From: a virus
IMG/VR virus record: IMGVR_UViG_3300048592_001371
Coordinates: 59,554-123,553 of that record
DNA: 64,000 nucleotides
Strand: one strand, 5' to 3'
Under the pieces are notes generated by a model. The model had not been told where the DNA came from. It saw only the letters and a program-made list of their open reading frames with translations, and did not search any database. Positions within the stretch are counted from its first letter, which is position 1, and each line of letters opens with the position of its first letter. The translations under genes were made by a program, and so were the position numbers. Shown in pieces: positions 1 to 64,000 of the stretch.

Positions 1-2
1 AC

Positions 3-248
3 GAGGAGCTCAGGAAGTCACACTTTGAGACATCTTGTCCTATGCTGTATGCTGAGTCCGAGGACAAAGGACTGAGTCTAAACGTCGTAGCAAAAACAGT
101 GATGGTAGCATACGAAGAACAAATGTCTCGCTTGAAGAAAACGGAGATCATGCGAATGGCGATAACGAACAAAATCGCCAATGCCGAGACAGAGGAACAA
201 GTTCGGGCTCTGTTGAAGGACGTCAAACTCTATTTCTACACGAGATGA
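3..248 (+). CDS. Unknown protein, 5'-truncated at window edge
   Basis: The frame is open to the left edge, so the gene probably begins outside the window; the first internal ATG is at 42. The visible 80 or so residues are helical-looking and charged, with no recognised motif. Its stop overlaps the start of the next gene as ATGA, which suggests translational coupling to the PP-loop, decarboxylase and APS kinase genes that follow. I cannot assign a function. Confidence 0.6.
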   Translation, partial: EELRKSHFETSCPMLYAESEDKGLSLNVVAKTVMVAYEEQMSRLKKTEIMRMAITNKIANAETEEQVRALLKDVKLYFYTR

Positions 249-1252
249 AACTCCTCAGCTACCACAACAATCCGATGTTCAAGAACAGGACGTTGAATAC
301 ATTCTTCAACGTGCTCAACGTCGAGGCACCTATGTCTAGGTGTTCTTACCAAGGATGCAATGTCCTACCTGTTCATCACTTGTTGCCTCCAATGTCGGAG
401 TATGCAATACGTGTCGTTTCGCAGCCGGGTGCCGAGCTGGAGACGATAGTCGAAGCAAGGGTGCGCGAGCTGGTCAACGAAGCACGCCAATTTGATCTGC
501 CAATTCACCTCAAGTACTCTGGTGGTTTGGACAGCCTGCTCGTGCTGCTCATGTTACATAGGTGTGACGCGGATTTCGTTGTCTATCTGACTCCCGATTC
601 CATCAAAGAGAACCAAGACGTATTCAAGAGATATGTCTCGAACCGAGATTTCAAACACGTCAATTGTCCTAGTCTGTTCGACGGACTGATAATTTCAGGA
701 GACGGGGCCGATGCTCTGTTCATAGACATGCTGGCAACAAGCGTAGTTTCCAAACACGGAGAGACGTCCTTGGATTGGAAATGGGAAGAAGGCTTTGTGA
801 AAGGCATGTACGGAACGGAACAAGAGAACAACGAAGTGCTCGAATTGCTCTTTCCCGCTCTCGACGAATGTCCTTGGGAGGTAGAGACAGTTCGGGACTT
901 CTTCGCTTGGACTGGCCTAGCGATCTTCTACCAGCACGAGACGTATCGTTGGCTTCCGACCATGCCTAATCCGGCAGAGAATTTCGCGCGCTTCCGACCG
1001 TTCTTTCCAACGAAGGATTTCGTCGAATGGTCTTTGGGACAGGAAACGAAGGCCAAGTTTCCGAGCTTCACCGATTACAAACCGGCATTTAGGAAGCTGT
1101 GCGAAAAGCTAACGGGTCTTGACTTTTCCTACATGCGGAAAGACTTTTCGCTGTGGAAGACCGTAGCAGGTAATCGTCTGCATCCCGGTGTCAAAGATGA
1201 TCTCTCGATTGCAACTATCGAAGAAATAGAACAGGCCGCTATCTATCCATGA
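245..1252 (+). CDS. Asparagine synthetase-like PP-loop ATP pyrophosphatase domain protein
   Basis: A 335-residue protein carrying the PP-loop signature SGGLDS at residues 92-97 and a second conserved element, SGDGADALF, at 151-159. In asparagine synthetase B-type C-terminal domains the same pair (SGGLDS, then GDGADELF) binds ATP and adenylates a carboxylate. The N-terminal 85 residues do not look like the class II glutamine amidotransferase domain of AsnB: there is no catalytic Cys at position 2. It would therefore use ammonia, or activate another substrate. The gene overlaps its neighbours by 4 nt on both sides (ATGA) and precedes a PLP decarboxylase and an APS kinase, suggesting one small-molecule pathway. 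QueC was considered, but the C-terminal zinc cysteines are missing and the second motif is AsnB-like. Confidence 0.75.
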   Translation: MKLLSYHNNPMFKNRTLNTFFNVLNVEAPMSRCSYQGCNVLPVHHLLPPMSEYAIRVVSQPGAELETIVEARVRELVNEARQFDLPIHLKYSGGLDSLLVLLMLHRCDADFVVYLTPDSIKENQDVFKRYVSNRDFKHVNCPSLFDGLIISGDGADALFIDMLATSVVSKHGETSLDWKWEEGFVKGMYGTEQENNEVLELLFPALDECPWEVETVRDFFAWTGLAIFYQHETYRWLPTMPNPAENFARFRPFFPTKDFVEWSLGQETKAKFPSFTDYKPAFRKLCEKLTGLDFSYMRKDFSLWKTVAGNRLHPGVKDDLSIATIEEIEQAAIYP

Positions 1253-2355
1253 CCGCAAATCTTCTCGATATGTACAAGCCCTTCGTCGAGGACTATCAAG
1301 GACCGTGTCTTGTCATCGACCGGGCCTCGATTTTCGAGCGCATAAAACGCTTCCTTCGCGCGGTGCCGAACGTCCTCCCGTATTATGCAATGAAGGCGAA
1401 CCCGCATCCCGGTGTTCTACAGACGGTTTCGGACGCGGGTATAAACTTTGACGTTGCCTCGGCAGACGAGATTCTCTTGCTGGAGCGTACTGGTCTGAAC
1501 GTGCGTCATGTGCTGTTCAGCAATCCTGTCAAGAAACCAAGCGACATCGCTTACGCAGCTTGGAATGGCATTCAGAACTATGCAATAGATAGCCAAGAGG
1601 AAATGTTCAAGATACTGTCTATCGTGCCGCACGCCAAGATGTACGTTCGTTTGTCTTTGCCACCCAGCACCGCGGATTCCCCACTCAATGACAAATTCGG
1701 TATTGACTTGTATGAGCTAGAAGGCCTGCTCCGGATAGCTAAAACGGTCAAGGCGGACATCTGTGGAGTAACATTCCACGTTGGCTCTCAATGTCGCTAT
1801 CTCGACAGTTGGGGAGACGCTATAGGAATTGCTCTCAAAGCCGGCGAGATGCTTCTGCGCGAAGGCTTTCGGTTCGAGTTGCTCAACCTGGGTGGCGGCT
1901 TTCCCGTTTCCTACACGCGTCCAATACCTGAGATCGAAGACATTGGTCTGGTGCTGGATAGGCTGTTGCAAGATCTGCCGAAAGAAACACGAGTGGTTGC
2001 CGAGCCGGGACGACACCTGGTTGCGGAATCAGGCATGCTGATCTGCCAAGTAATAGCAACCTCTACGAGGAAGGGTACTCGTTGGGCCTACTTGGATGTC
2101 GGTACATACAACGGATTGGTAGAAACGATCCAAGGCGTTGAGTGTAATTTCTGCTATACGCAAGAAGGCGACACGGATCTTTGGAATGTAGCGGGTCCAA
2201 CGTGTGATTCAAACGACATCATGTCTAAGAGGGTCCGTCTACCCCGGAATCTGGCAACTGGAGATTTTCTCTATGTGCCGAATGCCGGGGCCTATTCGGT
2301 AGCCAGTGCAAGTACATTCTGCGGAGCACACATTCCGGAGGTTATCCTATTGTGA
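1249..2355 (+). CDS. PLP-dependent ornithine/diaminopimelate/arginine decarboxylase family (fold type III)
   Basis: A 368-residue protein with the full set of alanine-racemase-fold decarboxylase motifs. The PLP lysine is K49 in YYAMKANP. These follow: FHVGSQ near residue 178, the glycine-rich phosphate loop NLGGGFP near 223, EPGRHLV near 256, the Cys-Asp active-site element GPTCDSNDI near 316-324, and NAGAYS near 346. Family members decarboxylate ornithine, lysine, arginine, meso-diaminopimelate or carboxynorspermidine, and sequence inspection does not fix the substrate. The length fits a complete enzyme. It is coupled by 4-nt overlaps to the AsnB-like gene before it and the APS kinase after it. 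A polyamine or amine product feeding host metabolism or a phage modification is possible. Confidence 0.88.
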   Translation: MTANLLDMYKPFVEDYQGPCLVIDRASIFERIKRFLRAVPNVLPYYAMKANPHPGVLQTVSDAGINFDVASADEILLLERTGLNVRHVLFSNPVKKPSDIAYAAWNGIQNYAIDSQEEMFKILSIVPHAKMYVRLSLPPSTADSPLNDKFGIDLYELEGLLRIAKTVKADICGVTFHVGSQCRYLDSWGDAIGIALKAGEMLLREGFRFELLNLGGGFPVSYTRPIPEIEDIGLVLDRLLQDLPKETRVVAEPGRHLVAESGMLICQVIATSTRKGTRWAYLDVGTYNGLVETIQGVECNFCYTQEGDTDLWNVAGPTCDSNDIMSKRVRLPRNLATGDFLYVPNAGAYSVASASTFCGAHIPEVILL

Positions 2356-2876
2356 ATCATGGACGCGTACTGTGGCTGACAGGTTTGAGTGGGTCGGGCA
2401 AGACCACTCTGGCTTGGGCACTTGACGAATTCCTACAACGCAAAGGAATTGCTACTTCTGTCATCGACGGAGACGAGATACGCAAAACCCTGTGTAAGGA
2501 TCTGGGGTATACGGCGGAGGACAGAACAGAGAACCAGCGGCGCATCGCAGGACTGGCGAGAAAACAAGCCGATCTCGACCTCACAGTAATCGTGGCCACC
2601 ATCAGCCCGAGATTCAAACATCGGGTACTGGCCGAAGAGATAATCCACCCGATCGACTTCTACGAAATCTACCTAGCCACTCCCCTCGAAGAATGCGAGA
2701 GGCGCGATCCGAAAGGGATGTACGCCAAAGCCAGAAGAGGGGAGATCAGTGCCTTCACCGGAGTTACCGATCCGTATGAGGAACCCGAACACCCCGATGT
2801 GAAAATCCCTCCGTCTTTCTCCCTCCGAGAAGCACTTCAAGCAATCGAACGGTCTGTCCGTTTCACGATTCTCTAG
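2352..2876 (+). CDS. cysC: Adenylylsulfate (APS) kinase
   Basis: A 174-residue protein that starts with GTG overlapping the previous stop (GTGA). The Walker A motif GLSGSGKT is at residues 11-18. It is followed by the APS kinase elements DGDEIRKTL, GYTAEDRTENQRR, an ISP motif (ATISPRFKHR) and the C-terminal KGMYAKARRGEISAFTG, then DPYEEPEHPDV. This is the arrangement of CysC, which phosphorylates adenosine 5'-phosphosulfate to PAPS. Length is close to stand-alone family members. It is the last gene of a coupled operon ending at a terminator-like hairpin. In a phage the product could serve sulfation or sulfur assimilation, or the kinase may have been recruited to another hydroxyl substrate. 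Confidence 0.9.
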   Translation: MNHGRVLWLTGLSGSGKTTLAWALDEFLQRKGIATSVIDGDEIRKTLCKDLGYTAEDRTENQRRIAGLARKQADLDLTVIVATISPRFKHRVLAEEIIHPIDFYEIYLATPLEECERRDPKGMYAKARRGEISAFTGVTDPYEEPEHPDVKIPPSFSLREALQAIERSVRFTIL

Positions 2877-2947
2877 TCTCTCACTAATTTCCCTTTGCGT
2901 TGCATTGAGTCTCCATTCACCACCCCTCCTCCTCTTGGTGTGGTTTT

Positions 2948-2984
2948 AAGGCCGGCCGGACTTTGTCTTACCGGCCTTCTTTCT
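2948..2984 (+). terminator. Rho-independent terminator after the cysC operon
   Basis: Inverted repeat AAGGCCGG (2948-2955) and CCGGCCTT (2971-2978) around a 15-nt loop, followed by a pyrimidine tail CTTTCT. It lies about 70 nt past the APS kinase stop and before the spanin genes. The tail is not a pure T run, so strength is uncertain. The 2877-3052 gap otherwise shows only a pyrimidine-rich stretch and a TTTAAG-containing AT segment at about 3004-3012. Confidence 0.7.
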
Positions 2985-3052
2985 GCTGTCCGTTCCGGAA
3001 CAATAATTTAAGACTGTAGAGCAAAATCCCATTTTTGGTAGAAAGGACCGAT

Positions 3053-3448
3053 ATGCTCAAGGGTATACTCGAGACACTAACGCCGCCCCAAGTGAAGATA
3101 GCTATCTTCGGGTTGCTGTCTTTGGCAATGATTGGCCTGTTGCTTGGCGTGTACTTCTACGGACGACACGACGGAGCAGCGGCCAACGAAGTGAAGTGGC
3201 AGAAATGGCAAGCGGAATACTTCGAAGAACTGAAGGAGAAGATCGAAGGTGTGCAAAAGTACGCTTCCGAACAAACGGCCGAAGTCAAGAAGGGAACCGC
3301 GTCCACGAACGCACGAGTGAATACCGTGCTTGAAGAAATTCGCAAGAAGGGACCGACGGTAATCTACGACGCGGAGAAAAAGGCCTGCGAATTCAAACCC
3401 GGGTTTCAGTTGAACTGGTCAACCATCAATAAGGAGGCCAACAAATGA
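3053..3448 (+). CDS. i-spanin (Rz-like inner-membrane spanin)
   Basis: A 131-residue protein. I chose the ATG at 3053 because AGAAAGGA sits just upstream; a longer TTG-initiated frame has no such site. One N-terminal transmembrane segment spans about residues 15-36, followed by a charged, alpha-helical periplasmic region with coiled-coil character rich in Glu/Lys. This N-in, C-out layout is typical of Rz proteins. The stop overlaps (ATGA) a lipoprotein gene of o-spanin type, the usual Rz/Rz1 pairing. Together they would fuse inner and outer membranes in the last step of lysis of a Gram-negative host. Confidence 0.8.
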   Translation: MLKGILETLTPPQVKIAIFGLLSLAMIGLLLGVYFYGRHDGAAANEVKWQKWQAEYFEELKEKIEGVQKYASEQTAEVKKGTASTNARVNTVLEEIRKKGPTVIYDAEKKACEFKPGFQLNWSTINKEANK

Positions 3449-3708
3449 GACTCCTCGGAATAGTCCTTGTGCTGTCTTTGACGGCCTGTGGTGGTAATCC
3501 TCTGAAAGATTTGGGTAGTGGCGCTATCGAGATAGACAGCTACCTACTGGAAGAGTGTCCAGCCCTCGAAGAAACTGTTGTCATCAAGGACGAGACCCAG
3601 CTGTGGGAAGTGAAGGTACGAGAAACCAAACAGTATGCGGAGTGCAGAAAGAAGCAGAAAGGTTTGGCGAACGTAGTGAAGAAGGCTTTCAACCTCGAAA
3701 AGAAGTAA
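3445..3708 (+). CDS. o-spanin (Rz1-like outer-membrane lipoprotein)
   Basis: An 87-residue protein with a short type II signal peptide and lipobox LTAC, placing the lipidated cysteine at residue 15. The mature protein is about 73 residues and charged, with two further cysteines. It overlaps the end of the i-spanin gene by 4 nt. It is the expected outer-membrane partner that contacts the i-spanin periplasmic domain. Identification rests on the lipobox, size and position, since spanin sequences themselves are poorly conserved. Confidence 0.8.
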   Translation: MRLLGIVLVLSLTACGGNPLKDLGSGAIEIDSYLLEECPALEETVVIKDETQLWEVKVRETKQYAECRKKQKGLANVVKKAFNLEKK

Positions 3709-3718
3709 CGGAGGCTAA

Positions 3719-4084
3719 GTGGAAACGCCACATATCGACATCACCAAGAACGCAACGTGGTTGCGTTCTTTCTCATTAACGGACAACCTCGGAAGACCTT
3801 TCGGTAACTCCAATTGGGACTTGTCCTTCGCACTTCTCGATTCGCGCGATCCGAACGTGGTCTTGCTTGCTGTTGACAAGGCCTCCGGTCGTTGCTGGTG
3901 GGACGGACAAAACACCGTGATGGTCTCGCTACCGGATGAAGTGACGAATGCGCTTCAGGTCCCTCAGGCGAGATTCTACCTCAAAGTGATTTCCAACGAT
4001 CCTGTGATCGACCCTACCGGGTACGGAAGAATCGTCTGTAATGGCGTCCTTAACATCAACCCAGCGGCTCCAGCGCCGCATTAA
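3719..4084 (+). CDS. Unknown, probable virion/tail-associated protein
   Basis: A 121-residue protein starting at GTG 3719, preceded by GGAGG at a short spacing. The composition suggests a beta-rich fold (alternating hydrophobic residues, aromatic-Asn-Pro turns), with no signal peptide or catalytic motif. It lies between the spanins and a Gly/Ser-rich structural protein in the tail-fibre region and reads in the same operon. I do not recognise the family. Confidence 0.7.
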   Translation: METPHIDITKNATWLRSFSLTDNLGRPFGNSNWDLSFALLDSRDPNVVLLAVDKASGRCWWDGQNTVMVSLPDEVTNALQVPQARFYLKVISNDPVIDPTGYGRIVCNGVLNINPAAPAPH

Positions 4085-4096
4085 CGGAGAGAAAGA

Positions 4097-4930
4097 ATGG
4101 GAACAGTCTACGCACCCGATCCTTTGATTAACGTGTCGCTGGGCTTTGGCGGCGGAGGAAGCGGAAGTGGTAGTGGCAGCTGTGGCTGCTCTTCCTCTTC
4201 GATCTACGCTCTGTGCCCGGCCAACGCGGGGAACGGTCTCGCCAATAACCCTCCAGGAGTCAATCCTATGCAAGCTGCTGCAATCGTCTATGTGCCGGCG
4301 TTCAAAGCCGTGGCCATGGGAACCAATGGTGTTACGTTGGCGGACAATACAAATCCGGCACACCGTGATGTTGTCCTCGGCCTGTCAGACAACAACTATA
4401 CGCCGGGCGCGATGGTGAACATCTTCCACGGTGGTCCCATCACCAATCCGATCCCCGGTGTGGGTGGCTGGAACTGGGTCGTGAACGATCCGATCTGGCT
4501 GCAAGCCAACGGCGATCTGGCCCAGACTCTTCCGCCAAGCGGCTTCCTACAGAAGATGGGCTTCGCTCTGTCTTCCAATACGATGATGATTCGACTTGGA
4601 GACAGCGAAAGCGTTCCGACAGTCGTGGCATACCCGTATGCAGCTACGATCAACTTTGATTGCCGCGCCGCTGACGTGGGTGACATCACACTCACGGGCC
4701 CCGCTACTCTCAACTTCACAGGTGGCGAAGACGGTCAAGAAGTGTATGTCCGAGCCACGCAGGACGCCGTTGGCAGTCAAGTCCTCACATGGGGCGCTAT
4801 GGTTGCATTCCCGGGTGGCATTCCTCCTGGCCAGACAGCAACTGCTCTGCGTACAGACGTCTATCGTCTGCAGTACAACGCTGCCCTTACCAAGTATGTC
4901 GTGATCGACGCCGACCTCGACCTGGCCTAA
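4097..4930 (+). CDS. Probable tail/virion structural protein with Gly-Ser linker
   Basis: A 277-residue protein preceded by GGAGAG. After about 17 residues comes a low-complexity Gly/Ser/Cys linker (residues about 18-34), then a long beta-rich body dominated by Gly, Asn, Thr and Pro, as in phage adhesin or fibre-accessory proteins. No enzyme motif is visible. The position among tail-fibre genes supports a virion role. A more exact role, such as fibre or decoration, cannot be read from the sequence. Confidence 0.65.
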   Translation: MGTVYAPDPLINVSLGFGGGGSGSGSGSCGCSSSSIYALCPANAGNGLANNPPGVNPMQAAAIVYVPAFKAVAMGTNGVTLADNTNPAHRDVVLGLSDNNYTPGAMVNIFHGGPITNPIPGVGGWNWVVNDPIWLQANGDLAQTLPPSGFLQKMGFALSSNTMMIRLGDSESVPTVVAYPYAATINFDCRAADVGDITLTGPATLNFTGGEDGQEVYVRATQDAVGSQVLTWGAMVAFPGGIPPGQTATALRTDVYRLQYNAALTKYVVIDADLDLA

Positions 4931-4931
4931 G

Positions 4932-5375
4932 ATGGAACTGAAACTTACCAGATTAACCTTTACGGACAAGAGTACCATCAGCGAGTTGTCGGTTGATGGG
5001 AAATATCAGTGCTACGTGCTGGAGGACGTTGTCCGTGAGGGTCCTAAGGTGTACGGCCAAACAGCTATCCCGTATGGCCGTTACAAGATCGACGTTACGT
5101 ACTCGAATCGGTTCAAGCGCGATCTTCCTTTGCTGCTCGAAGTTCCCAATTTCGAGGGTATTCGAATCCATCCAGGAAACTCTCCGCAGAACACGGAAGG
5201 TTGTTTGCTTCCAGGTAGGACAAGTGGCCTAAATTGGGTAGGTGAAAGCCGGGCTGCCTTCAATGAACTGTTCGACAAAATAGATCGAGCGGTCGAGAAC
5301 GACGAGGAAGTGTGGATTACCGTAGTAGACGGTCGAGAAGTGAACGATCCTTCTGCTGAATCAAACTTTGCGTAA
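4932..5375 (+). CDS. DUF5675 family protein
   Basis: A 147-residue protein matching my memory of DUF5675: an N-terminal LTRLTFTDKSTISEL strand pair, the LEDVVRE segment, TAIPYGRYKI, then FEGIRIHPGNSPQNTEGCLL with conserved His, Asn and Cys. The GIRIHPGN...TEGC pattern recalls L,D-transpeptidase-type active sites (H...GC), so a peptidoglycan-related role near the lysis genes is possible but unproven. It is immediately downstream of a structural gene, 1 nt from its stop. Confidence 0.75.
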   Translation: MELKLTRLTFTDKSTISELSVDGKYQCYVLEDVVREGPKVYGQTAIPYGRYKIDVTYSNRFKRDLPLLLEVPNFEGIRIHPGNSPQNTEGCLLPGRTSGLNWVGESRAAFNELFDKIDRAVENDEEVWITVVDGREVNDPSAESNFA

Positions 5376-5384
5376 GGAGCAAAC

Positions 5385-5834
5385 ATGCCAGGACCTATTC
5401 TCCCATCGGATTTCGTGCCTTACGGTTATCCCAAAGGGCCAGATTTTAACCTGCCAAGCAATGGCAGTATGCCTCCCAATAGCGTCCAGCCGTTGCGCGA
5501 TCCGTACCGGGTAGGTCTGACGGCATTCGTCGATAACCTCGTCGAGCAGTATTCGGATGGCTCGCGAGACTATCTCTTCGTACTCAATAGGCAGTCAGTA
5601 CCGGAAGTGGAAGCGTTGATAGTCCTCAGCGCTGTTCCTACGGTCGCCAAATTCACGTTGTCCAATACGGACTTGGTGATGCGTGACCTCGAACTGGTCG
5701 AAGCGTCGTCTCCGGTTGCCAATTGTCTGTGGCAGGACCTTCCCGGTGGTCTGGTAACTCGTTACGAGGTTCCCCGAGGAACGCGGGCTGTTCTGTTGCA
5801 TTACACCGGCTGGGCCAACATCACTCAAGTATAA
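5385..5834 (+). CDS. Unknown, probable tail-region protein
   Basis: A 149-residue protein starting ATG after AAGGAG. The N-terminal 35 residues are Pro/Gly/Asn rich, as in flexible virion attachment segments. The rest is beta-rich and ends in a hydrophobic strand. No catalytic or metal-binding motif is seen. It is flanked by the DUF5675 gene and the topoisomerase IB gene. Confidence 0.65.
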   Translation: MPGPILPSDFVPYGYPKGPDFNLPSNGSMPPNSVQPLRDPYRVGLTAFVDNLVEQYSDGSRDYLFVLNRQSVPEVEALIVLSAVPTVAKFTLSNTDLVMRDLELVEASSPVANCLWQDLPGGLVTRYEVPRGTRAVLLHYTGWANITQV

Positions 5835-5844
5835 GGATTAGGAA

Positions 5845-7521
5845 GTGCCAATCAAAGTCTTGAGACCGCAGAAGCGGCTGGCAATCGAATTCATAGAAGT
5901 GCTGTACGTGACGGCGGCGTACTTCCACAACTATGCAAAGAACGGGGAAGGCACGATCCCGAAGGAACTTGTTCCTAAGGTTCGTCAATGGGCACCAGAA
6001 GCAGTTTCCTTTCTAAGGAAGCATTCTGTTCCCATTCGCAACTTCCAGAAGTGGGTCAACTCGATTGTCAGCGGTACGTACCAGAACGAGGACGGGTTGG
6101 TCGTACTGGCCGATTTCTTCAAAGACCTGCGCAGCGGTTTTCGGAACATCCAGCGTGATCCTGAAGTGACGCACAACGAAATCGCCGTCATGAAAGCCTT
6201 GCGAGGCTGGATAAAGTCGGGTCGTGCAAGCGCCTATCGCAATCTCCAGAAGGGTATTGGCCTGCTCCAGCTCGATCCTTCCATCGTCAGCGTCTTCCGT
6301 ACTGAGTCGGGCTCGCAGGAACCAATTCGGAAACAACTCAAACCCTTGGTCAAGTTGTTCACAGGACGCGAGAACACAAACATGACGCTCGAAGAGCGCA
6401 TGAAGGCCAAGGACAAGAATCGGGACAAGTACCGCGAGTTCTTGAAACTGCGAAAGGCACTTGTCGACGTCTACAACAACGAACTAAGAAACTACGTCCG
6501 AGACAGGAATGGCAAGCCGCAACCGGTCGCCGAAGTGAAACGCCACATGCAATCGAACGGTATCGAGGATCGGTTGCCAGATGGCTTTGCAGGACTGGTG
6601 GACGAACACAGCGTCCTCTATACCTCTGGTGGGAAACCGATCGACGGGTACGTAGATCGTCCTGTCAAGATGAACCCCTCCTACGATCCCGATAAGGACG
6701 ACCAGTACGTTTTCACGGCTGTTACGGACGCAGGTGCGACGCAGCACTTCTACACTACGACGTACCGGGAGCAGAAAAAGACAGAGAAGTACTCCAACGT
6801 CGCCGATCTTATCAACCGCTCAGAAGTCATTCGCAAGAAGTGGTTGAAGGATCTGAAATCGGATGAGGAAACTCGGTACATCCCAGCTGCGATGATGGAG
6901 ATCGTGTATCTCACAGCGCAGCGAATTGGCACTCCGGGCAATAAGGCCGGCGGACAAGCGACCTACGGTCTGTCTACTTTGCTAGTAGGGCACGTCAAGA
7001 AGCGTGGGAACAGCATCCTGTTCGATTACCTAGGAAAAGATGGAGTGCGGCATAAGCACATGATCAAAGCCGAGACGCTGGAAACAAAACGTATCGTGCA
7101 AATCATCACGGAGCTCATGGCCGGCAAGAAACGTGCCGATCCCTTGTTCACTACCGGGACGCGCGATTACAATGCTCGGATGATCAATTCGTACTTCCGT
7201 CGTTTAGCGGGAAGCAAGGTACATATCCACAACATCCGTCACATGCGCGGTACAAAACTGGCTTCCGAAATTCTGGAGAACTCACCATTACTGTCACGCA
7301 AAGTTGCGGTCCAGCAGACGGAAGCAGAGCGCTGGTTCAAACAAGCCATGACAAAGGTCGGATCCCTCCTGGGACATGTGCGGGGTGTCGGAACTCTACA
7401 AAAGATCACCCCCGGCACTGCGATCAAAAGCTATATCGATCCCGAGCTGTCGCGTGACTTCTTCCGCAAGCTAAACCTGAGGATTCCGAAATGGCTCATG
7501 ACCAAGAACGCAGGGGCGTAA
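5845..7521 (+). CDS. DNA topoisomerase IB (poxvirus/bacterial type)
   Basis: A 558-residue protein starting at GTG 5845, preceded by AAGGATTAGGA. The C-terminal half carries the tyrosine-recombinase-fold catalytic set of type IB topoisomerases: R360 in TAQRIGT, followed by TYGLSTLLVGHV; K398 in FDYLGKDGV; R465 in HNIRHMRGTK (R468 is the alternative); H511 in SLLGHV; and nucleophile Y530 in AIKSYIDP. The spacing and the YGLSTL and SYIDP signatures favour topoisomerase IB over an integrase. The N-terminal ~250 residues are long and charged and do not resemble the short domain of bacterial TopIB. An insertion of about 15 residues separates LGH from the tyrosine segment. It would relax supercoils through a 3'-phosphotyrosine intermediate. 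It sits, oddly, among tail genes. Confidence 0.85.
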   Translation: MPIKVLRPQKRLAIEFIEVLYVTAAYFHNYAKNGEGTIPKELVPKVRQWAPEAVSFLRKHSVPIRNFQKWVNSIVSGTYQNEDGLVVLADFFKDLRSGFRNIQRDPEVTHNEIAVMKALRGWIKSGRASAYRNLQKGIGLLQLDPSIVSVFRTESGSQEPIRKQLKPLVKLFTGRENTNMTLEERMKAKDKNRDKYREFLKLRKALVDVYNNELRNYVRDRNGKPQPVAEVKRHMQSNGIEDRLPDGFAGLVDEHSVLYTSGGKPIDGYVDRPVKMNPSYDPDKDDQYVFTAVTDAGATQHFYTTTYREQKKTEKYSNVADLINRSEVIRKKWLKDLKSDEETRYIPAAMMEIVYLTAQRIGTPGNKAGGQATYGLSTLLVGHVKKRGNSILFDYLGKDGVRHKHMIKAETLETKRIVQIITELMAGKKRADPLFTTGTRDYNARMINSYFRRLAGSKVHIHNIRHMRGTKLASEILENSPLLSRKVAVQQTEAERWFKQAMTKVGSLLGHVRGVGTLQKITPGTAIKSYIDPELSRDFFRKLNLRIPKWLMTKNAGA

Positions 7522-7522
7522 G

Positions 7523-8047
7523 ATGCCGTACAAGATAACGAACCTGACACGCGAACGGCTCACGATCGATCAATTGCGTCTGCTACCTGGTATCGAAGCA
7601 AGCGTTGATGATCTGTCTGACAACCTAACGAGTGCCTGGCACAAGCAGTTGATCTACATCGATCCGCCTCCGGGTTCCGGCGGACCAGCAGTGATGAACG
7701 TGAACGTGGTGAATACGAGTGCCAATCCGGTTCCGATCATCGCGCCCGTCAGTGGACTCGCAATACGTCTGCCGAATGCAACTCCAGATGTGAACTACTT
7801 TGACATCACGACGACACCTACCCAAGTTCTACCGGCAAATGCGAACCGCAAGTCTCTGTTCCTTGAGAACACATCGGGCAACCGGACAGTGTGGCTGGCT
7901 TACTCAAGTGCCGAATGTCTGGTCGATGAGTGTATCAAGCTGCCGCCGAATTACTACTACGAGGTACGGTTGCATGTCCCGACCTTGGAGCTCTGGTTGA
8001 GAACAACGACAGGTACTGCCCGCGTCATCATAGAGGAGGGGACATGA
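7523..8047 (+). CDS. Unknown, probable virion protein
   Basis: A 174-residue protein 1 nt after the topoisomerase stop. The N-terminal 40 residues look like a small helical segment ending at an Asp-rich turn. The C-terminal part is beta-rich, with NRKSLFLENTSGNRTVWLAY resembling small phage virion beta-sandwich proteins. Two cysteines occur near residues 133-138. It lies within the tail-fibre cluster. The family is not recognised with certainty. Confidence 0.65.
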   Translation: MPYKITNLTRERLTIDQLRLLPGIEASVDDLSDNLTSAWHKQLIYIDPPPGSGGPAVMNVNVVNTSANPVPIIAPVSGLAIRLPNATPDVNYFDITTTPTQVLPANANRKSLFLENTSGNRTVWLAYSSAECLVDECIKLPPNYYYEVRLHVPTLELWLRTTTGTARVIIEEGT

Positions 8048-8048
8048 T

Positions 8049-8312
8049 ATGCCGATGGGGCCTATTGACTACTCGGGACTCGGAGGAGACACGAATGGCA
8101 TCTGGGTAGCGCAAGACATGCCCACCGGAGCAACCGATGGAGTGAATACTGTGTTTGTGCTCACAGATTTGCCCAAAACGGACTCCGAAATCATTCGCAA
8201 GAACGGACTGGTTCTTGTTCGGAACTGGGACTACACAATCGTTGGGAATACGCTTACGATCATGACACCGCCTCTCCCGACAGACTACATCACCGCTTCA
8301 TACTTCAAATAG
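8049..8312 (+). CDS. Small protein matching the C-terminal domain of the downstream tail fibre
   Basis: An 87-residue protein. From about residue 25 (PTGATDGVNTVFVL) to its end (ITASYFK) it aligns by eye with the last 66 residues of the fibre at 8325-9647 (PSGTVNGVNVTFVL ... KVRADYWY). Both have the YTI-x-G-x-T-x-TIT/TFT core and a closing D-x-I/V-x-A-x-Y. This is a compact beta domain seen at the ends of phage fibres and virion proteins. Either it is a separate decoration or trimerisation module, or the two arose by duplication. Confidence 0.7.
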   Translation: MPMGPIDYSGLGGDTNGIWVAQDMPTGATDGVNTVFVLTDLPKTDSEIIRKNGLVLVRNWDYTIVGNTLTIMTPPLPTDYITASYFK

Positions 8313-8324
8313 GAGTAAGTAACC

Positions 8325-9647
8325 ATGCCTGTGACAAAGATTCGTGGTAATACACAGATCATCGACGGTACAATCTACGATGCGCAGATTGCAACAGCCG
8401 CCGCCATTCAGCTGACCAAGATCCAGAACGGAAGCAGCATTCTGCTGGCAACGGGTACTGTTGCTATGACGGCGGATTTCAACGTCGGTGGTAATAATAT
8501 CATCAACGTCGCAGCCCCGATAAACCCGAACGACGCAGCCAACAAAGCTTACGTCGATGCGGCCATTACCGGACTGGATCTGAAACAGTCTGTCCGGGTA
8601 GCCTCTCCGGGTGGCAACGTCAACATCTCCGCGCCGGGTGCGACAATCGACGGCATCACAATGACTGTTGGAGATCGCGTTCTGTTGAAGGACCAGACAA
8701 TTGCTTCCGAGAATGGCTTGTGGGAGTGGACAGGTGCTGCTTCCGCAATGACCAGAACACTGGATGCGGATAACAATGCCGAGGTGAATACGGGCTTGTT
8801 CGTCTTCGTCGAAGAAGGTAGCGTGAACGGGGCAACGGGCTGGGCTCTGACCACTCCGAATCCAATCAACATCGGCGTTACCAACCTTACCTTCACGCAG
8901 TTCAGTGGTAGCGGTTCCTACACGTCAGGTGACGGATTGACCCTGGTCGGAAACCAGTTCTCCGCGGTGGCTGCAGACGCGACGATTGTCGTTAGCCCCT
9001 CGGGCATTCGTTTCCGGACAGTGACTTCTGGCGACATCATCGTAGGTAATGCGTCCAACGTCGCTACCCCAGTGACGATGAGTGGTGATGCAACGATTAC
9101 CAATACGGGCGTGCTTGCTATCAGCAATAACGTCATCACTCCGGCGAAGCTGACGCGTCAGACCTCAGGGCAACTGTTGTTTGGTCAAGGTGCCGGTGCT
9201 GATCTGGCCTGGGCCTCGATGAGCGGCGATGCAACGATTACCAATGCTGGTCTGATAACGATTGGCAACAACGTCATCACAGCAGCCAAGATGGCGCGCC
9301 AGCCTACCGGGTCAATCGCTATCGGTCAAGGTGCCGGTACAGACCTGGCATGGCAGACAGTGAGCGGAGACGCTACTCTGAGCGCAGCGGGTGTTCTGAC
9401 TATCAACGCGGGTACGTTCCTGAACGCACACCAGGTCAAGAACGAGACGCCGTCTGGTACGGTCAACGGCGTGAACGTGACCTTTGTCTTGGCGAATACT
9501 CCCCTGTCCGGAACACTTACCCTGTACCTGAACGGCCTGGAGCAAGAAGGCGGTGCTGGCAACGACTACACCATCTCCGGTGCCACGATTACCTTCACCA
9601 ATGCTCCGGTGTCTGGCGACAAAGTTCGCGCTGACTACTGGTACTAA
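8325..9647 (+). CDS. Tail fibre protein
   Basis: A 440-residue protein preceded by AGGAGTAAG. It has the layout common to phage fibres. An AANKAYVDAAITGLDLKQSV segment (residues about 70-89) is followed by the VGDRVLLKDQT ... NGLWEWTG region. Then come imperfect repeats of about 45 residues, built on MSGDATITN/TIGNNVIT and GQGAGxDLAW, at about residues 240-360. A 66-residue C-terminal beta domain is shared with the 87-residue protein just upstream. It is likely a receptor-contacting or scaffolding fibre trimer. No enzymatic motif is seen. Confidence 0.85.
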   Translation: MPVTKIRGNTQIIDGTIYDAQIATAAAIQLTKIQNGSSILLATGTVAMTADFNVGGNNIINVAAPINPNDAANKAYVDAAITGLDLKQSVRVASPGGNVNISAPGATIDGITMTVGDRVLLKDQTIASENGLWEWTGAASAMTRTLDADNNAEVNTGLFVFVEEGSVNGATGWALTTPNPINIGVTNLTFTQFSGSGSYTSGDGLTLVGNQFSAVAADATIVVSPSGIRFRTVTSGDIIVGNASNVATPVTMSGDATITNTGVLAISNNVITPAKLTRQTSGQLLFGQGAGADLAWASMSGDATITNAGLITIGNNVITAAKMARQPTGSIAIGQGAGTDLAWQTVSGDATLSAAGVLTINAGTFLNAHQVKNETPSGTVNGVNVTFVLANTPLSGTLTLYLNGLEQEGGAGNDYTISGATITFTNAPVSGDKVRADYWY

Positions 9648-9673
9648 GCAACGATCTAACCTAGGATTGGTAT

Positions 9674-10198
9674 ATGATCAAGATCGACTATGAGTATAAG
9701 GGTGAGAGGATGGAGAAGCTCCTGCAAGAGGCCGGGGTTTCTCTTACACCCATAGACGGGGAATGGTTTGCCGCCGATGAGAAAGCGGCTACGGCTCAGC
9801 AAATCTGCACGTCCTATCCTCTCGACGCCTACAAGGCCGAAGTGATAGACGCTATTTTGGCGCACGGTGCCGCGATACGTGGACAATTCATTACGCGTTC
9901 TCCACAAGAGATGGCTTCCTGGTCTGTGAAGTATCAAATGGCATTAGAAGTACAAGCCGGTAGGCCGGAAAATGCCGCGGGATTAGCCGCGGAAGCTCAG
10001 ATAAGAGGGGTGGCCCTGGAAGACATGGTGAACAGGGTACTGAACAACGCTGTTCAGTATCTGGGCTTCGAAGCATTCGTTTCTGGCATGGAAGGAAAGT
10101 TTAAGGACATGGCTCTGCAATCGGCCACTCCATCTCTAGTAGGTGCGATTCCTTGGGAATTCGATTGGACTACCTTGCTACCGAAGACAGGAGGCTGA
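9674..10198 (+). CDS. Unknown, probable tail-fibre-associated protein
   Basis: A 174-residue mixed alpha/beta protein with an N-terminal DYEYKGERMEKLLQEAG segment and Ala-rich helices in the middle. It directly follows the tail fibre and precedes another tail-region gene. Small acidic proteins here are often fibre chaperones or baseplate accessory proteins, but no family signature is recognised. Confidence 0.65.
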   Translation: MIKIDYEYKGERMEKLLQEAGVSLTPIDGEWFAADEKAATAQQICTSYPLDAYKAEVIDAILAHGAAIRGQFITRSPQEMASWSVKYQMALEVQAGRPENAAGLAAEAQIRGVALEDMVNRVLNNAVQYLGFEAFVSGMEGKFKDMALQSATPSLVGAIPWEFDWTTLLPKTGG

Positions 10199-10199
10199 C

Positions 10200-11192
10200 A
10201 TGCCAGTAACCGGTCTTCGTATCAGTCAAGTATCGGAAGCATTGCGCGATGGATCAGGCACTTGCGAAATAGGCGCTACCCCCGTCATTCGGACGATTGG
10301 AGGTTTGCCGAAAGCAGATTGGTCCCAATCCTCTGTGGAAGGACTAATGCTTCCGAGAGGAACGACAGCGCAAAGGCCAACCACCGACAGACCTCTGGTC
10401 CGTCACAATCAGGATACGGGCCTACCGGAATTGTACCTCCCACAAGCCGAGGTCTGGGTTCCTTTGCAAGGCCGGCATAGTTACAAGAATATCGTTTCCT
10501 CGTACATCGAGGATGATTTTCTAGGAGCTGTATTCAGCGGTTCTATGGGTTGGGTAGGGAATACGTCTGGCGGGGGCGGTGCCGCGGCAGGTCTAGATGC
10601 GGCTTGGCCTACTACCGATAGGAATTTTGTGGGGGCGGCGCGTCTCTACACGGGAACTAACTCGTCGGGCCAGGCACGTATGCAGTTGGGGCGTACTTAC
10701 CTGCCGCGCGTGAATGTGTCGGGAGTAGCGAGTACGTTCATAATGTTTGGGATGTTTGGACGTATCAACATCCCTGTGCTGAGTACCGCAGCCCAGCGTT
10801 TCTCTGTCAAATTTGGACTTACCCAGAACACGTTTCCAATAGGGACAACGAATGATCGCTTGATGTTGACGTATGACGATTCGGTCAATGGTGGTAGGTG
10901 GCAGGCCGAAAACTATCTTTCCTCCTTATCAAGCGCGGATACTGGAGTAGCCGTTACTACGGAGTCACATACTCTGGGAGTGGTCTACGTGTCGGACTAC
11001 ACTACGGGCTCTCTCGTTGAGACCGTTCACTATTATGTGGATTCAGACTCGCCGGTTGCCTCGATTGCCACTCAGATTCCGTTTGGAACATTACTTCGGC
11101 CCTGTGTCTACATGGCAAAATCGGTGGGTAATACGGCTAGAGCGACGTATATCGACTACACGGCTATTGAGACCGTCGGCATGAGGGATTGA
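10200..11192 (+). CDS. Probable tail fibre/spike protein
   Basis: A 330-residue protein. The ATG at 10200 is chosen over the longer frame because GGAGG lies just upstream and the start overlaps the preceding TGA region. The N-terminal segment (AQRPTTDRPLVRHNQDTGLPELYLPQAEVWVPLQ, in part) is the virion-protein pattern in which a fibre description is followed by a structured C-terminal domain. From about residue 100 it is a beta-sandwich-like, Gly/Ser/Thr-rich region (SGGGGAAAGLDAAW, aromatic strands) as in carbohydrate-binding fibre heads. Its 3' end overlaps the converging minus-strand gene by 29 nt. Confidence 0.7.
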   Translation: MPVTGLRISQVSEALRDGSGTCEIGATPVIRTIGGLPKADWSQSSVEGLMLPRGTTAQRPTTDRPLVRHNQDTGLPELYLPQAEVWVPLQGRHSYKNIVSSYIEDDFLGAVFSGSMGWVGNTSGGGGAAAGLDAAWPTTDRNFVGAARLYTGTNSSGQARMQLGRTYLPRVNVSGVASTFIMFGMFGRINIPVLSTAAQRFSVKFGLTQNTFPIGTTNDRLMLTYDDSVNGGRWQAENYLSSLSSADTGVAVTTESHTLGVVYVSDYTTGSLVETVHYYVDSDSPVASIATQIPFGTLLRPCVYMAKSVGNTARATYIDYTAIETVGMRD

Positions 11193-11562
11193 CCACGACG
11201 CTAGCGCTACTGTCAAAATCGTGTGTGCCGTATTCGGAGATCGCTTGGCGAGCGCTTATCTTGGTATTCGCTAGCCAGACAGTGATTCCATCTGCAGATT
11301 CGAAATAGCAGTAGAACAGGTCGTTGACGACAAGCTCCCCGAACAAGAGATGTTCGTATTTGTCCGTATCAACTACCCAAGCGCGGTGTTCAGGAAGAAT
11401 GTTGAATTCTGGTCCTCCAATTACCCGAGCCCGCCTTTCCTCTTTCTTGAAGCAACGAGAAAAGACAGGATACGCAATACCCAGGTATTGATTAGACCAG
11501 CAGTAAAACTCATGATTGAGAGGGACATCTGAAAAGGGCAGAATCTTAAGGCGCGGTTCCAT
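11164..11562 (-). CDS. Unknown protein encoded antisense within the tail region
   Basis: A 132-residue protein on the minus strand, occupying a gap in which the + strand has no credible gene. I chose ATG 11562 because GGAG precedes it with good spacing; the upstream ATG at 11574 has no such site. A TGTAAATG box lies 34 nt upstream on the same strand (11597-11604), matching the promoter-like boxes of replication genes here. The sequence is beta-rich with aromatic residues and ends in a Ser/Arg tail. No family is recognised. Confidence 0.65.
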   Translation of the reverse strand: MEPRLKILPFSDVPLNHEFYCWSNQYLGIAYPVFSRCFKKEERRARVIGGPEFNILPEHRAWVVDTDKYEHLLFGELVVNDLFYCYFESADGITVWLANTKISARQAISEYGTHDFDSSASVVVNPSCRRSQ

Positions 11563-11573
11563 AGGGGACTCCA

Positions 11574-12008
11574 ATGTTCGTCAGCACTGCAAAATACATT
11601 TACACTCTCGAGAGCGATTTTTCCTACGCTACCGGGATACCCATCCCGCGTCCCTTCATGTTCGGGACATCTTCGCGTAACTGGTTGTCGATCAGCGAAG
11701 AGGGCGTTATCTCCATCTCGGTTGGGTATTCCTGGGACGGGTGTAGTCCGAAATTTCGTCTACTCTGGTCGAAGTACGTCTTCGGAGCATCGGACGGGGC
11801 TATCAAACCGGAAACAGGCAAGCCTCAATGCTACTACGGATCGCTGGTTCACGACGCGTGTTATCAGTTCATGGATGCGGCCTTCCCGTATAACCGGAAG
11901 CAGGTAGACGGCTTCTTCTACGATCTGATAAAGCGCGACGGCTTCAAGTACGCTACTGAGTATTACAAGATAGTCCGGGCTGTCGGTGGAGTCTGGCACA
12001 AACTATAA
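11574..12008 (+). CDS. DUF1353-like phage protein
   Basis: A 144-residue protein starting ATG 11574 after GGGGACTCC. Conserved-looking elements are SVGYSWDGCSPK, YYGSLVHDACYQF and the later RKQVDGFFYDLIKRDG. The order of a G-x-x-WDG turn, a S-L-x-HD-x-x-Y helix and a D-x-x-F-x-x-x-L helix matches DUF1353, frequent in phage lysis/tail regions. The His-Asp and Asp residues could bind metal. Its role is unproven. It is followed by a putative cysteine-protease-like protein and a holin-like membrane protein. Confidence 0.65.
   Translation: MFVSTAKYIYTLESDFSYATGIPIPRPFMFGTSSRNWLSISEEGVISISVGYSWDGCSPKFRLLWSKYVFGASDGAIKPETGKPQCYYGSLVHDACYQFMDAAFPYNRKQVDGFFYDLIKRDGFKYATEYYKIVRAVGGVWHKL
11597..11604 (-). 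promoter_or_regulatory. Promoter-like box TGTAAATG for the antisense tail-region gene
   Basis: Minus-strand TGTAAATG, 34 nt upstream of ATG 11562, lying inside the start of the + strand DUF1353-like gene. Same sequence and spacing as the box before the DNA polymerase gene. Confidence 0.45.
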
Positions 12009-12017
12009 GGAACAGAA

Positions 12018-12449
12018 ATGGCATCAAAGATCAAGGTACTCGCGGCACCTGTGAATTTCGACAAGTACGTCGCACAGTTCATGTATCGCTTTCCTGGACT
12101 GCAGAAGATGAACAGCTCCTACGGCCGGTGCAAGCTAGTGTCGTACGAGTTGGCGAAATTCCTGCGGGAGCACGGAGTCAAGGCTTTCATCTATCACCTT
12201 GAAGGTATTAAGCCGGGTACGTATCCGAATCCGCACAAGGACTACCAAGAGAAGAAACCTTCAGATTGGTCGCACTACATCGTCAAGGTTGGCAACAAAG
12301 GAATTGATCTGACGGCCAAGCAGTTTGACAAGTCGGCCTCGGTACCACTTGTTGCTCCCATCAGCGAGTTCAAAGCGAAGTGGGAGAAATGCTCACGCGA
12401 CGACTTCATGAACAAATTTCTGGAGGACGCGCTGAGGGCGCGTATCTGA
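12018..12449 (+). CDS. Putative papain/transglutaminase-like protein
   Basis: A 143-residue protein preceded by AAGGAAC. A candidate catalytic triad is visible: C38 in YGRCKLVSYEL at the start of a helix, H86 in DWSHYIVKVG and D97 in IDLTAKQF. The order Cys-helix, His-strand, Asp-strand is that of papain-like and transglutaminase-like folds. The family cannot be named and activity is inferred only from this pattern. It lies between the DUF1353-like gene and a small membrane protein, so a cell-wall or lysis role is conceivable. Confidence 0.55.
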   Translation: MASKIKVLAAPVNFDKYVAQFMYRFPGLQKMNSSYGRCKLVSYELAKFLREHGVKAFIYHLEGIKPGTYPNPHKDYQEKKPSDWSHYIVKVGNKGIDLTAKQFDKSASVPLVAPISEFKAKWEKCSRDDFMNKFLEDALRARI

Positions 12450-12450
12450 C

Positions 12451-12855
12451 ATGGACACTATAGTCATTCTTCTGAAAGGTATAGATACGCTGGCCGTCAT
12501 CCTAGCCCTTCTTGTTTTGTCTTTCGGCATTCTGGCGTGGCGCTCCACCCGCAATAAGGAGCAGCGTTTCGACTTCGAGGAGCTATTCCTTGACGAGGTT
12601 GGACGCACTTCCCTATACAAGCTTGGTCAGTTCATAGCCCTGTGCTTTTCGACGTGGGGTTTTGTCTATCTGACGCTGGCGTACAAATTGTCGGAATGGT
12701 ACTTCACTGCATACATGGTTGCCTGGGCGGGTGCGAACGTAGCTAACAAGTACATAGAAACGAGGAAGTCGGTGACTCCCATTCCTGACATGAAGAAACC
12801 GGAAGAGAAGAAGGCGGTCAAGGTCAGCGGAACCAAAGACGACGAAGACGATTGA
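12451..12855 (+). CDS. Small membrane protein, holin candidate
   Basis: A 134-residue protein with three predicted transmembrane segments at about 10-30, 57-76 and 82-100. A conserved-looking DFEELFLDEVGRTSLYKLGQ loop lies between the first two, and the tail is highly charged (PEEKK ... KDDEDD). Size, topology and charged C-terminus fit a phage holin, and it stands downstream of possible cell-wall-active proteins. The spanins, however, are 9 kb away, so another membrane role is possible. Its 3' end overlaps the converging primase gene by 32 nt. Confidence 0.55.
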   Translation: MDTIVILLKGIDTLAVILALLVLSFGILAWRSTRNKEQRFDFEELFLDEVGRTSLYKLGQFIALCFSTWGFVYLTLAYKLSEWYFTAYMVAWAGANVANKYIETRKSVTPIPDMKKPEEKKAVKVSGTKDDEDD

Positions 12856-13840
12856 CAACGGCTATAGGCAGGTCGACGGGGTCTATCTTCTTGAAGGGAG
12901 TCTTGCCTTTCTTGATACGGGCCTTGTTCATCCGTTCTTCGATCGCCTTCATGTTTATACTCTTCACTTCCAGCAACCCAGCGCAGGATCGTTTGATTTT
13001 GCGCTGGGCCTTCCTCCCGGCCTCGTCCGAGTCCATCATCAAAACAACGCTCTCGATCCCTATCGCAATCAGCAGGTCGCGCTTCTTCTCGTCCCAATTG
13101 TGTGTCCCTAGAATGGCCACGGCAGGCAGTCCACACGCTATGAGCCGTAGCGCGTCACGGGCCCCTTCCACAATGATGATGCGACGATATTTCCTGGCCT
13201 GTTTCCGAACATGATCTAGCGGGAATAGTCCCTTCTCACGGGCCCAGACGCCCGATGAATTGACATAGGCAAGTATGTCCTTGGTTGGCGGACGTTCCAT
13301 CAGGGCTTTGATGCCTCCAACCATACACTTGTTCACAACGATAGGCAGAAAGACCACTTCATCCTGCGTCTTGGAATCGAGTGCCAGTTGGGCACCTATC
13401 TTGGACAACAGTTGTCCAGGTATGGATCGCCAGTCCATGTGCGTCGGCCAGGACACTACAAATTCCAGACCGAGGTCATCTGTAATGGCGTCGAACGACT
13501 GGGCAATATCGTCCGGTTCAAGCAAATTCTTGTCGATGTCCCGACCATGAAACTCGGTGACTTGATCGTTGCGACCGTTCACCTTCATCAGGCCGAACGC
13601 GTCGGCAAGCTCGTTCCACTTCCCGTGTTTCGTACACCCGAAACAGTAAAATGATCCTATAGGGCGCTTGCTCTTGGGGTCGAGATTGATGATGAGCGAC
13701 GGATCGCTGTCTTTATGGAACGGACAGACAATCATTATCCCGGAAGCGTTCCCCTTCTTGGCTCCGCGAATCCGAGTTACTTCCTGTTCAATAATACGGT
13801 GTGACTCTGAGACGTGGCTACCACGACCGAAAGCGTACAA
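12824..13840 (-). CDS. DNA primase (DnaG/T4 gp61-type, CHC2 zinc finger plus Toprim)
   Basis: A 338-residue protein on the minus strand. The best start is TTG 13840, preceded by AGGAG at 6 nt; a longer GTG-initiated frame to 13897 has no ribosome site. The N-terminal CHC2-type zinc site is C39, H42, C66, C69 (CPFH ... CFGC). The Toprim domain follows, with IIIVEGARDAL (acidic Glu), PAVAILGTHNW and the VVLMMDSDEAG metal-binding DSD. This makes it an RNA-primer-synthesising primase for lagging-strand synthesis. A TGTAAAGTA box lies about 26 nt upstream (13866-13874). It is divergent from the MmcB-like gene and isolated in strand from its neighbours. Confidence 0.9.
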   Translation of the reverse strand: MYAFGRGSHVSESHRIIEQEVTRIRGAKKGNASGIMIVCPFHKDSDPSLIINLDPKSKRPIGSFYCFGCTKHGKWNELADAFGLMKVNGRNDQVTEFHGRDIDKNLLEPDDIAQSFDAITDDLGLEFVVSWPTHMDWRSIPGQLLSKIGAQLALDSKTQDEVVFLPIVVNKCMVGGIKALMERPPTKDILAYVNSSGVWAREKGLFPLDHVRKQARKYRRIIIVEGARDALRLIACGLPAVAILGTHNWDEKKRDLLIAIGIESVVLMMDSDEAGRKAQRKIKRSCAGLLEVKSINMKAIEERMNKARIKKGKTPFKKIDPVDLPIAVVNRLRRLWFR

Positions 13841-13865
13841 GGCGTACTCCTGTTTTTTGACAAGA

Positions 13866-13874
13866 TACTTTACA
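13866..13874 (-). promoter_or_regulatory. Promoter-like box TGTAAAGTA upstream of primase
   Basis: The minus strand reads TGTAAAGTA, a variant of the recurring TGTAAATA box, ending 26 nt before the primase TTG start. It also lies at the very start of the divergent + strand gene. The same nine bases recur at 14774-14782 (minus strand) in the non-coding region. Confidence 0.45.
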
Positions 13875-13876
13875 AG

Positions 13877-14533
13877 ATGAAACCCAAGAAAGAACACTAC
13901 GAACGATTGAGGTACTACCTGGCGAATCGTGTGTATTCACCACGGTCCATGTCCAACATCGACATAGATTTGCTGAATTACGGGTGGATACTGCCGTCTA
14001 CCCAACCCGGAATCAAAGGTTTTTTGGCTTCCCCGGTCGGTATCCAGGCATTCAAAGAACTACGCCGGAAGCAATCGACCAAGTTTGATACCCATAACAC
14101 GTTAGCGTCCCGTCTGGCACAGTATCTTCAAGCCCGGAACAGGATCACCTACGAGAACATAGAGCTAAAGGCTGAGTATGAAGGACGTATTAGACCATGC
14201 CGGCCTGACGTCTTTTCCCTGATGTGCACGTACAAGGCTACCAAGTTGCACCCTTTCATCCACGAAGTGAAGGTGTCGCGAGCAGATTTTCTGAACGAAG
14301 TGAAGAACGGGAAGAAACTCTATCTGTACTCGCAGTTAGCCGAACGGGTTTTCTTCGTTACGCCTGCGGACTTGGTAACGAAACAGGAAATACCGGAAGA
14401 CTTGGGGTTGATCTACGAGACGAAGCCAAACACATTCCGACTTGTCAAAAGAGCCGTTCAGAACAAAGTTCCTAGGTATCGTACTGCGATGTGGATGAGA
14501 TTGGTACTGAAGAAAGGAAGTACTGCTAGATAG
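13877..14533 (+). CDS. MmcB-like protein (PD-(D/E)XK nuclease-fold, DNA repair type)
   Basis: A 218-residue protein starting at ATG 13877; no clear ribosome site is seen and a GTG at 13814 is the alternative. The C-terminal half shows EYEGRIRPCRPDVFSLMC, HPFIHEVKVSRADF, then KLYLYSQLAERVFFVTP and IPEDLGLIY. This order (R-x-D, E-x-K, Y, fyf-vp, P-GL) is that of MmcB family proteins, which have a restriction-endonuclease-like fold and DNA-repair links in bacteria. Candidate catalytic residues are the Asp of RPDV and the Glu/Lys of HEVKVS. The N-terminal 90 residues are basic and may contact DNA. Confidence 0.7.
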   Translation: MKPKKEHYERLRYYLANRVYSPRSMSNIDIDLLNYGWILPSTQPGIKGFLASPVGIQAFKELRRKQSTKFDTHNTLASRLAQYLQARNRITYENIELKAEYEGRIRPCRPDVFSLMCTYKATKLHPFIHEVKVSRADFLNEVKNGKKLYLYSQLAERVFFVTPADLVTKQEIPEDLGLIYETKPNTFRLVKRAVQNKVPRYRTAMWMRLVLKKGSTAR

Positions 14534-14707
14534 GGATTCAAAACCAACAGCCTGAATTGTTCATTTGTCCCACAGAGTTTTTTGTTCCTTCAATGTACTT
14601 CTTGTACTTCTCTCTGTGTTAAGCCTTGTCACGTCATTCCATTTCATTCCATGACGGTTTCTACTTCGTAGAATTTTTCCTTCTGTCCATTGTCATGTTC
14701 ATCATCT

Positions 14708-14741
14708 GGAACCTTTTGGTTCCTAGGAACCTTTTCGTTCC
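14708..14741. repeat. Tandem small hairpins GGAACC-TTTT-GGTTCC
   Basis: GGAACC (14708-14713), TTTT, GGTTCC (14718-14723), then after TA a second near-copy: GGAACC (14726-14731), TTTT, CGTTCC (14736-14741). Each unit is an inverted repeat and the two units form a direct repeat with an 18-nt period. Transcribed, they would give two short stem-loops; as DNA they could be protein-binding half-sites. Confidence 0.7.
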
Positions 14742-14773
14742 TTCGGTCCATCGGTTTCTTAAATTCTCTGAAT

Positions 14774-14782
14774 TACTTTACA
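14774..14782 (-). promoter_or_regulatory. Orphan TGTAAAGTA box in the non-coding region
   Basis: Minus-strand TGTAAAGTA, identical over nine bases to the box upstream of primase. No minus-strand gene follows before 13840, so transcription from it would cross the non-coding region and run antisense to the MmcB-like gene. It could drive a non-coding or replication-primer transcript, or be chance. Confidence 0.3.
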
Positions 14783-14813
14783 ATGAAATCACGGGTATCG
14801 ACCACTCCGTTTT

Positions 14814-14833
14814 ACTCTTTACCACTCTTTACC
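14814..14833. repeat. Iteron-like direct repeat ACTCTTTACC x2
   Basis: Two head-to-tail perfect copies of ACTCTTTACC (14814-14823 and 14824-14833). A partial copy, ACTCTTT, follows around 14852, and ACCACTC precedes the pair. Short tandem repeats in an AT-rich gap are typical of initiator-binding sites, but the copy number here is low. Confidence 0.5.
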
Positions 14834-14936
14834 GCTTATACACCCAAATACCCACTCTTTTTGCAATATACCGCTGTACTGCCAATATTTATTTTCCGGT
14901 GACTCCCAATGACGCATAACTCTTTGATGTTCCGAG

Positions 14937-15036
14937 AATTTGTGTGCCGAGCAGTAAAAATTGGTAGGAATTGGTAAAATCCGAGAATGCATCCGTTCGG
15001 TGGCTGACAGACGGGTTTTCGGAAGGCACACAAATT
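14937..15036. repeat. 12-bp perfect inverted repeat enclosing 76 nt
   Basis: AATTTGTGTGCC (14937-14948) and its exact reverse complement GGCACACAAATT (15025-15036). The enclosed segment holds two AATTGGTA copies (14959-14966, 14969-14976), and CCGAGAAT occurs both at its left edge (14932) and inside it (14981). It could form a 100-nt structured RNA or a cruciform. Confidence 0.6.
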
Positions 15037-15167
15037 GCATAAAAAAGTCTTGAGAACTCAATATGTTCCGTGTGCGGAAAAAGAGTTATGACAAAAATAG
15101 GGTGTCAGAAACGACCGTGTCTCGTGTCTGCGTCAAATCCTTTCCTGTCTTCCATCTCCTTCGCGTG

Positions 15168-15201
15168 ACGCGTCTCTGTAAATAGAAAGAACACACGCGT
15201 C
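15168..15201. promoter_or_regulatory. ACGCGTC repeats flanking a TGTAAATAG promoter-like box
   Basis: The + strand box TGTAAATAG (15177-15185) ends 27 nt before the nuclease start codon. It is bracketed by two direct copies of ACGCGTC, at 15168-15174 and 15195-15201, 27 nt apart. A protein binding both copies would cover the box, so this looks like a promoter with an operator. No experimental equivalent is known to me. Confidence 0.45.
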
Positions 15202-15212
15202 CAGAGGCACCT

Positions 15213-16175
15213 ATGTTCGGAAAAGAATCGGTTCAGAAGGAATTCGCCCGCGCCTATCAGAAGGCCATGTCGGAAACCTTGGAGTTGCGCTTGTCTGATC
15301 TCACAGAGGAAGAGCAGAAGGAGTACTGGCACTACGACAAGAGATTCTCACCCTCCTCATTCCCGTTCTGTGGTTTGCGCCGTATCTACATGCGCCTCAT
15401 TGCTGAGGCCAATCCCTTGGTCTACGACAGTTTTTCCGGCGACTATTTCCGGAACGTAGGAATCGTTGCCCATACGGTACTTCAGCGCTGGTTGTCTCGG
15501 CAAGGAAGTTTCATAGGCGATTATGTCTGTCTGGACTGCAAGCACCGACATGAGTTCACTACCTGGCCCGGGAAGTGCAAGAAGTGCGGCTCAATACGAG
15601 TAGAGCACAAGGAATTGGGTGGGAAGTACGGCGGCCACATGGGTTGGAAAAGCGACCACGTATTCCAGACAAAGAAAGGGAAGCTCTACATTGTCGACTA
15701 CAAGACAACTACGTCCTATCAGATTGCAAATCACAAGAAGGACGGGAAGACGTTTCCTTACGTCGGCAATCGCATCCAGGCTGAATCCTACGTACCTTTA
15801 GCCGAGGATCGGTACAAACGAAAATTTGCGGGGTGCATCTTGGCCTACGCAGCACGGGACAATCCGATCTACAACATAGCTATCGTCACGATAGAGATGG
15901 ACGCCGAGAGAAAAGACGAGCTGCGTAAGCGCATGAAGAAGTGGCACAGACAGTTCGAGCTGGCCCTCGTGCCGACTGTCGAGAACGTGAAGATACTGCA
16001 TAAGCAAAAGCTCTGTTGCGACAAACAGTTCTACAAAGAGAACGTCGCCAATGCCTACAACCCGTGTCCGCTTTCCAAGGTTTGCTTCAAGCGCGAGAAG
16101 TTGGTTCTTGAGTTGAAAGCCGCGCTGAAGACGTATCGGAAGAATCAGTCACAGACTGTAAATAAAGCCAAGTAA
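15213..16175 (+). CDS. Cas4/RecB-like PD-(D/E)XK exonuclease with zinc ribbon
   Basis: A 320-residue protein. The nuclease core shows GGHMGWKSDHVFQTKKGKLYIVDYKTTT (quoted in part), giving the motif II Asp of SDH, motif III D-x-K of VDYKTT, and QAESYVPL as the QxxxY motif. A zinc ribbon is inserted near residues 108-128 (C-x2-C ... C-x2-C, CLDC ... CKKC). An N-terminal cysteine (FCGLRR) and a C-terminal cluster (CC ... CPLSKVC) match the split 4Fe-4S cysteines of Cas4/AddB-type nucleases. It would resect or process DNA ends. It heads the island containing QueD, DpdA and QueE, under a clear promoter-like box. Confidence 0.8.
   Translation: MFGKESVQKEFARAYQKAMSETLELRLSDLTEEEQKEYWHYDKRFSPSSFPFCGLRRIYMRLIAEANPLVYDSFSGDYFRNVGIVAHTVLQRWLSRQGSFIGDYVCLDCKHRHEFTTWPGKCKKCGSIRVEHKELGGKYGGHMGWKSDHVFQTKKGKLYIVDYKTTTSYQIANHKKDGKTFPYVGNRIQAESYVPLAEDRYKRKFAGCILAYAARDNPIYNIAIVTIEMDAERKDELRKRMKKWHRQFELALVPTVENVKILHKQKLCCDKQFYKENVANAYNPCPLSKVCFKREKLVLELKAALKTYRKNQSQTVNKAK
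16157..16164 (+). promoter_or_regulatory. Promoter-like box TGTAAATA upstream of queD
   Basis: TGTAAATA inside the last codons of the nuclease gene, ending 26 nt before the QueD start codon. Same sequence and similar spacing as at other DNA-metabolism genes in this window. Confidence 0.5.
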
Positions 16176-16190
16176 CGTCAGGAGACAGAC

Positions 16191-16664
16191 ATGCCCGAAG
16201 GTTTCACAGTATCTTGTTCCATTTCACGCACGGTTGCCGAACGCTATCACGACATTAGCTGCGGACATCGCGTCTACGGACATGAATCAAAATGTGCCCA
16301 CTTGCACGGTCACAACTACCGCGTCCACTTCACGGTTGAGGCACCGGAGTTGGACCACGTTGGACGCGTGATGGACTTCTCGGTCATCAAGTCGCATCTT
16401 TGCATGTGGCTGGAAGACAATTGGGATCACAAATTCCTGATATGGGAAAACGACCCCGATGCGCTCACATTGCAGAGAATCGATCCCGAGGGCGTAGTGA
16501 TCGTTCCGTTCAACCCAACCGCTGAGAACATGGCCAAATATCTGGTTGATGACGTAGGTATTCGTCAATTGACCGCTACGGGTTGTAGGCTCGTCAAGGT
16601 TCGTATCGAGGAAACTGCGAAGTGCAGCGCGTCCTTTATGCGCGGAGAAGAGGTTCGCATATGA
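16191..16664 (+). CDS. queD: 6-carboxy-5,6,7,8-tetrahydropterin synthase (QueD)
   Basis: A 157-residue protein preceded by AGGAGA. It has the PTPS/QueD fold signature: zinc histidines H26, H39 and H41 (the latter two in HLHGHNY), catalytic C35 in KCAHLHGHNY, then GRVMDFSVIK, DNWDHKFL and PTAENMAKYL. QueD converts dihydroneopterin triphosphate to CPH4, the second step towards preQ0. With QueE and DpdA downstream it points to 7-deazaguanine insertion into phage DNA. Neither GTP cyclohydrolase (FolE) nor QueC is in the window; they may lie elsewhere in the genome or come from the host. Confidence 0.92.
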   Translation: MPEGFTVSCSISRTVAERYHDISCGHRVYGHESKCAHLHGHNYRVHFTVEAPELDHVGRVMDFSVIKSHLCMWLEDNWDHKFLIWENDPDALTLQRIDPEGVVIVPFNPTAENMAKYLVDDVGIRQLTATGCRLVKVRIEETAKCSASFMRGEEVRI

Positions 16665-17626
16665 GCATCAAGACAGGCGACTACGTCCTCGCAAGCATTG
16701 ACAACAAGAAGAAGCTTGTGCACGTGACAGGAGTAGGAGACGGGAAGTTCAACGGCGTTCTTGACCACAACCGGGCCTACGCTCCGGAGAACGTGAAGTA
16801 CAAGCTGTCGAGCGTTGTCGCCAACCTCGGTCCCGATCCCGCGCCCGGAGCCGCGTATGGATGCTTGATCGAACCGTATCGTCGTTCCTTCTCGTACAAG
16901 GACTGGGGTGATATCCATACGCATGTCAAGGCCGACAAAGCTATCCAGGAAGCCATTCGCGCCGGACTGGACAAGACATACGCCATTCTGAAAAAGTACA
17001 AACTCACGGGCTTCCTACCTATCGACATTGAGATTCGCCCCAAGAAGGGTGTTCATGCCGGATCATGGACAAGGTCGAAGAAGGACAAGCGCTCCTTGAT
17101 GATCCTTCGGTCGCGGGAGGATTGCATTGCGATGTATCCACAGCTTGTGATGCACGAAGCGGCACACGGGATTTGGTACAACTGTGTCCCACTAGCCTAC
17201 AAGGCGAAGTGGATCAAGCTCTATCACAGCTACTTGCGCTTCTCCAACATCACCGTCAAGGATCTCGAATCCATCAAAGACAGTTTCTTCGATCAACCGC
17301 AGCCCGTGAGAGAATTCCAGGGACAACTTGAGGAAGAGGACGCCTTCTTGTTCAAGAAGGTACTGGATTGGATCAAAGACAATCACCGCATGACGACGAG
17401 GCACCTTGACGAAATCGTGCTGTCCGGGGAAACAGAATTTCTGGAGAAGCTCTGGCCTACTTACGAGATGCTCGTCACAGATTGCGAAGTTGTTATTTCC
17501 GACTACGCTCGCAAAAGCGTTGAGGAATTCTTCGCAGAAGCTGTGTCGTTTCATCTGATGTCCAAGATCAAACTGCCCAAGAAGATAGTCACGGCAGTAG
17601 AAAAGACGCTACAGGCAAGCAAATGA
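16661..17626 (+). CDS. Putative HExxH metalloprotein in the DpdA island
   Basis: A 321-residue protein. ATG 16661 overlaps the QueD stop (ATGA) and is preferred over a longer frame. A zincin-type HEAAH motif lies at residues about 166-170 in QLVMHEAAHGIWYN, followed far downstream by a possible third ligand region with Asp/Glu (VEEFFAEAVSFHLM near 300), the arrangement of gluzincin-like metallopeptidases. An N-terminal SH3-like segment (KTGDYVLASIDNKKKLVHVTGV) is possible. The ATGA couplings to queD before it and dpdA after it tie it to the modification pathway, though its substrate is unknown. Confidence 0.6.
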   Translation: MSIKTGDYVLASIDNKKKLVHVTGVGDGKFNGVLDHNRAYAPENVKYKLSSVVANLGPDPAPGAAYGCLIEPYRRSFSYKDWGDIHTHVKADKAIQEAIRAGLDKTYAILKKYKLTGFLPIDIEIRPKKGVHAGSWTRSKKDKRSLMILRSREDCIAMYPQLVMHEAAHGIWYNCVPLAYKAKWIKLYHSYLRFSNITVKDLESIKDSFFDQPQPVREFQGQLEEEDAFLFKKVLDWIKDNHRMTTRHLDEIVLSGETEFLEKLWPTYEMLVTDCEVVISDYARKSVEEFFAEAVSFHLMSKIKLPKKIVTAVEKTLQASK

Positions 17627-19128
17627 AAAAAGAGAAGAAGGCCAAGAAGGGAAAATACAGCATCATCCCAGCCGCGTACAGCTACCTCAAGTTCGGAGGC
17701 ATTGGGCTGTACGTTCGGTACGCCAGAAGCAAGGTCAAAGAAGTCCATGTGAAGGAGAAGAAGTCAGACTACATCTGGCTGGAAACTCCAGACAGGGAAT
17801 TGTTGATCGTCAGCAACCTGAACAAGGAACTTCCCTTCTATCCGACCGAAGGTACGTTCGACGAATTCGTACCGGTCAGCCTGTTTCACCCGACGGCGAA
17901 CGATTTCGATTTTGACTTCTGCATGGTTAATTTCACAGAACATGCAATCGAGAAAGGCCCTCGTCAAAATCCCGGATTGAGGCTGGACAGGGAAACTTCC
18001 CACATTCAGATCATGTCGGATAGCGGTGGTTTCCAGTTACGGACAGGCGCCGCCGACTATATCAACCCCATCGAGCTTGCCGAGTGGTGTAACGACAACG
18101 TCAACATGACGATGGCGCTCGATATCCCCGTCTTGTACAACGACCGTGACTTGCTGAAACGCTCAGCACGCATTCAGAAGCGCAACAACGAAGTTATGCT
18201 CGAGCACGCACACCCGGAAATGGAACTTATCAACATTGTTCACGGCGCAAGCTGGGCAGAACGGAAAGAGTTCCTAACCTGGGTGGACAACGAGAAGATC
18301 GATCGACTCGCTATGGGTAGTGGTCTGGATCTGGGCGTGCTAGCAAATACGATCGGCCTAATGGATCTGATTCTTACGTCACGGCCATTCAAGCATTACC
18401 ACATTTTGGGTGTGTCGAATGCGCTGAGAATCATCCCGTTGATGCGGGCCGCCCATCATGGAATGGCGCCGCTGATTACGTCTGATTCCACGACGTACAT
18501 CATGCGGGCTACCGCTCGGATGTTCCTCAATTTTGAGACACTGATTTCCAAGCATACGACCACACCGATTGGTACGCAGCTGGCTTCTCGCAATGTGAAC
18601 AACCGAACGGACGTGCATTCATTGCTCCCGTGCTCCTGCGCCATTTGCAGTAGAATCCGCTATATGGACGTGTTCTCCTTGTTTGGAGGTCCCGTACATG
18701 CCTTGCTGTCGACGCATAACATGATCAAGTTCAACAGCTACCTCCAGGCCATGCAAGATTACATGCATTTGCCGTTCAAGGAGCTGAAGGAGATCTTGGT
18801 AGCTCAGCACAAAGGACATTTGGATCTTGACGAGAGCCTGCGTTCCGTGCAGTTCATCGACGAGATCGTAGATACGAACATTGCGAAGGCGGTGACAAAA
18901 TTCAGCCGGTACAAGGCCCGTTCCCGCTACGATCAGTTCGGGAGCAACAAGCACTTTGCCAAGAACAATTCTCTTTGGGGAGGGGAATATACAGGAACAG
19001 AACCGGCAGAGCTTGCTGGACAATCGAAAGTGAAACAGCTGGATCGTTTGAAACAGGTGTTATCCATGTATGAAAATCCGAAGTCGCTGAAACGTCCAAC
19101 AACAATCAAGAAAGGAAGGGGAGGTTGA
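17623..19128 (+). CDS. dpdA: DpdA, phage DNA-guanine transglycosylase (TGT superfamily)
   Basis: A 501-residue protein. The TGT-fold active-site segment SDSGGFQLR lies at about residues 132-140, with the general catalytic Asp. It is followed by MTMALDIPVLY, and the region around residues 264-272 (HYHILGVSN) corresponds to the conserved glycine-rich substrate loop. A zinc site CSCAIC lies near 336-341, with a later STHN histidine near 366, matching the C-x-C-x2-C...H of tRNA-guanine transglycosylases. TGT relatives next to QueD/QueE genes in phages are DpdA, which exchange guanine in DNA for a 7-deazaguanine such as preQ0. It starts in a 4-nt overlap with the HExxH gene. The modification likely protects against restriction. 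Confidence 0.88.
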   Translation: MKKEKKAKKGKYSIIPAAYSYLKFGGIGLYVRYARSKVKEVHVKEKKSDYIWLETPDRELLIVSNLNKELPFYPTEGTFDEFVPVSLFHPTANDFDFDFCMVNFTEHAIEKGPRQNPGLRLDRETSHIQIMSDSGGFQLRTGAADYINPIELAEWCNDNVNMTMALDIPVLYNDRDLLKRSARIQKRNNEVMLEHAHPEMELINIVHGASWAERKEFLTWVDNEKIDRLAMGSGLDLGVLANTIGLMDLILTSRPFKHYHILGVSNALRIIPLMRAAHHGMAPLITSDSTTYIMRATARMFLNFETLISKHTTTPIGTQLASRNVNNRTDVHSLLPCSCAICSRIRYMDVFSLFGGPVHALLSTHNMIKFNSYLQAMQDYMHLPFKELKEILVAQHKGHLDLDESLRSVQFIDEIVDTNIAKAVTKFSRYKARSRYDQFGSNKHFAKNNSLWGGEYTGTEPAELAGQSKVKQLDRLKQVLSMYENPKSLKRPTTIKKGRGG

Positions 19129-19130
19129 CA

Positions 19131-19646
19131 ATGACCATTATTCGCCGAGAGCTTTCGACACGTAGTCCTGAGACAAATCACAGTCTCAGTGCCGTGCTGG
19201 AGCTAGACGTTCCTCAAGGAACGCGACTCCCGTGGAGTTCTTGGTTGTACTCCGTGGAACGAGCCTTGTCCTACATGCTCGAATTTGCGTTGAAGAGCCG
19301 TCAGCTTGATTTGACGAACGACCTGTCCCGCCTCGCGTATCTGGTCAAGGATCAAATGCTTCCGCGCGAGCCAATGTCGTGTCTTTCGATGAACGTGACC
19401 AACTTTACGTTCGTCGCCCGTTACCAGATTGGTAAGGAAAATATCTCATTCGCCGTCACCCTTTTCTGGAACTACAAGGGGAATTTGAAGGCGACTCCAT
19501 TAGGAGATGTAAAAGATGCCTCTCAAGATTGCTCAGATACTCAAGGCCTCCACACCACAGCAGATGGACGGATCCGACTATGTGCAGATACGATCGGTAA
19601 AAAGCGGCGTGTTCAAAAAGACAAACACGCGGATTGTAAAATGTAA
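19131..19646 (+). CDS. Unknown protein downstream of DpdA
   Basis: A 171-residue protein starting at ATG 19131, preceded by GGAAGGGGAGG. Two nucleotides separate it from the DpdA stop. The first 125 residues look like a compact alpha/beta fold. The last ~43 residues are encoded in the 131-nt out-of-frame overlap with the SWIM-type gene and are low in hydrophobicity, so they may be a dispensable tail. No family is recognised. Confidence 0.65.
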   Translation: MTIIRRELSTRSPETNHSLSAVLELDVPQGTRLPWSSWLYSVERALSYMLEFALKSRQLDLTNDLSRLAYLVKDQMLPREPMSCLSMNVTNFTFVARYQIGKENISFAVTLFWNYKGNLKATPLGDVKDASQDCSDTQGLHTTADGRIRLCADTIGKKRRVQKDKHADCKM

Positions 19647-19962
19647 GACGCTGTCAATAGCGACACCGGACGGAACTCCGAAGAAGAAACGCAAGGTCTA
19701 CACTTCCGTGGTCTACGGCGTTACGCCCCCTGACAAGAAAACGGGGAAGTACTTCAAATTGTCTGACAGCCAGGTCAAGGTTTCGTGCAATTGCGACGCC
19801 TTCGTTTTTCAGGGTGGTGAGTGGGCGCTCTGGAAGCACGGAGCCGCGGACATTGTCTACGGCAATGGACGTCCACCAGACGTTCGCAATCCTCGTTACC
19901 GGCCTTGGGCATGCAAACACTTAATCAAAGTCATGAAAGAGATTCTTCGGAGGCGTGTCTGA
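19516..19962 (+). CDS. SWIM-type zinc-binding protein
   Basis: A 148-residue protein preceded by TTAGGAGATG. The C-terminal half has C91-x-C93 (SCNCDAFVF) and C133-x-H135 (WACKHLIKVM), the CxC...CxH ligand pattern of SWIM zinc fingers, separated by a 39-residue insert containing WALWKHGAADIVY and a Pro-rich stretch. SWIM domains bind DNA or proteins. A gene of this type in a DpdA operon could target the transglycosylase to DNA, which is inference. It overlaps the previous gene by 131 nt and the next by 1 nt. Confidence 0.7.
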   Translation: MPLKIAQILKASTPQQMDGSDYVQIRSVKSGVFKKTNTRIVKCKTLSIATPDGTPKKKRKVYTSVVYGVTPPDKKTGKYFKLSDSQVKVSCNCDAFVFQGGEWALWKHGAADIVYGNGRPPDVRNPRYRPWACKHLIKVMKEILRRRV

Positions 19963-20480
19963 TGCTGCCTTATGACAAGATCGCGTCTGAGACGACTATC
20001 AAGCTTGCCATCCATCGCATCGCCGGCCGACTCAACCATCGCTTCTGTGACAGACGAGAAATACCGGTGCTGATGCCCGTCATGCTGGGCAGCTTCATGT
20101 TCTTCGCTCGTTTGCTCCCGTATCTCAAGTTTGCCTATGACGTGGATTATGTCCACGCCACCCGATATGCGGACAACAAACCCGGCGAGCTGACATGGAT
20201 CAAGGAACCTAACTGTCCCTATCCCGGTCGTGACATCGTTGTTCTGGATGACATATTGGACGAGGGGATAACCCTGTCCGCTATCAAGACAACGCTGTTG
20301 GACAAGTACGAGGTTGCCTCGGTAATGTGCGTCGTCCTTTTCGACAAGATGATCCAATACCCTAAGACAATCAAGCCCGACCTGTTCGGTCTAACTGTTC
20401 CAAATCGCTACGTCTTCGGATTCGGCCTCGATCACCAAGGCCATGAAAGACACCACACCAGCCTGTATGCCTTGAGATAG
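19962..20480 (+). CDS. Purine-type phosphoribosyltransferase
   Basis: A 172-residue protein starting at ATG 19962 (overlapping TGA). A longer upstream frame would overlap the SWIM gene and is rejected. The PRPP-binding signature VVLDDILDEGITL lies at residues 93-105, preceded by strand-loop segments PVMLGSFMFFARLL and DYVHATRY, as in hypoxanthine-guanine PRTases. The enzyme would join a purine-like base to PRPP. In this operon it may salvage guanine displaced by DpdA or act on a deazaguanine base. Both are inference. Confidence 0.85.
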   Translation: MLPYDKIASETTIKLAIHRIAGRLNHRFCDRREIPVLMPVMLGSFMFFARLLPYLKFAYDVDYVHATRYADNKPGELTWIKEPNCPYPGRDIVVLDDILDEGITLSAIKTTLLDKYEVASVMCVVLFDKMIQYPKTIKPDLFGLTVPNRYVFGFGLDHQGHERHHTSLYALR

Positions 20481-20488
20481 GAGAACAA

Positions 20489-21277
20489 ATGCAGCACACT
20501 GTTCAGTTTGTTGATAACAACATTGCCACGCGTGACTACTCACATATCAAAAAGAACCACCTCCTCGTCACGAGCGTGTTCTACACCGTACAAGGCGAAG
20601 GACCGCATGGGGGCATCCCGGCCGTCTTCATTCGACTTGCCGGCTGCAACCGGGGAATCAAGCGGGACTGCTGGTTCTGCGATACCAATTTTTTGTTCGC
20701 CGAGGGTACTCAACGCTCCTACACGGATCTGTTGGAAGAGATCGGCAAGCGGCAGGTTCGGCCCAGCCTGGACAAACCCCTCATAGTCATCACAGGGGGC
20801 GAACCGCTTCTGCAAGAAACCAATCTGGCTCCCTTCGTACATGAGCTTTGCGTCAATGGGTACCAAGTTCAAGTTGAAACGAACGGTGACCGGCTGCGCT
20901 TGAATTCGTTGCCGCGTGCCCTGATCGTAATGAGTCCGAAAGCCTCGATGCGGGCTAAGCGCTATACCAAACCGCACAAAGAGGCCCTAGAGAGGGCGGA
21001 TTACCTCAAGTTCCTGCTCGAAGCCAAAGAGGGCCCCTATCATGATGTAGCCGACTATGCGACTGACTTTGCTGACAGGAAAGGTTCCTATCGCGTCTTC
21101 CTCAGCCCGATTTCCGAATACGCTCGGGACATAGTACCGGGCGAAACCGCCAGCATGTGGACAGGTCTATACGACCGCGACATAGCGCGCATCAATCATA
21201 GCTATGCGGCTCGTTACGCTATGAAGTATGGCTACAGACTCAGCATGCAACAGCATCTGTATTGCACGGTAGAATGA
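20489..21277 (+). CDS. queE: 7-carboxy-7-deazaguanine synthase (QueE, radical SAM)
   Basis: A 262-residue protein preceded by TAGGAG. The QueE start motif FYTVQGEGPHGGIPAVFIRLAGC is visible in residues 31-53. The 4Fe-4S cysteines are C53, C61 and C64, a CX7CX2C spacing instead of the CX3CX2C of canonical radical SAM enzymes; QueE proteins are known to vary here. VITGGEPLLQ follows for SAM binding, and VETNGDR for the substrate. QueE converts CPH4 to CDG, the precursor of preQ0. The C-terminal ~70 residues are longer than I expect for a minimal QueE. Confidence 0.92.
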   Translation: MQHTVQFVDNNIATRDYSHIKKNHLLVTSVFYTVQGEGPHGGIPAVFIRLAGCNRGIKRDCWFCDTNFLFAEGTQRSYTDLLEEIGKRQVRPSLDKPLIVITGGEPLLQETNLAPFVHELCVNGYQVQVETNGDRLRLNSLPRALIVMSPKASMRAKRYTKPHKEALERADYLKFLLEAKEGPYHDVADYATDFADRKGSYRVFLSPISEYARDIVPGETASMWTGLYDRDIARINHSYAARYAMKYGYRLSMQQHLYCTVE

Positions 21278-21280
21278 TAA

Positions 21281-22330
21281 ATGAAGGGTAGCCACGTCCT
21301 CAACGTATTGAAATCAGTCACAGAAAGAATAGATGTCAATCACACCAGTGGACAGCTATTCGAGGTCCTGGACACCCTTCTCTACCGGGCGATCGACCCG
21401 ATTATCGAGAACTCGAATTACGTCGATCGCATGCTGAGTATCGTACTGGCCTGGTACACTCAGAATCAGCGTCGCAAGATATCACCCCTCCCCAAAGAAC
21501 GCTTCAACACCTACGTCATCGCCTTCCTGACGACCAAAGACGTAACGCTGCGGAAGAAAATCTACCGTCGCCTTGGTCTAGAGCGGAACATTACCTTCTT
21601 CATCGTCAGCCGTTGGTTGCAACTCCTGCGTCCGTGGCAAGATCTTCATATCCGACATACGCGAGGCGAGCCTGTTTTGCAGGAAATGGCCTCGATAGAG
21701 AGAAGCGTTCTGGTCTTCAACAACCATAATCTTTTCGCTATCATCCAAGAAGCAAAATGTTGGTACGAGAAATCGAGCGATTTCAAGCAGCGTCTCTTGG
21801 AGAAGTACATGCGCTTCATCATGCTCGAAGCGCTTCATCATTACAAAGCCCAACAGCTTCACAATCCCCACCTTCGCTTAGAGCTAGACGAGGTAGCACA
21901 GAACTTTGTCCTGGCTACCTACAAGGCCATCGACAAGTTCGACGCCAACCGAGGTACTCTCACCACGTACATCCAGAACTGGCTGAAGAACGCGAAGGTG
22001 TCAAACCACTTCCGGCATGAGTACGGAACGGCGTACAACATCCCACACAGCCGAAAAATGAAGATCGCTTCCAAAAGCGATACCACCACGAACAATCTGT
22101 ACGTTGAACTAGACAAAGAGGAGGTACTCGAAGTCGCCGACGAGCTTTCGGTAGAAGCCGACGTCGTGCGTCGCAATGAGATAGACTTCATCCGCATGCT
22201 GGCCAAAGAAGCAGACCCCGAAGGAATAGGTCGAATGTTTTTGGGGATAGGCGAATACTTCCCTACTCCCAACTTTGTAAATAAACACGAAGCACACAGC
22301 ACCACAGCAACAACCGCATCCACCTCTTGA
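21281..22330 (+). CDS. Sigma-70 region 2-like transcription factor
   Basis: A 349-residue protein starting 3 nt after QueE. Residues about 195-245 read LDEVAQNFVLATYKAIDKF and onward DANRGTLTTYIQNWLKNA, closely resembling sigma region 2.2-2.4 (LIQEG...GLMKAVDKFD...G..FSTYA..WIR.A). Flanking helices could be region 1.2/3 equivalents, and the N-terminal 190 residues are helical without a family match. It is probably a phage-encoded sigma factor (functional analogue of T4 gp55) that redirects host RNA polymerase. Its C-terminus lacks an obvious -35-binding helix-turn-helix, which would suit promoters defined by a single -10-like box. Confidence 0.65.
   Translation: MKGSHVLNVLKSVTERIDVNHTSGQLFEVLDTLLYRAIDPIIENSNYVDRMLSIVLAWYTQNQRRKISPLPKERFNTYVIAFLTTKDVTLRKKIYRRLGLERNITFFIVSRWLQLLRPWQDLHIRHTRGEPVLQEMASIERSVLVFNNHNLFAIIQEAKCWYEKSSDFKQRLLEKYMRFIMLEALHHYKAQQLHNPHLRLELDEVAQNFVLATYKAIDKFDANRGTLTTYIQNWLKNAKVSNHFRHEYGTAYNIPHSRKMKIASKSDTTTNNLYVELDKEEVLEVADELSVEADVVRRNEIDFIRMLAKEADPEGIGRMFLGIGEYFPTPNFVNKHEAHSTTATTASTS
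22276..22283 (+). promoter_or_regulatory. Promoter-like box TGTAAATA upstream of the SSB gene
   Basis: TGTAAATA followed by AACAC, inside the 3' end of the sigma-like gene, ending 60 nt before the SSB start. It is farther upstream than at most other sites, leaving room for an untranslated leader. Confidence 0.45.
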
Positions 22331-22343
22331 TAGGAGATAATAA

Positions 22344-23693
22344 ATGCCTAAGATGGAACGCAAGACCGGCTTTGCCGGGGTAAAACCGCCACGGCGTGGC
22401 GGTAACAATGGGCCCAAGATGGAAGAGCTTTTTGACGTTCTCCAATGGCCCAAGAAGCCAGAGTACGTCGCATTCCGGTTCGTGCGCGAGGACCTTTTGG
22501 TTTCGGAAGGAGTCCACAAGGTCAAGATTCGCAAGAAAGACGGACAGGTGATCGAGATCACCAAGAAGTGCCTGGCCTACGATCCGGACACTCAAGAACG
22601 GGACAGCACCAAGAAATGTCCGTATTGCAAACTGGAGAACGCTCGTTTCTCCATGCGCTACTTTGCCAACGCAATCGTTCGTGACGTGCAAGAGAACGCA
22701 CCCCGGAAGCAGAAGCCACTGACCAAGGAAGAGAAGAAAACAGGCTTCAAGGATATCAATTCCGAATCCTGGACGCCTGTCCGGGTTGTTCGCATTCCCG
22801 CAACGGTGGCTGACAAGTTGCGCGAAATCGGCGAAAGGAACATTGTTAAGAAGGGCGACAAGAAGAAGTCGTTCTCCGTCACGCATCCGCAATACGGCAT
22901 CGACATCTCCATTCGTTTCGATCCGAAGAAACCCGGCACTGAGATGTACTCCGTGGACAAAGGAGAGCGCTCTCCTCTGACCGAGGAAGAGGAAGCTTAC
23001 TTGCTGTGGGATCTGACCAAGCTCCCACCCGTCGAAAGTCTTGAAGATGCCAAGGCGGAAGCTAAGAGCCTAGGCGAGCGCAACCCGGATGCCAAGAAGG
23101 GTAAGGGTCGCGATGAAGACGACGAGGACGAGGACGAAGATGATGACGAGGACGAAGACCTGAAGAAAAAGAAGGGTAAGGGCAAGTCCAAATCGAAACA
23201 CGATTCCGACGATGATGACGACGACGAGGACGAGGACGAAGAAGACGAGGACGACGAGGACGAAGAAGACGAAAAGCCCTCGAAGAAGTCGAAGTCCAAG
23301 AAGTCAAAATCGAAGTCCGACGACGAAGACGACGACGAATTAGACGACGAGGACGAGGAAGACGAAGAAGACGACGAGGACGAAAAGCCCTCGAAGAAAT
23401 CCAAGTCCAAGAAGTCGAAGTCAAAGTCAAAGAAATCGTCCGACGACGACGAGGAAGAAGACGATGATGACGAGGACGAAGACGACGAGGAGGAGGAAGA
23501 CGAAAAGCCCTCGAAGAAGTCGAAATCGAAGTCCAAGTCCAAGTCAAAGAAATCGTCCGACGATGACGATGACGATGACGACGATGACGACGATATAGAC
23601 CTCGATGACATGGACGAAGACGAGGAAGAAGACGAGGACGAAGAAGACGAAAAGCCCTCGAAGAAGTCGAAGTCCAAGAAGTCAAAGAAGTAA
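22344..23693 (+). CDS. gp32-type single-stranded DNA-binding protein with giant acidic/lysine tail
   Basis: A 449-residue protein preceded by AGGAGATAA. The core (about 1-235) parallels T4 gp32. Putative zinc ligands H58, C76, C92 and C95 (KKCPYCK) follow the His/Cys/Cys/Cys order of gp32. YFANAIVRDVQ aligns with YWANILV, and GIDISIRFDPKKPG follows. The C-terminal ~205 residues are low complexity: Asp/Glu blocks alternating with four near-identical KPSKKSKSK-type blocks. gp32-type proteins use a short acidic tail to recruit replication partners; here it is several times longer and mixed with Lys/Ser. It lies between the sigma-like and RecA genes, consistent with a replication/recombination role. 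Confidence 0.8.
   Translation: MPKMERKTGFAGVKPPRRGGNNGPKMEELFDVLQWPKKPEYVAFRFVREDLLVSEGVHKVKIRKKDGQVIEITKKCLAYDPDTQERDSTKKCPYCKLENARFSMRYFANAIVRDVQENAPRKQKPLTKEEKKTGFKDINSESWTPVRVVRIPATVADKLREIGERNIVKKGDKKKSFSVTHPQYGIDISIRFDPKKPGTEMYSVDKGERSPLTEEEEAYLLWDLTKLPPVESLEDAKAEAKSLGERNPDAKKGKGRDEDDEDEDEDDDEDEDLKKKKGKGKSKSKHDSDDDDDDEDEDEEDEDDEDEEDEKPSKKSKSKKSKSKSDDEDDDELDDEDEEDEEDDEDEKPSKKSKSKKSKSKSKKSSDDDEEEDDDDEDEDDEEEEDEKPSKKSKSKSKSKSKKSSDDDDDDDDDDDDIDLDDMDEDEEEDEDEEDEKPSKKSKSKKSKK
23268..23690 (+). repeat. Imperfect tandem repeats encoding the SSB tail
   Basis: The 20-mer GACGAAAAGCCCTCGAAGAA occurs at 23268, 23379, 23499 and 23646 (111, 120 and 147 nt apart), each time followed by Lys/Ser codons and then by a GAC/GAA-rich block. 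The array can expand or contract in frame and would be prone to slippage and assembly collapse. Confidence 0.85.
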
Positions 23694-23709
23694 CAGGTGT
23701 GGTGCGTTA

Positions 23710-23743
23710 GCGGGAGCCTCTTAGACGGGGTTCCCGCCTTTTT
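23710..23743 (+). terminator. Rho-independent terminator after SSB
   Basis: GCGGGA (23710-23715) pairs with TCCCGC (23732-23737), with additional GCC/GGG pairing inside, followed by CTTTTT. It sits between the SSB stop and the RecA/UvsX start, so the abundant SSB message could be insulated from the next gene. Confidence 0.8.
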
Positions 23744-23757
23744 GCAGAGGTATTCAC

Positions 23758-25155
23758 ATGGTCGCTCGAAAGAAAACGACTCGCGTAGAAAAAAGAAGCA
23801 AAAAAGCGAGTGAGGCAAAACCTAAATTTGCGTTCGACTACGGCGCCATCCTAGGCGACGTAGAGAAGAAATTTCGCATTACTTCCGGCTACGCCTCTAA
23901 TGTGGATCGGATGCATAGTGGCTCTTTGATTCTTGATCTGCTAACGGCAGGAGGAATCTACCCGGGACGCTGGTACTCCTTCATCGGAAAAGAAGCTTCA
24001 GGTAAGTCCACGGCCCTCATGTCTATAGCGGGCGCTTCTATTACGGCGAATGTCCCTCTTCGTCTCTACTATGACTTCGAAGGCTCGGTCGAAACTGGGT
24101 ATTTCTCGCAGATGCTTCCCATGAAGATATCCGTAGACGATCTCTTCGGTGTGAAGGACGCGAAGACAGGGAAGTACGTCAAGCGTGGTTTGATTGACCA
24201 CTACACTCCGGATGTGGCTGAAACGTTCTTCGATTCCGTAGCTTCCTTGCTCCGTCGCATGCCGGACAAGGTATTCGTCAAGGAGCGGAACAAGTGGTAT
24301 CTGGTGTTCGAGGACAACAAGCAGAACAAGACGTACAAAGAGCACTCTGACAGGTCTCTGTCTGGCGATGGCCATATCTACGTTGAAGCTGAGGACGGTT
24401 CGCCCCAGGCCGTGATATTCCTCGATTCGTATCCAGCAATGCTACCGGATCGTTTGGATGAAGACGATGCTGGTAGCGGTATGGCAGCCCAGGCCCGAAT
24501 GTTCTCCGAACAACTCAAGAAGGTTCGGCCAAAGTTGCGTCGCAAACACGTCACCGTTATCGGCGTCAATCAACTTCGTATGCGTCCGGGACCCAGCTTT
24601 GGAAACCCTGAATACGAGCCGTGTGGCGAGGCAGTGAAATTCGTAACCGACGGCCGTGTCATCATGCGCGCTGTATCCATTCCCAAGCACGCAGTCGGTA
24701 CTGGCAAAGTAGCAGAGGAAGACTCCGTCCTTTCAAAAGGGAATGACTCCTACCGCTACATCAAGTGCCAGATGGCTAAGAACAAAATGGGTCCGAATTT
24801 CCGCGAAGGCTACCTCCGTGTTTGGATGGACGATCCGAAAGGAAAAGGCCACGGCTTTGACCCAGTCTTTGACGTCTGGGAGTACCTGCATCTGACAGGT
24901 CAACTCAATGGCAACATGAAGAAATTCGAGATCACTATTGCCGAGACCAAAAAGACGTACAAGATGTCTTGGTACGATCTCAAAGAGCTTGTGCTGTGCA
25001 AAGGCGATGCTCTGAGGAAAGTGCATAAGAAGCTCAAACTCAAGGAACGGCTTGACCTGCGGAAGATAGCTCGGAGGCAGCTCAAAACTGGTGCCTCCGA
25101 ACTGCTCTATTCGGAAGCCAAGAACAAGGGCAAAGAGAAACCAACGGAGGAATGA
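23758..25155 (+). CDS. uvsX: RecA/UvsX-like recombinase
   Basis: A 465-residue protein with ribosome site AGAGG. After a basic N-terminus (about 20 residues, KKTTR ... KRSKK), the RecA core shows Walker A GKEASGKST at 77-85 with the catalytic-Glu segment YYDFEGSV, Walker B VIFLDSYPAM near 222-231, and an L2-like region near 265-282 (VIGVNQLRMRPG). Order and size fit phage UvsX-type recombinases, with a longer C-terminal domain. It would load on SSB-coated DNA and drive strand exchange for recombination-dependent replication. A dedicated UvsY loader was not recognised. Confidence 0.88.
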   Translation: MVARKKTTRVEKRSKKASEAKPKFAFDYGAILGDVEKKFRITSGYASNVDRMHSGSLILDLLTAGGIYPGRWYSFIGKEASGKSTALMSIAGASITANVPLRLYYDFEGSVETGYFSQMLPMKISVDDLFGVKDAKTGKYVKRGLIDHYTPDVAETFFDSVASLLRRMPDKVFVKERNKWYLVFEDNKQNKTYKEHSDRSLSGDGHIYVEAEDGSPQAVIFLDSYPAMLPDRLDEDDAGSGMAAQARMFSEQLKKVRPKLRRKHVTVIGVNQLRMRPGPSFGNPEYEPCGEAVKFVTDGRVIMRAVSIPKHAVGTGKVAEEDSVLSKGNDSYRYIKCQMAKNKMGPNFREGYLRVWMDDPKGKGHGFDPVFDVWEYLHLTGQLNGNMKKFEITIAETKKTYKMSWYDLKELVLCKGDALRKVHKKLKLKERLDLRKIARRQLKTGASELLYSEAKNKGKEKPTEE

Positions 25156-25157
25156 GA

Positions 25158-25706
25158 ATGATTCATGCACGCGAAGACTACAATCGAATCCAGGATCCGA
25201 AAAACCACATTGGCGAAAACGAGCCTGTGTTTTTGTTGCGCGCGAAGGATATATCGGCCCCGGCCACGGTAGAGAAGTGGGCCGAACTGAATCGCCTTCA
25301 CGGTGGTGATCCGGAGCTAACACGTTTAGCACAAAATCAGGCTCAAGCCATGCGTGTATGGCAGAGTGTCTACGGCTGCAAGGCCGCCGATTATCGAGGA
25401 GAACCTATGTGTGAAGCTTGTGGTGAAGAAGTCAAACCAGCGTACTCTTTTTCGGAAGCCCTTCATTGGATGAAGCAGGGCAAGAAGATGGCTCGTACCG
25501 GATGGAACGGTAAGAACATGTTCGTCTATCTCGTTCAAGGCAGTACATTCAATGTCAATCGTGCGCCTCTGCTCGGTATCTTCCCGGAAGGCACCGAGGT
25601 GACATATCGTCCTCATTTGGACATGAAGTACGCGGACGGAACATTCGGCGTTTGGCTGGCGTCACAGTCCGACATCCTGGCAGACGATTGGGTGATGGTG
25701 GAGTAA
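25158..25706 (+). CDS. DUF2829 domain protein with N-terminal extension
   Basis: A 182-residue protein. I prefer ATG 25158, 8 nt after GGAGG, to the ATG at 25152 that overlaps the UvsX stop. Residues about 20-80 form a separate helical module (VFLLRAKDISAPATVEKWA ... MRVWQSVYG) often seen in phage proteins. A C-x2-C pair follows, and then the DUF2829 domain from about residue 93: SFSEALHWMKQGKKMARTGWNG ... DMKYADGTFGVWLASQSDILADDWVMV. The function of DUF2829 is unknown. A second DUF2829-like protein follows directly. Confidence 0.75.
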   Translation: MIHAREDYNRIQDPKNHIGENEPVFLLRAKDISAPATVEKWAELNRLHGGDPELTRLAQNQAQAMRVWQSVYGCKAADYRGEPMCEACGEEVKPAYSFSEALHWMKQGKKMARTGWNGKNMFVYLVQGSTFNVNRAPLLGIFPEGTEVTYRPHLDMKYADGTFGVWLASQSDILADDWVMVE

Positions 25707-26258
25707 ATGGAATACTCGGCAGATCGGTTGCCTTTCATGAAATTCGATGTGAGACTACCGGTCTTGTCTGAGGAGGGAACACCTCTTTTCAAAGTTCTGC
25801 TACCCGAGTGTACCGAGTACGAGTCAAGCGTGATTTGTGCCGATCTGACTACGTGCTCGGTTCGAGCCTTTGTTCGGAACGGCGAGCAATTGACTGACGT
25901 CCGTTTGAATACCTCCATTCTGGGAATAGTACCCTTGTTCTCGGATGGATCGCCGTATTCAGAAACTGTGTGGAGTGAACGGCCAGGGGGCTCGGAGCCC
26001 TCGATCACAATACGCCCGACTTGTTCCTCCATCACCAAAAACCTGATACCGCCAACGCGGCTTTTTCCGTTTCACAGAGCTCTGAAGCTGATGCTAAATG
26101 GAAACATTGCGCATCGAGAAAGCATCCAGCCTACGAAGCACTTGTTCCTATTCTGTAAAAAGATAGTGTATCGTAGCATGGATAATCCAGACCTCTGCTT
26201 CTATTACACACCCACGATAGAAGACATGCTGGCAACGGACTGGACGATTTCCGATTGA
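25707..26258 (+). CDS. DUF2829-like protein, divergent
   Basis: A 183-residue protein starting on the base after the preceding stop. The C-terminal 65 residues repeat the DUF2829 plan (FHRALKLMLNGNIAHRES ... CFYYTPTIEDMLATDWTISD), although the central Trp-Asn-Gly is replaced. The first 110 residues are a different beta-rich region rich in Cys and Ser without a recognised family. Tandem arrangement with the previous gene suggests duplication and divergence. Confidence 0.6.
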   Translation: MEYSADRLPFMKFDVRLPVLSEEGTPLFKVLLPECTEYESSVICADLTTCSVRAFVRNGEQLTDVRLNTSILGIVPLFSDGSPYSETVWSERPGGSEPSITIRPTCSSITKNLIPPTRLFPFHRALKLMLNGNIAHRESIQPTKHLFLFCKKIVYRSMDNPDLCFYYTPTIEDMLATDWTISD

Positions 26259-26315
26259 ATCAATAAATAGCCCGAAGCGGGTAGCAGACCATTTTTCAAC
26301 ATTAGGAGTCCTACT

Positions 26316-26618
26316 ATGGCTAGAGCCAAAAAGAGCACCGCTGAGGCGGAAGATACCGAAAAGAAGGTGAAGAAGGTTCGCAAGGTCCGGAAAGCCAAGG
26401 CCGAGAAGCCCGCCAAGCCGGAGAAAAAGGTCCGTAAGGTCCGCAAGACAAAAGCCGAGAAGCCCGTCAAAGAAAAGAAGACGCGCCGAGTCAAGGCGAA
26501 AGTGAAGGCGGACAAGCCGGTGAAGGAGAAGAAACCCCGGGTCAAAAAGACCAAAGCGGCGAAGCCTGTCAAGAAGACACGGAAGGTCCGCAGGTCGAAA
26601 AAGGCCGATTCCGAGTAA
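26316..26618 (+). CDS. Lysine-rich histone H1-like protein
   Basis: A 100-residue protein preceded by TTAGGAG. It is almost entirely Lys, Arg, Ala, Val, Pro and Glu, in repeats of the type KVRKVRKAKAEKPxK (about five copies). It has no hydrophobic core, so it is intrinsically disordered and strongly basic, like the tail of histone H1 or AlgP. It probably binds or condenses DNA, or binds the acidic tail of the SSB encoded 2.6 kb upstream. An AATAAATAG element stands about 45 nt before the gene, and a strong terminator follows. Confidence 0.75.
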   Translation: MARAKKSTAEAEDTEKKVKKVRKVRKAKAEKPAKPEKKVRKVRKTKAEKPVKEKKTRRVKAKVKADKPVKEKKPRVKKTKAAKPVKKTRKVRRSKKADSE

Positions 26619-26626
26619 CAACTCCG

Positions 26627-26680
26627 ACAGGGTATCGCGGTCACTAGAAATCACCTAGCCGCGATACCCTGTTTGTTTTT
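26627..26680 (+). terminator. Strong rho-independent terminator after histone-like gene
   Basis: A perfect 14-bp stem, ACAGGGTATCGCGG (26627-26640) and CCGCGATACCCTGT (26659-26672), with an 18-nt loop and tail TTGTTTTT. It ends on the base before the gp47 start codon, leaving no space for a ribosome-binding site between tail and ATG. Confidence 0.92.
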
Positions 26681-27715
26681 ATGACTATGTGGACAGAAGG
26701 TATTGCGATCGGTGACTTGCACACCGACAAAGCCAACTTGGCTAAGTATTTCGACGATCCATTAGCCCTGCAAATGAAGGCCGTCGACAAGCGTCTCCAA
26801 TACGCATTGGGGCGCGGAATCCGCTACGTCCTCTTCTTGGGCGACATCTGTGAATACGTCCAGATGTCGGAAGCGGCTCGCGTCGCTTTCCTGCGCCTAC
26901 TCAAGAAGTATGATGGGAGGCTAGAAATCTACATCATTCTCGGCAATCACGACTACGCAGAGAGTGGGGTTCATAGTCTGCTATCCTTCATCGAGATGTG
27001 CCGACATGGTATGTTTGAGACCGTTCACGTCTTCGACACGCCTCAGATTGTAGAGCTTGGAAAAGTGCCGTTTCACTTCTTGCCCTACCCACATACCAAA
27101 CCCTTGGACAAATCGCCGGGGGTTTGCGTAGCACACTACGAGGTACGTGGAGCCAAGCGGGACAACGGTCGTATCATCAAGGAAGGGGACACACCAGAAT
27201 TCAAAAGGCACATGTTCATACAGGGACATTTGCATACGCCTCAGGTAGTGGGAAGACACGTCTACGCAGGTACTCTGTATCAGATGTCCTTTGGCGAAAC
27301 GCTCGACAAAGGCTTTCTACGCTTCCGTTGTCGGATAGTAGACGGACAGTTGGAATTCAAGCATAAACACGTATCAATCGAGCCTGAGTTCAAGCTTGTA
27401 AATTTGGTAGTAGAGGACAAACAGGATCTGAAGAAGATAACGAGTGATCCGACTACCCGATACAAACTCTTTGTCCAGGAGGACGTCTCGATCCCGAACG
27501 ACTTCCTGTTAAAGCACACAAACATTGTGAACCGTTTGTCGTTCTCTTCGCAGGAAGAACTCCAGGCCTTGGAGAACGAAGAATTTGCACTAGAGACACA
27601 GTCAATAGAGCTGTCTCATGAGAGGTTGCTGCCCAATTTTTTGAAGAAGAAGTTGGGACTAGGCAAGCCGCAGATCAACCGAGCACTTGAGCTGTTGGAC
27701 AGGTTCAAAAAATGA
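26681..27715 (+). CDS. 47: gp47/SbcD/Mre11-type recombination nuclease subunit
   Basis: A 344-residue calcineurin-fold phosphoesterase with the Mre11/SbcD metal motifs in order: GDLHTD (D12, H14), LGDICE near 54, LGNHDYAES near 89, an AHYEVRG His near 150, and GHLHTP near 185. With gp46, encoded at 35018, it would form the T4-type nuclease that resects double-strand ends. Start: ATG 26681 directly abuts the preceding terminator and ATG 26687 is the alternative; neither has a Shine-Dalgarno site. It overlaps the next gene by 4 nt. Confidence 0.88.
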   Translation: MTMWTEGIAIGDLHTDKANLAKYFDDPLALQMKAVDKRLQYALGRGIRYVLFLGDICEYVQMSEAARVAFLRLLKKYDGRLEIYIILGNHDYAESGVHSLLSFIEMCRHGMFETVHVFDTPQIVELGKVPFHFLPYPHTKPLDKSPGVCVAHYEVRGAKRDNGRIIKEGDTPEFKRHMFIQGHLHTPQVVGRHVYAGTLYQMSFGETLDKGFLRFRCRIVDGQLEFKHKHVSIEPEFKLVNLVVEDKQDLKKITSDPTTRYKLFVQEDVSIPNDFLLKHTNIVNRLSFSSQEELQALENEEFALETQSIELSHERLLPNFLKKKLGLGKPQINRALELLDRFKK

Positions 27716-28377
27716 AAACCATCTCGGTACAGGTAGGAACGCGTACCTTTCAATTGGAGCGTTCTGATCCTGTCAGCGTAATCGGTGATGAGGAGTTAGA
27801 CCATCACCTGTACCATCTTGGGAGTGTGTGCTGGCGTTTCTTCAGTTCCTATATCGATCAGTTGTCGAAGAAGATTCTGGATGGGACGTTGAAGTCGAAT
27901 AGCATCTATAGTGAGGCTCTTGAAGACGTTAGGACTTTGGTAGAGAAACCGGACATAGCAGACACACTTTCTCGCTACGAAGTGCTGTTCCAGTATCGTC
28001 GCCTTATGCGACTGGTCAATCAAATAGATTGGTCCGGTGCCGAATATTTGGAACCAGGAAGTGTTACGCGTGATTTGGTATCCCGGGTAGACACCTACTT
28101 TAATCAAGCGCGTACCGATCAACATTTTGTGTTCTTGAACGTGCTGCAGAGCAAACGCGTCCCCAAGCAGTTGATCGATCTGTTAGATGCTCCAAGGGTG
28201 GTGGCGGTAACGGCTAAGAAAAGGCGTTTGACTACTGAGCCAGCCTTGGGAGTAGAGCTGACCGTTTATACCGCCATTGAAGGATCGGATGACGACTTGG
28301 GTCAGATCGATAGCGTATTCCTGCTGCGTCAAGGACTGGATGGCTATCAAGGCATGCCGTTGGAGCAACACCTGTGA
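27712..28377 (+). CDS. Unknown protein coupled to gp47
   Basis: A 221-residue protein overlapping the gp47 stop by 4 nt (ATGA). It is helix-rich in the first 150 residues and beta-rich at the end, with no cysteine clusters, P-loop or metal motif. Translational coupling to gp47 and position just before the clamp loader suggest a role in recombination or replication, without direct evidence. Confidence 0.7.
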   Translation: MKTISVQVGTRTFQLERSDPVSVIGDEELDHHLYHLGSVCWRFFSSYIDQLSKKILDGTLKSNSIYSEALEDVRTLVEKPDIADTLSRYEVLFQYRRLMRLVNQIDWSGAEYLEPGSVTRDLVSRVDTYFNQARTDQHFVFLNVLQSKRVPKQLIDLLDAPRVVAVTAKKRRLTTEPALGVELTVYTAIEGSDDDLGQIDSVFLLRQGLDGYQGMPLEQHL

Positions 28378-28379
28378 AG

Positions 28380-28388
28380 TGTAAATAG
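28380..28388 (+). promoter_or_regulatory. Promoter-like box TGTAAATAG upstream of clamp loader
   Basis: TGTAAATAG ends 13 nt before the clamp-loader ATG. If it acts as a -10 element, the transcript would start only a few bases before the start codon. Confidence 0.5.
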
Positions 28389-28401
28389 ACTGGACACGTT
28401 G

Positions 28402-29493
28402 ATGGCAACAGACAAAACAATGAAAGCAGTACAGCCTTGGGCAACCAAGTATCGTCCGCGCAAGTTCGGAGAAGTCGTAGGACAAGACGACGTAGTGATG
28501 CGTCTTCGCGGTATCATCAAAAGCCGGGCCTTGCCGAACGCCATTCTGTTCGCAGGCCCGTCTGGCTGCGGCAAAACTACGTTGGCTCGCATTTTTGCTC
28601 GCTATGTGAATTGCGACGAAGGAACGCTCTGCGGCAAATGTCCGTCCTGTTTGGAGCCGTTTGACAACCACCCAGATATTCTGGAGACGAATGCCGCCGA
28701 TGCACGGGGTATTGACGACATCCGCAATCTGATACGGCAAGCGCAATTCAAACCGCGGAACCATATTCGGGTGTTCATCATTGACGAAACGCATCAGCTG
28801 ACGCCGCAGGCCCAGCAAGCGTTCCTCAAACCTTTGGAACAGCCACCGTCGCATACGCTGTATATCTTCTGCACTACGGATCCGCAAAAGTTCACGGACG
28901 CAATGTTGAACCGTTGTCAGAGGATGGAAATTCTCCTACCGTCGAAAGAAGCTCTGATCGAACGGTTGAAGAAGATTGCGGAGAAGGAAAGCCTCAAGAT
29001 TGAGAATAGCGTGTATGCCGCGGCTGCGGAGTATTCCGGCGGTCACGTTCGCAGCGCTATTAACATCCTGGAGGGAGCGGCGCAGATGTTGCGCGCTGAT
29101 CCGAAGATCGAGACGAAGAAGCTCGTTAAGAAGTTGGCTGCGAATACCGAGCCCGAATCAGCAATGGTCGCTGTCAAGATATTGCTTGGCCTGTATCTTG
29201 GCAAGAAGAAACCTGTTGTAGCAGCAATCTTCGATTGCAGCAATGCGATCGAGTTGCTGAATTTGTGTCTGCGTATGAACCAATACCTGATTGGTACAGA
29301 GTATGCGCCTGAGAGCCGCAACATTTGGCATACCGCAGATTTGAAACGCTTCAAGGTGCTTGTGAAAGACAAGTGCCCTGACGTTTCTGTTTCGCACTTC
29401 CTTGAGGTGCACAAAAGGTTGGTAGACCTGCGAGCGGAGTTGCAAAACTTTGCTGTCGCGGAAATTCCCTTACTCTTAGCGAGGCTAACATGA
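28402..29493 (+). CDS. Clamp loader large subunit (gp44/DnaX-type AAA+ ATPase)
   Basis: A 363-residue protein. ATG 28402 is preferred over the TTG just before it. Elements in order: WATKYRPRKFGEVVGQ N-terminal signature, Walker A GPSGCGKT at 52-59, a DnaX-type four-cysteine zinc finger (C71, C77, C80, C83), Walker B IIDETHQL near 127-134, sensor 1 FCTTDPQKF and the arginine-finger NRCQ segment near 173-176. The zinc finger is a bacterial gamma/tau feature rather than a T4 gp44 one. It would load the three-domain sliding clamp encoded at 62936. No recognisable small clamp-loader subunit was found. Confidence 0.9.
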   Translation: MATDKTMKAVQPWATKYRPRKFGEVVGQDDVVMRLRGIIKSRALPNAILFAGPSGCGKTTLARIFARYVNCDEGTLCGKCPSCLEPFDNHPDILETNAADARGIDDIRNLIRQAQFKPRNHIRVFIIDETHQLTPQAQQAFLKPLEQPPSHTLYIFCTTDPQKFTDAMLNRCQRMEILLPSKEALIERLKKIAEKESLKIENSVYAAAAEYSGGHVRSAINILEGAAQMLRADPKIETKKLVKKLAANTEPESAMVAVKILLGLYLGKKKPVVAAIFDCSNAIELLNLCLRMNQYLIGTEYAPESRNIWHTADLKRFKVLVKDKCPDVSVSHFLEVHKRLVDLRAELQNFAVAEIPLLLARLT

Positions 29494-29882
29494 TCATGAC
29501 CACCTTCAACAAGGCTGGTAGCAAAAAGGTTCGGACAATTGGTTTGACCAAGCTGGCAATCTCTGCCAAGGCCACCGTAGAACAGGACGCACTGCCTGCC
29601 AATAACTTCGACGTTACGGCCTCGAAGCTCCGTTTGGCCGAAGACGTGCTGGCCGCAGCTTGCAACAGCCCGTGGCTCGACAAGGCACCCTCCCGGGCTG
29701 TTGCAATGGAAAGACTCACAGAGGAGCTGCGTCTGTACTTAACGCAGCCGCGCTTCGATCATCTGAGCCTCCAAATGGAGCATGAGAAGCTCAAGCAAGA
29801 ACACGAGGCTCTCAAGCGCAGCCACATATCCCTCAAGGGCGCCTTCACCAAGCAACAGAAAAAGAGCGAGGCCGCGAAATGA
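29490..29882 (+). CDS. Unknown, coiled-coil protein
   Basis: A 130-residue protein overlapping the clamp loader stop by 4 nt. The C-terminal 45 residues form a Glu/Lys/His-rich coiled coil (LQMEHEKLKQEHEALKRSH) and the N-terminal half is basic then helical. No family is recognised. It is coupled to the next gene by a 4-nt overlap. Confidence 0.7.
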   Translation: MIMTTFNKAGSKKVRTIGLTKLAISAKATVEQDALPANNFDVTASKLRLAEDVLAAACNSPWLDKAPSRAVAMERLTEELRLYLTQPRFDHLSLQMEHEKLKQEHEALKRSHISLKGAFTKQQKKSEAAK

Positions 29883-30370
29883 GCGAGGCGATCGGACAAA
29901 CCTCAGCACCTGCTCTCACAGGTCCCAAGACTCTTGAACAGCGCGTTCGAGTACGTGTCCAGGAGTCGATCAACAGCGTTCTGGAAGACGAGGAACTGAA
30001 CAAGCTCGTGGACGATGAGCTGGTCAAACTTCTCAAGGGACACACGATACCCGCACGTGACAGTTGGACCAAACCGGTGGAGCATCCACCTGTGCTTCCC
30101 CTCTGGGTGAAATCCGAAGCCGAAGCCCAGATGAAAGCGCGTCTTGCGGCGCGAATCACGGAGCTGCTCAACGCACCTGAATTCCAGATAAATCGTTCCT
30201 ACGATGGGTCGTCCTCGAATCCCTTGATCGAATTCGGTCCCGAACTGGAGAAGGCGTTCCGAGCAATCGCTCCTTTACTGGTGCAGAACATGTTCGGAGA
30301 GCTGATTGCGTTCTCTATTCAGCAAATGAAGAACGCGCTCATGAATCAGAATTCGGGTCGAGGTTACTGA
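29879..30370 (+). CDS. Unknown, acidic helical protein
   Basis: A 163-residue, mostly helical protein with an LEDEELNKLVDDELVKLL segment near residues 36-53. Start overlaps the preceding stop (ATGA). No motif indicates a reaction. It lies in a run of small genes leading to the PAAR protein, which suggests but does not prove a baseplate or assembly role. Confidence 0.65.
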   Translation: MSEAIGQTSAPALTGPKTLEQRVRVRVQESINSVLEDEELNKLVDDELVKLLKGHTIPARDSWTKPVEHPPVLPLWVKSEAEAQMKARLAARITELLNAPEFQINRSYDGSSSNPLIEFGPELEKAFRAIAPLLVQNMFGELIAFSIQQMKNALMNQNSGRGY

Positions 30371-30371
30371 G

Positions 30372-30791
30372 ATGGAGACTCTGATGCGTTCGTCACTGCT
30401 GTCCTGGTTCCACAAACTCCTGTACGGGAAACGCGAGCAAAAACAGTTGCCACGTACCTTGGATAAAATCCTGAACATCGACGTGGTACGTGGACATGAC
30501 AGTCTGGACGTGCATCTGGACAAACCACTACGCATCTATGCACCGCTAATCGTACTCCGTTCGACCGAGGCCGGACTATGGTTGAACCCACAGATAGACA
30601 ACATTCCGGCATTGGTAGAACGATTCGAGCGTGAGCAGGACAGACACCGAGCCGGAAATTTCGTGCACGTTCCATTCAAGCAAATGCTGGCCCACAAGAG
30701 GGCTCACCAGTCAAGCGCCATGTTCAAAGCGGAGGCCTATCGGAAAAAGAAAGGCTGTGGGAAATGCGGCGGTTGTTCAGGTTGTCACTGA
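30372..30791 (+). CDS. Unknown with C-terminal Cys/Gly cluster
   Basis: A 139-residue protein ending in KKKGCGKCGGCSGCH: four cysteines and a terminal His within 13 residues, likely binding zinc or an iron-sulfur cluster. The middle has beta strands (LNIDVVRGHDSLDVHL). The start ATG 30372 lies 1 nt after the preceding stop. No known family. Confidence 0.65.
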   Translation: METLMRSSLLSWFHKLLYGKREQKQLPRTLDKILNIDVVRGHDSLDVHLDKPLRIYAPLIVLRSTEAGLWLNPQIDNIPALVERFEREQDRHRAGNFVHVPFKQMLAHKRAHQSSAMFKAEAYRKKKGCGKCGGCSGCH

Positions 30792-30800
30792 GGAGAAACC

Positions 30801-31028
30801 ATGGAAGAGATCGTCGAAGTTTTACGAGGTATCCAAACGTCCTTGGATCAACAGAATCAGATCCTCGAACGCCAGACGCAAGTTCTGGAGAAGATCAATT
30901 TCTTCGATCATGAATTGGCCCGAGCGCAGCAGATGGTTCATCTGAAACGCAATCCCGATCTGATGAAGGCAGTCATAGAGGAAATGCAGACTCCCACAAT
31001 ACTTCCTGATTCAGGACCGCCGAAATGA
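30801..31028 (+). CDS. Small coiled-coil protein
   Basis: A 75-residue protein preceded by GAGGAG. A heptad pattern (IVEVLRGIQTSLDQQNQILERQ) spans most of its length. The stop overlaps the PAAR gene by 4 nt, so it may be a partner or chaperone of the spike tip. No direct evidence of function. Confidence 0.65.
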   Translation: MEEIVEVLRGIQTSLDQQNQILERQTQVLEKINFFDHELARAQQMVHLKRNPDLMKAVIEEMQTPTILPDSGPPK

Positions 31029-31306
31029 TTCCGGTTGTCCGTTTGGGGGACCTATCCTCGGGCCATTGTTATTCCCCACGCCCGAACGACGAAGCCTCGC
31101 CCGACGTATTCGCCAACAGCATTCCAGTGCATCGACAGGGTGACCACTGGATGACTCATTGCTGTGGAGACGATTGTCACGATGGACGATTGGCTTCCGG
31201 GTCGCCCGACACCTTCACCAATGGAAAGCAAACTTGCCGGATCGGTGATCCGGTGAATTGTGGGGATTTCGCCAATACTGGCTCACCTGACGTTTTCGTG
31301 AACTAA
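31025..31306 (+). CDS. PAAR-domain spike-tip protein
   Basis: A 93-residue protein with the PAAR repeat plan: an initial VVRLGDLSSGHC, SPDVFANSIPVHRQGD, HCCGDDCHDG, SPDTFTNGKQTCRIGDPV and SPDVFVN. PAAR proteins form a zinc-stabilised cone that sharpens the tip of contractile tail spikes. Several His and Cys residues are in place to bind the metal. This is the best evidence in the window for a contractile (myovirus) tail. Confidence 0.88.
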   Translation: MIPVVRLGDLSSGHCYSPRPNDEASPDVFANSIPVHRQGDHWMTHCCGDDCHDGRLASGSPDTFTNGKQTCRIGDPVNCGDFANTGSPDVFVN

Positions 31307-31307
31307 C

Positions 31308-31703
31308 ATGGACAAAGAACAGATAATCGACAAAGGCGTGGTAGCAACAGCAATCCTGACCAATGGCATTGAGGTCATAGGCCTCTTCTTCAACATTGTG
31401 TTCGAGGATGGCTACTGGAGGTTGATCGATGAAGAGAATCGTCTGATCCGCATTGAGCGGCCCCTACGTCTGCTTACTGGAATCATACTCGCTCCGCACG
31501 AGAACGGTCTGGTGCCGCAACCCGTCGCTAACCCGGCTCCTATGTTGTCCATGGGAATGAATATCAACGAATTCTCCTTGGACTTCTCTGAGTTCTTCAT
31601 CATGATGCCGGCCAATCCCGGTGCCGAGAAGATGTACCTTCAACTTACTTCCGGGATTGCAATGCCGAATGCACAGCAAGCGTCCTCCATACTTCGGAGC
31701 TAA
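31308..31703 (+). CDS. Unknown, near spike-tip gene
   Basis: A 131-residue protein starting 1 nt after the PAAR stop. The first 65 residues look like a small beta-barrel (ATAILTNGIEVIGLFFNIV ... GYWRLI). The rest is Met/Pro-rich and probably flexible. Nothing identifies a function. It separates the PAAR gene from the dNMP kinase. Confidence 0.65.
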   Translation: MDKEQIIDKGVVATAILTNGIEVIGLFFNIVFEDGYWRLIDEENRLIRIERPLRLLTGIILAPHENGLVPQPVANPAPMLSMGMNINEFSLDFSEFFIMMPANPGAEKMYLQLTSGIAMPNAQQASSILRS

Positions 31704-31706
31704 GTC

Positions 31707-32312
31707 ATGCGCGTGATAGGGATTCTTGGCGAGAAAGGTAGCGGCAAGTCTACCGTGGCGAAGATTATCACTCGGCTACTCCCTTGTAGGATGTATGCCT
31801 TTGCAGACCCTCTCAAGGAACTGTGCCAAGACATCTATTGCCTTCCGCACGAATGCTTCTACGGGGACGATGACCAAAAGAACAAGGTCGTGGAAGAGAT
31901 AGGTGTATCCGGCCGTCACATACTCCAATTCATCGGCACAGAGGTGTTCCGCAACATAGATGAACATACGTGGATCAACTATCTGGAAAGGGAGTTGCAA
32001 AAGCTCAGTGTCGAGAACCTTCGACCCATCCCGCGCATTCTGCGTCTGCTAGGGATCAAGAAGAAAATGATCCACGCCGTCATTCAAGACGTTCGCTTCC
32101 TCAACGAAGCCGAAATGCTGCTATTCCTGCGCTGGTCTTGCCCTAGTATCGACACCAGCGTTGTCTACGTCACCGGCCGCGGCGGTAGTGACGACAAACA
32201 CGCCTCTGAGGTTGAGGTTCGCAAGACGGCTGCTAAGTCCACACATTGCATCAAGAACAATGGAACCCTTGCGGATCTTGAGAACAAGGTCAAATACACC
32301 TTGGATATCTGA
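31707..32312 (+). CDS. Deoxynucleoside monophosphate kinase (T4 gp1-like)
   Basis: A 201-residue P-loop kinase with Walker A GEKGSGKS at residues 8-15, then FADPLKELCQDIY, the GVSGRHILQFIGTEVFR substrate segment, VIQDVRFLNEAE and the C-terminal lid. This order is that of phage dNMP kinases such as T4 gene 1, which phosphorylate dGMP, dTMP and modified dNMPs. It groups with ThyX downstream in a nucleotide-supply set. Confidence 0.82.
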   Translation: MRVIGILGEKGSGKSTVAKIITRLLPCRMYAFADPLKELCQDIYCLPHECFYGDDDQKNKVVEEIGVSGRHILQFIGTEVFRNIDEHTWINYLERELQKLSVENLRPIPRILRLLGIKKKMIHAVIQDVRFLNEAEMLLFLRWSCPSIDTSVVYVTGRGGSDDKHASEVEVRKTAAKSTHCIKNNGTLADLENKVKYTLDI

Positions 32313-32313
32313 C

Positions 32314-32538
32314 ATGGGCGATGCCGCGGACGACTGTTTCGACCTAGCTCTGCAACAGCAAGTAGAACATGACACTGACGTGGCCTACTGGATGCAGCAA
32401 AAGGACTCGGTACTGAAATTGGCTACTGCCAAGTCTCGCAAGCCAATAATCGTTTCGATCCGCCAGCAAAGAAATCTCAGTCACAAACAACGCCTGGTCC
32501 TGGCGCGCTACATAGCGAACAAACAGGACGATTCTTAG
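32314..32538 (+). CDS. Small unknown protein before ThyX
   Basis: A 74-residue protein. The ATG at 32314 lies 1 nt after the kinase stop and is preferred over a long upstream frame that would overlap the kinase gene. It is acidic at the N-terminus and basic and helical at the C-terminus (RQQRNLSHKQRLVLARYI). No motif is recognised. Confidence 0.6.
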   Translation: MGDAADDCFDLALQQQVEHDTDVAYWMQQKDSVLKLATAKSRKPIIVSIRQQRNLSHKQRLVLARYIANKQDDS

Positions 32539-32547
32539 GAGAATAAA

Positions 32548-33921
32548 ATGCAAGAACACGAAGTCACGATTCTGCCGTCCGAGTATCGCTCCGATCCCGA
32601 GGTAGTGGCCATGCTGCAAGCCTTCTATTCCCGGTCGATCGAGGGCATTAAGCCTCGTTTGGAACGTCTTGGTCCGGATCTGGGAGGCGTCAAGAAGAGC
32701 CTCAATCAGTACATGGTCAACTATGGACACGCAAGCATCGGCGACTGCGCTACCGTCCCTATCTTCCTCGAAAACGTCTCCATCCTAGCAGCGAAGGCCA
32801 TCCAGGACAGCCCGCTCTTCAATGGCCAGGAATGCAGCACACGTTACATTGAGTTGAGCGGGAAGTGCTACAGCACGGGTGCCGTCATGTCGAAATTCCA
32901 GAGAGACTGGCTGGCGATGTATCACGAGACGCTCGAAGCCCTGATCGAAGGAATCACGCAGAAGCACCCTATCACGGACTATTTCGAGAATCCTACCGAA
33001 GCCGAGTCGAAGAAATACCAGAACACTGTCAAGGCCAAAGCCTTCGACATAGCCCGCGCTTTCATCCCGGCGGGTGCGTGTACGAATACGAGCTGGAACG
33101 CTACTCTTCGCAAGGCCAAAGAGCATTGCCTGTTCCTGATGGGACATCCTCTGGTCGAGGTTCGCTCTATCGCTGTGTCCACGCTCTCGCGTCTCGCAAG
33201 CGAGTTCCCGCATTCCTTCCTGTCGCAAGGAGAGCTTCTCACTAAGGAAGATACCGAAGTCAGCGCCTGGCACGTTGCAAATCCCGAGCTGTATTATCAG
33301 ACGGACAGTTCGCTGACCAGCCTTACAGACCGCGCCGTTCTCTTCTCTGGCAAATTGTCAGATACGGTTAGGAACCTTATCACTTCCATGCCCCGCAAGA
33401 GAACATATCTGCCACAGGCGTTTAACCACGAGGTGGAAGTCGAGCTCCGTGGGACGATAGACTATGGTTGTTGGCGTGAGCTTCAGCGGCACCGCAATGG
33501 AGTGTGTCGCAATCCGCTGCTTACCCCACACATGGGAATTCACAACTGGTACTACTCGCAGCTTGAAGAGTATCTTCCAGAGCAGAAAATGGAAGACCTT
33601 CGGTCGAGGATAGCCTTCCTCTTCCTAGAGATAATGGACACCCTCAAGTACGACGACTACGGCCGACAGTATGCCCTCCCTCTTGGGACAGTTGTCCTGT
33701 TTAAGGTTCATTACGGTCTGTCCGAGATTTTGTATTTCTCTCGTCTGCGTTCCAGCACAACGGTACATCCCATTCTCAGGCGAATCACGCAGTTCCTGGC
33801 CCGAGAGTTTGAAACCAACTATGGCGTGTCCACAATGGCGGACATGTCCGAGGAAGCAAAGGGATTGAATCTGAAACGTGGTTCACAAACCATTGAAAAG
33901 AAGGAGACATCAAATGCCTAG
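32548..33921 (+). CDS. thyX: ThyX-like flavin-dependent thymidylate synthase, two-domain form
   Basis: A 457-residue protein preceded by TAGGAG. The N-terminal half has YGHASIGDCATVPIFLENVS and FNGQECSTRYIELSG, the second matching the S-x-R-Y end of the ThyX signature. The C-terminal half repeats a ThyX-like plan: RGTIDYGCWRELQRHRNGVC, then EILYFSRLRSSTTVHPILRR. Ordinary ThyX proteins are about half this length, so this looks like an internally duplicated form. ThyX methylates dUMP using FAD and methylenetetrahydrofolate. A modified-pyrimidine role cannot be excluded. Confidence 0.8.
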   Translation: MQEHEVTILPSEYRSDPEVVAMLQAFYSRSIEGIKPRLERLGPDLGGVKKSLNQYMVNYGHASIGDCATVPIFLENVSILAAKAIQDSPLFNGQECSTRYIELSGKCYSTGAVMSKFQRDWLAMYHETLEALIEGITQKHPITDYFENPTEAESKKYQNTVKAKAFDIARAFIPAGACTNTSWNATLRKAKEHCLFLMGHPLVEVRSIAVSTLSRLASEFPHSFLSQGELLTKEDTEVSAWHVANPELYYQTDSSLTSLTDRAVLFSGKLSDTVRNLITSMPRKRTYLPQAFNHEVEVELRGTIDYGCWRELQRHRNGVCRNPLLTPHMGIHNWYYSQLEEYLPEQKMEDLRSRIAFLFLEIMDTLKYDDYGRQYALPLGTVVLFKVHYGLSEILYFSRLRSSTTVHPILRRITQFLAREFETNYGVSTMADMSEEAKGLNLKRGSQTIEKKETSNA

Positions 33922-34435
33922 CAAGCAAGTCCGATCGCCGTATTGGGATACGGAGAAGTACCCCTCGGTGTATGACGACGGACACCACGAGGTAAAGATC
34001 CTGAAGGTGATGTCGCGCCAGCACTACTTCCTGCGTCGTGAACGTGTCACGGGGGACTACCTGAATTCCCCAAAGGATCTTAGCCAATCCCGACCTCCGG
34101 TCGACCTCACGGTGGCCTACGATCTGAAAGGACGCTATCTGGGTAATCCAGACACGGCTCTGGTCCTGTGTCGGGACCATGGCATAGAACAATTTGAGCT
34201 TGCTTCTCCGACCAACAAGACACTGTCCGTCGGATTCAGCCCTTCCAAGAATCGTTGGTTCGGCTGGTCGCATCGAGCGATTTGTGGCTTTAGCATAGGC
34301 GACAAATTGTTCGACGAAGAGGCCTACGCGACATTATCGGACAAGACACCTTTCCGAAACGCTGGTAAGACTACGATCCGAACCCTGGATCAGGCCAAAC
34401 AAGCAGCCATCAATTTCGCCAAGTACATATCCTGA
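33914..34435 (+). CDS. Unknown conserved-looking phage protein
   Basis: A 173-residue protein; ATG 33914, preceded by AAGGAG, overlaps the ThyX stop by 8 nt. A central segment SVGFSPSKNRWFGWSHRAICGFSIGD (about 119-144) resembles a motif I associate with uncharacterised phage proteins. The N-terminal part includes SRQHYFLRRERVTG. No function is known to me. Confidence 0.65.
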   Translation: MPSKQVRSPYWDTEKYPSVYDDGHHEVKILKVMSRQHYFLRRERVTGDYLNSPKDLSQSRPPVDLTVAYDLKGRYLGNPDTALVLCRDHGIEQFELASPTNKTLSVGFSPSKNRWFGWSHRAICGFSIGDKLFDEEAYATLSDKTPFRNAGKTTIRTLDQAKQAAINFAKYIS

Positions 34436-34436
34436 C

Positions 34437-35006
34437 ATGAAAACCTTCCTTGACATCATTGACGAACACGGACCGGAGTTGTTCCGCTGTTACGCGATAG
34501 CCAATTTTGTTCCTACGTATCCGGACTTCATCAACGAATTCCACGGACTTCTCGCAAATCAAACGCGCCGAATAGCGTGGTTCCGTGAGCACGACTTTTC
34601 CGATCCGCATTACTATCTGGCCCAGCCAATTACCGGCTTCAACGGTGGCAAGCCCGAGTGGCACACAAAGCTGGGAACAGTCGTCAAGTTAGCGGATCCG
34701 ACGGGAGACCATGTACTCCCTCCGAGTACGCTCAGTCCGAAGCTGATCGTCGCTATCGACTTCCTGTTGATTCTCAGTTCATTGGGCGTCATCTGGGACA
34801 TGACGAATGGTCCGAGCGTGGGCGCGACGGCCGAAGTTTGTTTCGCAAACATTATGAACCGACACGTTCTCATGATACGCGGAGCCAATCAGCGCGTGTC
34901 TGCTTTCGCCGAGGCTATGTGTCAGAGCGTCGCGACTCCCAATCAGTTGATCGATCAGATCATCGCTGGTCAAACTCCGTTGACGGTAAATAGAGGAGAC
35001 TCCTGA
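34437..35006 (+). CDS. Nucleoside 2-deoxyribosyltransferase-like protein
   Basis: A 189-residue protein starting 1 nt after the preceding stop. YYLAQPITGF (about 59-68) and the DMTNGPSVGATAEVCFAN element (about 121-138) resemble the A-x-P-x-x-G and D-x-x-x-G-P-S-x-G-T-x-x-E-x-x-x-A elements of the nucleoside deoxyribosyltransferase fold, with the Glu of TAEV as a candidate nucleophile. It would act in nucleoside salvage or hydrolysis. The neighbouring nucleotide genes agree with this. The match is partial, so the assignment is moderate. Confidence 0.5.
   Translation: MKTFLDIIDEHGPELFRCYAIANFVPTYPDFINEFHGLLANQTRRIAWFREHDFSDPHYYLAQPITGFNGGKPEWHTKLGTVVKLADPTGDHVLPPSTLSPKLIVAIDFLLILSSLGVIWDMTNGPSVGATAEVCFANIMNRHVLMIRGANQRVSAFAEAMCQSVATPNQLIDQIIAGQTPLTVNRGDS
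34985..34993 (+). promoter_or_regulatory. Promoter-like box GGTAAATAG upstream of gp46
   Basis: GGTAAATAG, a one-base variant of the recurring box, ends 24 nt before the gp46 ATG, within the last codons of the preceding gene. Confidence 0.45.
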
Positions 35007-35017
35007 TAGGAACGTAA

Positions 35018-37336
35018 ATGAAAGAGCTTCGGAGAATCGGCCTCAAGAACATCATCTACTTTAAGAAGGCGTCTCTGTCCTTTCGCCCTGGTCTCACGTT
35101 CATCCTGGGCCGCAACAAGAACGCAGGTGGCAAGAAAGCGTCTAACGCGGCTGGTAAGTCAAGTCTTTTCTTCCCCGTCTACTCGGCCTTTGGCTTTTCC
35201 AATCCCATTGTCAAAGGCAAGCACGTTCTCAAAACGGTGTATGGCAAGAACTCGGCTACGATGCTGGAGTTCAAGAACGGCAAACATCTCTGGCGAATCG
35301 AAAAATCCAAGAGCAAGTTGAAGCTTTTCCGCGATGGGAAAGACATTCAGATTCGCACATCCACTCTAGCCCAAGAACGCATTGATCGTTTGCTGGATAC
35401 GACAGAGGACGAGTTCTACAGCATCTATTACATCGACTCCAGTCGGCCACACCTGTTCCAAAACGGCACGTCCGCAGAGCGGTTTGCTTTCATCACCCGT
35501 ATGTTCCGGCTGTCAGACATTGACGAGATACGCCGCAAGATCAAGTCTGAGATTTCCGACATGAACGTGGAGACCTCTACTCGGGAACGCTTGAAAGAGG
35601 AACTCGATCAGCTAGTAGCGGACTTCGATGGTAATGACATTGCAGACCTGAATGGACAGTATTCAGATCTCACGGAGAAGCAGAAGTCGCTTGTCAAGAA
35701 ACAGGTGAAGCTAGAGCGACATCTTCATGTCCTAGACGTGGCGCGTTCCTTTGCGAAGCAGCACAAAAAGCTGAAAGCTCTGGAAGAGGAGTTGGGGCTT
35801 GGTACAACCGACATTACCGAGGCTATCAAGAAAACCAATCGGCTTCTGCGACAGTTTGAAGAAAGCAGCGAACAGCTCGGAGCATACAAGGCCTACCGCA
35901 AGAAGTGGAAAGAGCTGAGTGCAAAGCGCAAGGCTCTGCCGAGCGATGGGATAACCTCGGTAGCCGAGCTCAAGAAAAAGATACGCAGCATTGAGAATGA
36001 CCTTCAGAGGTATTCGGACATAGAGAAACCTACCAAGCCCGACTCTCCTGGCGTTAGCGAAGGGACACTGGCAAAGTTGAAGAAATACGGAATCTCTCTC
36101 GATGCTTCCGGGAAGGAAAAACTAGCGAAAGCCATTGGTAAGTATGCTAGCCTCCATACCACGGCTAAGGAACAACTGGAAGAATTCGACCGACACTTAT
36201 CCGACCACGACGTAACCAATTGTCCGACGTGTCACTCCTCTCTGTCGAAAGGAACCAAGAAGTCGCTTCGGCAAGCTCTTGCGGACAAGGCCGCGGATGC
36301 ATACTCGAAATACGACGCAGTACGCGCGCTGCAAACTGTCTATGGCTCGGCAATGGAGTGGGTGCGTTACGAGAAGGATTTGGGAGACTACCAGAAGGCG
36401 CGCCGCAAACACAATGAGATACTTGCCGAACATGATCTAGAGGCGATGCGTTCGTTGCTCAAAGTCCTCGTCGCACTAGAGGAGCTGGAAGAGGTGGAGA
36501 AGCCGGATGTACCGGACGTTGAGCCAGAGGCGTTGCGAGACCGCTACTCTAAGCTCAAGGAACTGGCCGCTATCAGCCAAGCGATAACAGGTGTCCAATC
36601 AATGATCGACGAGGCGAAAGAAATCAAGGGCGACAAGTCGATCGCAGATACCTTAGAAGAATTGCAGGGCAAGAAACAGCAAATCGCCGATTCCCTCACC
36701 AAACTGAATACGCGGATCCCAGCATTACGGTCGAAGATCGACTTGCTGAAATCCAAGAGCAAACGCCACAGCGAGGTAGTTGCTCAGATAGGTGAGATCG
36801 ACGCAAAGATAACGGATTTGCCTATATACAAGGCTCTGCTCGAAGCCTACTCAGCGGGTGGCCTGAAGCTGCTTCTGATTCGCCGACTGACAACTATGTT
36901 GGAAACGAACCTGAACAAATTCGCACAAGTCCTGTTCCGCGAGAACTTCAAGTTCCAGCTCGAAGCCGATGAGCGCAACTTTGTTGCTATTGTCAAACGC
37001 AAGCACTCTGGTCGAGAGCTGTCGTCGGACATCAAACACTTGTCTGGAGCCGAGCGACGAATCTTTGTGCTGCTGTTTTTGCTGGCCTTGCTTCCTTTGA
37101 TTCCCCATCAGCGACGGTTTGACACACTCATACTGGACGAACCTGATGTGAACTTGGACCCGGACATGTTCGAGATTTTCCGTGACCGACTGTTGCCGAT
37201 GTTGAACAAGATCGTTCCAAAGGTGGTTGTGATTAGTCCTAATCCAGCCGTTGTACCCACAGATGGTAAAGTAAATGTATTCACCGTTGTCAAACAAGGC
37301 AGCGAATCACAGGTCCTGGAGGGATACCATGAGTGA
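35018..37336 (+). CDS. 46: gp46/SbcC/Rad50-type recombination ATPase subunit
   Basis: A 772-residue SMC-like protein. The Walker A region is extended (ILGRNKNAGGKKASNAAGKSSL, read in two parts, residues about 28-49), as in other phage gp46 proteins with an inserted loop. Long coiled-coil arms flank a zinc hook CPTC at C402/C405. The ABC signature LSGAERR lies at about 675-681 and Walker B LILDEPDVNLDPDM near 703-716. With gp47 it forms the end-resection nuclease needed for recombination-dependent replication. The two subunits are 8 kb apart here. Confidence 0.9.
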   Translation: MKELRRIGLKNIIYFKKASLSFRPGLTFILGRNKNAGGKKASNAAGKSSLFFPVYSAFGFSNPIVKGKHVLKTVYGKNSATMLEFKNGKHLWRIEKSKSKLKLFRDGKDIQIRTSTLAQERIDRLLDTTEDEFYSIYYIDSSRPHLFQNGTSAERFAFITRMFRLSDIDEIRRKIKSEISDMNVETSTRERLKEELDQLVADFDGNDIADLNGQYSDLTEKQKSLVKKQVKLERHLHVLDVARSFAKQHKKLKALEEELGLGTTDITEAIKKTNRLLRQFEESSEQLGAYKAYRKKWKELSAKRKALPSDGITSVAELKKKIRSIENDLQRYSDIEKPTKPDSPGVSEGTLAKLKKYGISLDASGKEKLAKAIGKYASLHTTAKEQLEEFDRHLSDHDVTNCPTCHSSLSKGTKKSLRQALADKAADAYSKYDAVRALQTVYGSAMEWVRYEKDLGDYQKARRKHNEILAEHDLEAMRSLLKVLVALEELEEVEKPDVPDVEPEALRDRYSKLKELAAISQAITGVQSMIDEAKEIKGDKSIADTLEELQGKKQQIADSLTKLNTRIPALRSKIDLLKSKSKRHSEVVAQIGEIDAKITDLPIYKALLEAYSAGGLKLLLIRRLTTMLETNLNKFAQVLFRENFKFQLEADERNFVAIVKRKHSGRELSSDIKHLSGAERRIFVLLFLLALLPLIPHQRRFDTLILDEPDVNLDPDMFEIFRDRLLPMLNKIVPKVVVISPNPAVVPTDGKVNVFTVVKQGSESQVLEGYHE

Positions 37337-37970
37337 AGTAGTGAAATCAAACATTAGCGATCAGCTATTCGATGCTTGGTGGAAGTCTGAAGATGGACTT
37401 CGGGCGCTATTTTCAACGCTACCGACACCAGAAGCAATTGCGAAGCGAACCTGGAACGCAGCGGTTAAAGCCTTCGGTTGGAAGTCGAGTGCCGAGCACG
37501 GCCTACCGGAAGAAGTAGGAAACTACATGGTGGTATTGGAGAACAACCATATCATCCACGCGCAGTTGCTCCATCACAATCCCTATGATCCGCAGAGCCC
37601 GAAAATCTGGACAGCGGCTGCGTATGGGGAATTAGAACAAGAAGAGACCATGGACTACTCTGCCAGCGCGCGCTATTACTTCAAACAGCGGGACTCCGGT
37701 ACTGCCGAAGCGTTGACCGATTCCCAAGTGCAAACGACGCTGAAAGAGGAAGTGGACCTCATGTTCTCTCTGTACTTTGTCGAAGGGCCATTGGCCGGAT
37801 GCTTTACACCGATGGTGAACCCACCAAGAAAACGCCTCCCGGAATACCCGCAGTTGGCAACAAAAATCATCAACGACTTCGGGATGGGAATGACAAAGAT
37901 CGCCTACTATCGACCATTGGAGATGCCTCAGTATGAAAGCACTGATAGCGATAACACACCACAATCTTGA
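37329..37970 (+). CDS. Unknown protein downstream of gp46
   Basis: A 213-residue protein; ATG 37329 overlaps the gp46 stop by 8 nt, with GGAGG upstream. It is acidic, with Trp/Tyr-rich helices (FDAWWKSEDGLRALF) and a Pro-rich C-terminus. The last 38 nt overlap the next gene out of frame. An AGTAAATG element lies about 50 nt upstream within gp46. No family is recognised. Confidence 0.65.
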   Translation: MSEVVKSNISDQLFDAWWKSEDGLRALFSTLPTPEAIAKRTWNAAVKAFGWKSSAEHGLPEEVGNYMVVLENNHIIHAQLLHHNPYDPQSPKIWTAAAYGELEQEETMDYSASARYYFKQRDSGTAEALTDSQVQTTLKEEVDLMFSLYFVEGPLAGCFTPMVNPPRKRLPEYPQLATKIINDFGMGMTKIAYYRPLEMPQYESTDSDNTPQS

Positions 37971-38712
37971 CTTCGTAGCGAACGCTGTCCAGCCGTACCT
38001 GCAACGGAACAAGGACGTGCTGCTCAAGACAATGGATATCGACGGGAAGCTACCTGGGCCAACCAAGAAGAAGGCCATTCTCCTGATACCGACCGTTGCT
38101 ACTGTCAAGGCAAACGCCACGGTTCTGAACAAGTGTCCGAACGTCGTAGTTCTCGTCTTCGACGCCCCGTTGATGTGTGTCGAGCTGAAAAACGCCAAGA
38201 TGCTCGATGTGGAGAAGAACACGCCGTCGTATGTCTTCAAGTTTCGACGACTAGCACCACACGATGTGTCGCACGCGGTATCCGCCGCATTCCGAAACGA
38301 GGAAAACCAAAAGCTCGACACCAAGGTATTGGATGTAGGTATGCGTTTGTTGAAACGGACGCGTGGCTCGGTGGTCTCGAAATTCATCACCTTCATGTAC
38401 AAGATTCCGAACACGAACAGAAGGAATCAAGTGCAAGCTACGCTGTTTGACTTTATCTGGCGTGGGAAGATCAACGACGCGAAGGCCTACATCAAAAAGA
38501 ACTACTCGAATACGCAGGCGGAGAACCTCGTCCTGTTTTTTGACACCGAGGACGCCAGAGCCTTCTTCAAGGCGATCGAGCATGTGAGAACCAAGCCTCG
38601 CAAGAGCTACGCCGAATTGGCGAAGCATTATCACGTCAACAAGTTTGATCTGACGTATTTCATGCGCTTCTGGAATGATCTGAAAAAGGAAAAGGCCAAT
38701 GAAGACGATTGA
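37933..38712 (+). CDS. Unknown, basic alpha/beta protein
   Basis: A 259-residue protein. The first 100 residues alternate strands and helices (MKALIAITHHNLDFV, AILLIPTVATVKA, VVVLVFDAPLM), as in a Rossmann-type domain without a glycine-rich loop. The C-terminal half is basic and helical (KPRKSYAELAKHYHVNKFDLTYFMRF) and looks like a DNA-binding helical domain. A clamp-loader small-subunit role is conceivable, but no signature supports it. Confidence 0.6.
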   Translation: MKALIAITHHNLDFVANAVQPYLQRNKDVLLKTMDIDGKLPGPTKKKAILLIPTVATVKANATVLNKCPNVVVLVFDAPLMCVELKNAKMLDVEKNTPSYVFKFRRLAPHDVSHAVSAAFRNEENQKLDTKVLDVGMRLLKRTRGSVVSKFITFMYKIPNTNRRNQVQATLFDFIWRGKINDAKAYIKKNYSNTQAENLVLFFDTEDARAFFKAIEHVRTKPRKSYAELAKHYHVNKFDLTYFMRFWNDLKKEKANEDD

Positions 38713-39136
38713 ACTGTTAGTAGGAGTTCAGACGATATTCCCTTCCTTGCCAGCCTCCGAATTGATCGTGAAGAAGACGTTCCTCTTCTCCCCACGGATG
38801 TTCTTAGCACGGCGCATTGCGAACATCTATAACGTGACCGATTACGACATGCTGGAGAAGCCATATTCAGACTATCTGGAATCTGCTTGGAGCGGCTTTG
38901 CGAAATGTGTTCCACACACCTGGGCCAGACTCAGCATACGTGTCATTGAGCAGATGGACAAGACTTCCTGGCTTGCCCGCCTGCTTGGCGTGAAGTACAA
39001 CCATTTCGTTGTGGTTGGTCTCTCTCAGGAGGATGCCGAGTACGTTAGCCAGAAGATGTGCGACAAATACCAAGTAACCATATTCTCCGACGACAATGAG
39101 CCTGAAACTGCGCGAATTCGTTCAGATGTGCAATGA
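38699..39136 (+). CDS. Unknown protein
   Basis: A 145-residue protein preceded by AAAGGAAAAGG, overlapping its upstream neighbour by 14 nt. Mixed alpha/beta, with no metal or nucleotide motif. Its last 41 nt overlap the next gene in another frame. Confidence 0.65.
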   Translation: MKTIELLVGVQTIFPSLPASELIVKKTFLFSPRMFLARRIANIYNVTDYDMLEKPYSDYLESAWSGFAKCVPHTWARLSIRVIEQMDKTSWLARLLGVKYNHFVVVGLSQEDAEYVSQKMCDKYQVTIFSDDNEPETARIRSDVQ

Positions 39137-39863
39137 GCTCCGGGAAGGGATGGAAATCCCGGCCGAGCTTGTTCCCGAATGCCCTCTCACCGGACTAGAC
39201 GGTGTAGCCGAGCTGGAGCTAACCTCGGAACACGTCATCCTTCTCTTCTCATTTCCGAGTGATCCGAAGTACTCCTATCTGCTGAGACATGCTTCTGATA
39301 ACGGAATGGGCTTCCTGAACTACTCGGTGGGGGCCAATTACTTCTCATACAATCTCGGCACGATAATGGCACTTGGCGCTGTTCGATTGATAATCGACTT
39401 CGACTACGCGGTTGAAAACATGCAGCGGTACAATTGCATTTGTCTGATTGCGCAGATGGCGCGCATTTGCGACACTCCCGTTTGTCTAATCGCTCAGGAT
39501 ACCGCGAAGGCCAAGAATTCGTTCCTAGGCATGTTTGCCAACGACGGGATCCTAACCTTGCAACAATTCGACGCTGGCCTAGGCAAGGAAGCCAGCGAAG
39601 CGTCCGAGAATGAATTCACGCTTCCTTTCCGGATTGGAAATGAAGAAGAAGTGGTCTTTGATCAAGTGATAGTAGACTGGATAGGACGAGGCGACCGCGT
39701 CCTATGGTTGAAGAACTTGATACTCGAATCTGTGCAGAAGGCAAAACTGCGCCTAGACAAGGAAGTCCGATACTACGCGTCTATCAACGAAGACGCAAAC
39801 CCGCGCGTCACCTCTCTGTCCGTTCAGGACAAAAAATCAACGAAGATACTTTGGAAAATCTGA
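39096..39863 (+). CDS. Unknown alpha/beta protein
   Basis: A 255-residue protein. The middle (VRLIIDFDYAVEN, CICLIAQMARI, PVCLIAQDTAKAK) shows alternating strands and helices; the ends are charged. The start at ATG 39096 has no obvious ribosome site and may be coupled to the preceding gene. It is the last gene of this + strand run and converges on the minus-strand operon across a terminator hairpin. Confidence 0.65.
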   Translation: MSLKLREFVQMCNELREGMEIPAELVPECPLTGLDGVAELELTSEHVILLFSFPSDPKYSYLLRHASDNGMGFLNYSVGANYFSYNLGTIMALGAVRLIIDFDYAVENMQRYNCICLIAQMARICDTPVCLIAQDTAKAKNSFLGMFANDGILTLQQFDAGLGKEASEASENEFTLPFRIGNEEEVVFDQVIVDWIGRGDRVLWLKNLILESVQKAKLRLDKEVRYYASINEDANPRVTSLSVQDKKSTKILWKI

Positions 39864-39866
39864 GGA

Positions 39867-39902
39867 ACAAAAAAGGCCTGCGCTGTACTAGCCACAGGCC
39901 TT
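39867..39902 (-). terminator. Terminator between convergent operons
   Basis: AAGGCCTG (39873-39880) and CAGGCCTT (39895-39902), loop 14 nt. Read on the minus strand the hairpin is followed by TTTTTTGTT, so it ends the minus-strand operon well. On the + strand only CCTTG follows, so + strand termination is weaker. Confidence 0.8.
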
Positions 39903-39909
39903 CCTTGTC

Positions 39910-40482
39910 CTACTTGCCGTCGACGTAGTCTACGATTGCTTTGAAACCTTTCTCGGACGCGGCCTTCCGAATGACGTCCTTCTCTTGCTCTGTCAGATCG
40001 CCAATGTTCATGAGAGTAGCCAGGCTCTCATCTTCGTCATTGGAATCTGCCAGCATACTGGAGAAGGAGATGATCCGCGGAGACACTCCAGGATTGGACT
40101 CTTCGTTGGAGGTACTGGCTCCAGTGCTGGCGAGAGTTTCTCCCTGCGAGATTTGCATGAACTCCGACTGCATCCGTTGGTAGGCCTTTTGAATGTTGGG
40201 GTCCGTCAGCAGCTTCTGCGCCTCCGCTTCCGAGATAATCGACACCAGACCGCGCAACACCGACTTGCGGAAATGCGAGCTCTGCATGATCTGCTTCTTG
40301 GACACTTGCTCCGCGATATTCACGGGAGCGATGGTCGCCGGAACGACAACGGCGTCGTACCCTTGACCCTCGATCTTGGGAACCGAGAATTGAATGACCG
40401 AGCGCATCTCCCCTTTGGTCTGATTGAGTACCCACACCGGGCCCAGGTTCGATTTTTCCAGTTCCGCTATTGTGATTGCCAT
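39910..40482 (-). CDS. Unknown, minus-strand operon
   Basis: A 190-residue protein preceded by AAGGAG on the minus strand. The first 90 residues are beta-rich (VIQFSVPKIEGQGYDAVVVPATIAPVNI), followed by a disordered Ser/Asn/Glu stretch (TGASTSNEESNPG) and a C-terminal small helical region (LTEQEKDVIRKAASEKGFKAIVDYV). It has the look of a virion-associated protein. No family is recognised. Confidence 0.65.
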   Translation of the reverse strand: MAITIAELEKSNLGPVWVLNQTKGEMRSVIQFSVPKIEGQGYDAVVVPATIAPVNIAEQVSKKQIMQSSHFRKSVLRGLVSIISEAEAQKLLTDPNIQKAYQRMQSEFMQISQGETLASTGASTSNEESNPGVSPRIISFSSMLADSNDEDESLATLMNIGDLTEQEKDVIRKAASEKGFKAIVDYVDGK

Positions 40483-40501
40483 TGCTTTGATCTCCTTATG
40501 A

Positions 40502-41056
40502 TTAACACGAACACATGCGTTTGTACGCTTCCTTGTACTGCCCTACTACTCCTTTTGCAAAAACGGACGACATCCCCAAAATCCTCAGGTGTGGTTCCCT
40601 CCTTACGCTTGGATGTTCCCGGTAAAAATCCCTCCACGTCCTCGTCAGCATGACCATCAAAGGCTTCCCTATCGACCAACGAATTGACGGTACTCGGAAG
40701 GGATACACAGAAGGTTGGAAGTTCCGATACCAGGATATGAGGTTTTCATCCTGGTAGGCACATGACCATTTGTAGTATTCGATGGATTGCTTATCGAGCC
40801 AATCGACCAAACGATTGACTATAAGTAATCTTTCGATTGCTCTTGTTCCTCTGTTCTTTTTCGATCTCACCTCCTCGATCGTGAGTCCTTTGCATTGTGC
40901 GATGTAGGACTCGGACAACTCTTGCGGGTCGGGGATACCGGTGTGTGCGATACATTTGTACGGAGCATATTGTCCGTACCACATGCACGCCTGTTTCTCG
41001 CACACGCCAATAGCGTCTTCTGTAATCGGACAAGCGAAATGTAGTTTCTCTGTCAT
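40502..41056 (-). CDS. Unknown with N-terminal Cys motif
   Basis: A 184-residue protein whose ATG overlaps the RuvC-like stop by 4 nt. The N-terminus has CPITEDAIGVCEKQACMWYG and then C35, four cysteines that could bind zinc. The rest is basic with several Trp-Tyr pairs. Coupling to a resolvase gene suggests a DNA role. No known family. Confidence 0.65.
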   Translation of the reverse strand: MTEKLHFACPITEDAIGVCEKQACMWYGQYAPYKCIAHTGIPDPQELSESYIAQCKGLTIEEVRSKKNRGTRAIERLLIVNRLVDWLDKQSIEYYKWSCAYQDENLISWYRNFQPSVYPFRVPSIRWSIGKPLMVMLTRTWRDFYREHPSVRREPHLRILGMSSVFAKGVVGQYKEAYKRMCSC

Positions 41057-41628
41057 TTCAGTTTGATGTACGACCGTTTTATTTGGTTAGCCAGGATCGT
41101 TCTGGCACGAGGTTTGGAAAAACGAGCGAGGCCAAAGTTTAGCGACTTGTGAGCAAAGTAGAACCCTATCAGGGTTGCATCTACTGCGTGATCTGGAACC
41201 GGCTTGCATTCCTTGTAGAAGTCCTCGATGCAAAAGAACTTGTTCAGGCAGTTCTTCCAAGTAGCCGCCATCAGGATGTGCATTCGATTGCCAGGAATGT
41301 TGTTCACCGCTGCCATCGTCAGGCCAAGCATCATGTTCACAGACTCTATTGTGGCTCCTCGAATGCGTGCCACGTACCTCTCCGCGATCACATCTGTCGG
41401 TTTTGAACGTCTCAGAATGCGGCTTAACTGAGACGAGAACTGTTTGGAATCTTCTTGCGTGCCCGATTTCAAATCCTTCATCAACTGCGTCATCATGCCA
41501 CAACGCACTATCTTGTACTGAGTGCGAGAAATCTTGAGGAACGATAAACCGAAGTTGACACTACCTGGGTCTAGCGAAAGCAATCTGTGTTCTGTCTTGG
41601 ACGCGGCTTTCAATAATTTTTTACTCAT
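41053..41628 (-). CDS. RuvC-like Holliday junction resolvase
   Basis: A 191-residue protein with a RuvC/RNase H-fold core. D20 stands in LLSLDPGSVNFGLSF, E83 in VIAERYVA, and the C-terminal PDHAVDATLIGFYF supplies D146/H147 and D150, as in RuvC. A resolvase would cut branched DNA before packaging. Helix-rich GATIESVNMMLGLTMAAV fits the dimer interface helix. The start codon lies only 5 nt from a TGTAAATA box and no Shine-Dalgarno site is visible. Confidence 0.82.
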   Translation of the reverse strand: MSKKLLKAASKTEHRLLSLDPGSVNFGLSFLKISRTQYKIVRCGMMTQLMKDLKSGTQEDSKQFSSQLSRILRRSKPTDVIAERYVARIRGATIESVNMMLGLTMAAVNNIPGNRMHILMAATWKNCLNKFFCIEDFYKECKPVPDHAVDATLIGFYFAHKSLNFGLARFSKPRARTILANQIKRSYIKLK

Positions 41629-41633
41629 ACCAG

Positions 41634-41641
41634 TATTTACA
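41634..41641 (-). promoter_or_regulatory. Promoter-like box TGTAAATA upstream of RuvC-like gene
   Basis: Minus-strand TGTAAATA followed by CTGGT and then the ATG. The spacing of 5 nt would give a leaderless or nearly leaderless message if this is a -10-type element. The divergent + strand gene starts at 41704; the 62 nt between are AT-rich. Confidence 0.5.
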
Positions 41642-41703
41642 AGATTTGTGTTCTGTCACCATAAAATTACTGTCTGCAACCACGGGTTTTCGGAATCGAT
41701 CTC

Positions 41704-43014
41704 ATGCCAATTCTGATTCGTCAAACACGTTCACAGAAACCACGCAACAGAGGCGGAGTACTCGTTGCGCGTTCCTCCATTGATGCCGTCACACCGCTCA
41801 TGCAGGAACAGACGAACAATGCCATGGCCGTGAACGGTTACCCTGTTCTCTTCTTCGCTCGCAAGAAGACAGGAGTACTTTGCAGTTGCAACCAACTCCA
41901 GCCAACTCCTTCTGCTCCCGGTGCCAATCAACCGCCAACAACTCCTGGCGTGCATGTGCTCGACCCGGAAGGGCATGGCACGCAGGAGTACATCGCTTCC
42001 ATGCTCGAAGGCGCTTCCGTTCGCATCGGTAGATACGGCGAACGGCACAACACCTTTGATGTCGACTCCCAGAATCCTCAAAGAGCAGAACCTCACGGGC
42101 CACGCATTCGCAGTCTGGAAAAGACCGTTGAGACAAAGGACATTGACGATCCGTTTGCAGACGAACTCGAACCCTTCGACGAGAGCGAGCTGTTTGAAAC
42201 GACCGGGATGTCCATTGGGTCCTCCAACCCTACTGGTTGTGGCGTGTGTCTCGGCACAGGTTTTGTCGGTGGCTACACGTTGGTCAACGGACATCGCGCC
42301 GTATATGACTGCCAATATCATTGGGCCTCTGCGACCGGCTTTATCCTCCACGCCGAGGAACGACCAATCCGATATTCCTACGCCGGTGGTAATGCCGAGG
42401 CCGAGATCGATGTTTTGCTGCCCAAAGGGGCCGTCTCCGTAGATGTCATTCGGCTGTGGAGCAACAAGGAAGCCATTGCTTCTGGCATTCGCTTCCTGCT
42501 TTGGTCGGGTGAGGACTGGGTAGAAGTAGGTGCCAATCTGTTGGACTACTGCGACGGCCAGATGCATCGTCTGCGTATCGTGTTCGATCTCATTCCCACA
42601 GACTTCTTCTTCACGCATCTGGAGCTGCAATTCAATCTTGGCAGTGTTCCGATGTATGCCGAGTTTGGGAAGTTGGTCGAATCCGAGAACTTGGATCTGC
42701 CGGAAAACGTCGATTCGATGAACGTGATAATCTCTCCGTTGATACCGAAAGTTCACCTCTACGACATAATTTTAGAGACGACATACGGACGTGCGTGGAA
42801 GCTCACAAACGTCCAAAACTTTGTGGATCGGAACAAGAATCCGTATGGGTGGGAAACGACTGCCAGACTCATTCAGAAGTTTGAACTGGCTGCCAATCTG
42901 ACCATGCGTCCTCTGGTACAGCGCAGAGACAAACACGCTCTGCTACACGCTTTGCAACCTGGCGAAAGTACATACACGCCGTACCCAGACTACAAGCAGA
43001 CAGAGGATAGGTAA
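41704..43014 (+). CDS. Probable virion structural protein (baseplate/neck type)
   Basis: A 436-residue protein. The N-terminal 70 residues are basic and polar. Around residue 178 comes NPTGCGVCLGTGFVGGYTLVNGHR, a Cys-x2-Cys-Gly motif typical of phage structural proteins and possibly zinc-binding. The C-terminal half is beta-rich, with LILEDTYGRAW-like strands. No catalytic motif. It is the first gene of a long + strand run of probable structural genes. Confidence 0.6.
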   Translation: MPILIRQTRSQKPRNRGGVLVARSSIDAVTPLMQEQTNNAMAVNGYPVLFFARKKTGVLCSCNQLQPTPSAPGANQPPTTPGVHVLDPEGHGTQEYIASMLEGASVRIGRYGERHNTFDVDSQNPQRAEPHGPRIRSLEKTVETKDIDDPFADELEPFDESELFETTGMSIGSSNPTGCGVCLGTGFVGGYTLVNGHRAVYDCQYHWASATGFILHAEERPIRYSYAGGNAEAEIDVLLPKGAVSVDVIRLWSNKEAIASGIRFLLWSGEDWVEVGANLLDYCDGQMHRLRIVFDLIPTDFFFTHLELQFNLGSVPMYAEFGKLVESENLDLPENVDSMNVIISPLIPKVHLYDIILETTYGRAWKLTNVQNFVDRNKNPYGWETTARLIQKFELAANLTMRPLVQRRDKHALLHALQPGESTYTPYPDYKQTEDR

Positions 43015-43232
43015 TGACCATAAGTCTTCGACCACCCAAGCGTCGGAAACTGAAGATGGATCCAGTGCATCGCTTGTTGCGTAAGGCGTATGAACTGAAG
43101 ATGAAGAGTCCGATCGAACAACGCAAAGCGGCAATTGCGAGGAAGAAATACGTGCGCAAGAACAAATCAATGCTGGCGCGCAAAGCAAAGATTGCCCGAC
43201 AATTTAGAAAACACTCGACGTCCAAACGGTGA
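43014..43232 (+). CDS. Small highly basic protein
   Basis: A 72-residue protein starting on the last base of the previous stop (TAATG). About 40% Lys/Arg (RPPKRRKLKM, RKKYVRKNKSMLARKAKI). It could bind DNA or RNA or be a capsid-associated peptide. No family is assigned. Confidence 0.65.
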   Translation: MTISLRPPKRRKLKMDPVHRLLRKAYELKMKSPIEQRKAAIARKKYVRKNKSMLARKAKIARQFRKHSTSKR

Positions 43233-43241
43233 GGTTGTAGA

Positions 43242-44567
43242 ATGGCTGTCAAGATACTGCAAGAAAAAGGCATGCGCGATGTGCGTGCCCTAATCAATTC
43301 CGGTTCCGACGTGGAGAAGGTATCCAACTTCAATTTCCGGTCTCCGGAAGAAGTTGTTTTCTTTCTCAAGAAGCTCGTCGATACGGTCAAGCTCGATGAC
43401 GAAAAACTGAAGGAATACGAGAAGCTCTACTCAGGTATGGCTTTCCCGGAGTTCTCTCACGTTCGTATCGAGAAGGCCGCGGACGCGTTCCGGGTTACCC
43501 GAACCGGGGCGCCGACGACTTTGAGACCGTCCCCGATCGATCTCAAATCTCCGGCCGTCCAAGTCACGGATGACATCAAGGTAACGAACATCAAGAAGAT
43601 CAAGGATTCGTTCGATGTTATCCGTTCGCTGCAAGACAAGCTGGAAATCCTCGATACGATCGAGGTTCAGATCCAACACATGTTCCGCAACGAGCGTACT
43701 CCTCTTACCAAGTCGGTGAAGGAGTCGAAAGACAAGGTACAGAAGTCGCTGGATACGGCTCTCAAGTTCCTCAACAAGACAGCCACCCGGAAGGTTCCCA
43801 AAGCCTTCTCCGAACACGTCAATGCGATCATCGATCTGGTCCTCAAGCGTCTCGACAAACAATACCGCAACGTCAAAGAGACAACCTATCTGACGTTAGA
43901 GGAAGAGAACCAGACAGGTGCCGACTTCTTCGTCTTCCACACGTACTTCCGTTTCCAAGATTTGGACAACGGTGACGGTTACATCTACCCCGAATACTAC
44001 ATTGTCTTCACGGCTGTGATCGATCCCAAGATGCGGATGAGAATGTACGTGAACACGATGCACAAGTTCCGTCCGCCCGGCCAATTCAAATACGGCCACT
44101 CTTTCACCGATCGCAAATCTGGTAGTCGCGAGCTCGAAGCTCTGTTGGACGTCGATGAGCTTGTTGATGCTCTGGAACCGCAAAAGGTTCCCGTTGGCGA
44201 TACCGGGATCGATGTCGGCAAATTCTCGGCCAAACAGTTTATCACCAACGTCGAGGTGGTTGATGATGTCATCCGTATCTCCTTCAACAGGAAGGTGAAC
44301 AAGAAGAACGTCAAGGAAGTGACCATCAAAGTGTTCCAAGACATACGTGGCTTGATGTCTACTCGTTCCAAGAGCCAGGTCAAATACAAGATCGCGCAGA
44401 ACAGCAACAATGCTTTCGTAGCGGAATTCAAGCTCACTTTGCCTCCGTCGGAACAGATGCGTGAGAAGATGCTGGACGCGACCAAGATCAAGATTCTGAA
44501 GGAGAAGTTCTCGTTCGACGATGCCGACATTCGCAATCTCATGAAGATGTTGCATCGGGAGAAGTAA
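43242..44567 (+). CDS. Unknown, probable large structural or assembly protein
   Basis: A 441-residue protein preceded by TGAGG. It is helix-rich with coiled-coil tendency in residues about 100-210 (KIKDSFDVIRSLQDKLEILDTIEVQ). The second half is a beta-rich domain (FVFHTYFRFQDLDNGDGYIYPEYYIVFTAV), and the end is helical. Lys/Asp/Glu are high. No family is recognised. Confidence 0.65.
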   Translation: MAVKILQEKGMRDVRALINSGSDVEKVSNFNFRSPEEVVFFLKKLVDTVKLDDEKLKEYEKLYSGMAFPEFSHVRIEKAADAFRVTRTGAPTTLRPSPIDLKSPAVQVTDDIKVTNIKKIKDSFDVIRSLQDKLEILDTIEVQIQHMFRNERTPLTKSVKESKDKVQKSLDTALKFLNKTATRKVPKAFSEHVNAIIDLVLKRLDKQYRNVKETTYLTLEEENQTGADFFVFHTYFRFQDLDNGDGYIYPEYYIVFTAVIDPKMRMRMYVNTMHKFRPPGQFKYGHSFTDRKSGSRELEALLDVDELVDALEPQKVPVGDTGIDVGKFSAKQFITNVEVVDDVIRISFNRKVNKKNVKEVTIKVFQDIRGLMSTRSKSQVKYKIAQNSNNAFVAEFKLTLPPSEQMREKMLDATKIKILKEKFSFDDADIRNLMKMLHREK

Positions 44568-44568
44568 C

Positions 44569-44880
44569 ATGAGCATTGGCTACCGTGTAATGATGAGAAT
44601 AAAAACTCTGGCAGCCAAGAAACACCCGGTCGTCCTAGCCCTTGACGATTTCGCACAACGTCTGACAAAACAGGCAAACATGGCGAAACGAGTCAATCCC
44701 CAGGACGCGAAAGAATTGCTAGCCGAGGTAGCAGAAGCCAAGCAACTGGCGACACGGATTCAGGAATTGCATGAGAAGCAGCAATCCATTCAAGCTACCG
44801 AACGAAAGGTACAAGATCAATTGACCGAGATGCTGAAACAGGCCTCGGTGTTCGTAACAGTTTCGGAGGACACAAAATGA
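44569..44880 (+). CDS. Small coiled-coil protein
   Basis: A 103-residue protein with an almost continuous helix (KELLAEVAEAKQLATRIQELHEKQQSIQ). The start lies 1 nt after the preceding stop and the stop overlaps the next start (ATGA). It is likely a partner of the neighbouring gene products; no function is known. Confidence 0.65.
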   Translation: MSIGYRVMMRIKTLAAKKHPVVLALDDFAQRLTKQANMAKRVNPQDAKELLAEVAEAKQLATRIQELHEKQQSIQATERKVQDQLTEMLKQASVFVTVSEDTK

Positions 44881-45647
44881 AACTGCAAGTCTTTGCGCGT
44901 CTGCAGAAGATACAAACGGCCGGAACCTCCGGCTATCGTCTTTTCGACCAAGACGATGGCTTTGCTTTCGGTTATCACTTGGCGAAAGCGGCAGGCGCTT
45001 CCCGGAATGGGGTCTACGAGGTAGACACGTTTTTGATCTGTCTCGCACTACTCAATCGTGAGAAGATGAAGAAAATTCTGAACAAGAAAATCATTCAAGC
45101 GGCTGTTCAGAAGGGATTGAAAGACCCTTCAGATGTTTTGCAATGGGTCAAGAAGTCCATGAAGCATCAAAAATCCAAGCCCGAGCTTACAGAGGGGAAC
45201 GAGGACAAGTTTGACAAGTGGGATCTGGAAAACGACAACATCCACTACATGATCCAGACGATGGCCGATTGCAATGAGTACAATCCCTGGCCCATCAACT
45301 TGACAGAACCAATCCTCCTTTCGTATCTGTCTGGCTATCGTGTTCCGCCAAGGCTGATTAACGCCTTCAAGGCCTGGGTTGCCTACGAAGAAGCAAACGG
45401 CACGAAGAAGAAATTCCTCGATTACTTCAAGGCCTTTATCAAGGGAATTGAACGCGGCAAGCTCGACTATCGCGTACTGATATCGCCTTCAATGATGCGC
45501 AGCTATCTCTTCGGCTTGGAAGGCGGTTCGAGCGCAAACATCGAACGAGAGCTTGTCCTGATGGGACTCTCGACCAAGGAAGAAGTGAAATCACTTCCCT
45601 TCAACAAGATTCTCAAACGCATCGTAGCCGAGTGGCAAGGCAAGTGA
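44877..45647 (+). CDS. Unknown protein
   Basis: A 256-residue protein, helix-rich and basic, with Trp/Tyr/Asn-rich elements (MADCNEYNPWPINLTEPILLSYL). No nucleotide, metal or membrane motif. Coupled by a 4-nt overlap to the coiled-coil gene before it. Followed by a structured intergenic segment. Confidence 0.65.
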   Translation: MKLQVFARLQKIQTAGTSGYRLFDQDDGFAFGYHLAKAAGASRNGVYEVDTFLICLALLNREKMKKILNKKIIQAAVQKGLKDPSDVLQWVKKSMKHQKSKPELTEGNEDKFDKWDLENDNIHYMIQTMADCNEYNPWPINLTEPILLSYLSGYRVPPRLINAFKAWVAYEEANGTKKKFLDYFKAFIKGIERGKLDYRVLISPSMMRSYLFGLEGGSSANIERELVLMGLSTKEEVKSLPFNKILKRIVAEWQGK

Positions 45648-45665
45648 GTTGAGGTAAAGATTTCG

Positions 45666-45720
45666 CAGGGTGCAAGACCGTAAGACAAAGCCCTGTAACC
45701 CGCCCGAGAGGGCAATTACA
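45666..45720 (+). promoter_or_regulatory. Structured leader RNA with alternative hairpins
   Basis: CAGGG (45666-45670) can pair with CCCTG (45691-45695). Alternatively TGTAA (45694-45698) pairs with TTACA (45716-45720) around an inner GCCC-GAGA-GGGC stem-loop. The two structures share the bases TG at 45694-45695 and so compete. The second ends directly at the ribosome site GGAGAG of the next gene. It may tune translation of that small protein. No known riboswitch class is recognised. Confidence 0.45.
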
Positions 45721-45730
45721 GGAGAGTATC

Positions 45731-45979
45731 ATGTCCGTTGTTTGCAAAATGAAGTGCCATGGAACACCGCAAGGTGAACAGATCACCGACCAGCCGCAGA
45801 AGGTAGTCTTAGGCGCCGTGTGGGAACCAGACGACGGCAAGAGGGAATTGCCAGAGAACGCAGTATTCGGCAAGGCCACTCCGTGGGGCGAGATCACGAT
45901 GGGAATAGCTAACCCGGCAGCGAAGGAATTCTTTGTTCCCGGTAAGAACTACTACGTGACGTTCACGGAAGCGGAATAA
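45731..45979 (+). CDS. Small conserved-looking phage protein, possible decoration protein
   Basis: An 82-residue protein preceded by GGAGAG. Beta-rich (VVCKMKCHG, VVLGAVWEPDDG, ENAVFGKATPWGEITMGIANPAAKEFFVPGKNYYVTF, read in parts), a composition and size I associate with small phage structural proteins. Its structured leader and dedicated downstream hairpin suggest high, separately controlled expression. Confidence 0.65.
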   Translation: MSVVCKMKCHGTPQGEQITDQPQKVVLGAVWEPDDGKRELPENAVFGKATPWGEITMGIANPAAKEFFVPGKNYYVTFTEAE

Positions 45980-45987
45980 CAGTAGGT

Positions 45988-46015
45988 GTGGGTCTCTTCG
46001 GAGACCCACCTTTCA
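45988..46015 (+). terminator. Hairpin with UUCG loop after small structural gene
   Basis: A perfect 9-bp stem GTGGGTCTC (45988-45996) and GAGACCCAC (46001-46009) around the very stable TTCG tetraloop, followed by CTTTC. The T tract is short, so it may terminate only partly or act as a 3' stabiliser or processing element. Confidence 0.7.
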
Positions 46016-46025
46016 AGGAACACAT

Positions 46026-47225
46026 ATGTCTTTTGCTCATTCAATTGACCAGATCAACGTAGGAGCGAACGCGCAAGCGGACGTTACCTTCACGCTTCCC
46101 GTAGAGCCTGAACAGCTAGCTGGTGCTCAGGTGGCTTGGGACATTCTGGACTTCGAAGGAGCCGTTTGGAACAGCGGTGAAGCAGCCAGTCTTGGCGTTA
46201 CTCCCTCGGCGATGCAGCCTGGGATGTACAAGATCACTGCGGATGCCACTATCAGCGTTCCTTCCCGACTTCCCGTCAACGCAAGTGGCACACGCTATCA
46301 GTTGCGTTGGACGCTCAAACTGAAAGACGGCAGAGAGTTCCCCGCTTTCGACAATTTCACGGTCTTGCCCATCTCCGAAGTTCACCAAGGCCCCGTTTCC
46401 GTCGTAGAAATCTTTGGCAATACGGCCTACCTCAATATCGTACTGCCGAAGAAATACCCGATGGTAGCATACGAGATCTACAAAGGGAACGCAAAGGTGA
46501 AGGACGCTACTATCGCGGCCAACATCAATGACCCTACTCCCGTAGCCGGTGGCTTTGTCTATAACGCTCAGATCAATACACAGACGTTTGCCGATGTAGG
46601 TGTAGGCCCATCGTTGGAGCCGTATCTCGTGATATGGCGCTACGGCGAGTCGAACGCGATCTTCCAGCAGGAGACAGGGGAACTGTACATGGTTACTCCC
46701 TCTGTTGTCGGGGCTCAGCAGGAGATCGTTCGCTTCCTTGCTAAGTCCTATACCGATGCGGGTATCGACCCAGGTACAGAATTCTCCCCCGAAGCTATCA
46801 TGTCCTATCTTCGCATGGGACGCGACCAATTCAACGCAGCCGTGATGCCCACAGAATTCACCATGCTGAATGCGATTAGCGCCTTCCGCTACTTCTGGTT
46901 GCAATACAGCATTGCGTATGCTTGCAGATCACAGTACCTGGCCGAAGGACTGAGAGCTTTCAACTTCTCCGGACAGGTAGTAACGCTGGATATCGATCGT
47001 ACTCAGTTCTGGGACAGTCTGGCTACCCAGCTGGAGACGTCGATGTCCGAACACATTCGCAATTTCAAGACCAATCTGTACAAGCGAGGCATCGTGCGAG
47101 GGGACGGCAGCAACGTTCTTGGTTTGCAGCCGGGGGCCATTGGCAGCATTGGAATTTCCATCAGTCCTGTTTCGCCAGTCCGTGGCACGCTGGGTATGCC
47201 TGGCTATGGACCATTCCTTCGATAG
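46026..47225 (+). CDS. Probable virion structural protein (beta-sandwich plus helical C-terminus)
   Basis: A 399-residue protein preceded by AAGGAACAC. Residues about 1-120 look like an Ig-like or phage beta-sandwich domain (VAWDILDFEGAVWNSGEAASLG). A second beta domain follows. From about 225 comes a helical region (VVGAQQEIVRFLAKSYTDAG ... MSYLRMGRDQFNA), and then a Gly/Pro/Ser-rich end. The layout suits a neck, connector or capsid-associated protein. No enzyme motif. Confidence 0.6.
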   Translation: MSFAHSIDQINVGANAQADVTFTLPVEPEQLAGAQVAWDILDFEGAVWNSGEAASLGVTPSAMQPGMYKITADATISVPSRLPVNASGTRYQLRWTLKLKDGREFPAFDNFTVLPISEVHQGPVSVVEIFGNTAYLNIVLPKKYPMVAYEIYKGNAKVKDATIAANINDPTPVAGGFVYNAQINTQTFADVGVGPSLEPYLVIWRYGESNAIFQQETGELYMVTPSVVGAQQEIVRFLAKSYTDAGIDPGTEFSPEAIMSYLRMGRDQFNAAVMPTEFTMLNAISAFRYFWLQYSIAYACRSQYLAEGLRAFNFSGQVVTLDIDRTQFWDSLATQLETSMSEHIRNFKTNLYKRGIVRGDGSNVLGLQPGAIGSIGISISPVSPVRGTLGMPGYGPFLR

Positions 47226-47234
47226 GAGAGTAAC

Positions 47235-47621
47235 ATGATCAAACAAGTAATGGCGAGATTGCAACATAAGGAAACGTCGGCGATAACAAAACAAGAGAAG
47301 CTGGCCGTTAATAATCTCGTCGAGAGGTTACGCCTCCGTGGTCTCAAATTCGACAAGTCGTTTGTTCATGAATTTGGCGGCCATATCGTAGTCCTTGCGC
47401 TGAGAGACTCCTCCGCCAAATCAGGTAAGATGGCCTCCAAGATCATACAAGACATCCTGAAAACGGAAAATGTCCAGTTCGAGGTTGAGATCAACCGAAC
47501 GCTGCAAGATGAAAAACGCTATGTAAGTTTGACGATCGAGCATCCTAATCGTGGAACCAAATACTCTTTCTCTTTCATAACAATCGACGAATTGTACGGT
47601 ATGCTGTACCTCCAATTCTGA
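47235..47621 (+). CDS. Unknown protein
   Basis: A 128-residue protein preceded by TAGGAGAG. Basic N-terminal helix, then alternating strands with a final hydrophobic segment. No motif is recognised. Confidence 0.65.
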   Translation: MIKQVMARLQHKETSAITKQEKLAVNNLVERLRLRGLKFDKSFVHEFGGHIVVLALRDSSAKSGKMASKIIQDILKTENVQFEVEINRTLQDEKRYVSLTIEHPNRGTKYSFSFITIDELYGMLYLQF

Positions 47622-47631
47622 GGTCCCGAGG

Positions 47632-48135
47632 ATGATCAAGATTCTCAGTTACTACTCCGGTGAAACAGGTTTCTACTCCGTTGCGTATCCGACGCAGGAC
47701 AGCGTCCGCAACCTACACGACTTCCTGACAGGTGAGGTTGGGGTGGATGCGGAGAGGCTTGACGCTCCCAGCACGTGGCACGTCACGATCATGACGAGCC
47801 CAGACTTCGCACCGAAGAAGCGGGACATTCCAGTCCTCGATCGCAATGCAATGTTTCCGGCCTCTGTCAAGAAGTTCAACTATTGGGGAGGACACGACAA
47901 CAAAGGTTACATTGTAGCCGAGTTGGAAAGCCCGGCACTACTGAAGCAGCACGAGTTCTGGAAGGGACTCGGTTGCAAGCACACGTTTGACCCCTTTACT
48001 CCACACGTTACGCTTCTGACCAAAGGAAACGCGGCCCCGATAACCGCTAAGCTGTGTAATTTGATGTTGCGTCGCAGGAGTGCTCCAATCCACATGGAAT
48101 TCGGGGCGCACAATTTCGAGGATTTCAACGACTAA
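47632..48135 (+). CDS. 2H phosphoesterase superfamily protein
   Basis: A 167-residue protein preceded by CGAGG. Two H-x-T motifs stand in matching hydrophobic strands, H50-V-T52 in STWHVTIMTS and H125-V-T127 in FTPHVTLLTK, separated by 75 residues. This is the duplicated active site of the 2H phosphoesterases (2'-5' RNA ligase-like, cyclic phosphodiesterases). Phage members include T4 Acb1, which destroys cyclic oligonucleotide signals of CBASS. This protein is of similar size class, so signal degradation is a testable idea. RNA end processing is the alternative. Confidence 0.75.
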   Translation: MIKILSYYSGETGFYSVAYPTQDSVRNLHDFLTGEVGVDAERLDAPSTWHVTIMTSPDFAPKKRDIPVLDRNAMFPASVKKFNYWGGHDNKGYIVAELESPALLKQHEFWKGLGCKHTFDPFTPHVTLLTKGNAAPITAKLCNLMLRRRSAPIHMEFGAHNFEDFND

Positions 48136-48316
48136 GGAGGACACGTGCCATATTTTCTGTTGCAGATAGCGCCTATATCTCAACTTTGAAAGGATGGTGA
48201 TCCCGAATAGGCGGTGTGAGGCCTTTTGAACATCACACGACTTGCAGCCACCTAATTGGTAGTCGACCTATGCAAATTTCTTTACGGGTACATTGCCCAA
48301 ACTCTAGGAGATTTAG
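48136..48316 (+). promoter_or_regulatory. 181-nt intergenic leader region before an abundant-looking gene
   Basis: No ordinary gene. A 14-codon GTG-initiated frame (48145-48189) follows a perfect GGAGG, and an 11-codon ATG frame (48195-48230) follows AAAGG. A hairpin GTGTGA/TCACAC lies at about 48213-48238. A promoter may lie in the AT-rich 48270-48300 part, where the usual TGTAAATA box is absent. This could be a leader or regulatory region for the next gene. Confidence 0.35.
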
Positions 48317-49243
48317 ATGCAAACTCTGAACAAACGTCGTATCGTCGATAGCTTCAAGGAGCGCATGAAGTCCACCATCGTGGCGAACATCCACGACTTC
48401 CGTGCTCTGTCCCCGACAATCGCCAAGGTCGTTGTCACCTTCAATACCAAGGATGCCGATCAGGACACTTTGCGTGAGGCGCTTGCCCACGTACTCGACC
48501 ACCGCGTCGTCCCGATCGAAGGTTCTTTCCGCTGGGTGCACAGCTTCTCCCTCCCGGCCGTGGTTGGCTTCGTTCGCAAGAATCGCGAGATTCGTCCCAT
48601 TGAGGAAGCCAATTCCAAGGGCATGAAGGCCCTTGCGTCCAATCTGCTGATGGATTCTGTCGATGAATCCCTGTGGGAAGTTCGCAGCGGTTCCAACGGT
48701 CAGAAGATCCTCGTTCGCCAAGAGATGGAAGACCTGTCCGAGCTTCTGGTGACCGCTTCCATTCGCCAGCACAATGCTCCGAAGCTGTCCAGCATTGGCA
48801 GTGACGTGTCGCGTGGCGAGTTCGTCTCCTTCGTCGATCCCAAGCTTGAAATCTCGCGTATCGGTTACGTCCTGGCCGTCGAAGGGGACAACGTCGAAGT
48901 GATGCCCTACGTCTCGCAAGAGGAACAGCAGGACTTCGATCTCGTTCAAGACGATGTCGAAACGGATCCGGCTACCGCGCCGAACGAAGGCGAAGAAATG
49001 CGTGGCGAAGGCAACAAGGTCGCCCAGCGTCTGTACGAAATGGAAGCTCCGGTCCACGTTGGCCAGGACTTCCTGACAGATGCCGCTACTCTGAACGGCA
49101 CCGATGTTCAGAAGACAGTCGCCGCTCCGGCGAATCCGAACGTCAAAGAGCACATGCTGGACTACTACAAGAAGATGTTCAGCTACGCTCCGGACTATTA
49201 CGAGCAAATCAAGCAGATCATCGAGGGACGGGCTGCAATGTAA
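48317..49243 (+). CDS. Unknown, probable abundant virion protein
   Basis: A 308-residue protein preceded by TAGGAG. Codons are frequently C-ending, as expected of highly expressed genes. The N-terminal 180 residues are a compact alpha/beta region (AKVVVTFNTKDADQDTLREAL, VGFVRKNREIRPI), then an acidic disordered stretch (DDVETDPATAPNEGEE) and a helical C-terminus. It has its own long leader and a terminator-like hairpin behind it. Function unknown. Confidence 0.6.
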   Translation: MQTLNKRRIVDSFKERMKSTIVANIHDFRALSPTIAKVVVTFNTKDADQDTLREALAHVLDHRVVPIEGSFRWVHSFSLPAVVGFVRKNREIRPIEEANSKGMKALASNLLMDSVDESLWEVRSGSNGQKILVRQEMEDLSELLVTASIRQHNAPKLSSIGSDVSRGEFVSFVDPKLEISRIGYVLAVEGDNVEVMPYVSQEEQQDFDLVQDDVETDPATAPNEGEEMRGEGNKVAQRLYEMEAPVHVGQDFLTDAATLNGTDVQKTVAAPANPNVKEHMLDYYKKMFSYAPDYYEQIKQIIEGRAAM

Positions 49244-49249
49244 GGGACG

Positions 49250-49280
49250 AAGGGTGGTCGAGACCACCCTTCCCTTTCTT
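49250..49280 (+). terminator. Terminator after the 308-residue gene
   Basis: Stem AAGGGTGGT (49250-49258) and ACCACCCTT (49263-49271) with a CGAG loop, followed by CCCTTTCTT. A compact GC-rich hairpin with a pyrimidine tail. Confidence 0.8.
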
Positions 49281-49292
49281 GGGACCAAGCCT

Positions 49293-49709
49293 ATGGACAA
49301 AGATATGAGATACCGTGACGTTCAGAAACGATTGCAGATGGCCGACGTGCGTCTTGCTGTTCCCAAATACGAGGAGCAGTTCAATGACATCGACTATCGA
49401 GTCATTCAGTGCGATGTTCTGTCGCACTCTATCCAAAATGCTTCCAAGGAGTTCGTTGAGTTCTGCTCTCGAATAGACGACCAAGAGTTGGGACAAACTC
49501 TGGCGCAGTACATGCAGAACAACGACTTTGGCAAGCTGTCCGATTTCTTGGCGCAAGGGCACGCCAAGATCGATACGCCAGACATGCGAAAACTGCAAAG
49601 CCTCTTTTCCAAGCTTCAGCGCGACTACCTCACGTTGCTTGGGCACTGGAGTCAAATAAGCAGGATGTCGCGCGACCTCCACGATTCGATCAAACGTCTG
49701 GTGCACTGA
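49293..49709 (+). CDS. Unknown helical protein
   Basis: A 138-residue protein. ATG 49293 is taken because the longer upstream frame would run through the preceding gene and terminator; ATG 49305 is possible. Almost all helix, with Gln/Asp/Leu heptads. No motif is recognised. Confidence 0.6.
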   Translation: MDKDMRYRDVQKRLQMADVRLAVPKYEEQFNDIDYRVIQCDVLSHSIQNASKEFVEFCSRIDDQELGQTLAQYMQNNDFGKLSDFLAQGHAKIDTPDMRKLQSLFSKLQRDYLTLLGHWSQISRMSRDLHDSIKRLVH

Positions 49710-49710
49710 C

Positions 49711-49962
49711 ATGAGATACTCCGCTATTCAGAAACGTATGACCGTCGCGGCTCCGGTAACAAGGGACGAAGTTAAAACAGTTTTTACTGAGCAGAAGGTC
49801 GGCCCGGCTAACAAATCTGTCAAGGGCGCGACCGTGCGTACAATCAAAGACAAGTTTCGCGGACGCGTTCCCCGGGACCAAAGGCTGTTTGTACGATTCA
49901 TGGACACTCTTGGTTTCAAATCGGAGTGGAGCAATCAAGCCAGCGCTTGGGTCTATTACTGA
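49711..49962 (+). CDS. Unknown small basic protein
   Basis: An 83-residue protein starting 1 nt after the preceding stop. Basic, with a C-terminal SEWSNQASAWVYY segment; it could be a small winged-helix-like domain. No family is assigned. Confidence 0.6.
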   Translation: MRYSAIQKRMTVAAPVTRDEVKTVFTEQKVGPANKSVKGATVRTIKDKFRGRVPRDQRLFVRFMDTLGFKSEWSNQASAWVYY

Positions 49963-49971
49963 GGAACGTAT

Positions 49972-50448
49972 ATGCCTACCACCTATATCAAGAAGCTAGC
50001 CAAGCAAGGCAAAGGAACAATCCAAGCGCTTGAGAAGAAATGGGCCAAGGCCAAGAAGCTTGCTGCTGAACAAAAGCACAAGGACGACTACCCATATATT
50101 ACGGGCATTTTCAAAAAAATGGTGGGGGCAAGTTTTTACCTACGTGTTCTCTCCCGTATGTGTGAGACGGCCGCTCCCAGGAACAACATTTGGTTTGGAT
50201 TGCGTAACCAGACAGACGTCATTCGGATGGCGAAGGCGTTCGGCTTCAAAGGAACCATCAATTTCAACGCCGATTGGACAGTCGTCCGAAAGGAAGGCGA
50301 GGTAGAGATAGGCTACGATCCGGAAGAAGGGTTCGCCTTCTACGGTGACAAGAAGGTAGTGGCGGACTTGCTGAAACGGATGTTTCCTAGCGTCCGTATT
50401 AAGGTTGCGGGCACTGACGTCTACGTCAAAGGTATTAAGTGGTACTAG
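49972..50448 (+). CDS. Unknown phage protein with N-terminal KWAKAK helix
   Basis: A 158-residue protein preceded by GAGGAACG. The N-terminal 55 residues (KGTIQALEKKWAKAKKLA ... YPYITGIFKKMVGA) match a pattern I recall from small uncharacterised phage proteins. The C-terminal ~95 residues form a separate alpha/beta domain. Function unknown. Confidence 0.65.
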   Translation: MPTTYIKKLAKQGKGTIQALEKKWAKAKKLAAEQKHKDDYPYITGIFKKMVGASFYLRVLSRMCETAAPRNNIWFGLRNQTDVIRMAKAFGFKGTINFNADWTVVRKEGEVEIGYDPEEGFAFYGDKKVVADLLKRMFPSVRIKVAGTDVYVKGIKWY

Positions 50449-50462
50449 TCAAGGAGGTTCAA

Positions 50463-50750
50463 ATGACATATAGCAAAACGATCAAGCGTCTGAAAGTGAC
50501 CGCGGATGATCAAGCACAATTCCCAGCCGGTGTTCGCATTACTAACAAGTCTCTCGCACGCGCCGAACACGTCGCTGCGAAGATCGGTCTCGAAGACGAT
50601 ACTGACGGACATAGACTGCTAGTCGGGCTTTTGGCTTATGCGGCGGAGCACCCGAAAACCGCCGCTCGCTTTCCGGACATAGCGGCCAACGCTGTCAAGA
50701 TGAAGCACAATCTGTCGCTCGTAATGAAGGCTCTAGCGCGGAGCAAGTAA
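50463..50750 (+). CDS. Unknown small protein
   Basis: A 95-residue protein; ATG 50463 follows AAGGAGG and is preferred over the upstream GTG-type frame. Helical and basic (RITNKSLARAEHVAAKIGL, VKMKHNLSLVMKALARSK). No function is visible. Confidence 0.65.
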   Translation: MTYSKTIKRLKVTADDQAQFPAGVRITNKSLARAEHVAAKIGLEDDTDGHRLLVGLLAYAAEHPKTAARFPDIAANAVKMKHNLSLVMKALARSK

Positions 50751-50766
50751 CCCGGAAAGGGAAGTC

Positions 50767-51408
50767 ATGTTGGGAAGTAACATTGTCAGAATTGACAGAA
50801 GAGAGCGGACGAAGAAGACAAAGAAACAGTCCGCTCCATTGATGTTGGAAGACAAGCGACCGAAGAGCCTTGAGAGAATCAAGAAGAAACGCTCCAAGAA
50901 GATTCTGTCGCTTGACCAGCAGAACAAGAAGCTGAAGAAGCTGGGTTCTACCTTCGGCGTCAAAGCGAAAGAGGTCTACGACCTGATTCAGAAGGGTGAC
51001 ATGGATAAGGCCATTGTCACCTTCCAGCGTCAAATGCTGGCGACGCTGATGCGCTTGATCCCGATGGCCGAGAAGGAGTACCGCAAGTACAAGAAGGAAT
51101 ACACGGCCTACGCCCTGAATTCCTTGATCTCCCAGGCTAGAGAACTCACATCGGATATCCAAGCCTCGGACGATAGAGCTAGGCTTGCAAATACGCTGGT
51201 GATGGATGTTCTCAAACCGGCCTTCCAGCAAAGCGTGCAGGAGATGATTAACACACACTACGCTTTGAAGATGCGAATCAAGTCCAAGGTCAAGAACCCT
51301 GATCTTGTAGAGGACGCCGTCGATAACTGTGCGAAGGAAATAGCACAGTTCATGAACGAAGTGTTCAGAACCACGGCCGAGCAAATCAAGCAGTCACTGA
51401 CCAAGTGA
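50767..51408 (+). CDS. Unknown, basic N-terminus and helical body
   Basis: A 213-residue protein preceded by GGAAAGGGAAG. Residues 10-60 are extremely Lys/Arg-rich (RRERTKKTKKQS, KRPKSLERIKKKRSKK). The rest is helical with Gln/Glu/Lys. The basic stretch could bind nucleic acid. No family is recognised. Confidence 0.65.
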   Translation: MLGSNIVRIDRRERTKKTKKQSAPLMLEDKRPKSLERIKKKRSKKILSLDQQNKKLKKLGSTFGVKAKEVYDLIQKGDMDKAIVTFQRQMLATLMRLIPMAEKEYRKYKKEYTAYALNSLISQARELTSDIQASDDRARLANTLVMDVLKPAFQQSVQEMINTHYALKMRIKSKVKNPDLVEDAVDNCAKEIAQFMNEVFRTTAEQIKQSLTK

Positions 51409-51415
51409 GGATACT

Positions 51416-52192
51416 ATGAAGCAAGTTGCAGCGATCAAAACACTCACAGTTGATACTCACCGTCAAGCTGTGCAAGACGTCGAACAGGTCTCCCCTAGCG
51501 TGAATGTCCAAACGCAGATGAAGGAACAACCGGACGAACTAATCAACCGGCTAGCCTCACAGTTCCGCAACTATGGTGGCGAGGTAGACATTGCAGTTAC
51601 GGATTTGCCTGAAGGTCAGAAGAAGCATTGCTTGATGTACACTCGGGATAGCGACTGGCCTGCGACGTATCCTGTCTCCAGCGAAACAGAATTCTGTCTT
51701 GAGTACGACAGTCTGCTCAAGACCTGGAAAGCTACGGGTCGTCTGTTCGGACTGCTGGTCAATGACGACATGCCACCGGAAGCCTTGCTGCATTCGTTGC
51801 AGAATCGTGGCCATACAAAGATGGCACCGAAACAGGCCTTCTTCAATTTCGCCATCAAGTACGCGGAACGCTACACAGGCGACCATCGTCTGATGCTGTA
51901 CAAGCTTGGCATAGAGCTTGTTGCTATCGGCACGATGGTTCTGTCGACGGGACCGGACGAGAAGATCATTGCTACCTGGGTGTCTGGCTCCGATCCCGGC
52001 TTCTGCGTCTACTTCTCAGTCGAGCAAACACCTATCAGCGAGAGGCTCCTGTTTGGCTTCTTCCCTGAGCCGGCAACTCACACGTTCCTCGCAGACCCGG
52101 CTGGTTTCCTCGGTGTGGTTCAACTGACAGAAGAGTACCAGCTGCGTCTGAAACAGTTCACCGTACAATGTTTCCTTCCCGCGGCCGAGTAG
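51416..52192 (+). CDS. Unknown protein
   Basis: A 258-residue protein preceded by TGAGG. Mixed alpha/beta with several aromatic strands in the second half (GFCVYFSVEQT, ERLLFGFFPEPATHTF). No known motif. Its last 25 nt overlap the HNH gene. Confidence 0.65.
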   Translation: MKQVAAIKTLTVDTHRQAVQDVEQVSPSVNVQTQMKEQPDELINRLASQFRNYGGEVDIAVTDLPEGQKKHCLMYTRDSDWPATYPVSSETEFCLEYDSLLKTWKATGRLFGLLVNDDMPPEALLHSLQNRGHTKMAPKQAFFNFAIKYAERYTGDHRLMLYKLGIELVAIGTMVLSTGPDEKIIATWVSGSDPGFCVYFSVEQTPISERLLFGFFPEPATHTFLADPAGFLGVVQLTEEYQLRLKQFTVQCFLPAAE

Positions 52193-52503
52193 TACGTATC
52201 AAGAGAGCGGACTACGGGGACGACTGGGAACGTACGGCTGAAGAGGTGCTAGAGCGAGACAACTATACCTGTCGAGACTGTGGCAAACCCGTCCGTCGTA
52301 CTTCGCTGCGAGCCGTGCACCACATCATTCCGCTGTCGCGTGGTGGTACGAACAGGAAGAACAATCTGAAGACGCAATGTGATGATTGCCATGCAAAGAA
52401 GCATCCGCACTTGCAGAAACAACCCAAGCGCGTAGAACGTTTCAAGACGCCGACAAAAGCTTCTGTGAAACGATTCTACACCAAGAAATCCTATCGGATG
52501 TAG
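52168..52503 (+). CDS. HNH endonuclease
   Basis: A 111-residue protein. Zinc cysteines C35/C38 (CRDC) and C71/C74 (CDDC) bracket the HNH core VHHIIPLSRGGTNRKNNLKTQ (His51/His52, Asn66) and H75. The C-terminus is basic. Free-standing phage HNH proteins are either homing endonucleases or packaging/recombination nucleases. Its position inside a tight gene string, overlapping the upstream gene, fits either. No intron or inserted neighbour is evident. Confidence 0.85.
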   Translation: MFPSRGRVVRIKRADYGDDWERTAEEVLERDNYTCRDCGKPVRRTSLRAVHHIIPLSRGGTNRKNNLKTQCDDCHAKKHPHLQKQPKRVERFKTPTKASVKRFYTKKSYRM

Positions 52504-52506
52504 GGA

Positions 52507-53247
52507 ATGGACAACAAGGACCTGATACTGTTAGGCGTACCCGAAGAGGACATTGCCGAGCCGACCATCTACAACTATCCGTCCAAGTTCAACCCCAACG
52601 CCTTTGTTATCTGGGACAAGATCCTTCAACTGTCGGATGTGGAGAACGCTACCGACAAATGGGACTTTGTCATCCGCAAGTTCGTTGCTCAGTGCCGGAT
52701 GCGGCGCATCCCTATCTATCACAAGAAATTGGATCGCACGGACAACAACTGGATCATCGAGTACTGCCGTCTTCGCCGCAAGAAGATTACACGGTTCTAC
52801 GACCAGATGGGTGTCTTCACTACGCAGACCCGGATTTTCAAACTCGGTGTGATGCGTGAGTATACAACGATGCACAATGGCTTTTGGATCGAGGCCACCA
52901 TCCCGGTACGCCAAATCGATCTACGCGCCACGGTAGAGTTGCTCAAGTCCTATCGCTTCTTTCCCGATCTCAATGCGGAGAAGCACAGCGACGTTGGCTA
53001 CCGACATTGGCATCGTTGGCTGATAGGCGAGATTGGTAAAGTAGACTTACGGTTTGCTGCTTCCGGGAACGAAACGGCTGAATTCGGCTACGCCGTCTAC
53101 GTTCCCAGATTGCCCTTCCTGAGCCTTGGGCCAAATGAACAAAGAACGCGTCAGCCGTTACTTGACGAGTTCGTAGACCGCTTTGTATGGAAGCCTTTGA
53201 CCATAGCTCATCGGTTCCGCAATATCCCGTATGGCATTTTGTTTTGA
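52507..53247 (+). CDS. Unknown protein
   Basis: A 246-residue protein starting 3 nt after the HNH stop, with TAGGG upstream. Rich in Arg, Trp and Tyr, with beta strands in the second half (YRHWHRWLIGEIGKVDLRFAASG). No motif is recognised. Confidence 0.65.
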   Translation: MDNKDLILLGVPEEDIAEPTIYNYPSKFNPNAFVIWDKILQLSDVENATDKWDFVIRKFVAQCRMRRIPIYHKKLDRTDNNWIIEYCRLRRKKITRFYDQMGVFTTQTRIFKLGVMREYTTMHNGFWIEATIPVRQIDLRATVELLKSYRFFPDLNAEKHSDVGYRHWHRWLIGEIGKVDLRFAASGNETAEFGYAVYVPRLPFLSLGPNEQRTRQPLLDEFVDRFVWKPLTIAHRFRNIPYGILF

Positions 53248-53256
53248 GGAGCAATC

Positions 53257-53631
53257 ATGGCCGAGAACATTAAAGTTCTTCGCACAATAGAAGACCGGAT
53301 CGACTCGTTGGACGAGGAAATCCAAAAGATGGGCGAGACGGTTCCGCGCCGTGTCATCGAGCTTGTCTCTGATCTGAGAAGCTTGTTAATCGAATACCGG
53401 ACAACCGTTCGTTCCGACGAGCAGCGTGCCGAGTTGCTCGACAAGATTCGTTCTTCCTTTGAAGGGATGCCGTTGATCGAGGCAGCCCAGATAGCAAGCG
53501 GGCTATACACACGTGCCTTCTTTGAAGGCGACGGAGACGTTCTGTTTGGGCAACAGCTGTCGACATGGCTGTGCGACAAGTTTGCCAACCAACCGACAGC
53601 GAACATAGATTTGTGGAGGCAATTCAAATGA
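53257..53631 (+). CDS. Unknown acidic helical protein
   Basis: A 124-residue protein preceded by GAGGAGC. Helical, Glu/Asp/Arg-rich (EDRIDSLDEEIQKMGE). Its stop overlaps the helicase start by 4 nt (ATGA), so it may be a partner of that protein. Confidence 0.65.
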   Translation: MAENIKVLRTIEDRIDSLDEEIQKMGETVPRRVIELVSDLRSLLIEYRTTVRSDEQRAELLDKIRSSFEGMPLIEAAQIASGLYTRAFFEGDGDVLFGQQLSTWLCDKFANQPTANIDLWRQFK

Positions 53632-56600
53632 AACTGAGAATCCTAGCGGCACGCGAGAAGGAAATCGACATCAAGAAACTCGGCGTCGCCAAAGTCCTTC
53701 TCGGTGGTAAGAAACACAAGGGCTCACAGGAATTCGTTGCCTACGCTATGGTGGCTGCGAAGAACTACATCTTCAATTCGCTGTACAGCCCGGCCTTCTA
53801 CACACTGGCACTTGAGCACAAGGCCTTCACAACTGAGGAACAGTACAAGGCCGCTTTCCTGGAGGTAGGTAAGCTGGCTCTGGCGACGCGTATTCGCAAG
53901 ATGCGTAACAGCTTGATGATGTCCATTCCGACCACGGTCGTGAATACCAGCTCGCCTTACTATCCGCCGATGGGTAACAGGAACTACGACGCCAGTCAGG
54001 GCGACGTACTCGAAGATTTTGTCAAACGGGCTTTGGAATTCGCCCCGGAATATTTCGACGTCGACAAAACCATCGACGTGACCGTTCCTGTGGATACAGT
54101 GATGGCGCACGAGATCGTGATTCCGGGCTTCAATGTCTCGTCGGAGTACAAGACCAACTTTAAGAACTCCGTGAAGCGTTTCCGCTTTGTGTGCCCCTCT
54201 GTGATAGAGTCCGTGAAAGCGATTCACGGCCAGAGATTGACACACTACGACGCGGATGGGAACCCGATGGTTCCTACAACGCTCGAAGATTACGCCGGCC
54301 GCACAGACGAGGAAGGTCAGCGGCACCGTCGCGAGTTTATCGAGTGGGTGGTTCGTAATCGCCCGATTATGGCCTACATTGACATTTTGCTGGATCAGCA
54401 AACTCTCCTCAGTATCACGAACAACGACACCTTCGATACAGTCCAGAATCAGACAGTTGGTGCCTGGGCGCACAACCTCCTTCAGTACGCCTTTACTCCC
54501 GGTTCGGACTCGGAACTTGTCGATTCGGTACAGGACATTTCCAAGATCTCGTCCTTCAACAAGACAAGTCCGGTACGTGAAGTTGCTCGTACTAACGCTG
54601 ATGGCCTATCCATTACCAGTTCTGGCGACCTGCGTTTCCTACCTATCGTCGATAAGGGTGAGCAGTATGAAGCGGATGTTGAAGATCGTGGTCGTCAGGA
54701 TGACGGGGACTGGGCATTAACGGACCCGAAGAATCCGCGTTCCTTGAAGAAGGAAGTTGCCGAAGATGGGACAGAACGCTTCACCTCCAAGCGCAGTTTG
54801 CGTGACCAGATCATCTACACCGATCTGAAATACGGCAAGTTCTGCTACACCGATACGGAAGGTAAGCTCGTTGTCCAGGATATCGAATCGTGGCGTCCGG
54901 CCGCGTTGAACTCGATTTCCAAAGTCATGAATTACTTGCTGGACGCGAGCTCGACCAAATCAGAGGCAGCCTGGAATGACGTGTCGCGTTGCTGCAAATA
55001 CGCAAGGGACAATGGCTTCACATTGCCACAAGATGAGATCGACAACGCCTCTCGACTGTTCTACAATCTGGGTGGCACCCGGGAACATCAAGGGCAATTG
55101 ATCCGGGCCTTGAACGAGGACGGTCCCGAAGCCTTTGTTATTCAACTGACTCGACACCTCGCCTCCCTGTACGGTAGCGAAGTGAATTTGGATCGACGTA
55201 CTCCGCTGACAGAGCCTGAGAAGAATATCGTTGGCGAGTTCTACAGCAATCGGGGTGTTCGGCTTGGCGACATCGGTCCCGCACCGTATATCCCAATGCT
55301 CCGCTTGGTCTATCTGCAGGTCAAATTCACGCATGACGCGTATCACGCTAATCCGGACGAGTTCATTCGACACTCCTCTGTCGTTTCCATGATGCGTGTG
55401 GTAGCCATGGCCACCGTGATCGAGAAATACGGTAGCCGTGTCGATCAAGTGAAGCAACAAGACCAGCAAGAGCGGGCCGTGTATCTCCAGCCAAACTTGG
55501 CGGACGTAAAGGGGCTGACAGTCGAAGGCATCCCCTTCGTCAAAGGTCTGCGTTTGATGCCCCACCAAGTGAAGGCGTGGAACTACATCCGCAATAGTCC
55601 TCCGAACGAGGTACTCGACGTTTCCGCCGGTGGTGGCAAGACCATATTGGCACTGATAGACATCTGGTACAACCAAGGGAAGAAGAACGTCAAGAAACCC
55701 CTGATCATGTGTCCGACCTATCTGGTCAAAAACTACTTTGCAGATGCGGCCTACGCCTCTCAAGGACGTGTGAACGTTGTTGCTATTACTAGCGGCACGT
55801 TGCGTCGTTGGGGGCGTGACAAACTGACGAACATTATCGAGAAGGCTCCGATCAATACCATCTTCGTTGCCGGTTTCGATTTCTTGCGTGGTGGTATCAA
55901 GCGCATATCCTACGGTGCGAAGCGTATCCAGATTTCGGAGAACGCTGAGTTCCTGCGTCAGTTTAACTTTGACGGATTGTGGATCGACGAATCGCACATG
56001 CTCAAGAACGATAAGAGCTTGCGCACGCGTTCCGTGGCACGTTTGATAGCGGGCATCCCATATCGTCGTGAAATGACCGGCACGTACAACCCGAACGACT
56101 ACCGTGACGTTGTCGGTCAGTTTGGATTGATGGATCCGTCTGCGTTCGGAGACATGGACAACTTTGTCAGCGAGTACGCCGAAGAGGTGAAAGGCGGACG
56201 GGTGTATGCGTGGAAGCAAAACGCGGCCCGCAAGATTCGCGAACGCATGTCTGAGCATTCGGCCTACATCAAGATCGGACGCAAGGAATGGGCCTCGTTG
56301 CTTCCTCCGCGTATGGAACCGGTTCTGGGACCCGACGGCCAGCCTGTGATGGGACCGGATGGTCAAGTACAGAAGCAAGGCACCGAAACATTCCACCCCG
56401 TCGAACTGACAGCGGCCCAAAGCGATCTATACAACGTATTGCTTGAGACCTCCTTAAAGGAGATCCAGGAGCAGATGGCCAACGACCCCAAGATGGCGCG
56501 TCTGATGCGCGCTATCGAGGAAAAGGGCGATGGCGACGAATCCGTCGAGGAAATGGAAGACGATTTGATGGAACAGCTCCTGGGTGTGTATATCCAGCGC

Positions 56601-58496
56601 CTGGAACGGTTCCTTACTGCGCCAATGGCCGACGAAGCTTCGCAGAACGTTCTGACACATCCAGAAGATCGCATGAGCCCGAAGGCCCGAGCCGTGATCT
56701 CTATCTGCGAGCAACATCTGAACCGCAAGATTCCCGGCAAGATCATCGTCTTCACTCAGTACGTGGAATCGGCGAAAGCTATCTACGAATCGCTGCCTTC
56801 CCACATCAAGGATAGGGCCCTGTTGTATCAGGCCTCGAAGTACCGGGAGCAGACACTGGCCGAGTTCAAGAGCAACCCGGACAAGCTGATCATGATCGGT
56901 TGCGAGAAGTCGCTGAATACGGGTCACAACTTCCAGTTCGCCAGTCGTCTCATTCGTGTGGAGAGTGTGTGGAACTGGGGCCAGTTGGAACAGGGTGAAT
57001 CGCGCGTCAACCGTCCGAATGCGAAGATCGAAGAATTCAGAACAGCGATCTACGTCGACTACGTGTTCGTGAACAATACGATCGACGTGACGAAGATGGC
57101 TCGGTTGATCTCGAAGGCTGTTGAGTCTGCTAAGTTTAACGAGGCAGAGGACGAACGCTTCCAACAGTTGCCCAGTCTGGAACCTGTCAAGATGAGCCTG
57201 AAGGTGATCGAACAACGGAACGATTTCCGCGATCCCGAGCATGGCCTCATGGAGCACTTCAACACCTTCCAGGACATGAAGGTACTGGAGGAAATCACCT
57301 ACCAGGAGTTCCGCGAGAATCCGAACAACCGGACGGAACCTGCCGACATCCCCGACGGCCCAATACTGGAAGGAAGTGGCTTCCTCAAGGAAGTGCCGTA
57401 CGTTCCCGAAATGGAATTGTATGCTCCAGAGGAACTTGGATTGGTTGCCTTCTCCGACCATATCAACACTCTGCCCGGAGGGGCGCGAACCGCCGATCCG
57501 ACAGGTTGGAATGTTCATACGGAATACGGTGACGGCACGGTGCTTGGTTTCCGACGCAGAGAAGATGGAACCATTACCAGCCTCCGCGTTCTATTGCCGG
57601 GTGGGCAGGCCGATACTATTCCGGTCACGCGTGTGTGGGTGATAACCAAGGAGTCCGATTCTCCCAAGTCGATACGTCAGCGCATCGCTGAGTTGCTGGC
57701 CACCGACATTTCTGGAACCGAGGTTGAATACGAGGCCCCTCCACCCTCCTCGCGTCCGATCAAGACGTTGAAACCGACCAAGGAAACGCCGCGCAAAACT
57801 GGCAAAGGCCTGGTCAAGTTTGACGAGATCGAGAAGAACGAGGGTTTTGCCCTCGAGGTAGCGTCAGTGTTCGAATCCGTGGCCTTTGTTGTGAATATCA
57901 ACGACCCAGATACTCCAGTTGAGGAACTGAAACGCGATGGTTGGATTTCGCCTCGACCTTTCATCTACGCCATGATGCGTGGACCGAAGACAACGCGCGC
58001 CTTGATCGAGAAGATGGAAGAGCAATTCGAGATCCCGGAGCCCTTTGCGAGTCACCTAGAGGACACTATCGGCAAGATGAAAGAAGCGGGTGCCGGTACC
58101 GGCTCGGGACGTCAGGAGTTCTTCTCGTTGCTGCAACCCGGTGAGATTCGTAACTTCCTGTTGGAGAACCACCGGACTGCTAAGCCTGGACAGGTGAAGC
58201 CCTACATCATCGTCCACGACGATTACTTCCGTGGCAAGCCCAATCCGGCGATCTATGTTTGCTTGGATAAGAAATCGAATCCGGAACTGATGAAGGTTCG
58301 CAAGATCGTACAGACGTCCAAAGGCCCGGTTATCTGGAAGGAAGACCTCGGTCAGGACAAGCTCTGGAAGTTTCTGCCGAAAGGCAAGAAGGAAGCAGCT
58401 AAATACTTTGGCCAGCTGTCTTCCAAGTTCACTATCAGCAATAAGGCCGAAGTTGAGAACGCCATTCGTAACATTTTCGTCGTAGGAGGTAGGTAA
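53628..58496 (+). CDS. Giant SNF2-type superfamily 2 helicase/ATPase
   Basis: A 1622-residue protein. The ATG at 53628 overlaps the preceding stop and is preferred over a longer frame. The helicase core starts near residue 640: motif I DVSAGGGKT at about 664-672, IMCPTYLVKNYF (Ia), DESH (II) near 787-790, TGT (III) near 818, and in the second lobe GKIIVFTQYVESAKAIYE (IV) near 1041, SLNTGHNFQFA (V) near 1095 and QGESRVNRP (VI) near 1119-1127, which resembles the SNF2 Q-x-x-GR-x-x-R. The first ~640 and last ~450 residues have no match I recognise; the C-terminal part includes Pro/Lys linkers. It could remodel DNA-protein complexes, in the cell or packaged in the virion. Confidence 0.85.
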   Translation: MKLRILAAREKEIDIKKLGVAKVLLGGKKHKGSQEFVAYAMVAAKNYIFNSLYSPAFYTLALEHKAFTTEEQYKAAFLEVGKLALATRIRKMRNSLMMSIPTTVVNTSSPYYPPMGNRNYDASQGDVLEDFVKRALEFAPEYFDVDKTIDVTVPVDTVMAHEIVIPGFNVSSEYKTNFKNSVKRFRFVCPSVIESVKAIHGQRLTHYDADGNPMVPTTLEDYAGRTDEEGQRHRREFIEWVVRNRPIMAYIDILLDQQTLLSITNNDTFDTVQNQTVGAWAHNLLQYAFTPGSDSELVDSVQDISKISSFNKTSPVREVARTNADGLSITSSGDLRFLPIVDKGEQYEADVEDRGRQDDGDWALTDPKNPRSLKKEVAEDGTERFTSKRSLRDQIIYTDLKYGKFCYTDTEGKLVVQDIESWRPAALNSISKVMNYLLDASSTKSEAAWNDVSRCCKYARDNGFTLPQDEIDNASRLFYNLGGTREHQGQLIRALNEDGPEAFVIQLTRHLASLYGSEVNLDRRTPLTEPEKNIVGEFYSNRGVRLGDIGPAPYIPMLRLVYLQVKFTHDAYHANPDEFIRHSSVVSMMRVVAMATVIEKYGSRVDQVKQQDQQERAVYLQPNLADVKGLTVEGIPFVKGLRLMPHQVKAWNYIRNSPPNEVLDVSAGGGKTILALIDIWYNQGKKNVKKPLIMCPTYLVKNYFADAAYASQGRVNVVAITSGTLRRWGRDKLTNIIEKAPINTIFVAGFDFLRGGIKRISYGAKRIQISENAEFLRQFNFDGLWIDESHMLKNDKSLRTRSVARLIAGIPYRREMTGTYNPNDYRDVVGQFGLMDPSAFGDMDNFVSEYAEEVKGGRVYAWKQNAARKIRERMSEHSAYIKIGRKEWASLLPPRMEPVLGPDGQPVMGPDGQVQKQGTETFHPVELTAAQSDLYNVLLETSLKEIQEQMANDPKMARLMRAIEEKGDGDESVEEMEDDLMEQLLGVYIQRLERFLTAPMADEASQNVLTHPEDRMSPKARAVISICEQHLNRKIPGKIIVFTQYVESAKAIYESLPSHIKDRALLYQASKYREQTLAEFKSNPDKLIMIGCEKSLNTGHNFQFASRLIRVESVWNWGQLEQGESRVNRPNAKIEEFRTAIYVDYVFVNNTIDVTKMARLISKAVESAKFNEAEDERFQQLPSLEPVKMSLKVIEQRNDFRDPEHGLMEHFNTFQDMKVLEEITYQEFRENPNNRTEPADIPDGPILEGSGFLKEVPYVPEMELYAPEELGLVAFSDHINTLPGGARTADPTGWNVHTEYGDGTVLGFRRREDGTITSLRVLLPGGQADTIPVTRVWVITKESDSPKSIRQRIAELLATDISGTEVEYEAPPPSSRPIKTLKPTKETPRKTGKGLVKFDEIEKNEGFALEVASVFESVAFVVNINDPDTPVEELKRDGWISPRPFIYAMMRGPKTTRALIEKMEEQFEIPEPFASHLEDTIGKMKEAGAGTGSGRQEFFSLLQPGEIRNFLLENHRTAKPGQVKPYIIVHDDYFRGKPNPAIYVCLDKKSNPELMKVRKIVQTSKGPVIWKEDLGQDKLWKFLPKGKKEAAKYFGQLSSKFTISNKAEVENAIRNIFVVGGR

Positions 58497-58990
58497 TGCT
58501 AACATCAGACCAAATCGCTGGTATTCAGAATTTTCTGCAGAACAAGGGGATGCTCGGCAATCACGTGAAAGGTGAATGGGACCTGACAACGGCCCGCTGC
58601 TATGTCACGTATGCCATCTACACAGGCCTCGACCGGAACAAGGCTCAACAGCAGCCAACGGACCTGTCTCAACTACCTGCTGAACTGCAAGACGCACTGG
58701 CCGGAGTGATGTCGCTGTCGGAGGATGTCAAAACCGAGTCGACCAAGGAACTGTCTTCGGAGGAAGAAGATGCCGCAGAGAAGGCTCTTGACGAAATGGC
58801 TGACGCTAACTCGACAGAGACAACAGACGTTTCAGACGAGGAACTGGCAGCTCTCGCAGCCGAGGCCAACGCAAGCACAGACGCATCTTTCGATCCCGCT
58901 TCTTCGGACGCGCGTGACCCTGAAGTAGCCGTCGCGGATGAAGAAATCGAGACCATGAAGTCCCCTTTCGAGCAATCTTCGGACGAATAA
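58496..58990 (+). CDS. Unknown protein with acidic Ser/Glu tail
   Basis: A 164-residue protein starting inside the helicase stop codon (TAATG). The first 55 residues are a small helical domain (IAGIQNFLQNKGMLGNHVKGEWDLTTARC) that recalls peptidoglycan-binding or winged-helix folds. Residues 75-164 are disordered and strongly acidic (EDVKTESTKELSSEEEDAAEK). It may be an adaptor for the helicase. It ends before a terminator hairpin. Confidence 0.65.
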   Translation: MLTSDQIAGIQNFLQNKGMLGNHVKGEWDLTTARCYVTYAIYTGLDRNKAQQQPTDLSQLPAELQDALAGVMSLSEDVKTESTKELSSEEEDAAEKALDEMADANSTETTDVSDEELAALAAEANASTDASFDPASSDARDPEVAVADEEIETMKSPFEQSSDE

Positions 58991-58995
58991 TCAAG

Positions 58996-59027
58996 CGGGT
59001 GGGGCTGAAATAACGCCCCTCCCGACT
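58996..59027 (+). terminator. Terminator-like hairpin before DNA polymerase
   Basis: CGGGTGGGGC (58996-59005) and GCCCCTCCCG (59015-59024), pairing with one internal T-T mismatch, followed by ACTTG. It lacks a long T tract. A promoter-like box follows directly, so this marks a transcription unit boundary. Confidence 0.65.
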
Positions 59028-59035
59028 TGTAAATG
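59028..59035 (+). promoter_or_regulatory. Promoter-like box TGTAAATG upstream of DNA polymerase
   Basis: TGTAAATG ends 34 nt before the DNA polymerase ATG and lies just after a terminator hairpin, exactly where a new promoter is expected. Confidence 0.5.
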
Positions 59036-59069
59036 AGACTTACAGAACGTATCCGCAAGGGTAGCATAA

Positions 59070-62060
59070 ATGACAAAAAGCCTATTTGGCAGTAACTGCA
59101 AGTCGTACAACTATAAGAACGATGTCCCTGAGTTCATTGCGAACGCCGACAAGCGTTGCCTCCCGTTCAACGTCAAAATTCGTGTGCCTGATACTTGGAA
59201 GAAATCCAAGTGTCGGGTTCTTTGCGTTATCGAGCACGTAGATAGCGCAGATATTGAAAAGAAGCGGCTATGCTCCGCCACCTATGGCACGGTACTGGAG
59301 AACGTCTTCGGACTAGCTGAGGACTACGTTAGGCACCTAGACGTTCCCAAGTACGAAATCGCCGTTGCCAATTTCAACTTCTTCCGCACGTATCACATCA
59401 AGGACGTCAAACTGCGTAATCAAGCAGATCAGGCGGCCGCTACTCGCATTCGCAAACTTGTCAAAACCCTCCAGCCGCACAAGGTAATCATATTCGGTGA
59501 CAACGCAGCGGAACAGTTGCTGCCCAACGTCGAAAACATCCGTCTGCTACGTGGGCACAAACACAAGATAGACGGCGTCGAATACTACTCCTCCATTGAC
59601 CCCAGCGTCGGCTATTCCAAGTCTCGTGGTGACGATGACGAGGACGGCAACGTATCGGATCTCAAGGAAGAGACGACGTTGAAGTACTGTAACCTCCTAG
59701 GTTACGTCTCCCGCACAGTTGCTGCAGCCCTGATCGGAAAAATACCGTATCCAATCGACGTAGTGCCGAATCCCGTGCTAGTCGACAGCATAAAGAAATT
59801 CGACAAGCTCTACAAGCGATTGATGTCAGAGAAGGTGATCGCCTGTGACATTGAGACGGAAGACTTGTCGCGTGTGACAAACCGTCTGCTCACCATCCAG
59901 TTCGCCTTTGATAGCAAGACCGGTTACGTCCTACCTATTCTCCACAAGGACAGTCCCTTTAGCAAGGAGGAGCTGTCTTACATCCGCAAGAGGCTGCGTC
60001 GGTTCTTCAACAAGCAGCGCGACTACCTCCTCAAGCAGTACGATGACTACATCATAGGTCAGAACTTCAAGTTCGACATGTCAGTATTGCGTCACTGGCT
60101 CAAAATCAACCAAGTGCTTTGGCCCATCTGGGACTTGCAGTCTGGCGAATACGCTCTAGATGAGAACATTGTCACGTTGAAGGACAAGAGCAAATTCGGA
60201 ACCTCGCAGTACAATCTGTTGCAAATCTCATTGAATTACGGCTGCTTCGCCTATCTGCAGGCCAAGTTTGGCAAGAGCGAACGGCACACAATCTCGCAAG
60301 TCGATCTGAGCAGGGATGTTCTCGAATACTGCGCTCTCGACGTGCAGGTGCCCTTTGCCATTCATGAGCAACAGCTTGCTCGGGCGAAGCACCAGAACTT
60401 TGCTAAGACAAGCTATCAAGAGTCGTACAAGCGTTTTGTCGTGACGCAGATGAGTAACATGGTTCACATCACGTCGCAGATGGAGCAAAGAGGGGCCTGT
60501 ATCGACTTGCCCTATTTGATGAAGATGCGGTCCTCTAAAGGACCGTTAGAGCAGTTGCTTGCGGAGAAGCTGGCGAAATTCAAGAAAAGCAAAGCGGCTC
60601 TCCGTGCCAATAAGTTGGTTCTGAAGAAGACAGGCGCGCCGTCCGGTAGCATCTACGAAACGATTGGTGCCAAGACAGATAACTGGGTACTCAACCTCAA
60701 CAAGCCAATCCACAAGCAAATCCTCTTCATCGACGTACTTGGTCTCAAAGCTAGTAGAACAACAGCTTCCGGGGCTCCGCAGATCGACAAGTATTTCATG
60801 GCGGCCTACAAGGACGCAGTCCCGGAAGCAGCTCTGTACGACGAATACTCGCAATTGCTGAAACTGTCGGGAACATATATTGGGGCGTTTGCACGCAGAT
60901 ACAAGGAAGAGAAGGATTTTCGTAGTGACGGGCATTTGCGACCGTCCTTCGGCTTCGTAGAAACGGCTACCGGTCGCGGTAACTCTTACGATCCAAATCT
61001 GCAGAACATCCCGACACGTGGCAAGTTTGCCAAGATGATCAAGCGATCCTTTGTCTCGCCTCACGGATCTTTGCGTCTGAAGATGGACTACTCGGCCCAC
61101 GAAGTTCGTGTCTGGGCAATCATAGCGGGCGACGAATTGTTAGCAGCGTTGTTCCAACGTGGTCGAGAACTGCGGCAAAAATTCCGGAGTACCGAGGATC
61201 CGAAGTACAAAGCCCTGATGGATACAATTGGGGATATTCATAAGCTGAATTGCCAGTTCTTCTTCGGTGTAGAGCCCGCGGAAGTGACCAAGGAACAACG
61301 TGATTCGATCAAGAACGTCGTGTTCGGATCCATCTATGGACGCAGCGCTGGTTCCATTGGTAAGGTCATCAACAAGGACAAGGAATACGTTGAGAAGCTC
61401 CTCGATCGATTCTTCGACCGTTTCAAGAAGGCGTCGGCTTGGTTGAAATGGGCCAAGCGCCACTCTGTGCAGCACAACTATGTCTACAGCCCGATCGGTC
61501 GTGTGCGTCATATGTACGCTCACCTGTACGGAATGCAGGGACTGGTTGCGGCCACCGAACGTCGTGGATCGAACGCTCCCATCCAGGGTTTCGCTGCCGA
61601 TATGGGGCACACCGCCGCCTACATCTACGGCATTCATTTGGAGCAAGTCTTCCAGCGTTTTGACCGCATGGACGGATTGCTGGTTCCCGGAGGCGTGTCG
61701 ATTATGGTTCACGACAGCCTTTTCGGAGACATGAACTACCGCAATTACTTGGTAGCTCTCCAGATCATGCAGTGGAGCGCTACGTTGGGTTGTGAGCAGT
61801 ATTACGAGACACACTTCGGAGTGAAGTATCCAGTACATCTGGAAGTTGAATTCGAGCTAGGAGCCGACGACAGCCGACTTATCAAGTGGGACTGGTCGGA
61901 GACCCAGCTCAAACAGGCCATAGAGCAAAGCCTGGTGTATCAAACAGACATATATCCCAAGTTGGATGTGAAGAAGACACTGAAGGAAATCTACGCGGTG
62001 CGAAATGACACGAAAGTCATGCGCTACTTAGACAAACACTATCCGATCCTAGCGGATTGA
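59070..62060 (+). CDS. DNA polymerase, family A, with 3'-5' exonuclease and N-terminal extension
   Basis: A 996-residue protein. The exonuclease motif CDIETEDLSRV lies near residues 259-269, with further DEDD elements (GQNFKFDMSV; LEYCALDVQVPF). Polymerase motifs: A MDYSAHEVRVWA near 672-683 (family A consensus DYSQIELR, here SAHEVR), B RDSIKNVVFGSIYGRSAG near 743-760, C MVHDSLFGDM near 880-889. It is the replicative polymerase. The first ~240 residues precede the exonuclease and include LENVFGLAEDYVRHL, IAVANFNFFRTYHI and LQPHKVIIFGDNAAEQLL, which look uracil-DNA-glycosylase-like. Only ACAAGG-like sequence lies upstream, so initiation is weakly marked. Confidence 0.92.
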   Translation: MTKSLFGSNCKSYNYKNDVPEFIANADKRCLPFNVKIRVPDTWKKSKCRVLCVIEHVDSADIEKKRLCSATYGTVLENVFGLAEDYVRHLDVPKYEIAVANFNFFRTYHIKDVKLRNQADQAAATRIRKLVKTLQPHKVIIFGDNAAEQLLPNVENIRLLRGHKHKIDGVEYYSSIDPSVGYSKSRGDDDEDGNVSDLKEETTLKYCNLLGYVSRTVAAALIGKIPYPIDVVPNPVLVDSIKKFDKLYKRLMSEKVIACDIETEDLSRVTNRLLTIQFAFDSKTGYVLPILHKDSPFSKEELSYIRKRLRRFFNKQRDYLLKQYDDYIIGQNFKFDMSVLRHWLKINQVLWPIWDLQSGEYALDENIVTLKDKSKFGTSQYNLLQISLNYGCFAYLQAKFGKSERHTISQVDLSRDVLEYCALDVQVPFAIHEQQLARAKHQNFAKTSYQESYKRFVVTQMSNMVHITSQMEQRGACIDLPYLMKMRSSKGPLEQLLAEKLAKFKKSKAALRANKLVLKKTGAPSGSIYETIGAKTDNWVLNLNKPIHKQILFIDVLGLKASRTTASGAPQIDKYFMAAYKDAVPEAALYDEYSQLLKLSGTYIGAFARRYKEEKDFRSDGHLRPSFGFVETATGRGNSYDPNLQNIPTRGKFAKMIKRSFVSPHGSLRLKMDYSAHEVRVWAIIAGDELLAALFQRGRELRQKFRSTEDPKYKALMDTIGDIHKLNCQFFFGVEPAEVTKEQRDSIKNVVFGSIYGRSAGSIGKVINKDKEYVEKLLDRFFDRFKKASAWLKWAKRHSVQHNYVYSPIGRVRHMYAHLYGMQGLVAATERRGSNAPIQGFAADMGHTAAYIYGIHLEQVFQRFDRMDGLLVPGGVSIMVHDSLFGDMNYRNYLVALQIMQWSATLGCEQYYETHFGVKYPVHLEVEFELGADDSRLIKWDWSETQLKQAIEQSLVYQTDIYPKLDVKKTLKEIYAVRNDTKVMRYLDKHYPILAD

Positions 62061-62077
62061 CGTGACAAGGATACAAC

Positions 62078-62893
62078 ATGGATAATCAGGCGATCGAAAC
62101 GGCCCCTTGGTTTGGCCTCTTGTTTTTGTACGGGACGTCCAACAATTATCAACCACTCTATCAGTACCTCTGTCAATACTGCGATGTGCTCGCAGCGGGT
62201 AACACCGAGGACAGATCGTTTTCGACATACGAGGTACCTGATGACCACGAGGTACTGGTCAAGCAATTGGAGAACACATTCCGCGTCCGTCCCTACTCAT
62301 ACTTGCTGGGTGGAATGCGCCCACATGAAATGAACATCGTTACCCGCAATGCGACTGTTCTAACATGGATGCAAGGAAACATCCTGCACGAGGACGGCGT
62401 TGCCTACCCGGCAAAGCTCCTAGCCAAGTTGAACCAAACGTCTGATGAAGACAGCGCGTCTAGCAAGTATGAACGCAAGAACTACACTGAACTGGTTCGG
62501 GAGCGTGTCGTGTCGCGTATGCCCGGCAAGTGGGGTTTGTCTTTAGCCTACATTGGAATCAAGACAGCCTTCATTCTCAGTTGCCGCAACATCCAGATTC
62601 ACCTGTGGCTGATCTACTTTGATGGTGCCTACTTCCTCCTGTGGAGCACGTATAAGAATGCGGCCCACGAACTGGAAATGGCTTTCGGCAAGGTCGGTCT
62701 GGTGAACCGGGAGATTTTCTTCCAACAAGAGATCGAATTGGAGCTGTCCTCGATCCTGACGATACACCCGATCTACTTCGTGAACAAGGTCAACAAACGG
62801 ATGCATACCTACGTTGATCGTAACTCGCGCAAGATGTTGATCTGCAATTTCATCCGAACGTACTTGACCCGTCAGAACAAAAGCATTGATTGA
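62078..62893 (+). CDS. Unknown protein between polymerase and clamp
   Basis: A 271-residue protein preceded by ACAAGGATAC. The middle has two hydrophobic strands or helices (SLAYIGIKTAFILSC, IHLWLIYFDGAYFLLW) that could be buried core or weakly membrane-associated. The ends are charged. No known motif. Its place between polymerase and sliding clamp suggests a replisome role, without proof. Confidence 0.65.
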   Translation: MDNQAIETAPWFGLLFLYGTSNNYQPLYQYLCQYCDVLAAGNTEDRSFSTYEVPDDHEVLVKQLENTFRVRPYSYLLGGMRPHEMNIVTRNATVLTWMQGNILHEDGVAYPAKLLAKLNQTSDEDSASSKYERKNYTELVRERVVSRMPGKWGLSLAYIGIKTAFILSCRNIQIHLWLIYFDGAYFLLWSTYKNAAHELEMAFGKVGLVNREIFFQQEIELELSSILTIHPIYFVNKVNKRMHTYVDRNSRKMLICNFIRTYLTRQNKSID

Positions 62894-62904
62894 TTACGGA
62901 CTGT

Positions 62905-62913
62905 TGTAAATAC
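62905..62913 (+). promoter_or_regulatory. Promoter-like box TGTAAATAC upstream of sliding clamp
   Basis: TGTAAATAC ends 22 nt before the clamp ATG, in the 42-nt gap after the preceding stop. Confidence 0.5.
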
Positions 62914-62935
62914 ACGTGTTCATTGTGAGGACTAT

Positions 62936-64000
62936 ATGAAATTTCGTATCAAAGTGAAGCAACTGGACGATGCGATCAAAACCATCGAAGGAATCCTTCG
63001 TCCAGAGCATATCTCCGTCGTCGTGAAGAAAGACGGATTGCTGGTGGGTGGCCAGAGCGGAGGCAAGGTACTCCTTCTCAAAGTACCCGCCGATGTCGAG
63101 AAGGCCGGCGAGTTCTCTGTCCATATCTTGATTCTGAAGAACGTGATCAAGTCGCGAGCCGAGATGGAATTTTCCGTGGAGGAAGACGAGGCCACGGTCA
63201 ACTTCAAGAGCAAGAACTACAAGGGTGACTTCTGCACCATTCCCTACGAGGAAGTCAAACTCGACTCGAAGCAGGACGCTGTCAAGATCGAGGGCGAACA
63301 ACAGGAAGCCATAGCCCGAGGCCTGTCTTCAATTGCTATCACCAACGTCCATGACCAGAATCCGGTCATGATGGGAATGAAGCTGTCGGACAAGGGATTG
63401 ACCCTGGTAGGCTTTGACAACCATCACGTTGCGTGCTACCGCACCAAGAAGGTGAAGTCGAAGAAGCCGCTGTCCTTGACCCTGTCGTCAGAAACATTCT
63501 CCACGATAGCGACGCTTGCGAAGAAGAACACCTATTCCTTGGTGATGACAGAGAACACGTTGCAGGCCTGGAACAAGGAATTCAACTTTGTCACACCACT
63601 GGTACAAGCAGATGCCGGTACCGGTGTGACGTTGGACAACGCGCTAAAGTTGCTCGCTGGTCTGGAAAGCGAGACGAGCGCCACGGTCAAGACCGAGGAG
63701 TTCCGCAAGATCATCGAGAACTCAGCCTCGGTACATGAATCGGGAATTTCCCTGCACCTCCAGGGTGAGTCCGGCAAGCTCAGTGCCTCGATGAAATCGG
63801 GTATTGGCAAGATCAAGGCACTGCTTGAATCAAAAGTCAAAGGCAAGTTTGACGTTCAAATCGATCCCGCGTTGGCACAGGATATCATTGCGCTAATCAA
63901 AACGGCAGATGTGGGGCTCCATGTGTTCCGAGGCAAGGTTTTGTGGATCAAGATAGAAGACAAGCATGGCCAAAACATCTACACGTCACTCCTCGTCTAG
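62936..64000 (+). CDS. DNA polymerase sliding clamp (three-domain, DnaN-like)
   Basis: A 354-residue protein with three repeats of the clamp plan (about 1-115, 116-235, 236-354): KFRIKVKQLDDAIKTIEG, VMMGMKLSDKGLTLVGFDNHHVACY (the GxxLxxxATDxHRLA-like element) and a final FRGKVLWIKIEDK. Three domains per subunit make it a beta-clamp type, not a two-domain gp45/PCNA type, which agrees with the DnaX-like zinc finger of the clamp loader. The gene starts after GTGAGG and ends with its stop on the last base of the window. It tethers the family A polymerase to DNA. Confidence 0.82.
   Translation: MKFRIKVKQLDDAIKTIEGILRPEHISVVVKKDGLLVGGQSGGKVLLLKVPADVEKAGEFSVHILILKNVIKSRAEMEFSVEEDEATVNFKSKNYKGDFCTIPYEEVKLDSKQDAVKIEGEQQEAIARGLSSIAITNVHDQNPVMMGMKLSDKGLTLVGFDNHHVACYRTKKVKSKKPLSLTLSSETFSTIATLAKKNTYSLVMTENTLQAWNKEFNFVTPLVQADAGTGVTLDNALKLLAGLESETSATVKTEEFRKIIENSASVHESGISLHLQGESGKLSASMKSGIGKIKALLESKVKGKFDVQIDPALAQDIIALIKTADVGLHVFRGKVLWIKIEDKHGQNIYTSLLV

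Follow-up and report, generated by a model that had tools for sequence, protein, structure and literature searches.

We propose that the 8-bp box TGTAAATA alone provides the recognition element for a class of phage promoters and is read on the host RNA polymerase by a phage sigma factor with matches to sigma-70 domain 2 only, and we put the probability of this reading at about 0.8. The DNA analysed (the window, 64,000 nucleotides) comprises bases 59554-123553 of a virus record of 123,553 bases (G000), the other 59.5 kb of which were also examined. Gene calls come from a small hexamer model built in-house, so that start positions are approximate. An original prediction had listed ten places of the box, and the expected letters are present at all ten. 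They are given below in the window's coordinates together with the sigma and SSB genes, the distances being those from the box end to the start codon.

15177-15184, + strand: TGTAAATA box of the Cas4-like nuclease gene (15213-16175), 28 nt; the Vibrio phage GR11A orthologue is boxed too
16157-16164, + strand: TGTAAATA box of QueD (16191-16664), 26 nt
21281-22330, + strand: sigma factor of 349 aa, likely the reader of the box (phrog_17569, E 3e-54; Pfam Sigma70_r2)
22276-22283, + strand: TGTAAATA box of SSB, within the 3' end of the sigma gene, 60 nt
22344-23693, + strand: SSB (phrog_15004), conserved downstream neighbour of the sigma gene
28380-28387, + strand: TGTAAATA box of the clamp loader, 14 nt; also boxed in GR11A, PhiXhv-12, G008 and G012
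34985-34992, + strand: GGTAAATA, weak GG variant, before the SbcC/gp46-like gene (35018-37336), 25 nt
59028-59035, + strand: TGTAAATG box of DNA polymerase (59070-62060), 34 nt; GR11A orthologue boxed
62905-62912, + strand: TGTAAATA box of the sliding clamp (62936-64000, reaching the window end), 23 nt; boxed in GR11A and PhiXhv-12
41634-41641, - strand: TGTAAATA box of the RuvC-like resolvase (41053-41628), 5 nt to the ATG; GR11A orthologue boxed
13866-13874, - strand: TGTAAAGTA box of primase (12824 to about 13840), about 26 nt if the start is the TTG behind AGGAG
11597-11604, - strand: TGTAAATG box of the antisense ORF 11164-11562, 34 nt

Based on our model, the sigma factor, with its domain 2 and a short helical tail, would bind the host core RNA polymerase, and the polymerase bearing it would open the DNA at the box, which would lie at -10, with no -35 element present. 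Transcription would probably start about 7 nt after the box, the -10 placement being inferred because a purine peak lies 7 nt downstream of it. The class would in this way turn on the replication, recombination and DNA-modification module, with a timing that is probably early-middle rather than late. It would follow that the RuvC mRNA is leaderless, since the ATG lies 5 nt past the box, and that the clamp loader mRNA begins about 8 nt ahead of its start codon and lacks a Shine-Dalgarno sequence.

The signal of the box is one of position rather than of overall TGTAAAT frequency in the window. The full box TGTAAATA has 6 copies in the window against 0.70 expected. TGTAAAT occurs 9 times across the whole window against 4.3 expected, which is a modest enrichment reached by 4 of 100 shuffles, so that, of the excess over background that the original prediction proposed to count, the part upstream of genes is strong and the window-wide part is slight. 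Upstream regions of the window have TGTAAAT in 8 of 70 cases, with 0.26 expected and a largest value of 2 in 300 simulations. In the full record, 9 of the 12 copies lie within 100 nt upstream of a same-strand start (0.61 expected, p 1.8e-8), and TGTAAAT is the top upstream 7-mer beside the Shine-Dalgarno words. It had been held that matches equally frequent inside genes or in the wrong orientation would speak against a promoter. Within coding sequence of the window the count is at background (3 versus 2.97 in synonymous-codon shuffles), with no excess inside genes, and the orientation is almost strictly sense, the rate per kb being 0.77 in sense upstream of genes, 0.028 inside coding sequence and 0.009 in antisense. 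In an EM motif search of the phage's own genome alone the box did not rank first, because the sites are too few and words like Shine-Dalgarno sequences win, and the claim is thus carried by the k-mer and comparative tests.

The distances of 5 nt (RuvC) to 60 nt (SSB) agree with the range claimed originally. The strong TGTAAATA sites of that list stand, but weak variants were mixed in with them, such as GGTAAATA at 34985, which in GR11A has 19 copies with 0 upstream of a start. The TGTAAAGTA variant also precedes four GR11A genes, and the antisense ORF 11164-11562, searched in a longer form, has no Pfam match. A few copies are not promoter-like, namely the TGTAAATT within the SbcD-like gene (27397) and the TGTAAAGTA at 14782 on the minus strand, which has no gene directly downstream on that strand; one TGTAAATA copy of the full record (G000:51683) lies inside a coding sequence. 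It is noted that the 14782 copy falls in a long stretch without a clear gene (14534-15212), between a DNA-repair-like gene and the Cas4-like gene, which is possibly a replication origin or regulatory region.

The box is conserved before orthologous genes in relatives whose proteins are about 33% identical. With GR11A orthologues taken as reciprocal best hits and one lenient rule applied to all genes, 7 of 7 boxed genes have a boxed orthologue, as compared with 4 of 24 unboxed genes (p 1.3e-4), and with strict predicted starts the p value is 0.0039. The seven are primase, the Cas4-like nuclease, SSB, clamp loader, RuvC, DNA polymerase and the clamp. In nine other phages, where homology alone was used to assign genes to modules, the box stands before 33 of the 172 orthologues of the replication module and before none of the 124 structural orthologues (p 4e-9); the phages being mutually related, such p values somewhat overstate the certainty. 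The absence of the box from structural genes, as claimed originally, thus holds in general, with the exception of a TGTAAATT in the tail-fibre region, 51 nt ahead of G000:43060-43413. Within the replication module only 8-10 of about 59 genes are boxed, and therefore other promoters or read-through must serve the remaining genes. As an observation apart, QueD, QueE and an orthologue of the GR11A TGT-domain protein are clustered before the sigma gene (16191-21277), representing a probable 7-deazaguanine DNA modification cluster.

The same box is found in relatives that share the sigma factor at about 25-35% identity, including the Vibrio phages GR11A and GR7B, Xanthomonas PhiXhv-12, Erwinia Y3 and metagenomic phages. 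In the first 100 kb of GR11A, 15 of 23 TGTAAAT copies lie upstream of genes (0.97 expected, p 2e-13). Two lineages have variants of the box, CGTAAATA in Motura (15 of 37 upstream, p 2e-8) and AGTAAATA in BcepSauron (16 of 21, p 6e-12), and in PaBG, which carries the sigma factor, CTGTAAA is enriched upstream (11 of 21, p 3e-8). Counts of GTAAATA over whole records against the reversed-pattern control are 59:14 for GR11A, 22:4 for PhiXhv-12, 42:7 for Motura, 29:3 for BcepSauron and 48:19 for Y3, with no excess over this control in PaBG. The first motif found de novo by EM is tTGTAAATaA in GR11A, TCCTGTAAat in PhiXhv-12, TCTGTAaAtA in Y3 and AGTaaATaAa in BcepSauron. BcepSauron (NC_049851) has in addition a separate, very strong upstream word, TATTGTTGACGG, with TATTGTTG upstream in 20 of 23 copies, and TATTGTTGACGG probably marks early promoters of the host sigma-70 type.

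An independent sample of 24 IMG/VR loci was fetched by the SSB alignment alone, the alignment of eight sigma factors being too diverse to serve as a query. The sigma gene is found in 23 of these 24 loci, and 11 of 19 distinct loci have the box immediately ahead of SSB, or 10 of 17 without PaBG and BcepSauron. With the DNA polymerase as query, IMG/VR gave no relative. In a phage collection, the sigma factor has matches in 91 records and the neighbouring SSB in 91. Four PaBG-like loci (L023, L024, L025 and L029) have TGTTAATA or TGTCAATA just before SSB, near the usual place of TGTAAATA, which may be one more form of the box, particular to a lineage.

The sigma gene lies in the window and was missed by the original prediction. 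Its identity as sigma-70 domain 2 is agreed on by fold, profile and PHROG. Regions 2.1-2.4 are present both in the family profile, which aligns to RpoD as far as the end of region 2.4 but not beyond it (E 2e-5), and in the predicted fold, with DEVAQNFVLATYKAIDKFDANRGTLTTYIQNWLKNAKV as the counterpart of regions 2.2-2.4. Residues 17-253 of the AlphaFold2 model (pLDDT 75) match domain 2 (regions 1.2-2.4, about residues 93-448 of the E. coli protein). The best structural match is a Caulobacter domain-2 structure (Z 13.9, 3.1 Å, 217 residues), a Z that helical proteins can reach by chance, and the Foldseek E-values are weak (best 1.8e-3). Past residue about 270 there is no match to domains 3 and 4, and residues 242-292 are of low confidence or predicted to be disordered. 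No gp55 chain is among the listed matches of the fold search, and a second sigma factor like PaBG gp112 has no match in the window or among the phage's own proteins. We considered whether a region-3.0-like HEYG segment of the sigma factor might read the first base of the box. The sigma factors of Motura and BcepSauron, the boxes of which begin with C or A, are without it, but so are those of G008 and G012, which keep TGTAAA, and this candidate was rejected. No determinant of the change of first base (T, C or A) was found in the sigma factor. This counts against the model, as do the differing word in PaBG, the leaders expected for RuvC and the clamp loader, and the many genes of the module that have no box.

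We aligned 62 boxes pooled over the phages, and information is present only in and beside the box. Because the boxes were selected for the core, its invariance is by construction. From -50 to -6 no column exceeds 0.2 bits, a weak base preference occurs just before the box, and a purine stands 7 nt after it in 77% of cases. The same pipeline recovers TATAAATA in T4 as a positive control (11 of 18, p 5e-10).

It might be argued that host sigma-70 promoters simply have the box as a variant of their -10 or extended -10 element and that no phage factor is needed, for the box is A/T-rich and lies at a plausible distance before genes, and in the TGTAAAGTA variant there is a TAnnnT hexamer, TAAAGT. 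We consider this unlikely. Host sigma-70 promoters consist of TTGACA and TATAAT separated by a spacer of 16-18, and this layout is not that of the 62 aligned boxes, among which no -35 element is conserved; TGTAAATA itself lacks the TAnnnT pattern. Moreover, the box tracks the phage clade over Vibrio, Xanthomonas, Erwinia, Achromobacter and Burkholderia hosts, the pipeline found no such word in lambda and Felix O1, and sigma-70-like sites in 11000-30999 of the window are in no excess (11 versus 14.2 in shuffles).

Somewhat less probable still is that the box serves a phage activator or repressor as its operator, inside promoters of another kind. A short, conserved upstream element that in some divergent regions, such as that between primase and Cas4 in GR11A, is present on both strands would be expected of an operator. 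By contrast, the box is non-palindromic and nearly always in sense, has no second element around it and is followed by a purine at a fixed spacing. In GR11A, besides, boxes often stand directly behind terminators: a terminator-like hairpin precedes 9 of 33 boxes by no more than 60 nt, as compared with 6 of 193 unboxed genes (p 3e-5), implying that transcription restarts there. The same hairpin scan found no terminator before the boxes of the present phage. The terminators bear also on the idea that the box acts in RNA, as a translation enhancer or a site for processing of the operon transcript, because they would halt the very transcript meant to contain it. The location of the box about 5-80 nt before start codons, sometimes inside the end of the preceding gene, fits an action in RNA, but the distance varies, from 5 to 78 nt, and the RuvC box leaves no space for a ribosome site, making this idea highly improbable. 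The original claim of a phage-specific promoter class for DNA-metabolism genes is thus supported, the box being conserved before orthologues, confined to the replication module in nine other phages and paired with a phage sigma factor, with transcription starts placed by inference.

T4 late promoters work with gp55, gp33 and the sliding clamp gp45 and control virion structural genes. They have one 8-bp A/T-rich box, TATAAATA, no -35 element and a factor with homology to sigma region 2 (PMC2988020, PMC7892883), all of which resemble the present system, and by analogy with gp55 and TATAAATA a domain-2-only sigma factor and a promoter having only a -10-type box would fit each other. The comparison with the T4 late box made in the original prediction is therefore apt for the mechanism but not for the regulon, which here is DNA metabolism rather than virion genes. 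Unlike TATAAATA, which has 0 copies in the window and is not enriched upstream in the relatives, the box here has G instead of A as its second base, and its first base differs between lineages. Unlike gp55, the sigma factor here is 349 aa long, and its N-terminal helices resemble region 1.2 and the non-conserved region of sigma-70. It belongs to the same family as PaBG gp118 and its Mieseafarmvirus relatives (tblastn to PaBG 29%, E 7e-36; phrog_17569). The late promoters of phiKZ and AR9 are likewise short phage-specific elements in giant phages, but they are read by phage multisubunit RNA polymerases (PMC7598289) rather than by a sigma factor on the host polymerase. For jumbo phages without their own RNA polymerase, reviews state that the sigma factors likely guide the host polymerase to phage promoters (PMC7598289, PMC13282480), and the passages searched in PMC7412058, PMC7824862, PMC13282480 and PMC13340338 give no promoter sequence or regulon for such factors. 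A search for TGTAAATA or GTAAATA in open PMC full text had only unrelated titles among the matches listed, and subscription papers could hold a report.

Our analysis thus supplies a candidate box, reader and regulon for the sigma promoters of jumbo phages, with genomes of cultured phages carrying both box and sigma factor. If the model is true, a gp55-like mechanism would serve replication instead of virion genes, the box variants would form a natural series in which base reading by sigma domain 2 could be studied, and box and sigma factor could be used in expression work as a compact, orthogonal promoter pair.

A second box, TAATTT, may be of a late class for virion genes, which we take as a lead and not as a result. 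It stands before five genes of the phage, namely the leading gene of the capsid operon and those for a baseplate wedge, a structural protein of the virion, a tail fibre and an Rz-like spanin; no gene of the replication half has it. The sites are as follows.

G000, upstream of 3192, 19294, 26453 and 40831: TAATTT
Window 3004-3009, + strand: TAATTT, candidate late-class box of the Rz-like spanin gene (3053-3448), suggestive only

In PaBG it stands before both tail-sheath genes, with 15 copies upstream in sense, 5 in sense within coding sequence and 0 in antisense. Pooled over the nine other phages the class test is not significant (p 0.15); p is 0.01 if the present phage is included and Y3, G008 and the A/T-rich Vibrio phages are dropped, a selection made after seeing the data. 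We suggest tentatively, at somewhat less than even odds, that the system is clade-wide among jumbo phages without their own RNA polymerase, a domain-2-only sigma factor and a one-element box, with T, C or A as first base according to lineage, running the replication module, and the second box TAATTT running the virion genes.

Finally, we note that a protein encoded at 33914-34435 of the window strongly matches Pfam Tad6 (E 5e-35), which inhibits type I Thoeris defence.

Follow-up and report, generated by a model that had tools for sequence, protein, structure and literature searches.

Which genes of a compact viral operon serve 7-deazaguanine modification of DNA, and why should a purine phosphoribosyltransferase (PRTase) lie among them? 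The questions arise from a stretch of 64,000 nucleotides (the window; positions 59554–123553 of virus record IMGVR_UViG_3300048592_001371, which is 123,553 bases long). A preliminary description had placed there an expanded deazaguanine island, with QueD, DpdA, and QueE as its core and, as possible further members, a HExxH metalloprotein, an unknown protein, a SWIM zinc protein, a PRTase, and a Cas4-like nuclease at the head.

Gene Order of the Island

The record has no end repeats and is therefore probably a fragment of a larger genome; the genomes of named relatives are ~195–280 kb. The gene positions in the preliminary description all match our check of the open reading frames (ORFs) in 15213–21277. 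The 4-nt ATGA overlaps that it reported as chaining queD to the HExxH gene (at 16661) and the HExxH gene to dpdA (at 17623) can be read in the sequence, and a 1-nt TGATG overlap joins the SWIM gene to the PRTase gene at 19962. The island and the ends of the conserved block in which it lies are as follows.

12824–13897, minus strand: primase-like gene that bounds the conserved block on the left, placed like the DNA primase on the minus strand of GR7B, GR11A, and KoPa-5
15213–16175, plus strand: Cas4-like nuclease, a lineage core gene in the same operon but outside the pathway
16191–16664, plus strand: queD, 6-carboxytetrahydropterin synthase
16661–17626, plus strand: HExxH zincin-like protein, a lineage core gene
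17623–19128, plus strand: dpdA, a predicted guanine exchange enzyme with the TGT fold
19131–19646, plus strand: unknown ORF, with a 131-nt overlap with the SWIM gene
19516–19962, plus strand: SWIM-like zinc protein, a lineage core gene
19962–20480, plus strand: hpt-like purine PRTase, proposed to salvage released guanine
20489–21277, plus strand: queE, 7-carboxy-7-deazaguanine synthase
21281–25155, plus strand: sigma factor, SSB, and RecA (phrog_17569, phrog_15004, and phrog_97), right end of the conserved block

Every ORF of the island scores as coding in its own frame, the ORF at 19131 most weakly. No relatives of this ORF were detected in four libraries or among 16,351 ORFs, and in its overlap with the SWIM gene the coding signal is confined to the SWIM frame. 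A reading of the locus as a defense system was rejected, PADLOC giving weak superfamily matches only.

QueD, QueE, and DpdA

That QueD, DpdA, and QueE (16191–21277) form a deazaguanine island in a phage is borne out by family, profile, and fold matches, and the three proteins appear intact by motif. In family searches, QueD matches phrog_2389 (E = 1e-51) and the PTPS family PF01242 (E = 2.7e-26), and it carries the C-x3-HGH motif as CAHLHGHNY. QueE matches phrog_2076 (E = 3.3e-40) and the solved QueE structure PDB 4njg (E = 3.9e-16), and its radical SAM cluster cysteines (C53-x7-C61-x2-C64) are conserved in an alignment with the QueE of phage Motura. A search of the rest of the genome for folE, queC, and queF-like genes, which the preliminary description had proposed, yielded nothing convincing: family searches of the 123.6-kb record, a fragment, found neither FolE nor QueF, and the sole QueC match (15.9 bits) fell on an unrelated ORF. 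This candidate (G000:46722) was rejected as an N-type pyrophosphatase ORF of another gene cluster, without the zinc cysteines. The product of QueD and QueE alone would be CDG and, with a host or unsequenced QueC, could be preQ0; because the 123.6-kb fragment yielded no folE, queC, or queF, we leave the inserted base unspecified.

As a single sequence, DpdA gave no Pfam match and only a weak match to TIGR00432 (E = 1.7e-5). A profile of seven phage DpdA sequences matches the archaeosine TGT 1iq8 (E = 4.7e-11) in two regions, one with DSGGFQ/LDIP and the other with the zinc motif CxCx2C...H. With an AlphaFold model (mean pLDDT 77, pTM 0.81) as the query, Foldseek retrieved tRNA TGTs at E ~1e-9 (1j2b, 4.8e-10) and the DNA preQ0 insertase DpdA 7ui4 at 1.2e-7. 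D133 (in DSGGFQ), D288, C337, C339, C342, and H365 are invariant across the seven sequences, and the window protein has both the catalytic aspartates and the CxCx2C...H zinc site expected of a DpdA. Profile and model together assign it the TGT fold. Its putative substrate is DNA, and its sequence is compatible with tRNA too. The alternative that the enzyme modifies tRNA instead of DNA, altering translation during infection, would fit the order of the structural matches, which tRNA TGTs head and in which the DNA enzyme 7ui4 stands lower. Yet the sequence is very divergent from TGT, as are those of known phage DpdA proteins (PMC6884629), and a relative in Flavobacterium phage immuto (NC_055915) was annotated by its depositors as a DNA guanine transglycosylase. 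We consider a tRNA substrate improbable.

Genes Retained in Relatives without DpdA

The Cas4-like protein matches phrog_1706 (E = 8e-16). The HExxH protein matches phrog_17197, a "peptidase" family (E = 2.1e-61), and its HE..H is invariant in 10 relatives; a structure search returned no informative neighbor (best E = 8e-4, TM 0.26), so that our label stops at "zincin-like." The SWIM protein matches phrog_18980 (E = 7e-16), with the Pfam SWIM family below threshold (E = 0.11). The order primase, Cas4-like, HExxH, dpdA, SWIM, sigma factor, SSB, and RecA, with some genes absent or displaced, is seen in Vibrio phages GR7B and GR11A, Pseudomonas phage KoPa-5, Xanthomonas phage PhiXhv, and Achromobacter phage Motura. 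BcepSauron, which lacks dpdA, keeps the HExxH gene, thymidylate synthase, SWIM, sigma, SSB, and RecA; the Alexandraviruses, also without dpdA, keep the Cas4-like gene, SWIM, sigma, and SSB; and PaBG, Lu11, and HRDY3, again without dpdA, keep the HExxH gene. A RecA-anchored scan gave 64 contigs of ≥12 kb, of which 57 have SWIM, 26 have the Cas4-like gene, and 9 have DpdA. Among named phage records, the HExxH gene occurs in 75, SWIM in 85, and a DpdA of the window type in 18.

Because the Cas4-like, HExxH, and SWIM genes are common in relatives without DpdA and have the same block neighbors there, they belong to the core of this jumbo-phage lineage and have no role in the pathway beyond the shared operon. 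In the same block, queD, dpdA, hpt, and queE look like variable insertions. The preliminary description had counted all the additional genes as parts of an expanded island, whose products might synthesize, insert, or proofread the unusual base. Such a role for the HExxH, SWIM, and Cas4-like proteins would agree with the 4-nt overlaps that chain queD, the HExxH gene, and dpdA, and with the position of dpdA directly upstream of the SWIM gene in several relatives, but it is largely refuted by the retention of all three in DpdA-negative relatives, and we regard it as highly improbable. The three genes, which do not track dpdA in the neighborhood survey, were thus rejected as pathway genes on their distribution and are reread as core genes of the lineage; of the "extra" genes, the PRTase keeps its place in the deazaguanine island and, among related phages, was found only in records that also carry DpdA. 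The preliminary description had itself named the occurrence of the extra genes without dpdA in related phages as grounds for refuting the expanded island, and this applies to the three core genes but not to the PRTase.

Identity and Gene Company of the Phosphoribosyltransferase

The PRTase, which sits between the SWIM gene and queE, matches the HGPRT family NF006605 (E = 2.7e-46) and Pribosyltran (E = 2.6e-17); as its score of 157.2 bits is below the NCBIfam equivalog cut-off of 181, we take it as a divergent member of NF006605. In alignments that include HPRTs from the PDB, it keeps the PRPP loop DDILDEG (DDILDxG), the HATRY loop, and the C-terminal Asp and Arg. A search of 84,980 genomes found its closest relatives in Rhodocyclaceae and other Betaproteobacteria, where they are chromosomal hpt genes (~45% identity). 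By sequence, it appears to be a hypoxanthine-guanine PRTase of betaproteobacterial type with intact motifs, and the identity to betaproteobacterial hpt suggests that the gene was probably acquired from a betaproteobacterium; that a betaproteobacterium is the host of the virus would be a guess. A host hpt or gpt could itself salvage guanine, which counts against the recycling role proposed below.

Within the lineage, the PRTase is associated with DpdA. Our lineage set comprised 54 whole records, 47 chosen by RecA and seven named relatives; PF00156 is present in 6 and DpdA in 19, and all six PRTase records are DpdA-positive. The difference between DpdA-positive (6/19) and DpdA-negative records (0/35) is significant (P = 0.001, Fisher's exact test; P = 0.0002 for the 47 RecA-chosen records alone). 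After the records were collapsed at 90%, 80%, 70%, and 60% RecA identity, with the window included as DpdA-positive and PRTase-positive, the P values were 0.004, 0.006, 0.017, and 0.046, respectively. Because 13 of the 19 DpdA-positive records are without a PRTase, the gene is optional. In two of the six PRTase records (L340 and L341) it lies immediately upstream of queC-dpdA, with queE and folE after; a third (L337) has an HPRT 3 kb from queD and also an orotate-PRTase-like gene, and in two others (L338 and L339) a long distance separates the PRTase from the que/dpdA genes.

Linkage was also found in IMG/VR. A profile was used for DpdA, since a query with the single sequence found no matches there; it retrieved 72 loci, and an HPRT- or XGPRT-type gene is present in 19 of the 41 loci of at least 12 kb. 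In PRTase-anchored scans, again with contigs of ≥12 kb, all 48 contigs of the HPRT type and 48 of the 49 of the XGPRT type have a que or dpdA gene no more than 10 kb away, compared with 10/64 in the RecA-anchored scan. The queries, however, were PRTases from DpdA loci, and at 60% identity the matches fall into one or two clusters, so these 96 contigs do not represent 96 independent events. In all 157 cases from the PRTase-anchored scans, the PRTase shares its strand with the nearest que/dpdA gene, at a median gap of 0.8–0.9 kb and usually <1.5 kb. Linkage is thus tight within those clades, with few independent events. A profile spanning all HPRT types was too divergent for scanning.

Against 50,697 records, XGPRT-type queries had matches in four lineages of named phages and in one fecal contig without annotation, and the matches of HPRT-type queries were confined to records resembling host fragments. 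Flavobacterium phage immuto has the order QueD-QueE-PRT-FolE-DpdA-QueF, and in Synechococcus phage BUCT-ZZ01 (ON615601), which has a DpdA nearby, the order is QueE-XGPRT-hypothetical-QueD-FolE. DpdA and QueE are both present in PA5oct-like phages, whose PRTase directly precedes QueE. Cellulophaga phage phiST has QueE in its genome and the PRTase 20 kb away; a profile of the window-type DpdA found no DpdA in it. HPRT- or XGPRT-type genes therefore recur within or next to que/dpdA clusters in several unrelated viruses, marine contigs included, and since the PRTases fall by best match into at least three NCBIfam types (PRK09162, TIGR01203, and PRK09177), recruitment took place more than once.

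Alternatively, the PRTase could serve large phages for purine salvage in general, supplying nucleotides during infection, and be found near que genes through the clustering of metabolic genes. This reading could account for the distant PRTases of L338, L339, and phiST and for the orotate-PRTase-like gene of L337. It would not predict that no lineage record has a PRTase without DpdA (0/54), that in the PRTase-anchored contigs the PRTase and the nearest que/dpdA gene invariably share a strand and mostly lie <1.5 kb apart, or that immuto, BUCT-ZZ01, L340, and L341 have the PRTase within the que operon, and we consider it unlikely.

Possible Recycling of Released Guanine

TGT-type enzymes catalyze base exchange, in which one guanine is released per event, and each deazaguanine costs one GTP via FolE. 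The same release of one guanine has been proposed for DpdA (Hutinet et al. 2019, PMC6884629). The scheme that we propose for the window, each biochemical step of which is read from genes, motifs, and gene company, would begin with QueD and QueE, which, with a host or unsequenced FolE, would make 7-carboxy-7-deazaguanine; a host or unsequenced QueC would perhaps convert it to preQ0. DpdA would swap the deazaguanine base, of whichever form, for guanine in phage DNA, and the free guanine would leave. The HPRT would join this guanine with PRPP to give GMP, which would return the purine to the GTP pool that feeds further deazaguanine and DNA, and the removal of guanine would pull the reversible exchange forward. 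Recycling, which the preliminary description mentioned only as an aside, emerges as the best-supported role for the PRTase, given the association in the lineage and the recurrent linkage with que/dpdA genes. We regard the whole account, with inserted queD, dpdA, hpt, and queE, a guanine swap by DpdA, and recycling by the HPRT, as reasonably probable.

The PRTase might instead act on the 7-deazaguanine base itself and give a nucleotide that a polymerase would incorporate or that would be stored, as its close linkage with queE and folE and the general conversion of nucleobases to nucleotides by PRTases could indicate. A TGT-type DpdA is present, however, and it needs the free base; the active-site motifs are those of an ordinary HPRT; and 6-oxopurine PRTases use N7 in catalysis, so that the enzyme should ignore a 7-deaza product. 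These points make a deazaguanine substrate quite improbable.

More broadly, recycling of DpdA-ejected guanine may be a recurrent function. We would give even chances to the proposal that purine PRTases, recruited on separate occasions, are an accessory to DNA modification by base exchange in phages, forming a nearly closed cycle from guanine through GMP and GTP to deazaguanine that is pulled forward, the need for which should scale with modification density. In the literature searched, the fate of the ejected guanine appears not to have been addressed so far. If HPRT and XGPRT enzymes were repeatedly recruited for guanine, free guanine would be a real cost or an inhibitor of base exchange, and a PRTase gene would predict the phages with the densest guanine replacement and would mark deazaguanine clusters.

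Comparison with Known Systems

Deazaguanine DNA modification by phage DpdA and FolE-QueDEC is known from phages 9g, CAjan, and nt-1 (Hutinet et al. 2019, PMC6884629), and the text of that paper makes no mention of a PRTase. As far as we found, a link between PRTases and DpdA had not been described in the literature searched, and an earlier mention in the 2023 work on DpdA subfamilies is possible. The window resembles the systems of 9g, CAjan, and nt-1 in its QueD, QueE, and TGT-family DpdA in a phage whose host may supply missing steps; it differs in that the 123.6-kb record is without folE, queF, and a convincing queC and in having an HPRT inside the operon.

Achromobacter phage Motura (MN094788), whose deazaguanine cluster was noted in PMC7824862, belongs to the same lineage and shares the HExxH gene, a QueD-like gene, DpdA, QueE, SWIM, SSB, and RecA. 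Unlike the window, it carries genes for FolE and QueC and an AsnB-like gene but lacks a PF00156 PRTase, and its DpdA is only 21% identical. The window HPRT itself is similar over its whole length to chromosomal hpt genes of the NF006605 type in Rhodocyclaceae and other Betaproteobacteria, but these are cellular purine-salvage genes outside any phage modification operon. Parallels in gene arrangement come from other phages. In immuto, an unrelated phage that also has QueF, the PRTase lies between QueE and FolE and near DpdA, but it is XGPRT-like, whereas that of the window is an HPRT. Similarly, the cyanophage BUCT-ZZ01 has a purine PRTase amid its que genes and close to DpdA, in this case an XGPRT and not an HPRT.

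Genes of the deazaguanine island and its surroundings in the window and in relatives

The QueD-like proteins of the Achromobacter phage Motura and the Xanthomonas phage PhiXhv (loci L007:6432-6878 and L004:15590-16054) carry HGY where the QueD of the window has HGH, and the zinc motif is thus altered in both; perhaps these proteins serve a different function. In another relative (L111:9015-11154), queD and queE lie downstream of RecA rather than upstream, and dpdA is absent within the fragment available for this relative. A dpdA-positive relative bears an orotate-phosphoribosyltransferase-like gene (L337:9982-10614) close to its HPRT gene. The SSB of the window itself (22344-23693) has a very long tail of acidic and Ser-Lys repeats, which is also the source of long but spurious minus-strand ORFs.

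Radical SAM and sulfotransferase genes

A further run of genes spans the start of the window:

Window 1-2876 together with L017:5108-19801 (record positions about 45,100-62,400): radical SAM/sulfotransferase gene run

It includes three radical SAM paralogues of about 488 aa each, one of which shows a weak B12-binding match, as well as an N-type pyrophosphatase ORF, a sulfotransferase, a GNAT acetyltransferase, an Orn/DAP-type PLP decarboxylase and an APS kinase, and tail-fibre-like genes are located upstream. The run is possibly a cluster for the modification of small molecules or of the virion surface.

Genes near the conserved block in PaBG and Sen-NF

Close to the conserved block, PaBG and the Salmonella phage Sen-NF carry stand-alone asparagine-synthase-like ATP pyrophosphatases (L008:8464-9288 and L014:14175-15050). 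The Sen-NF record (PV359490) may be odd in size or assembly; IS605-type transposase genes adjoin its Cas4-SWIM-sigma-SSB-RecA block, and the record is of 108 kb, with the block of 260-kb jumbo phages.
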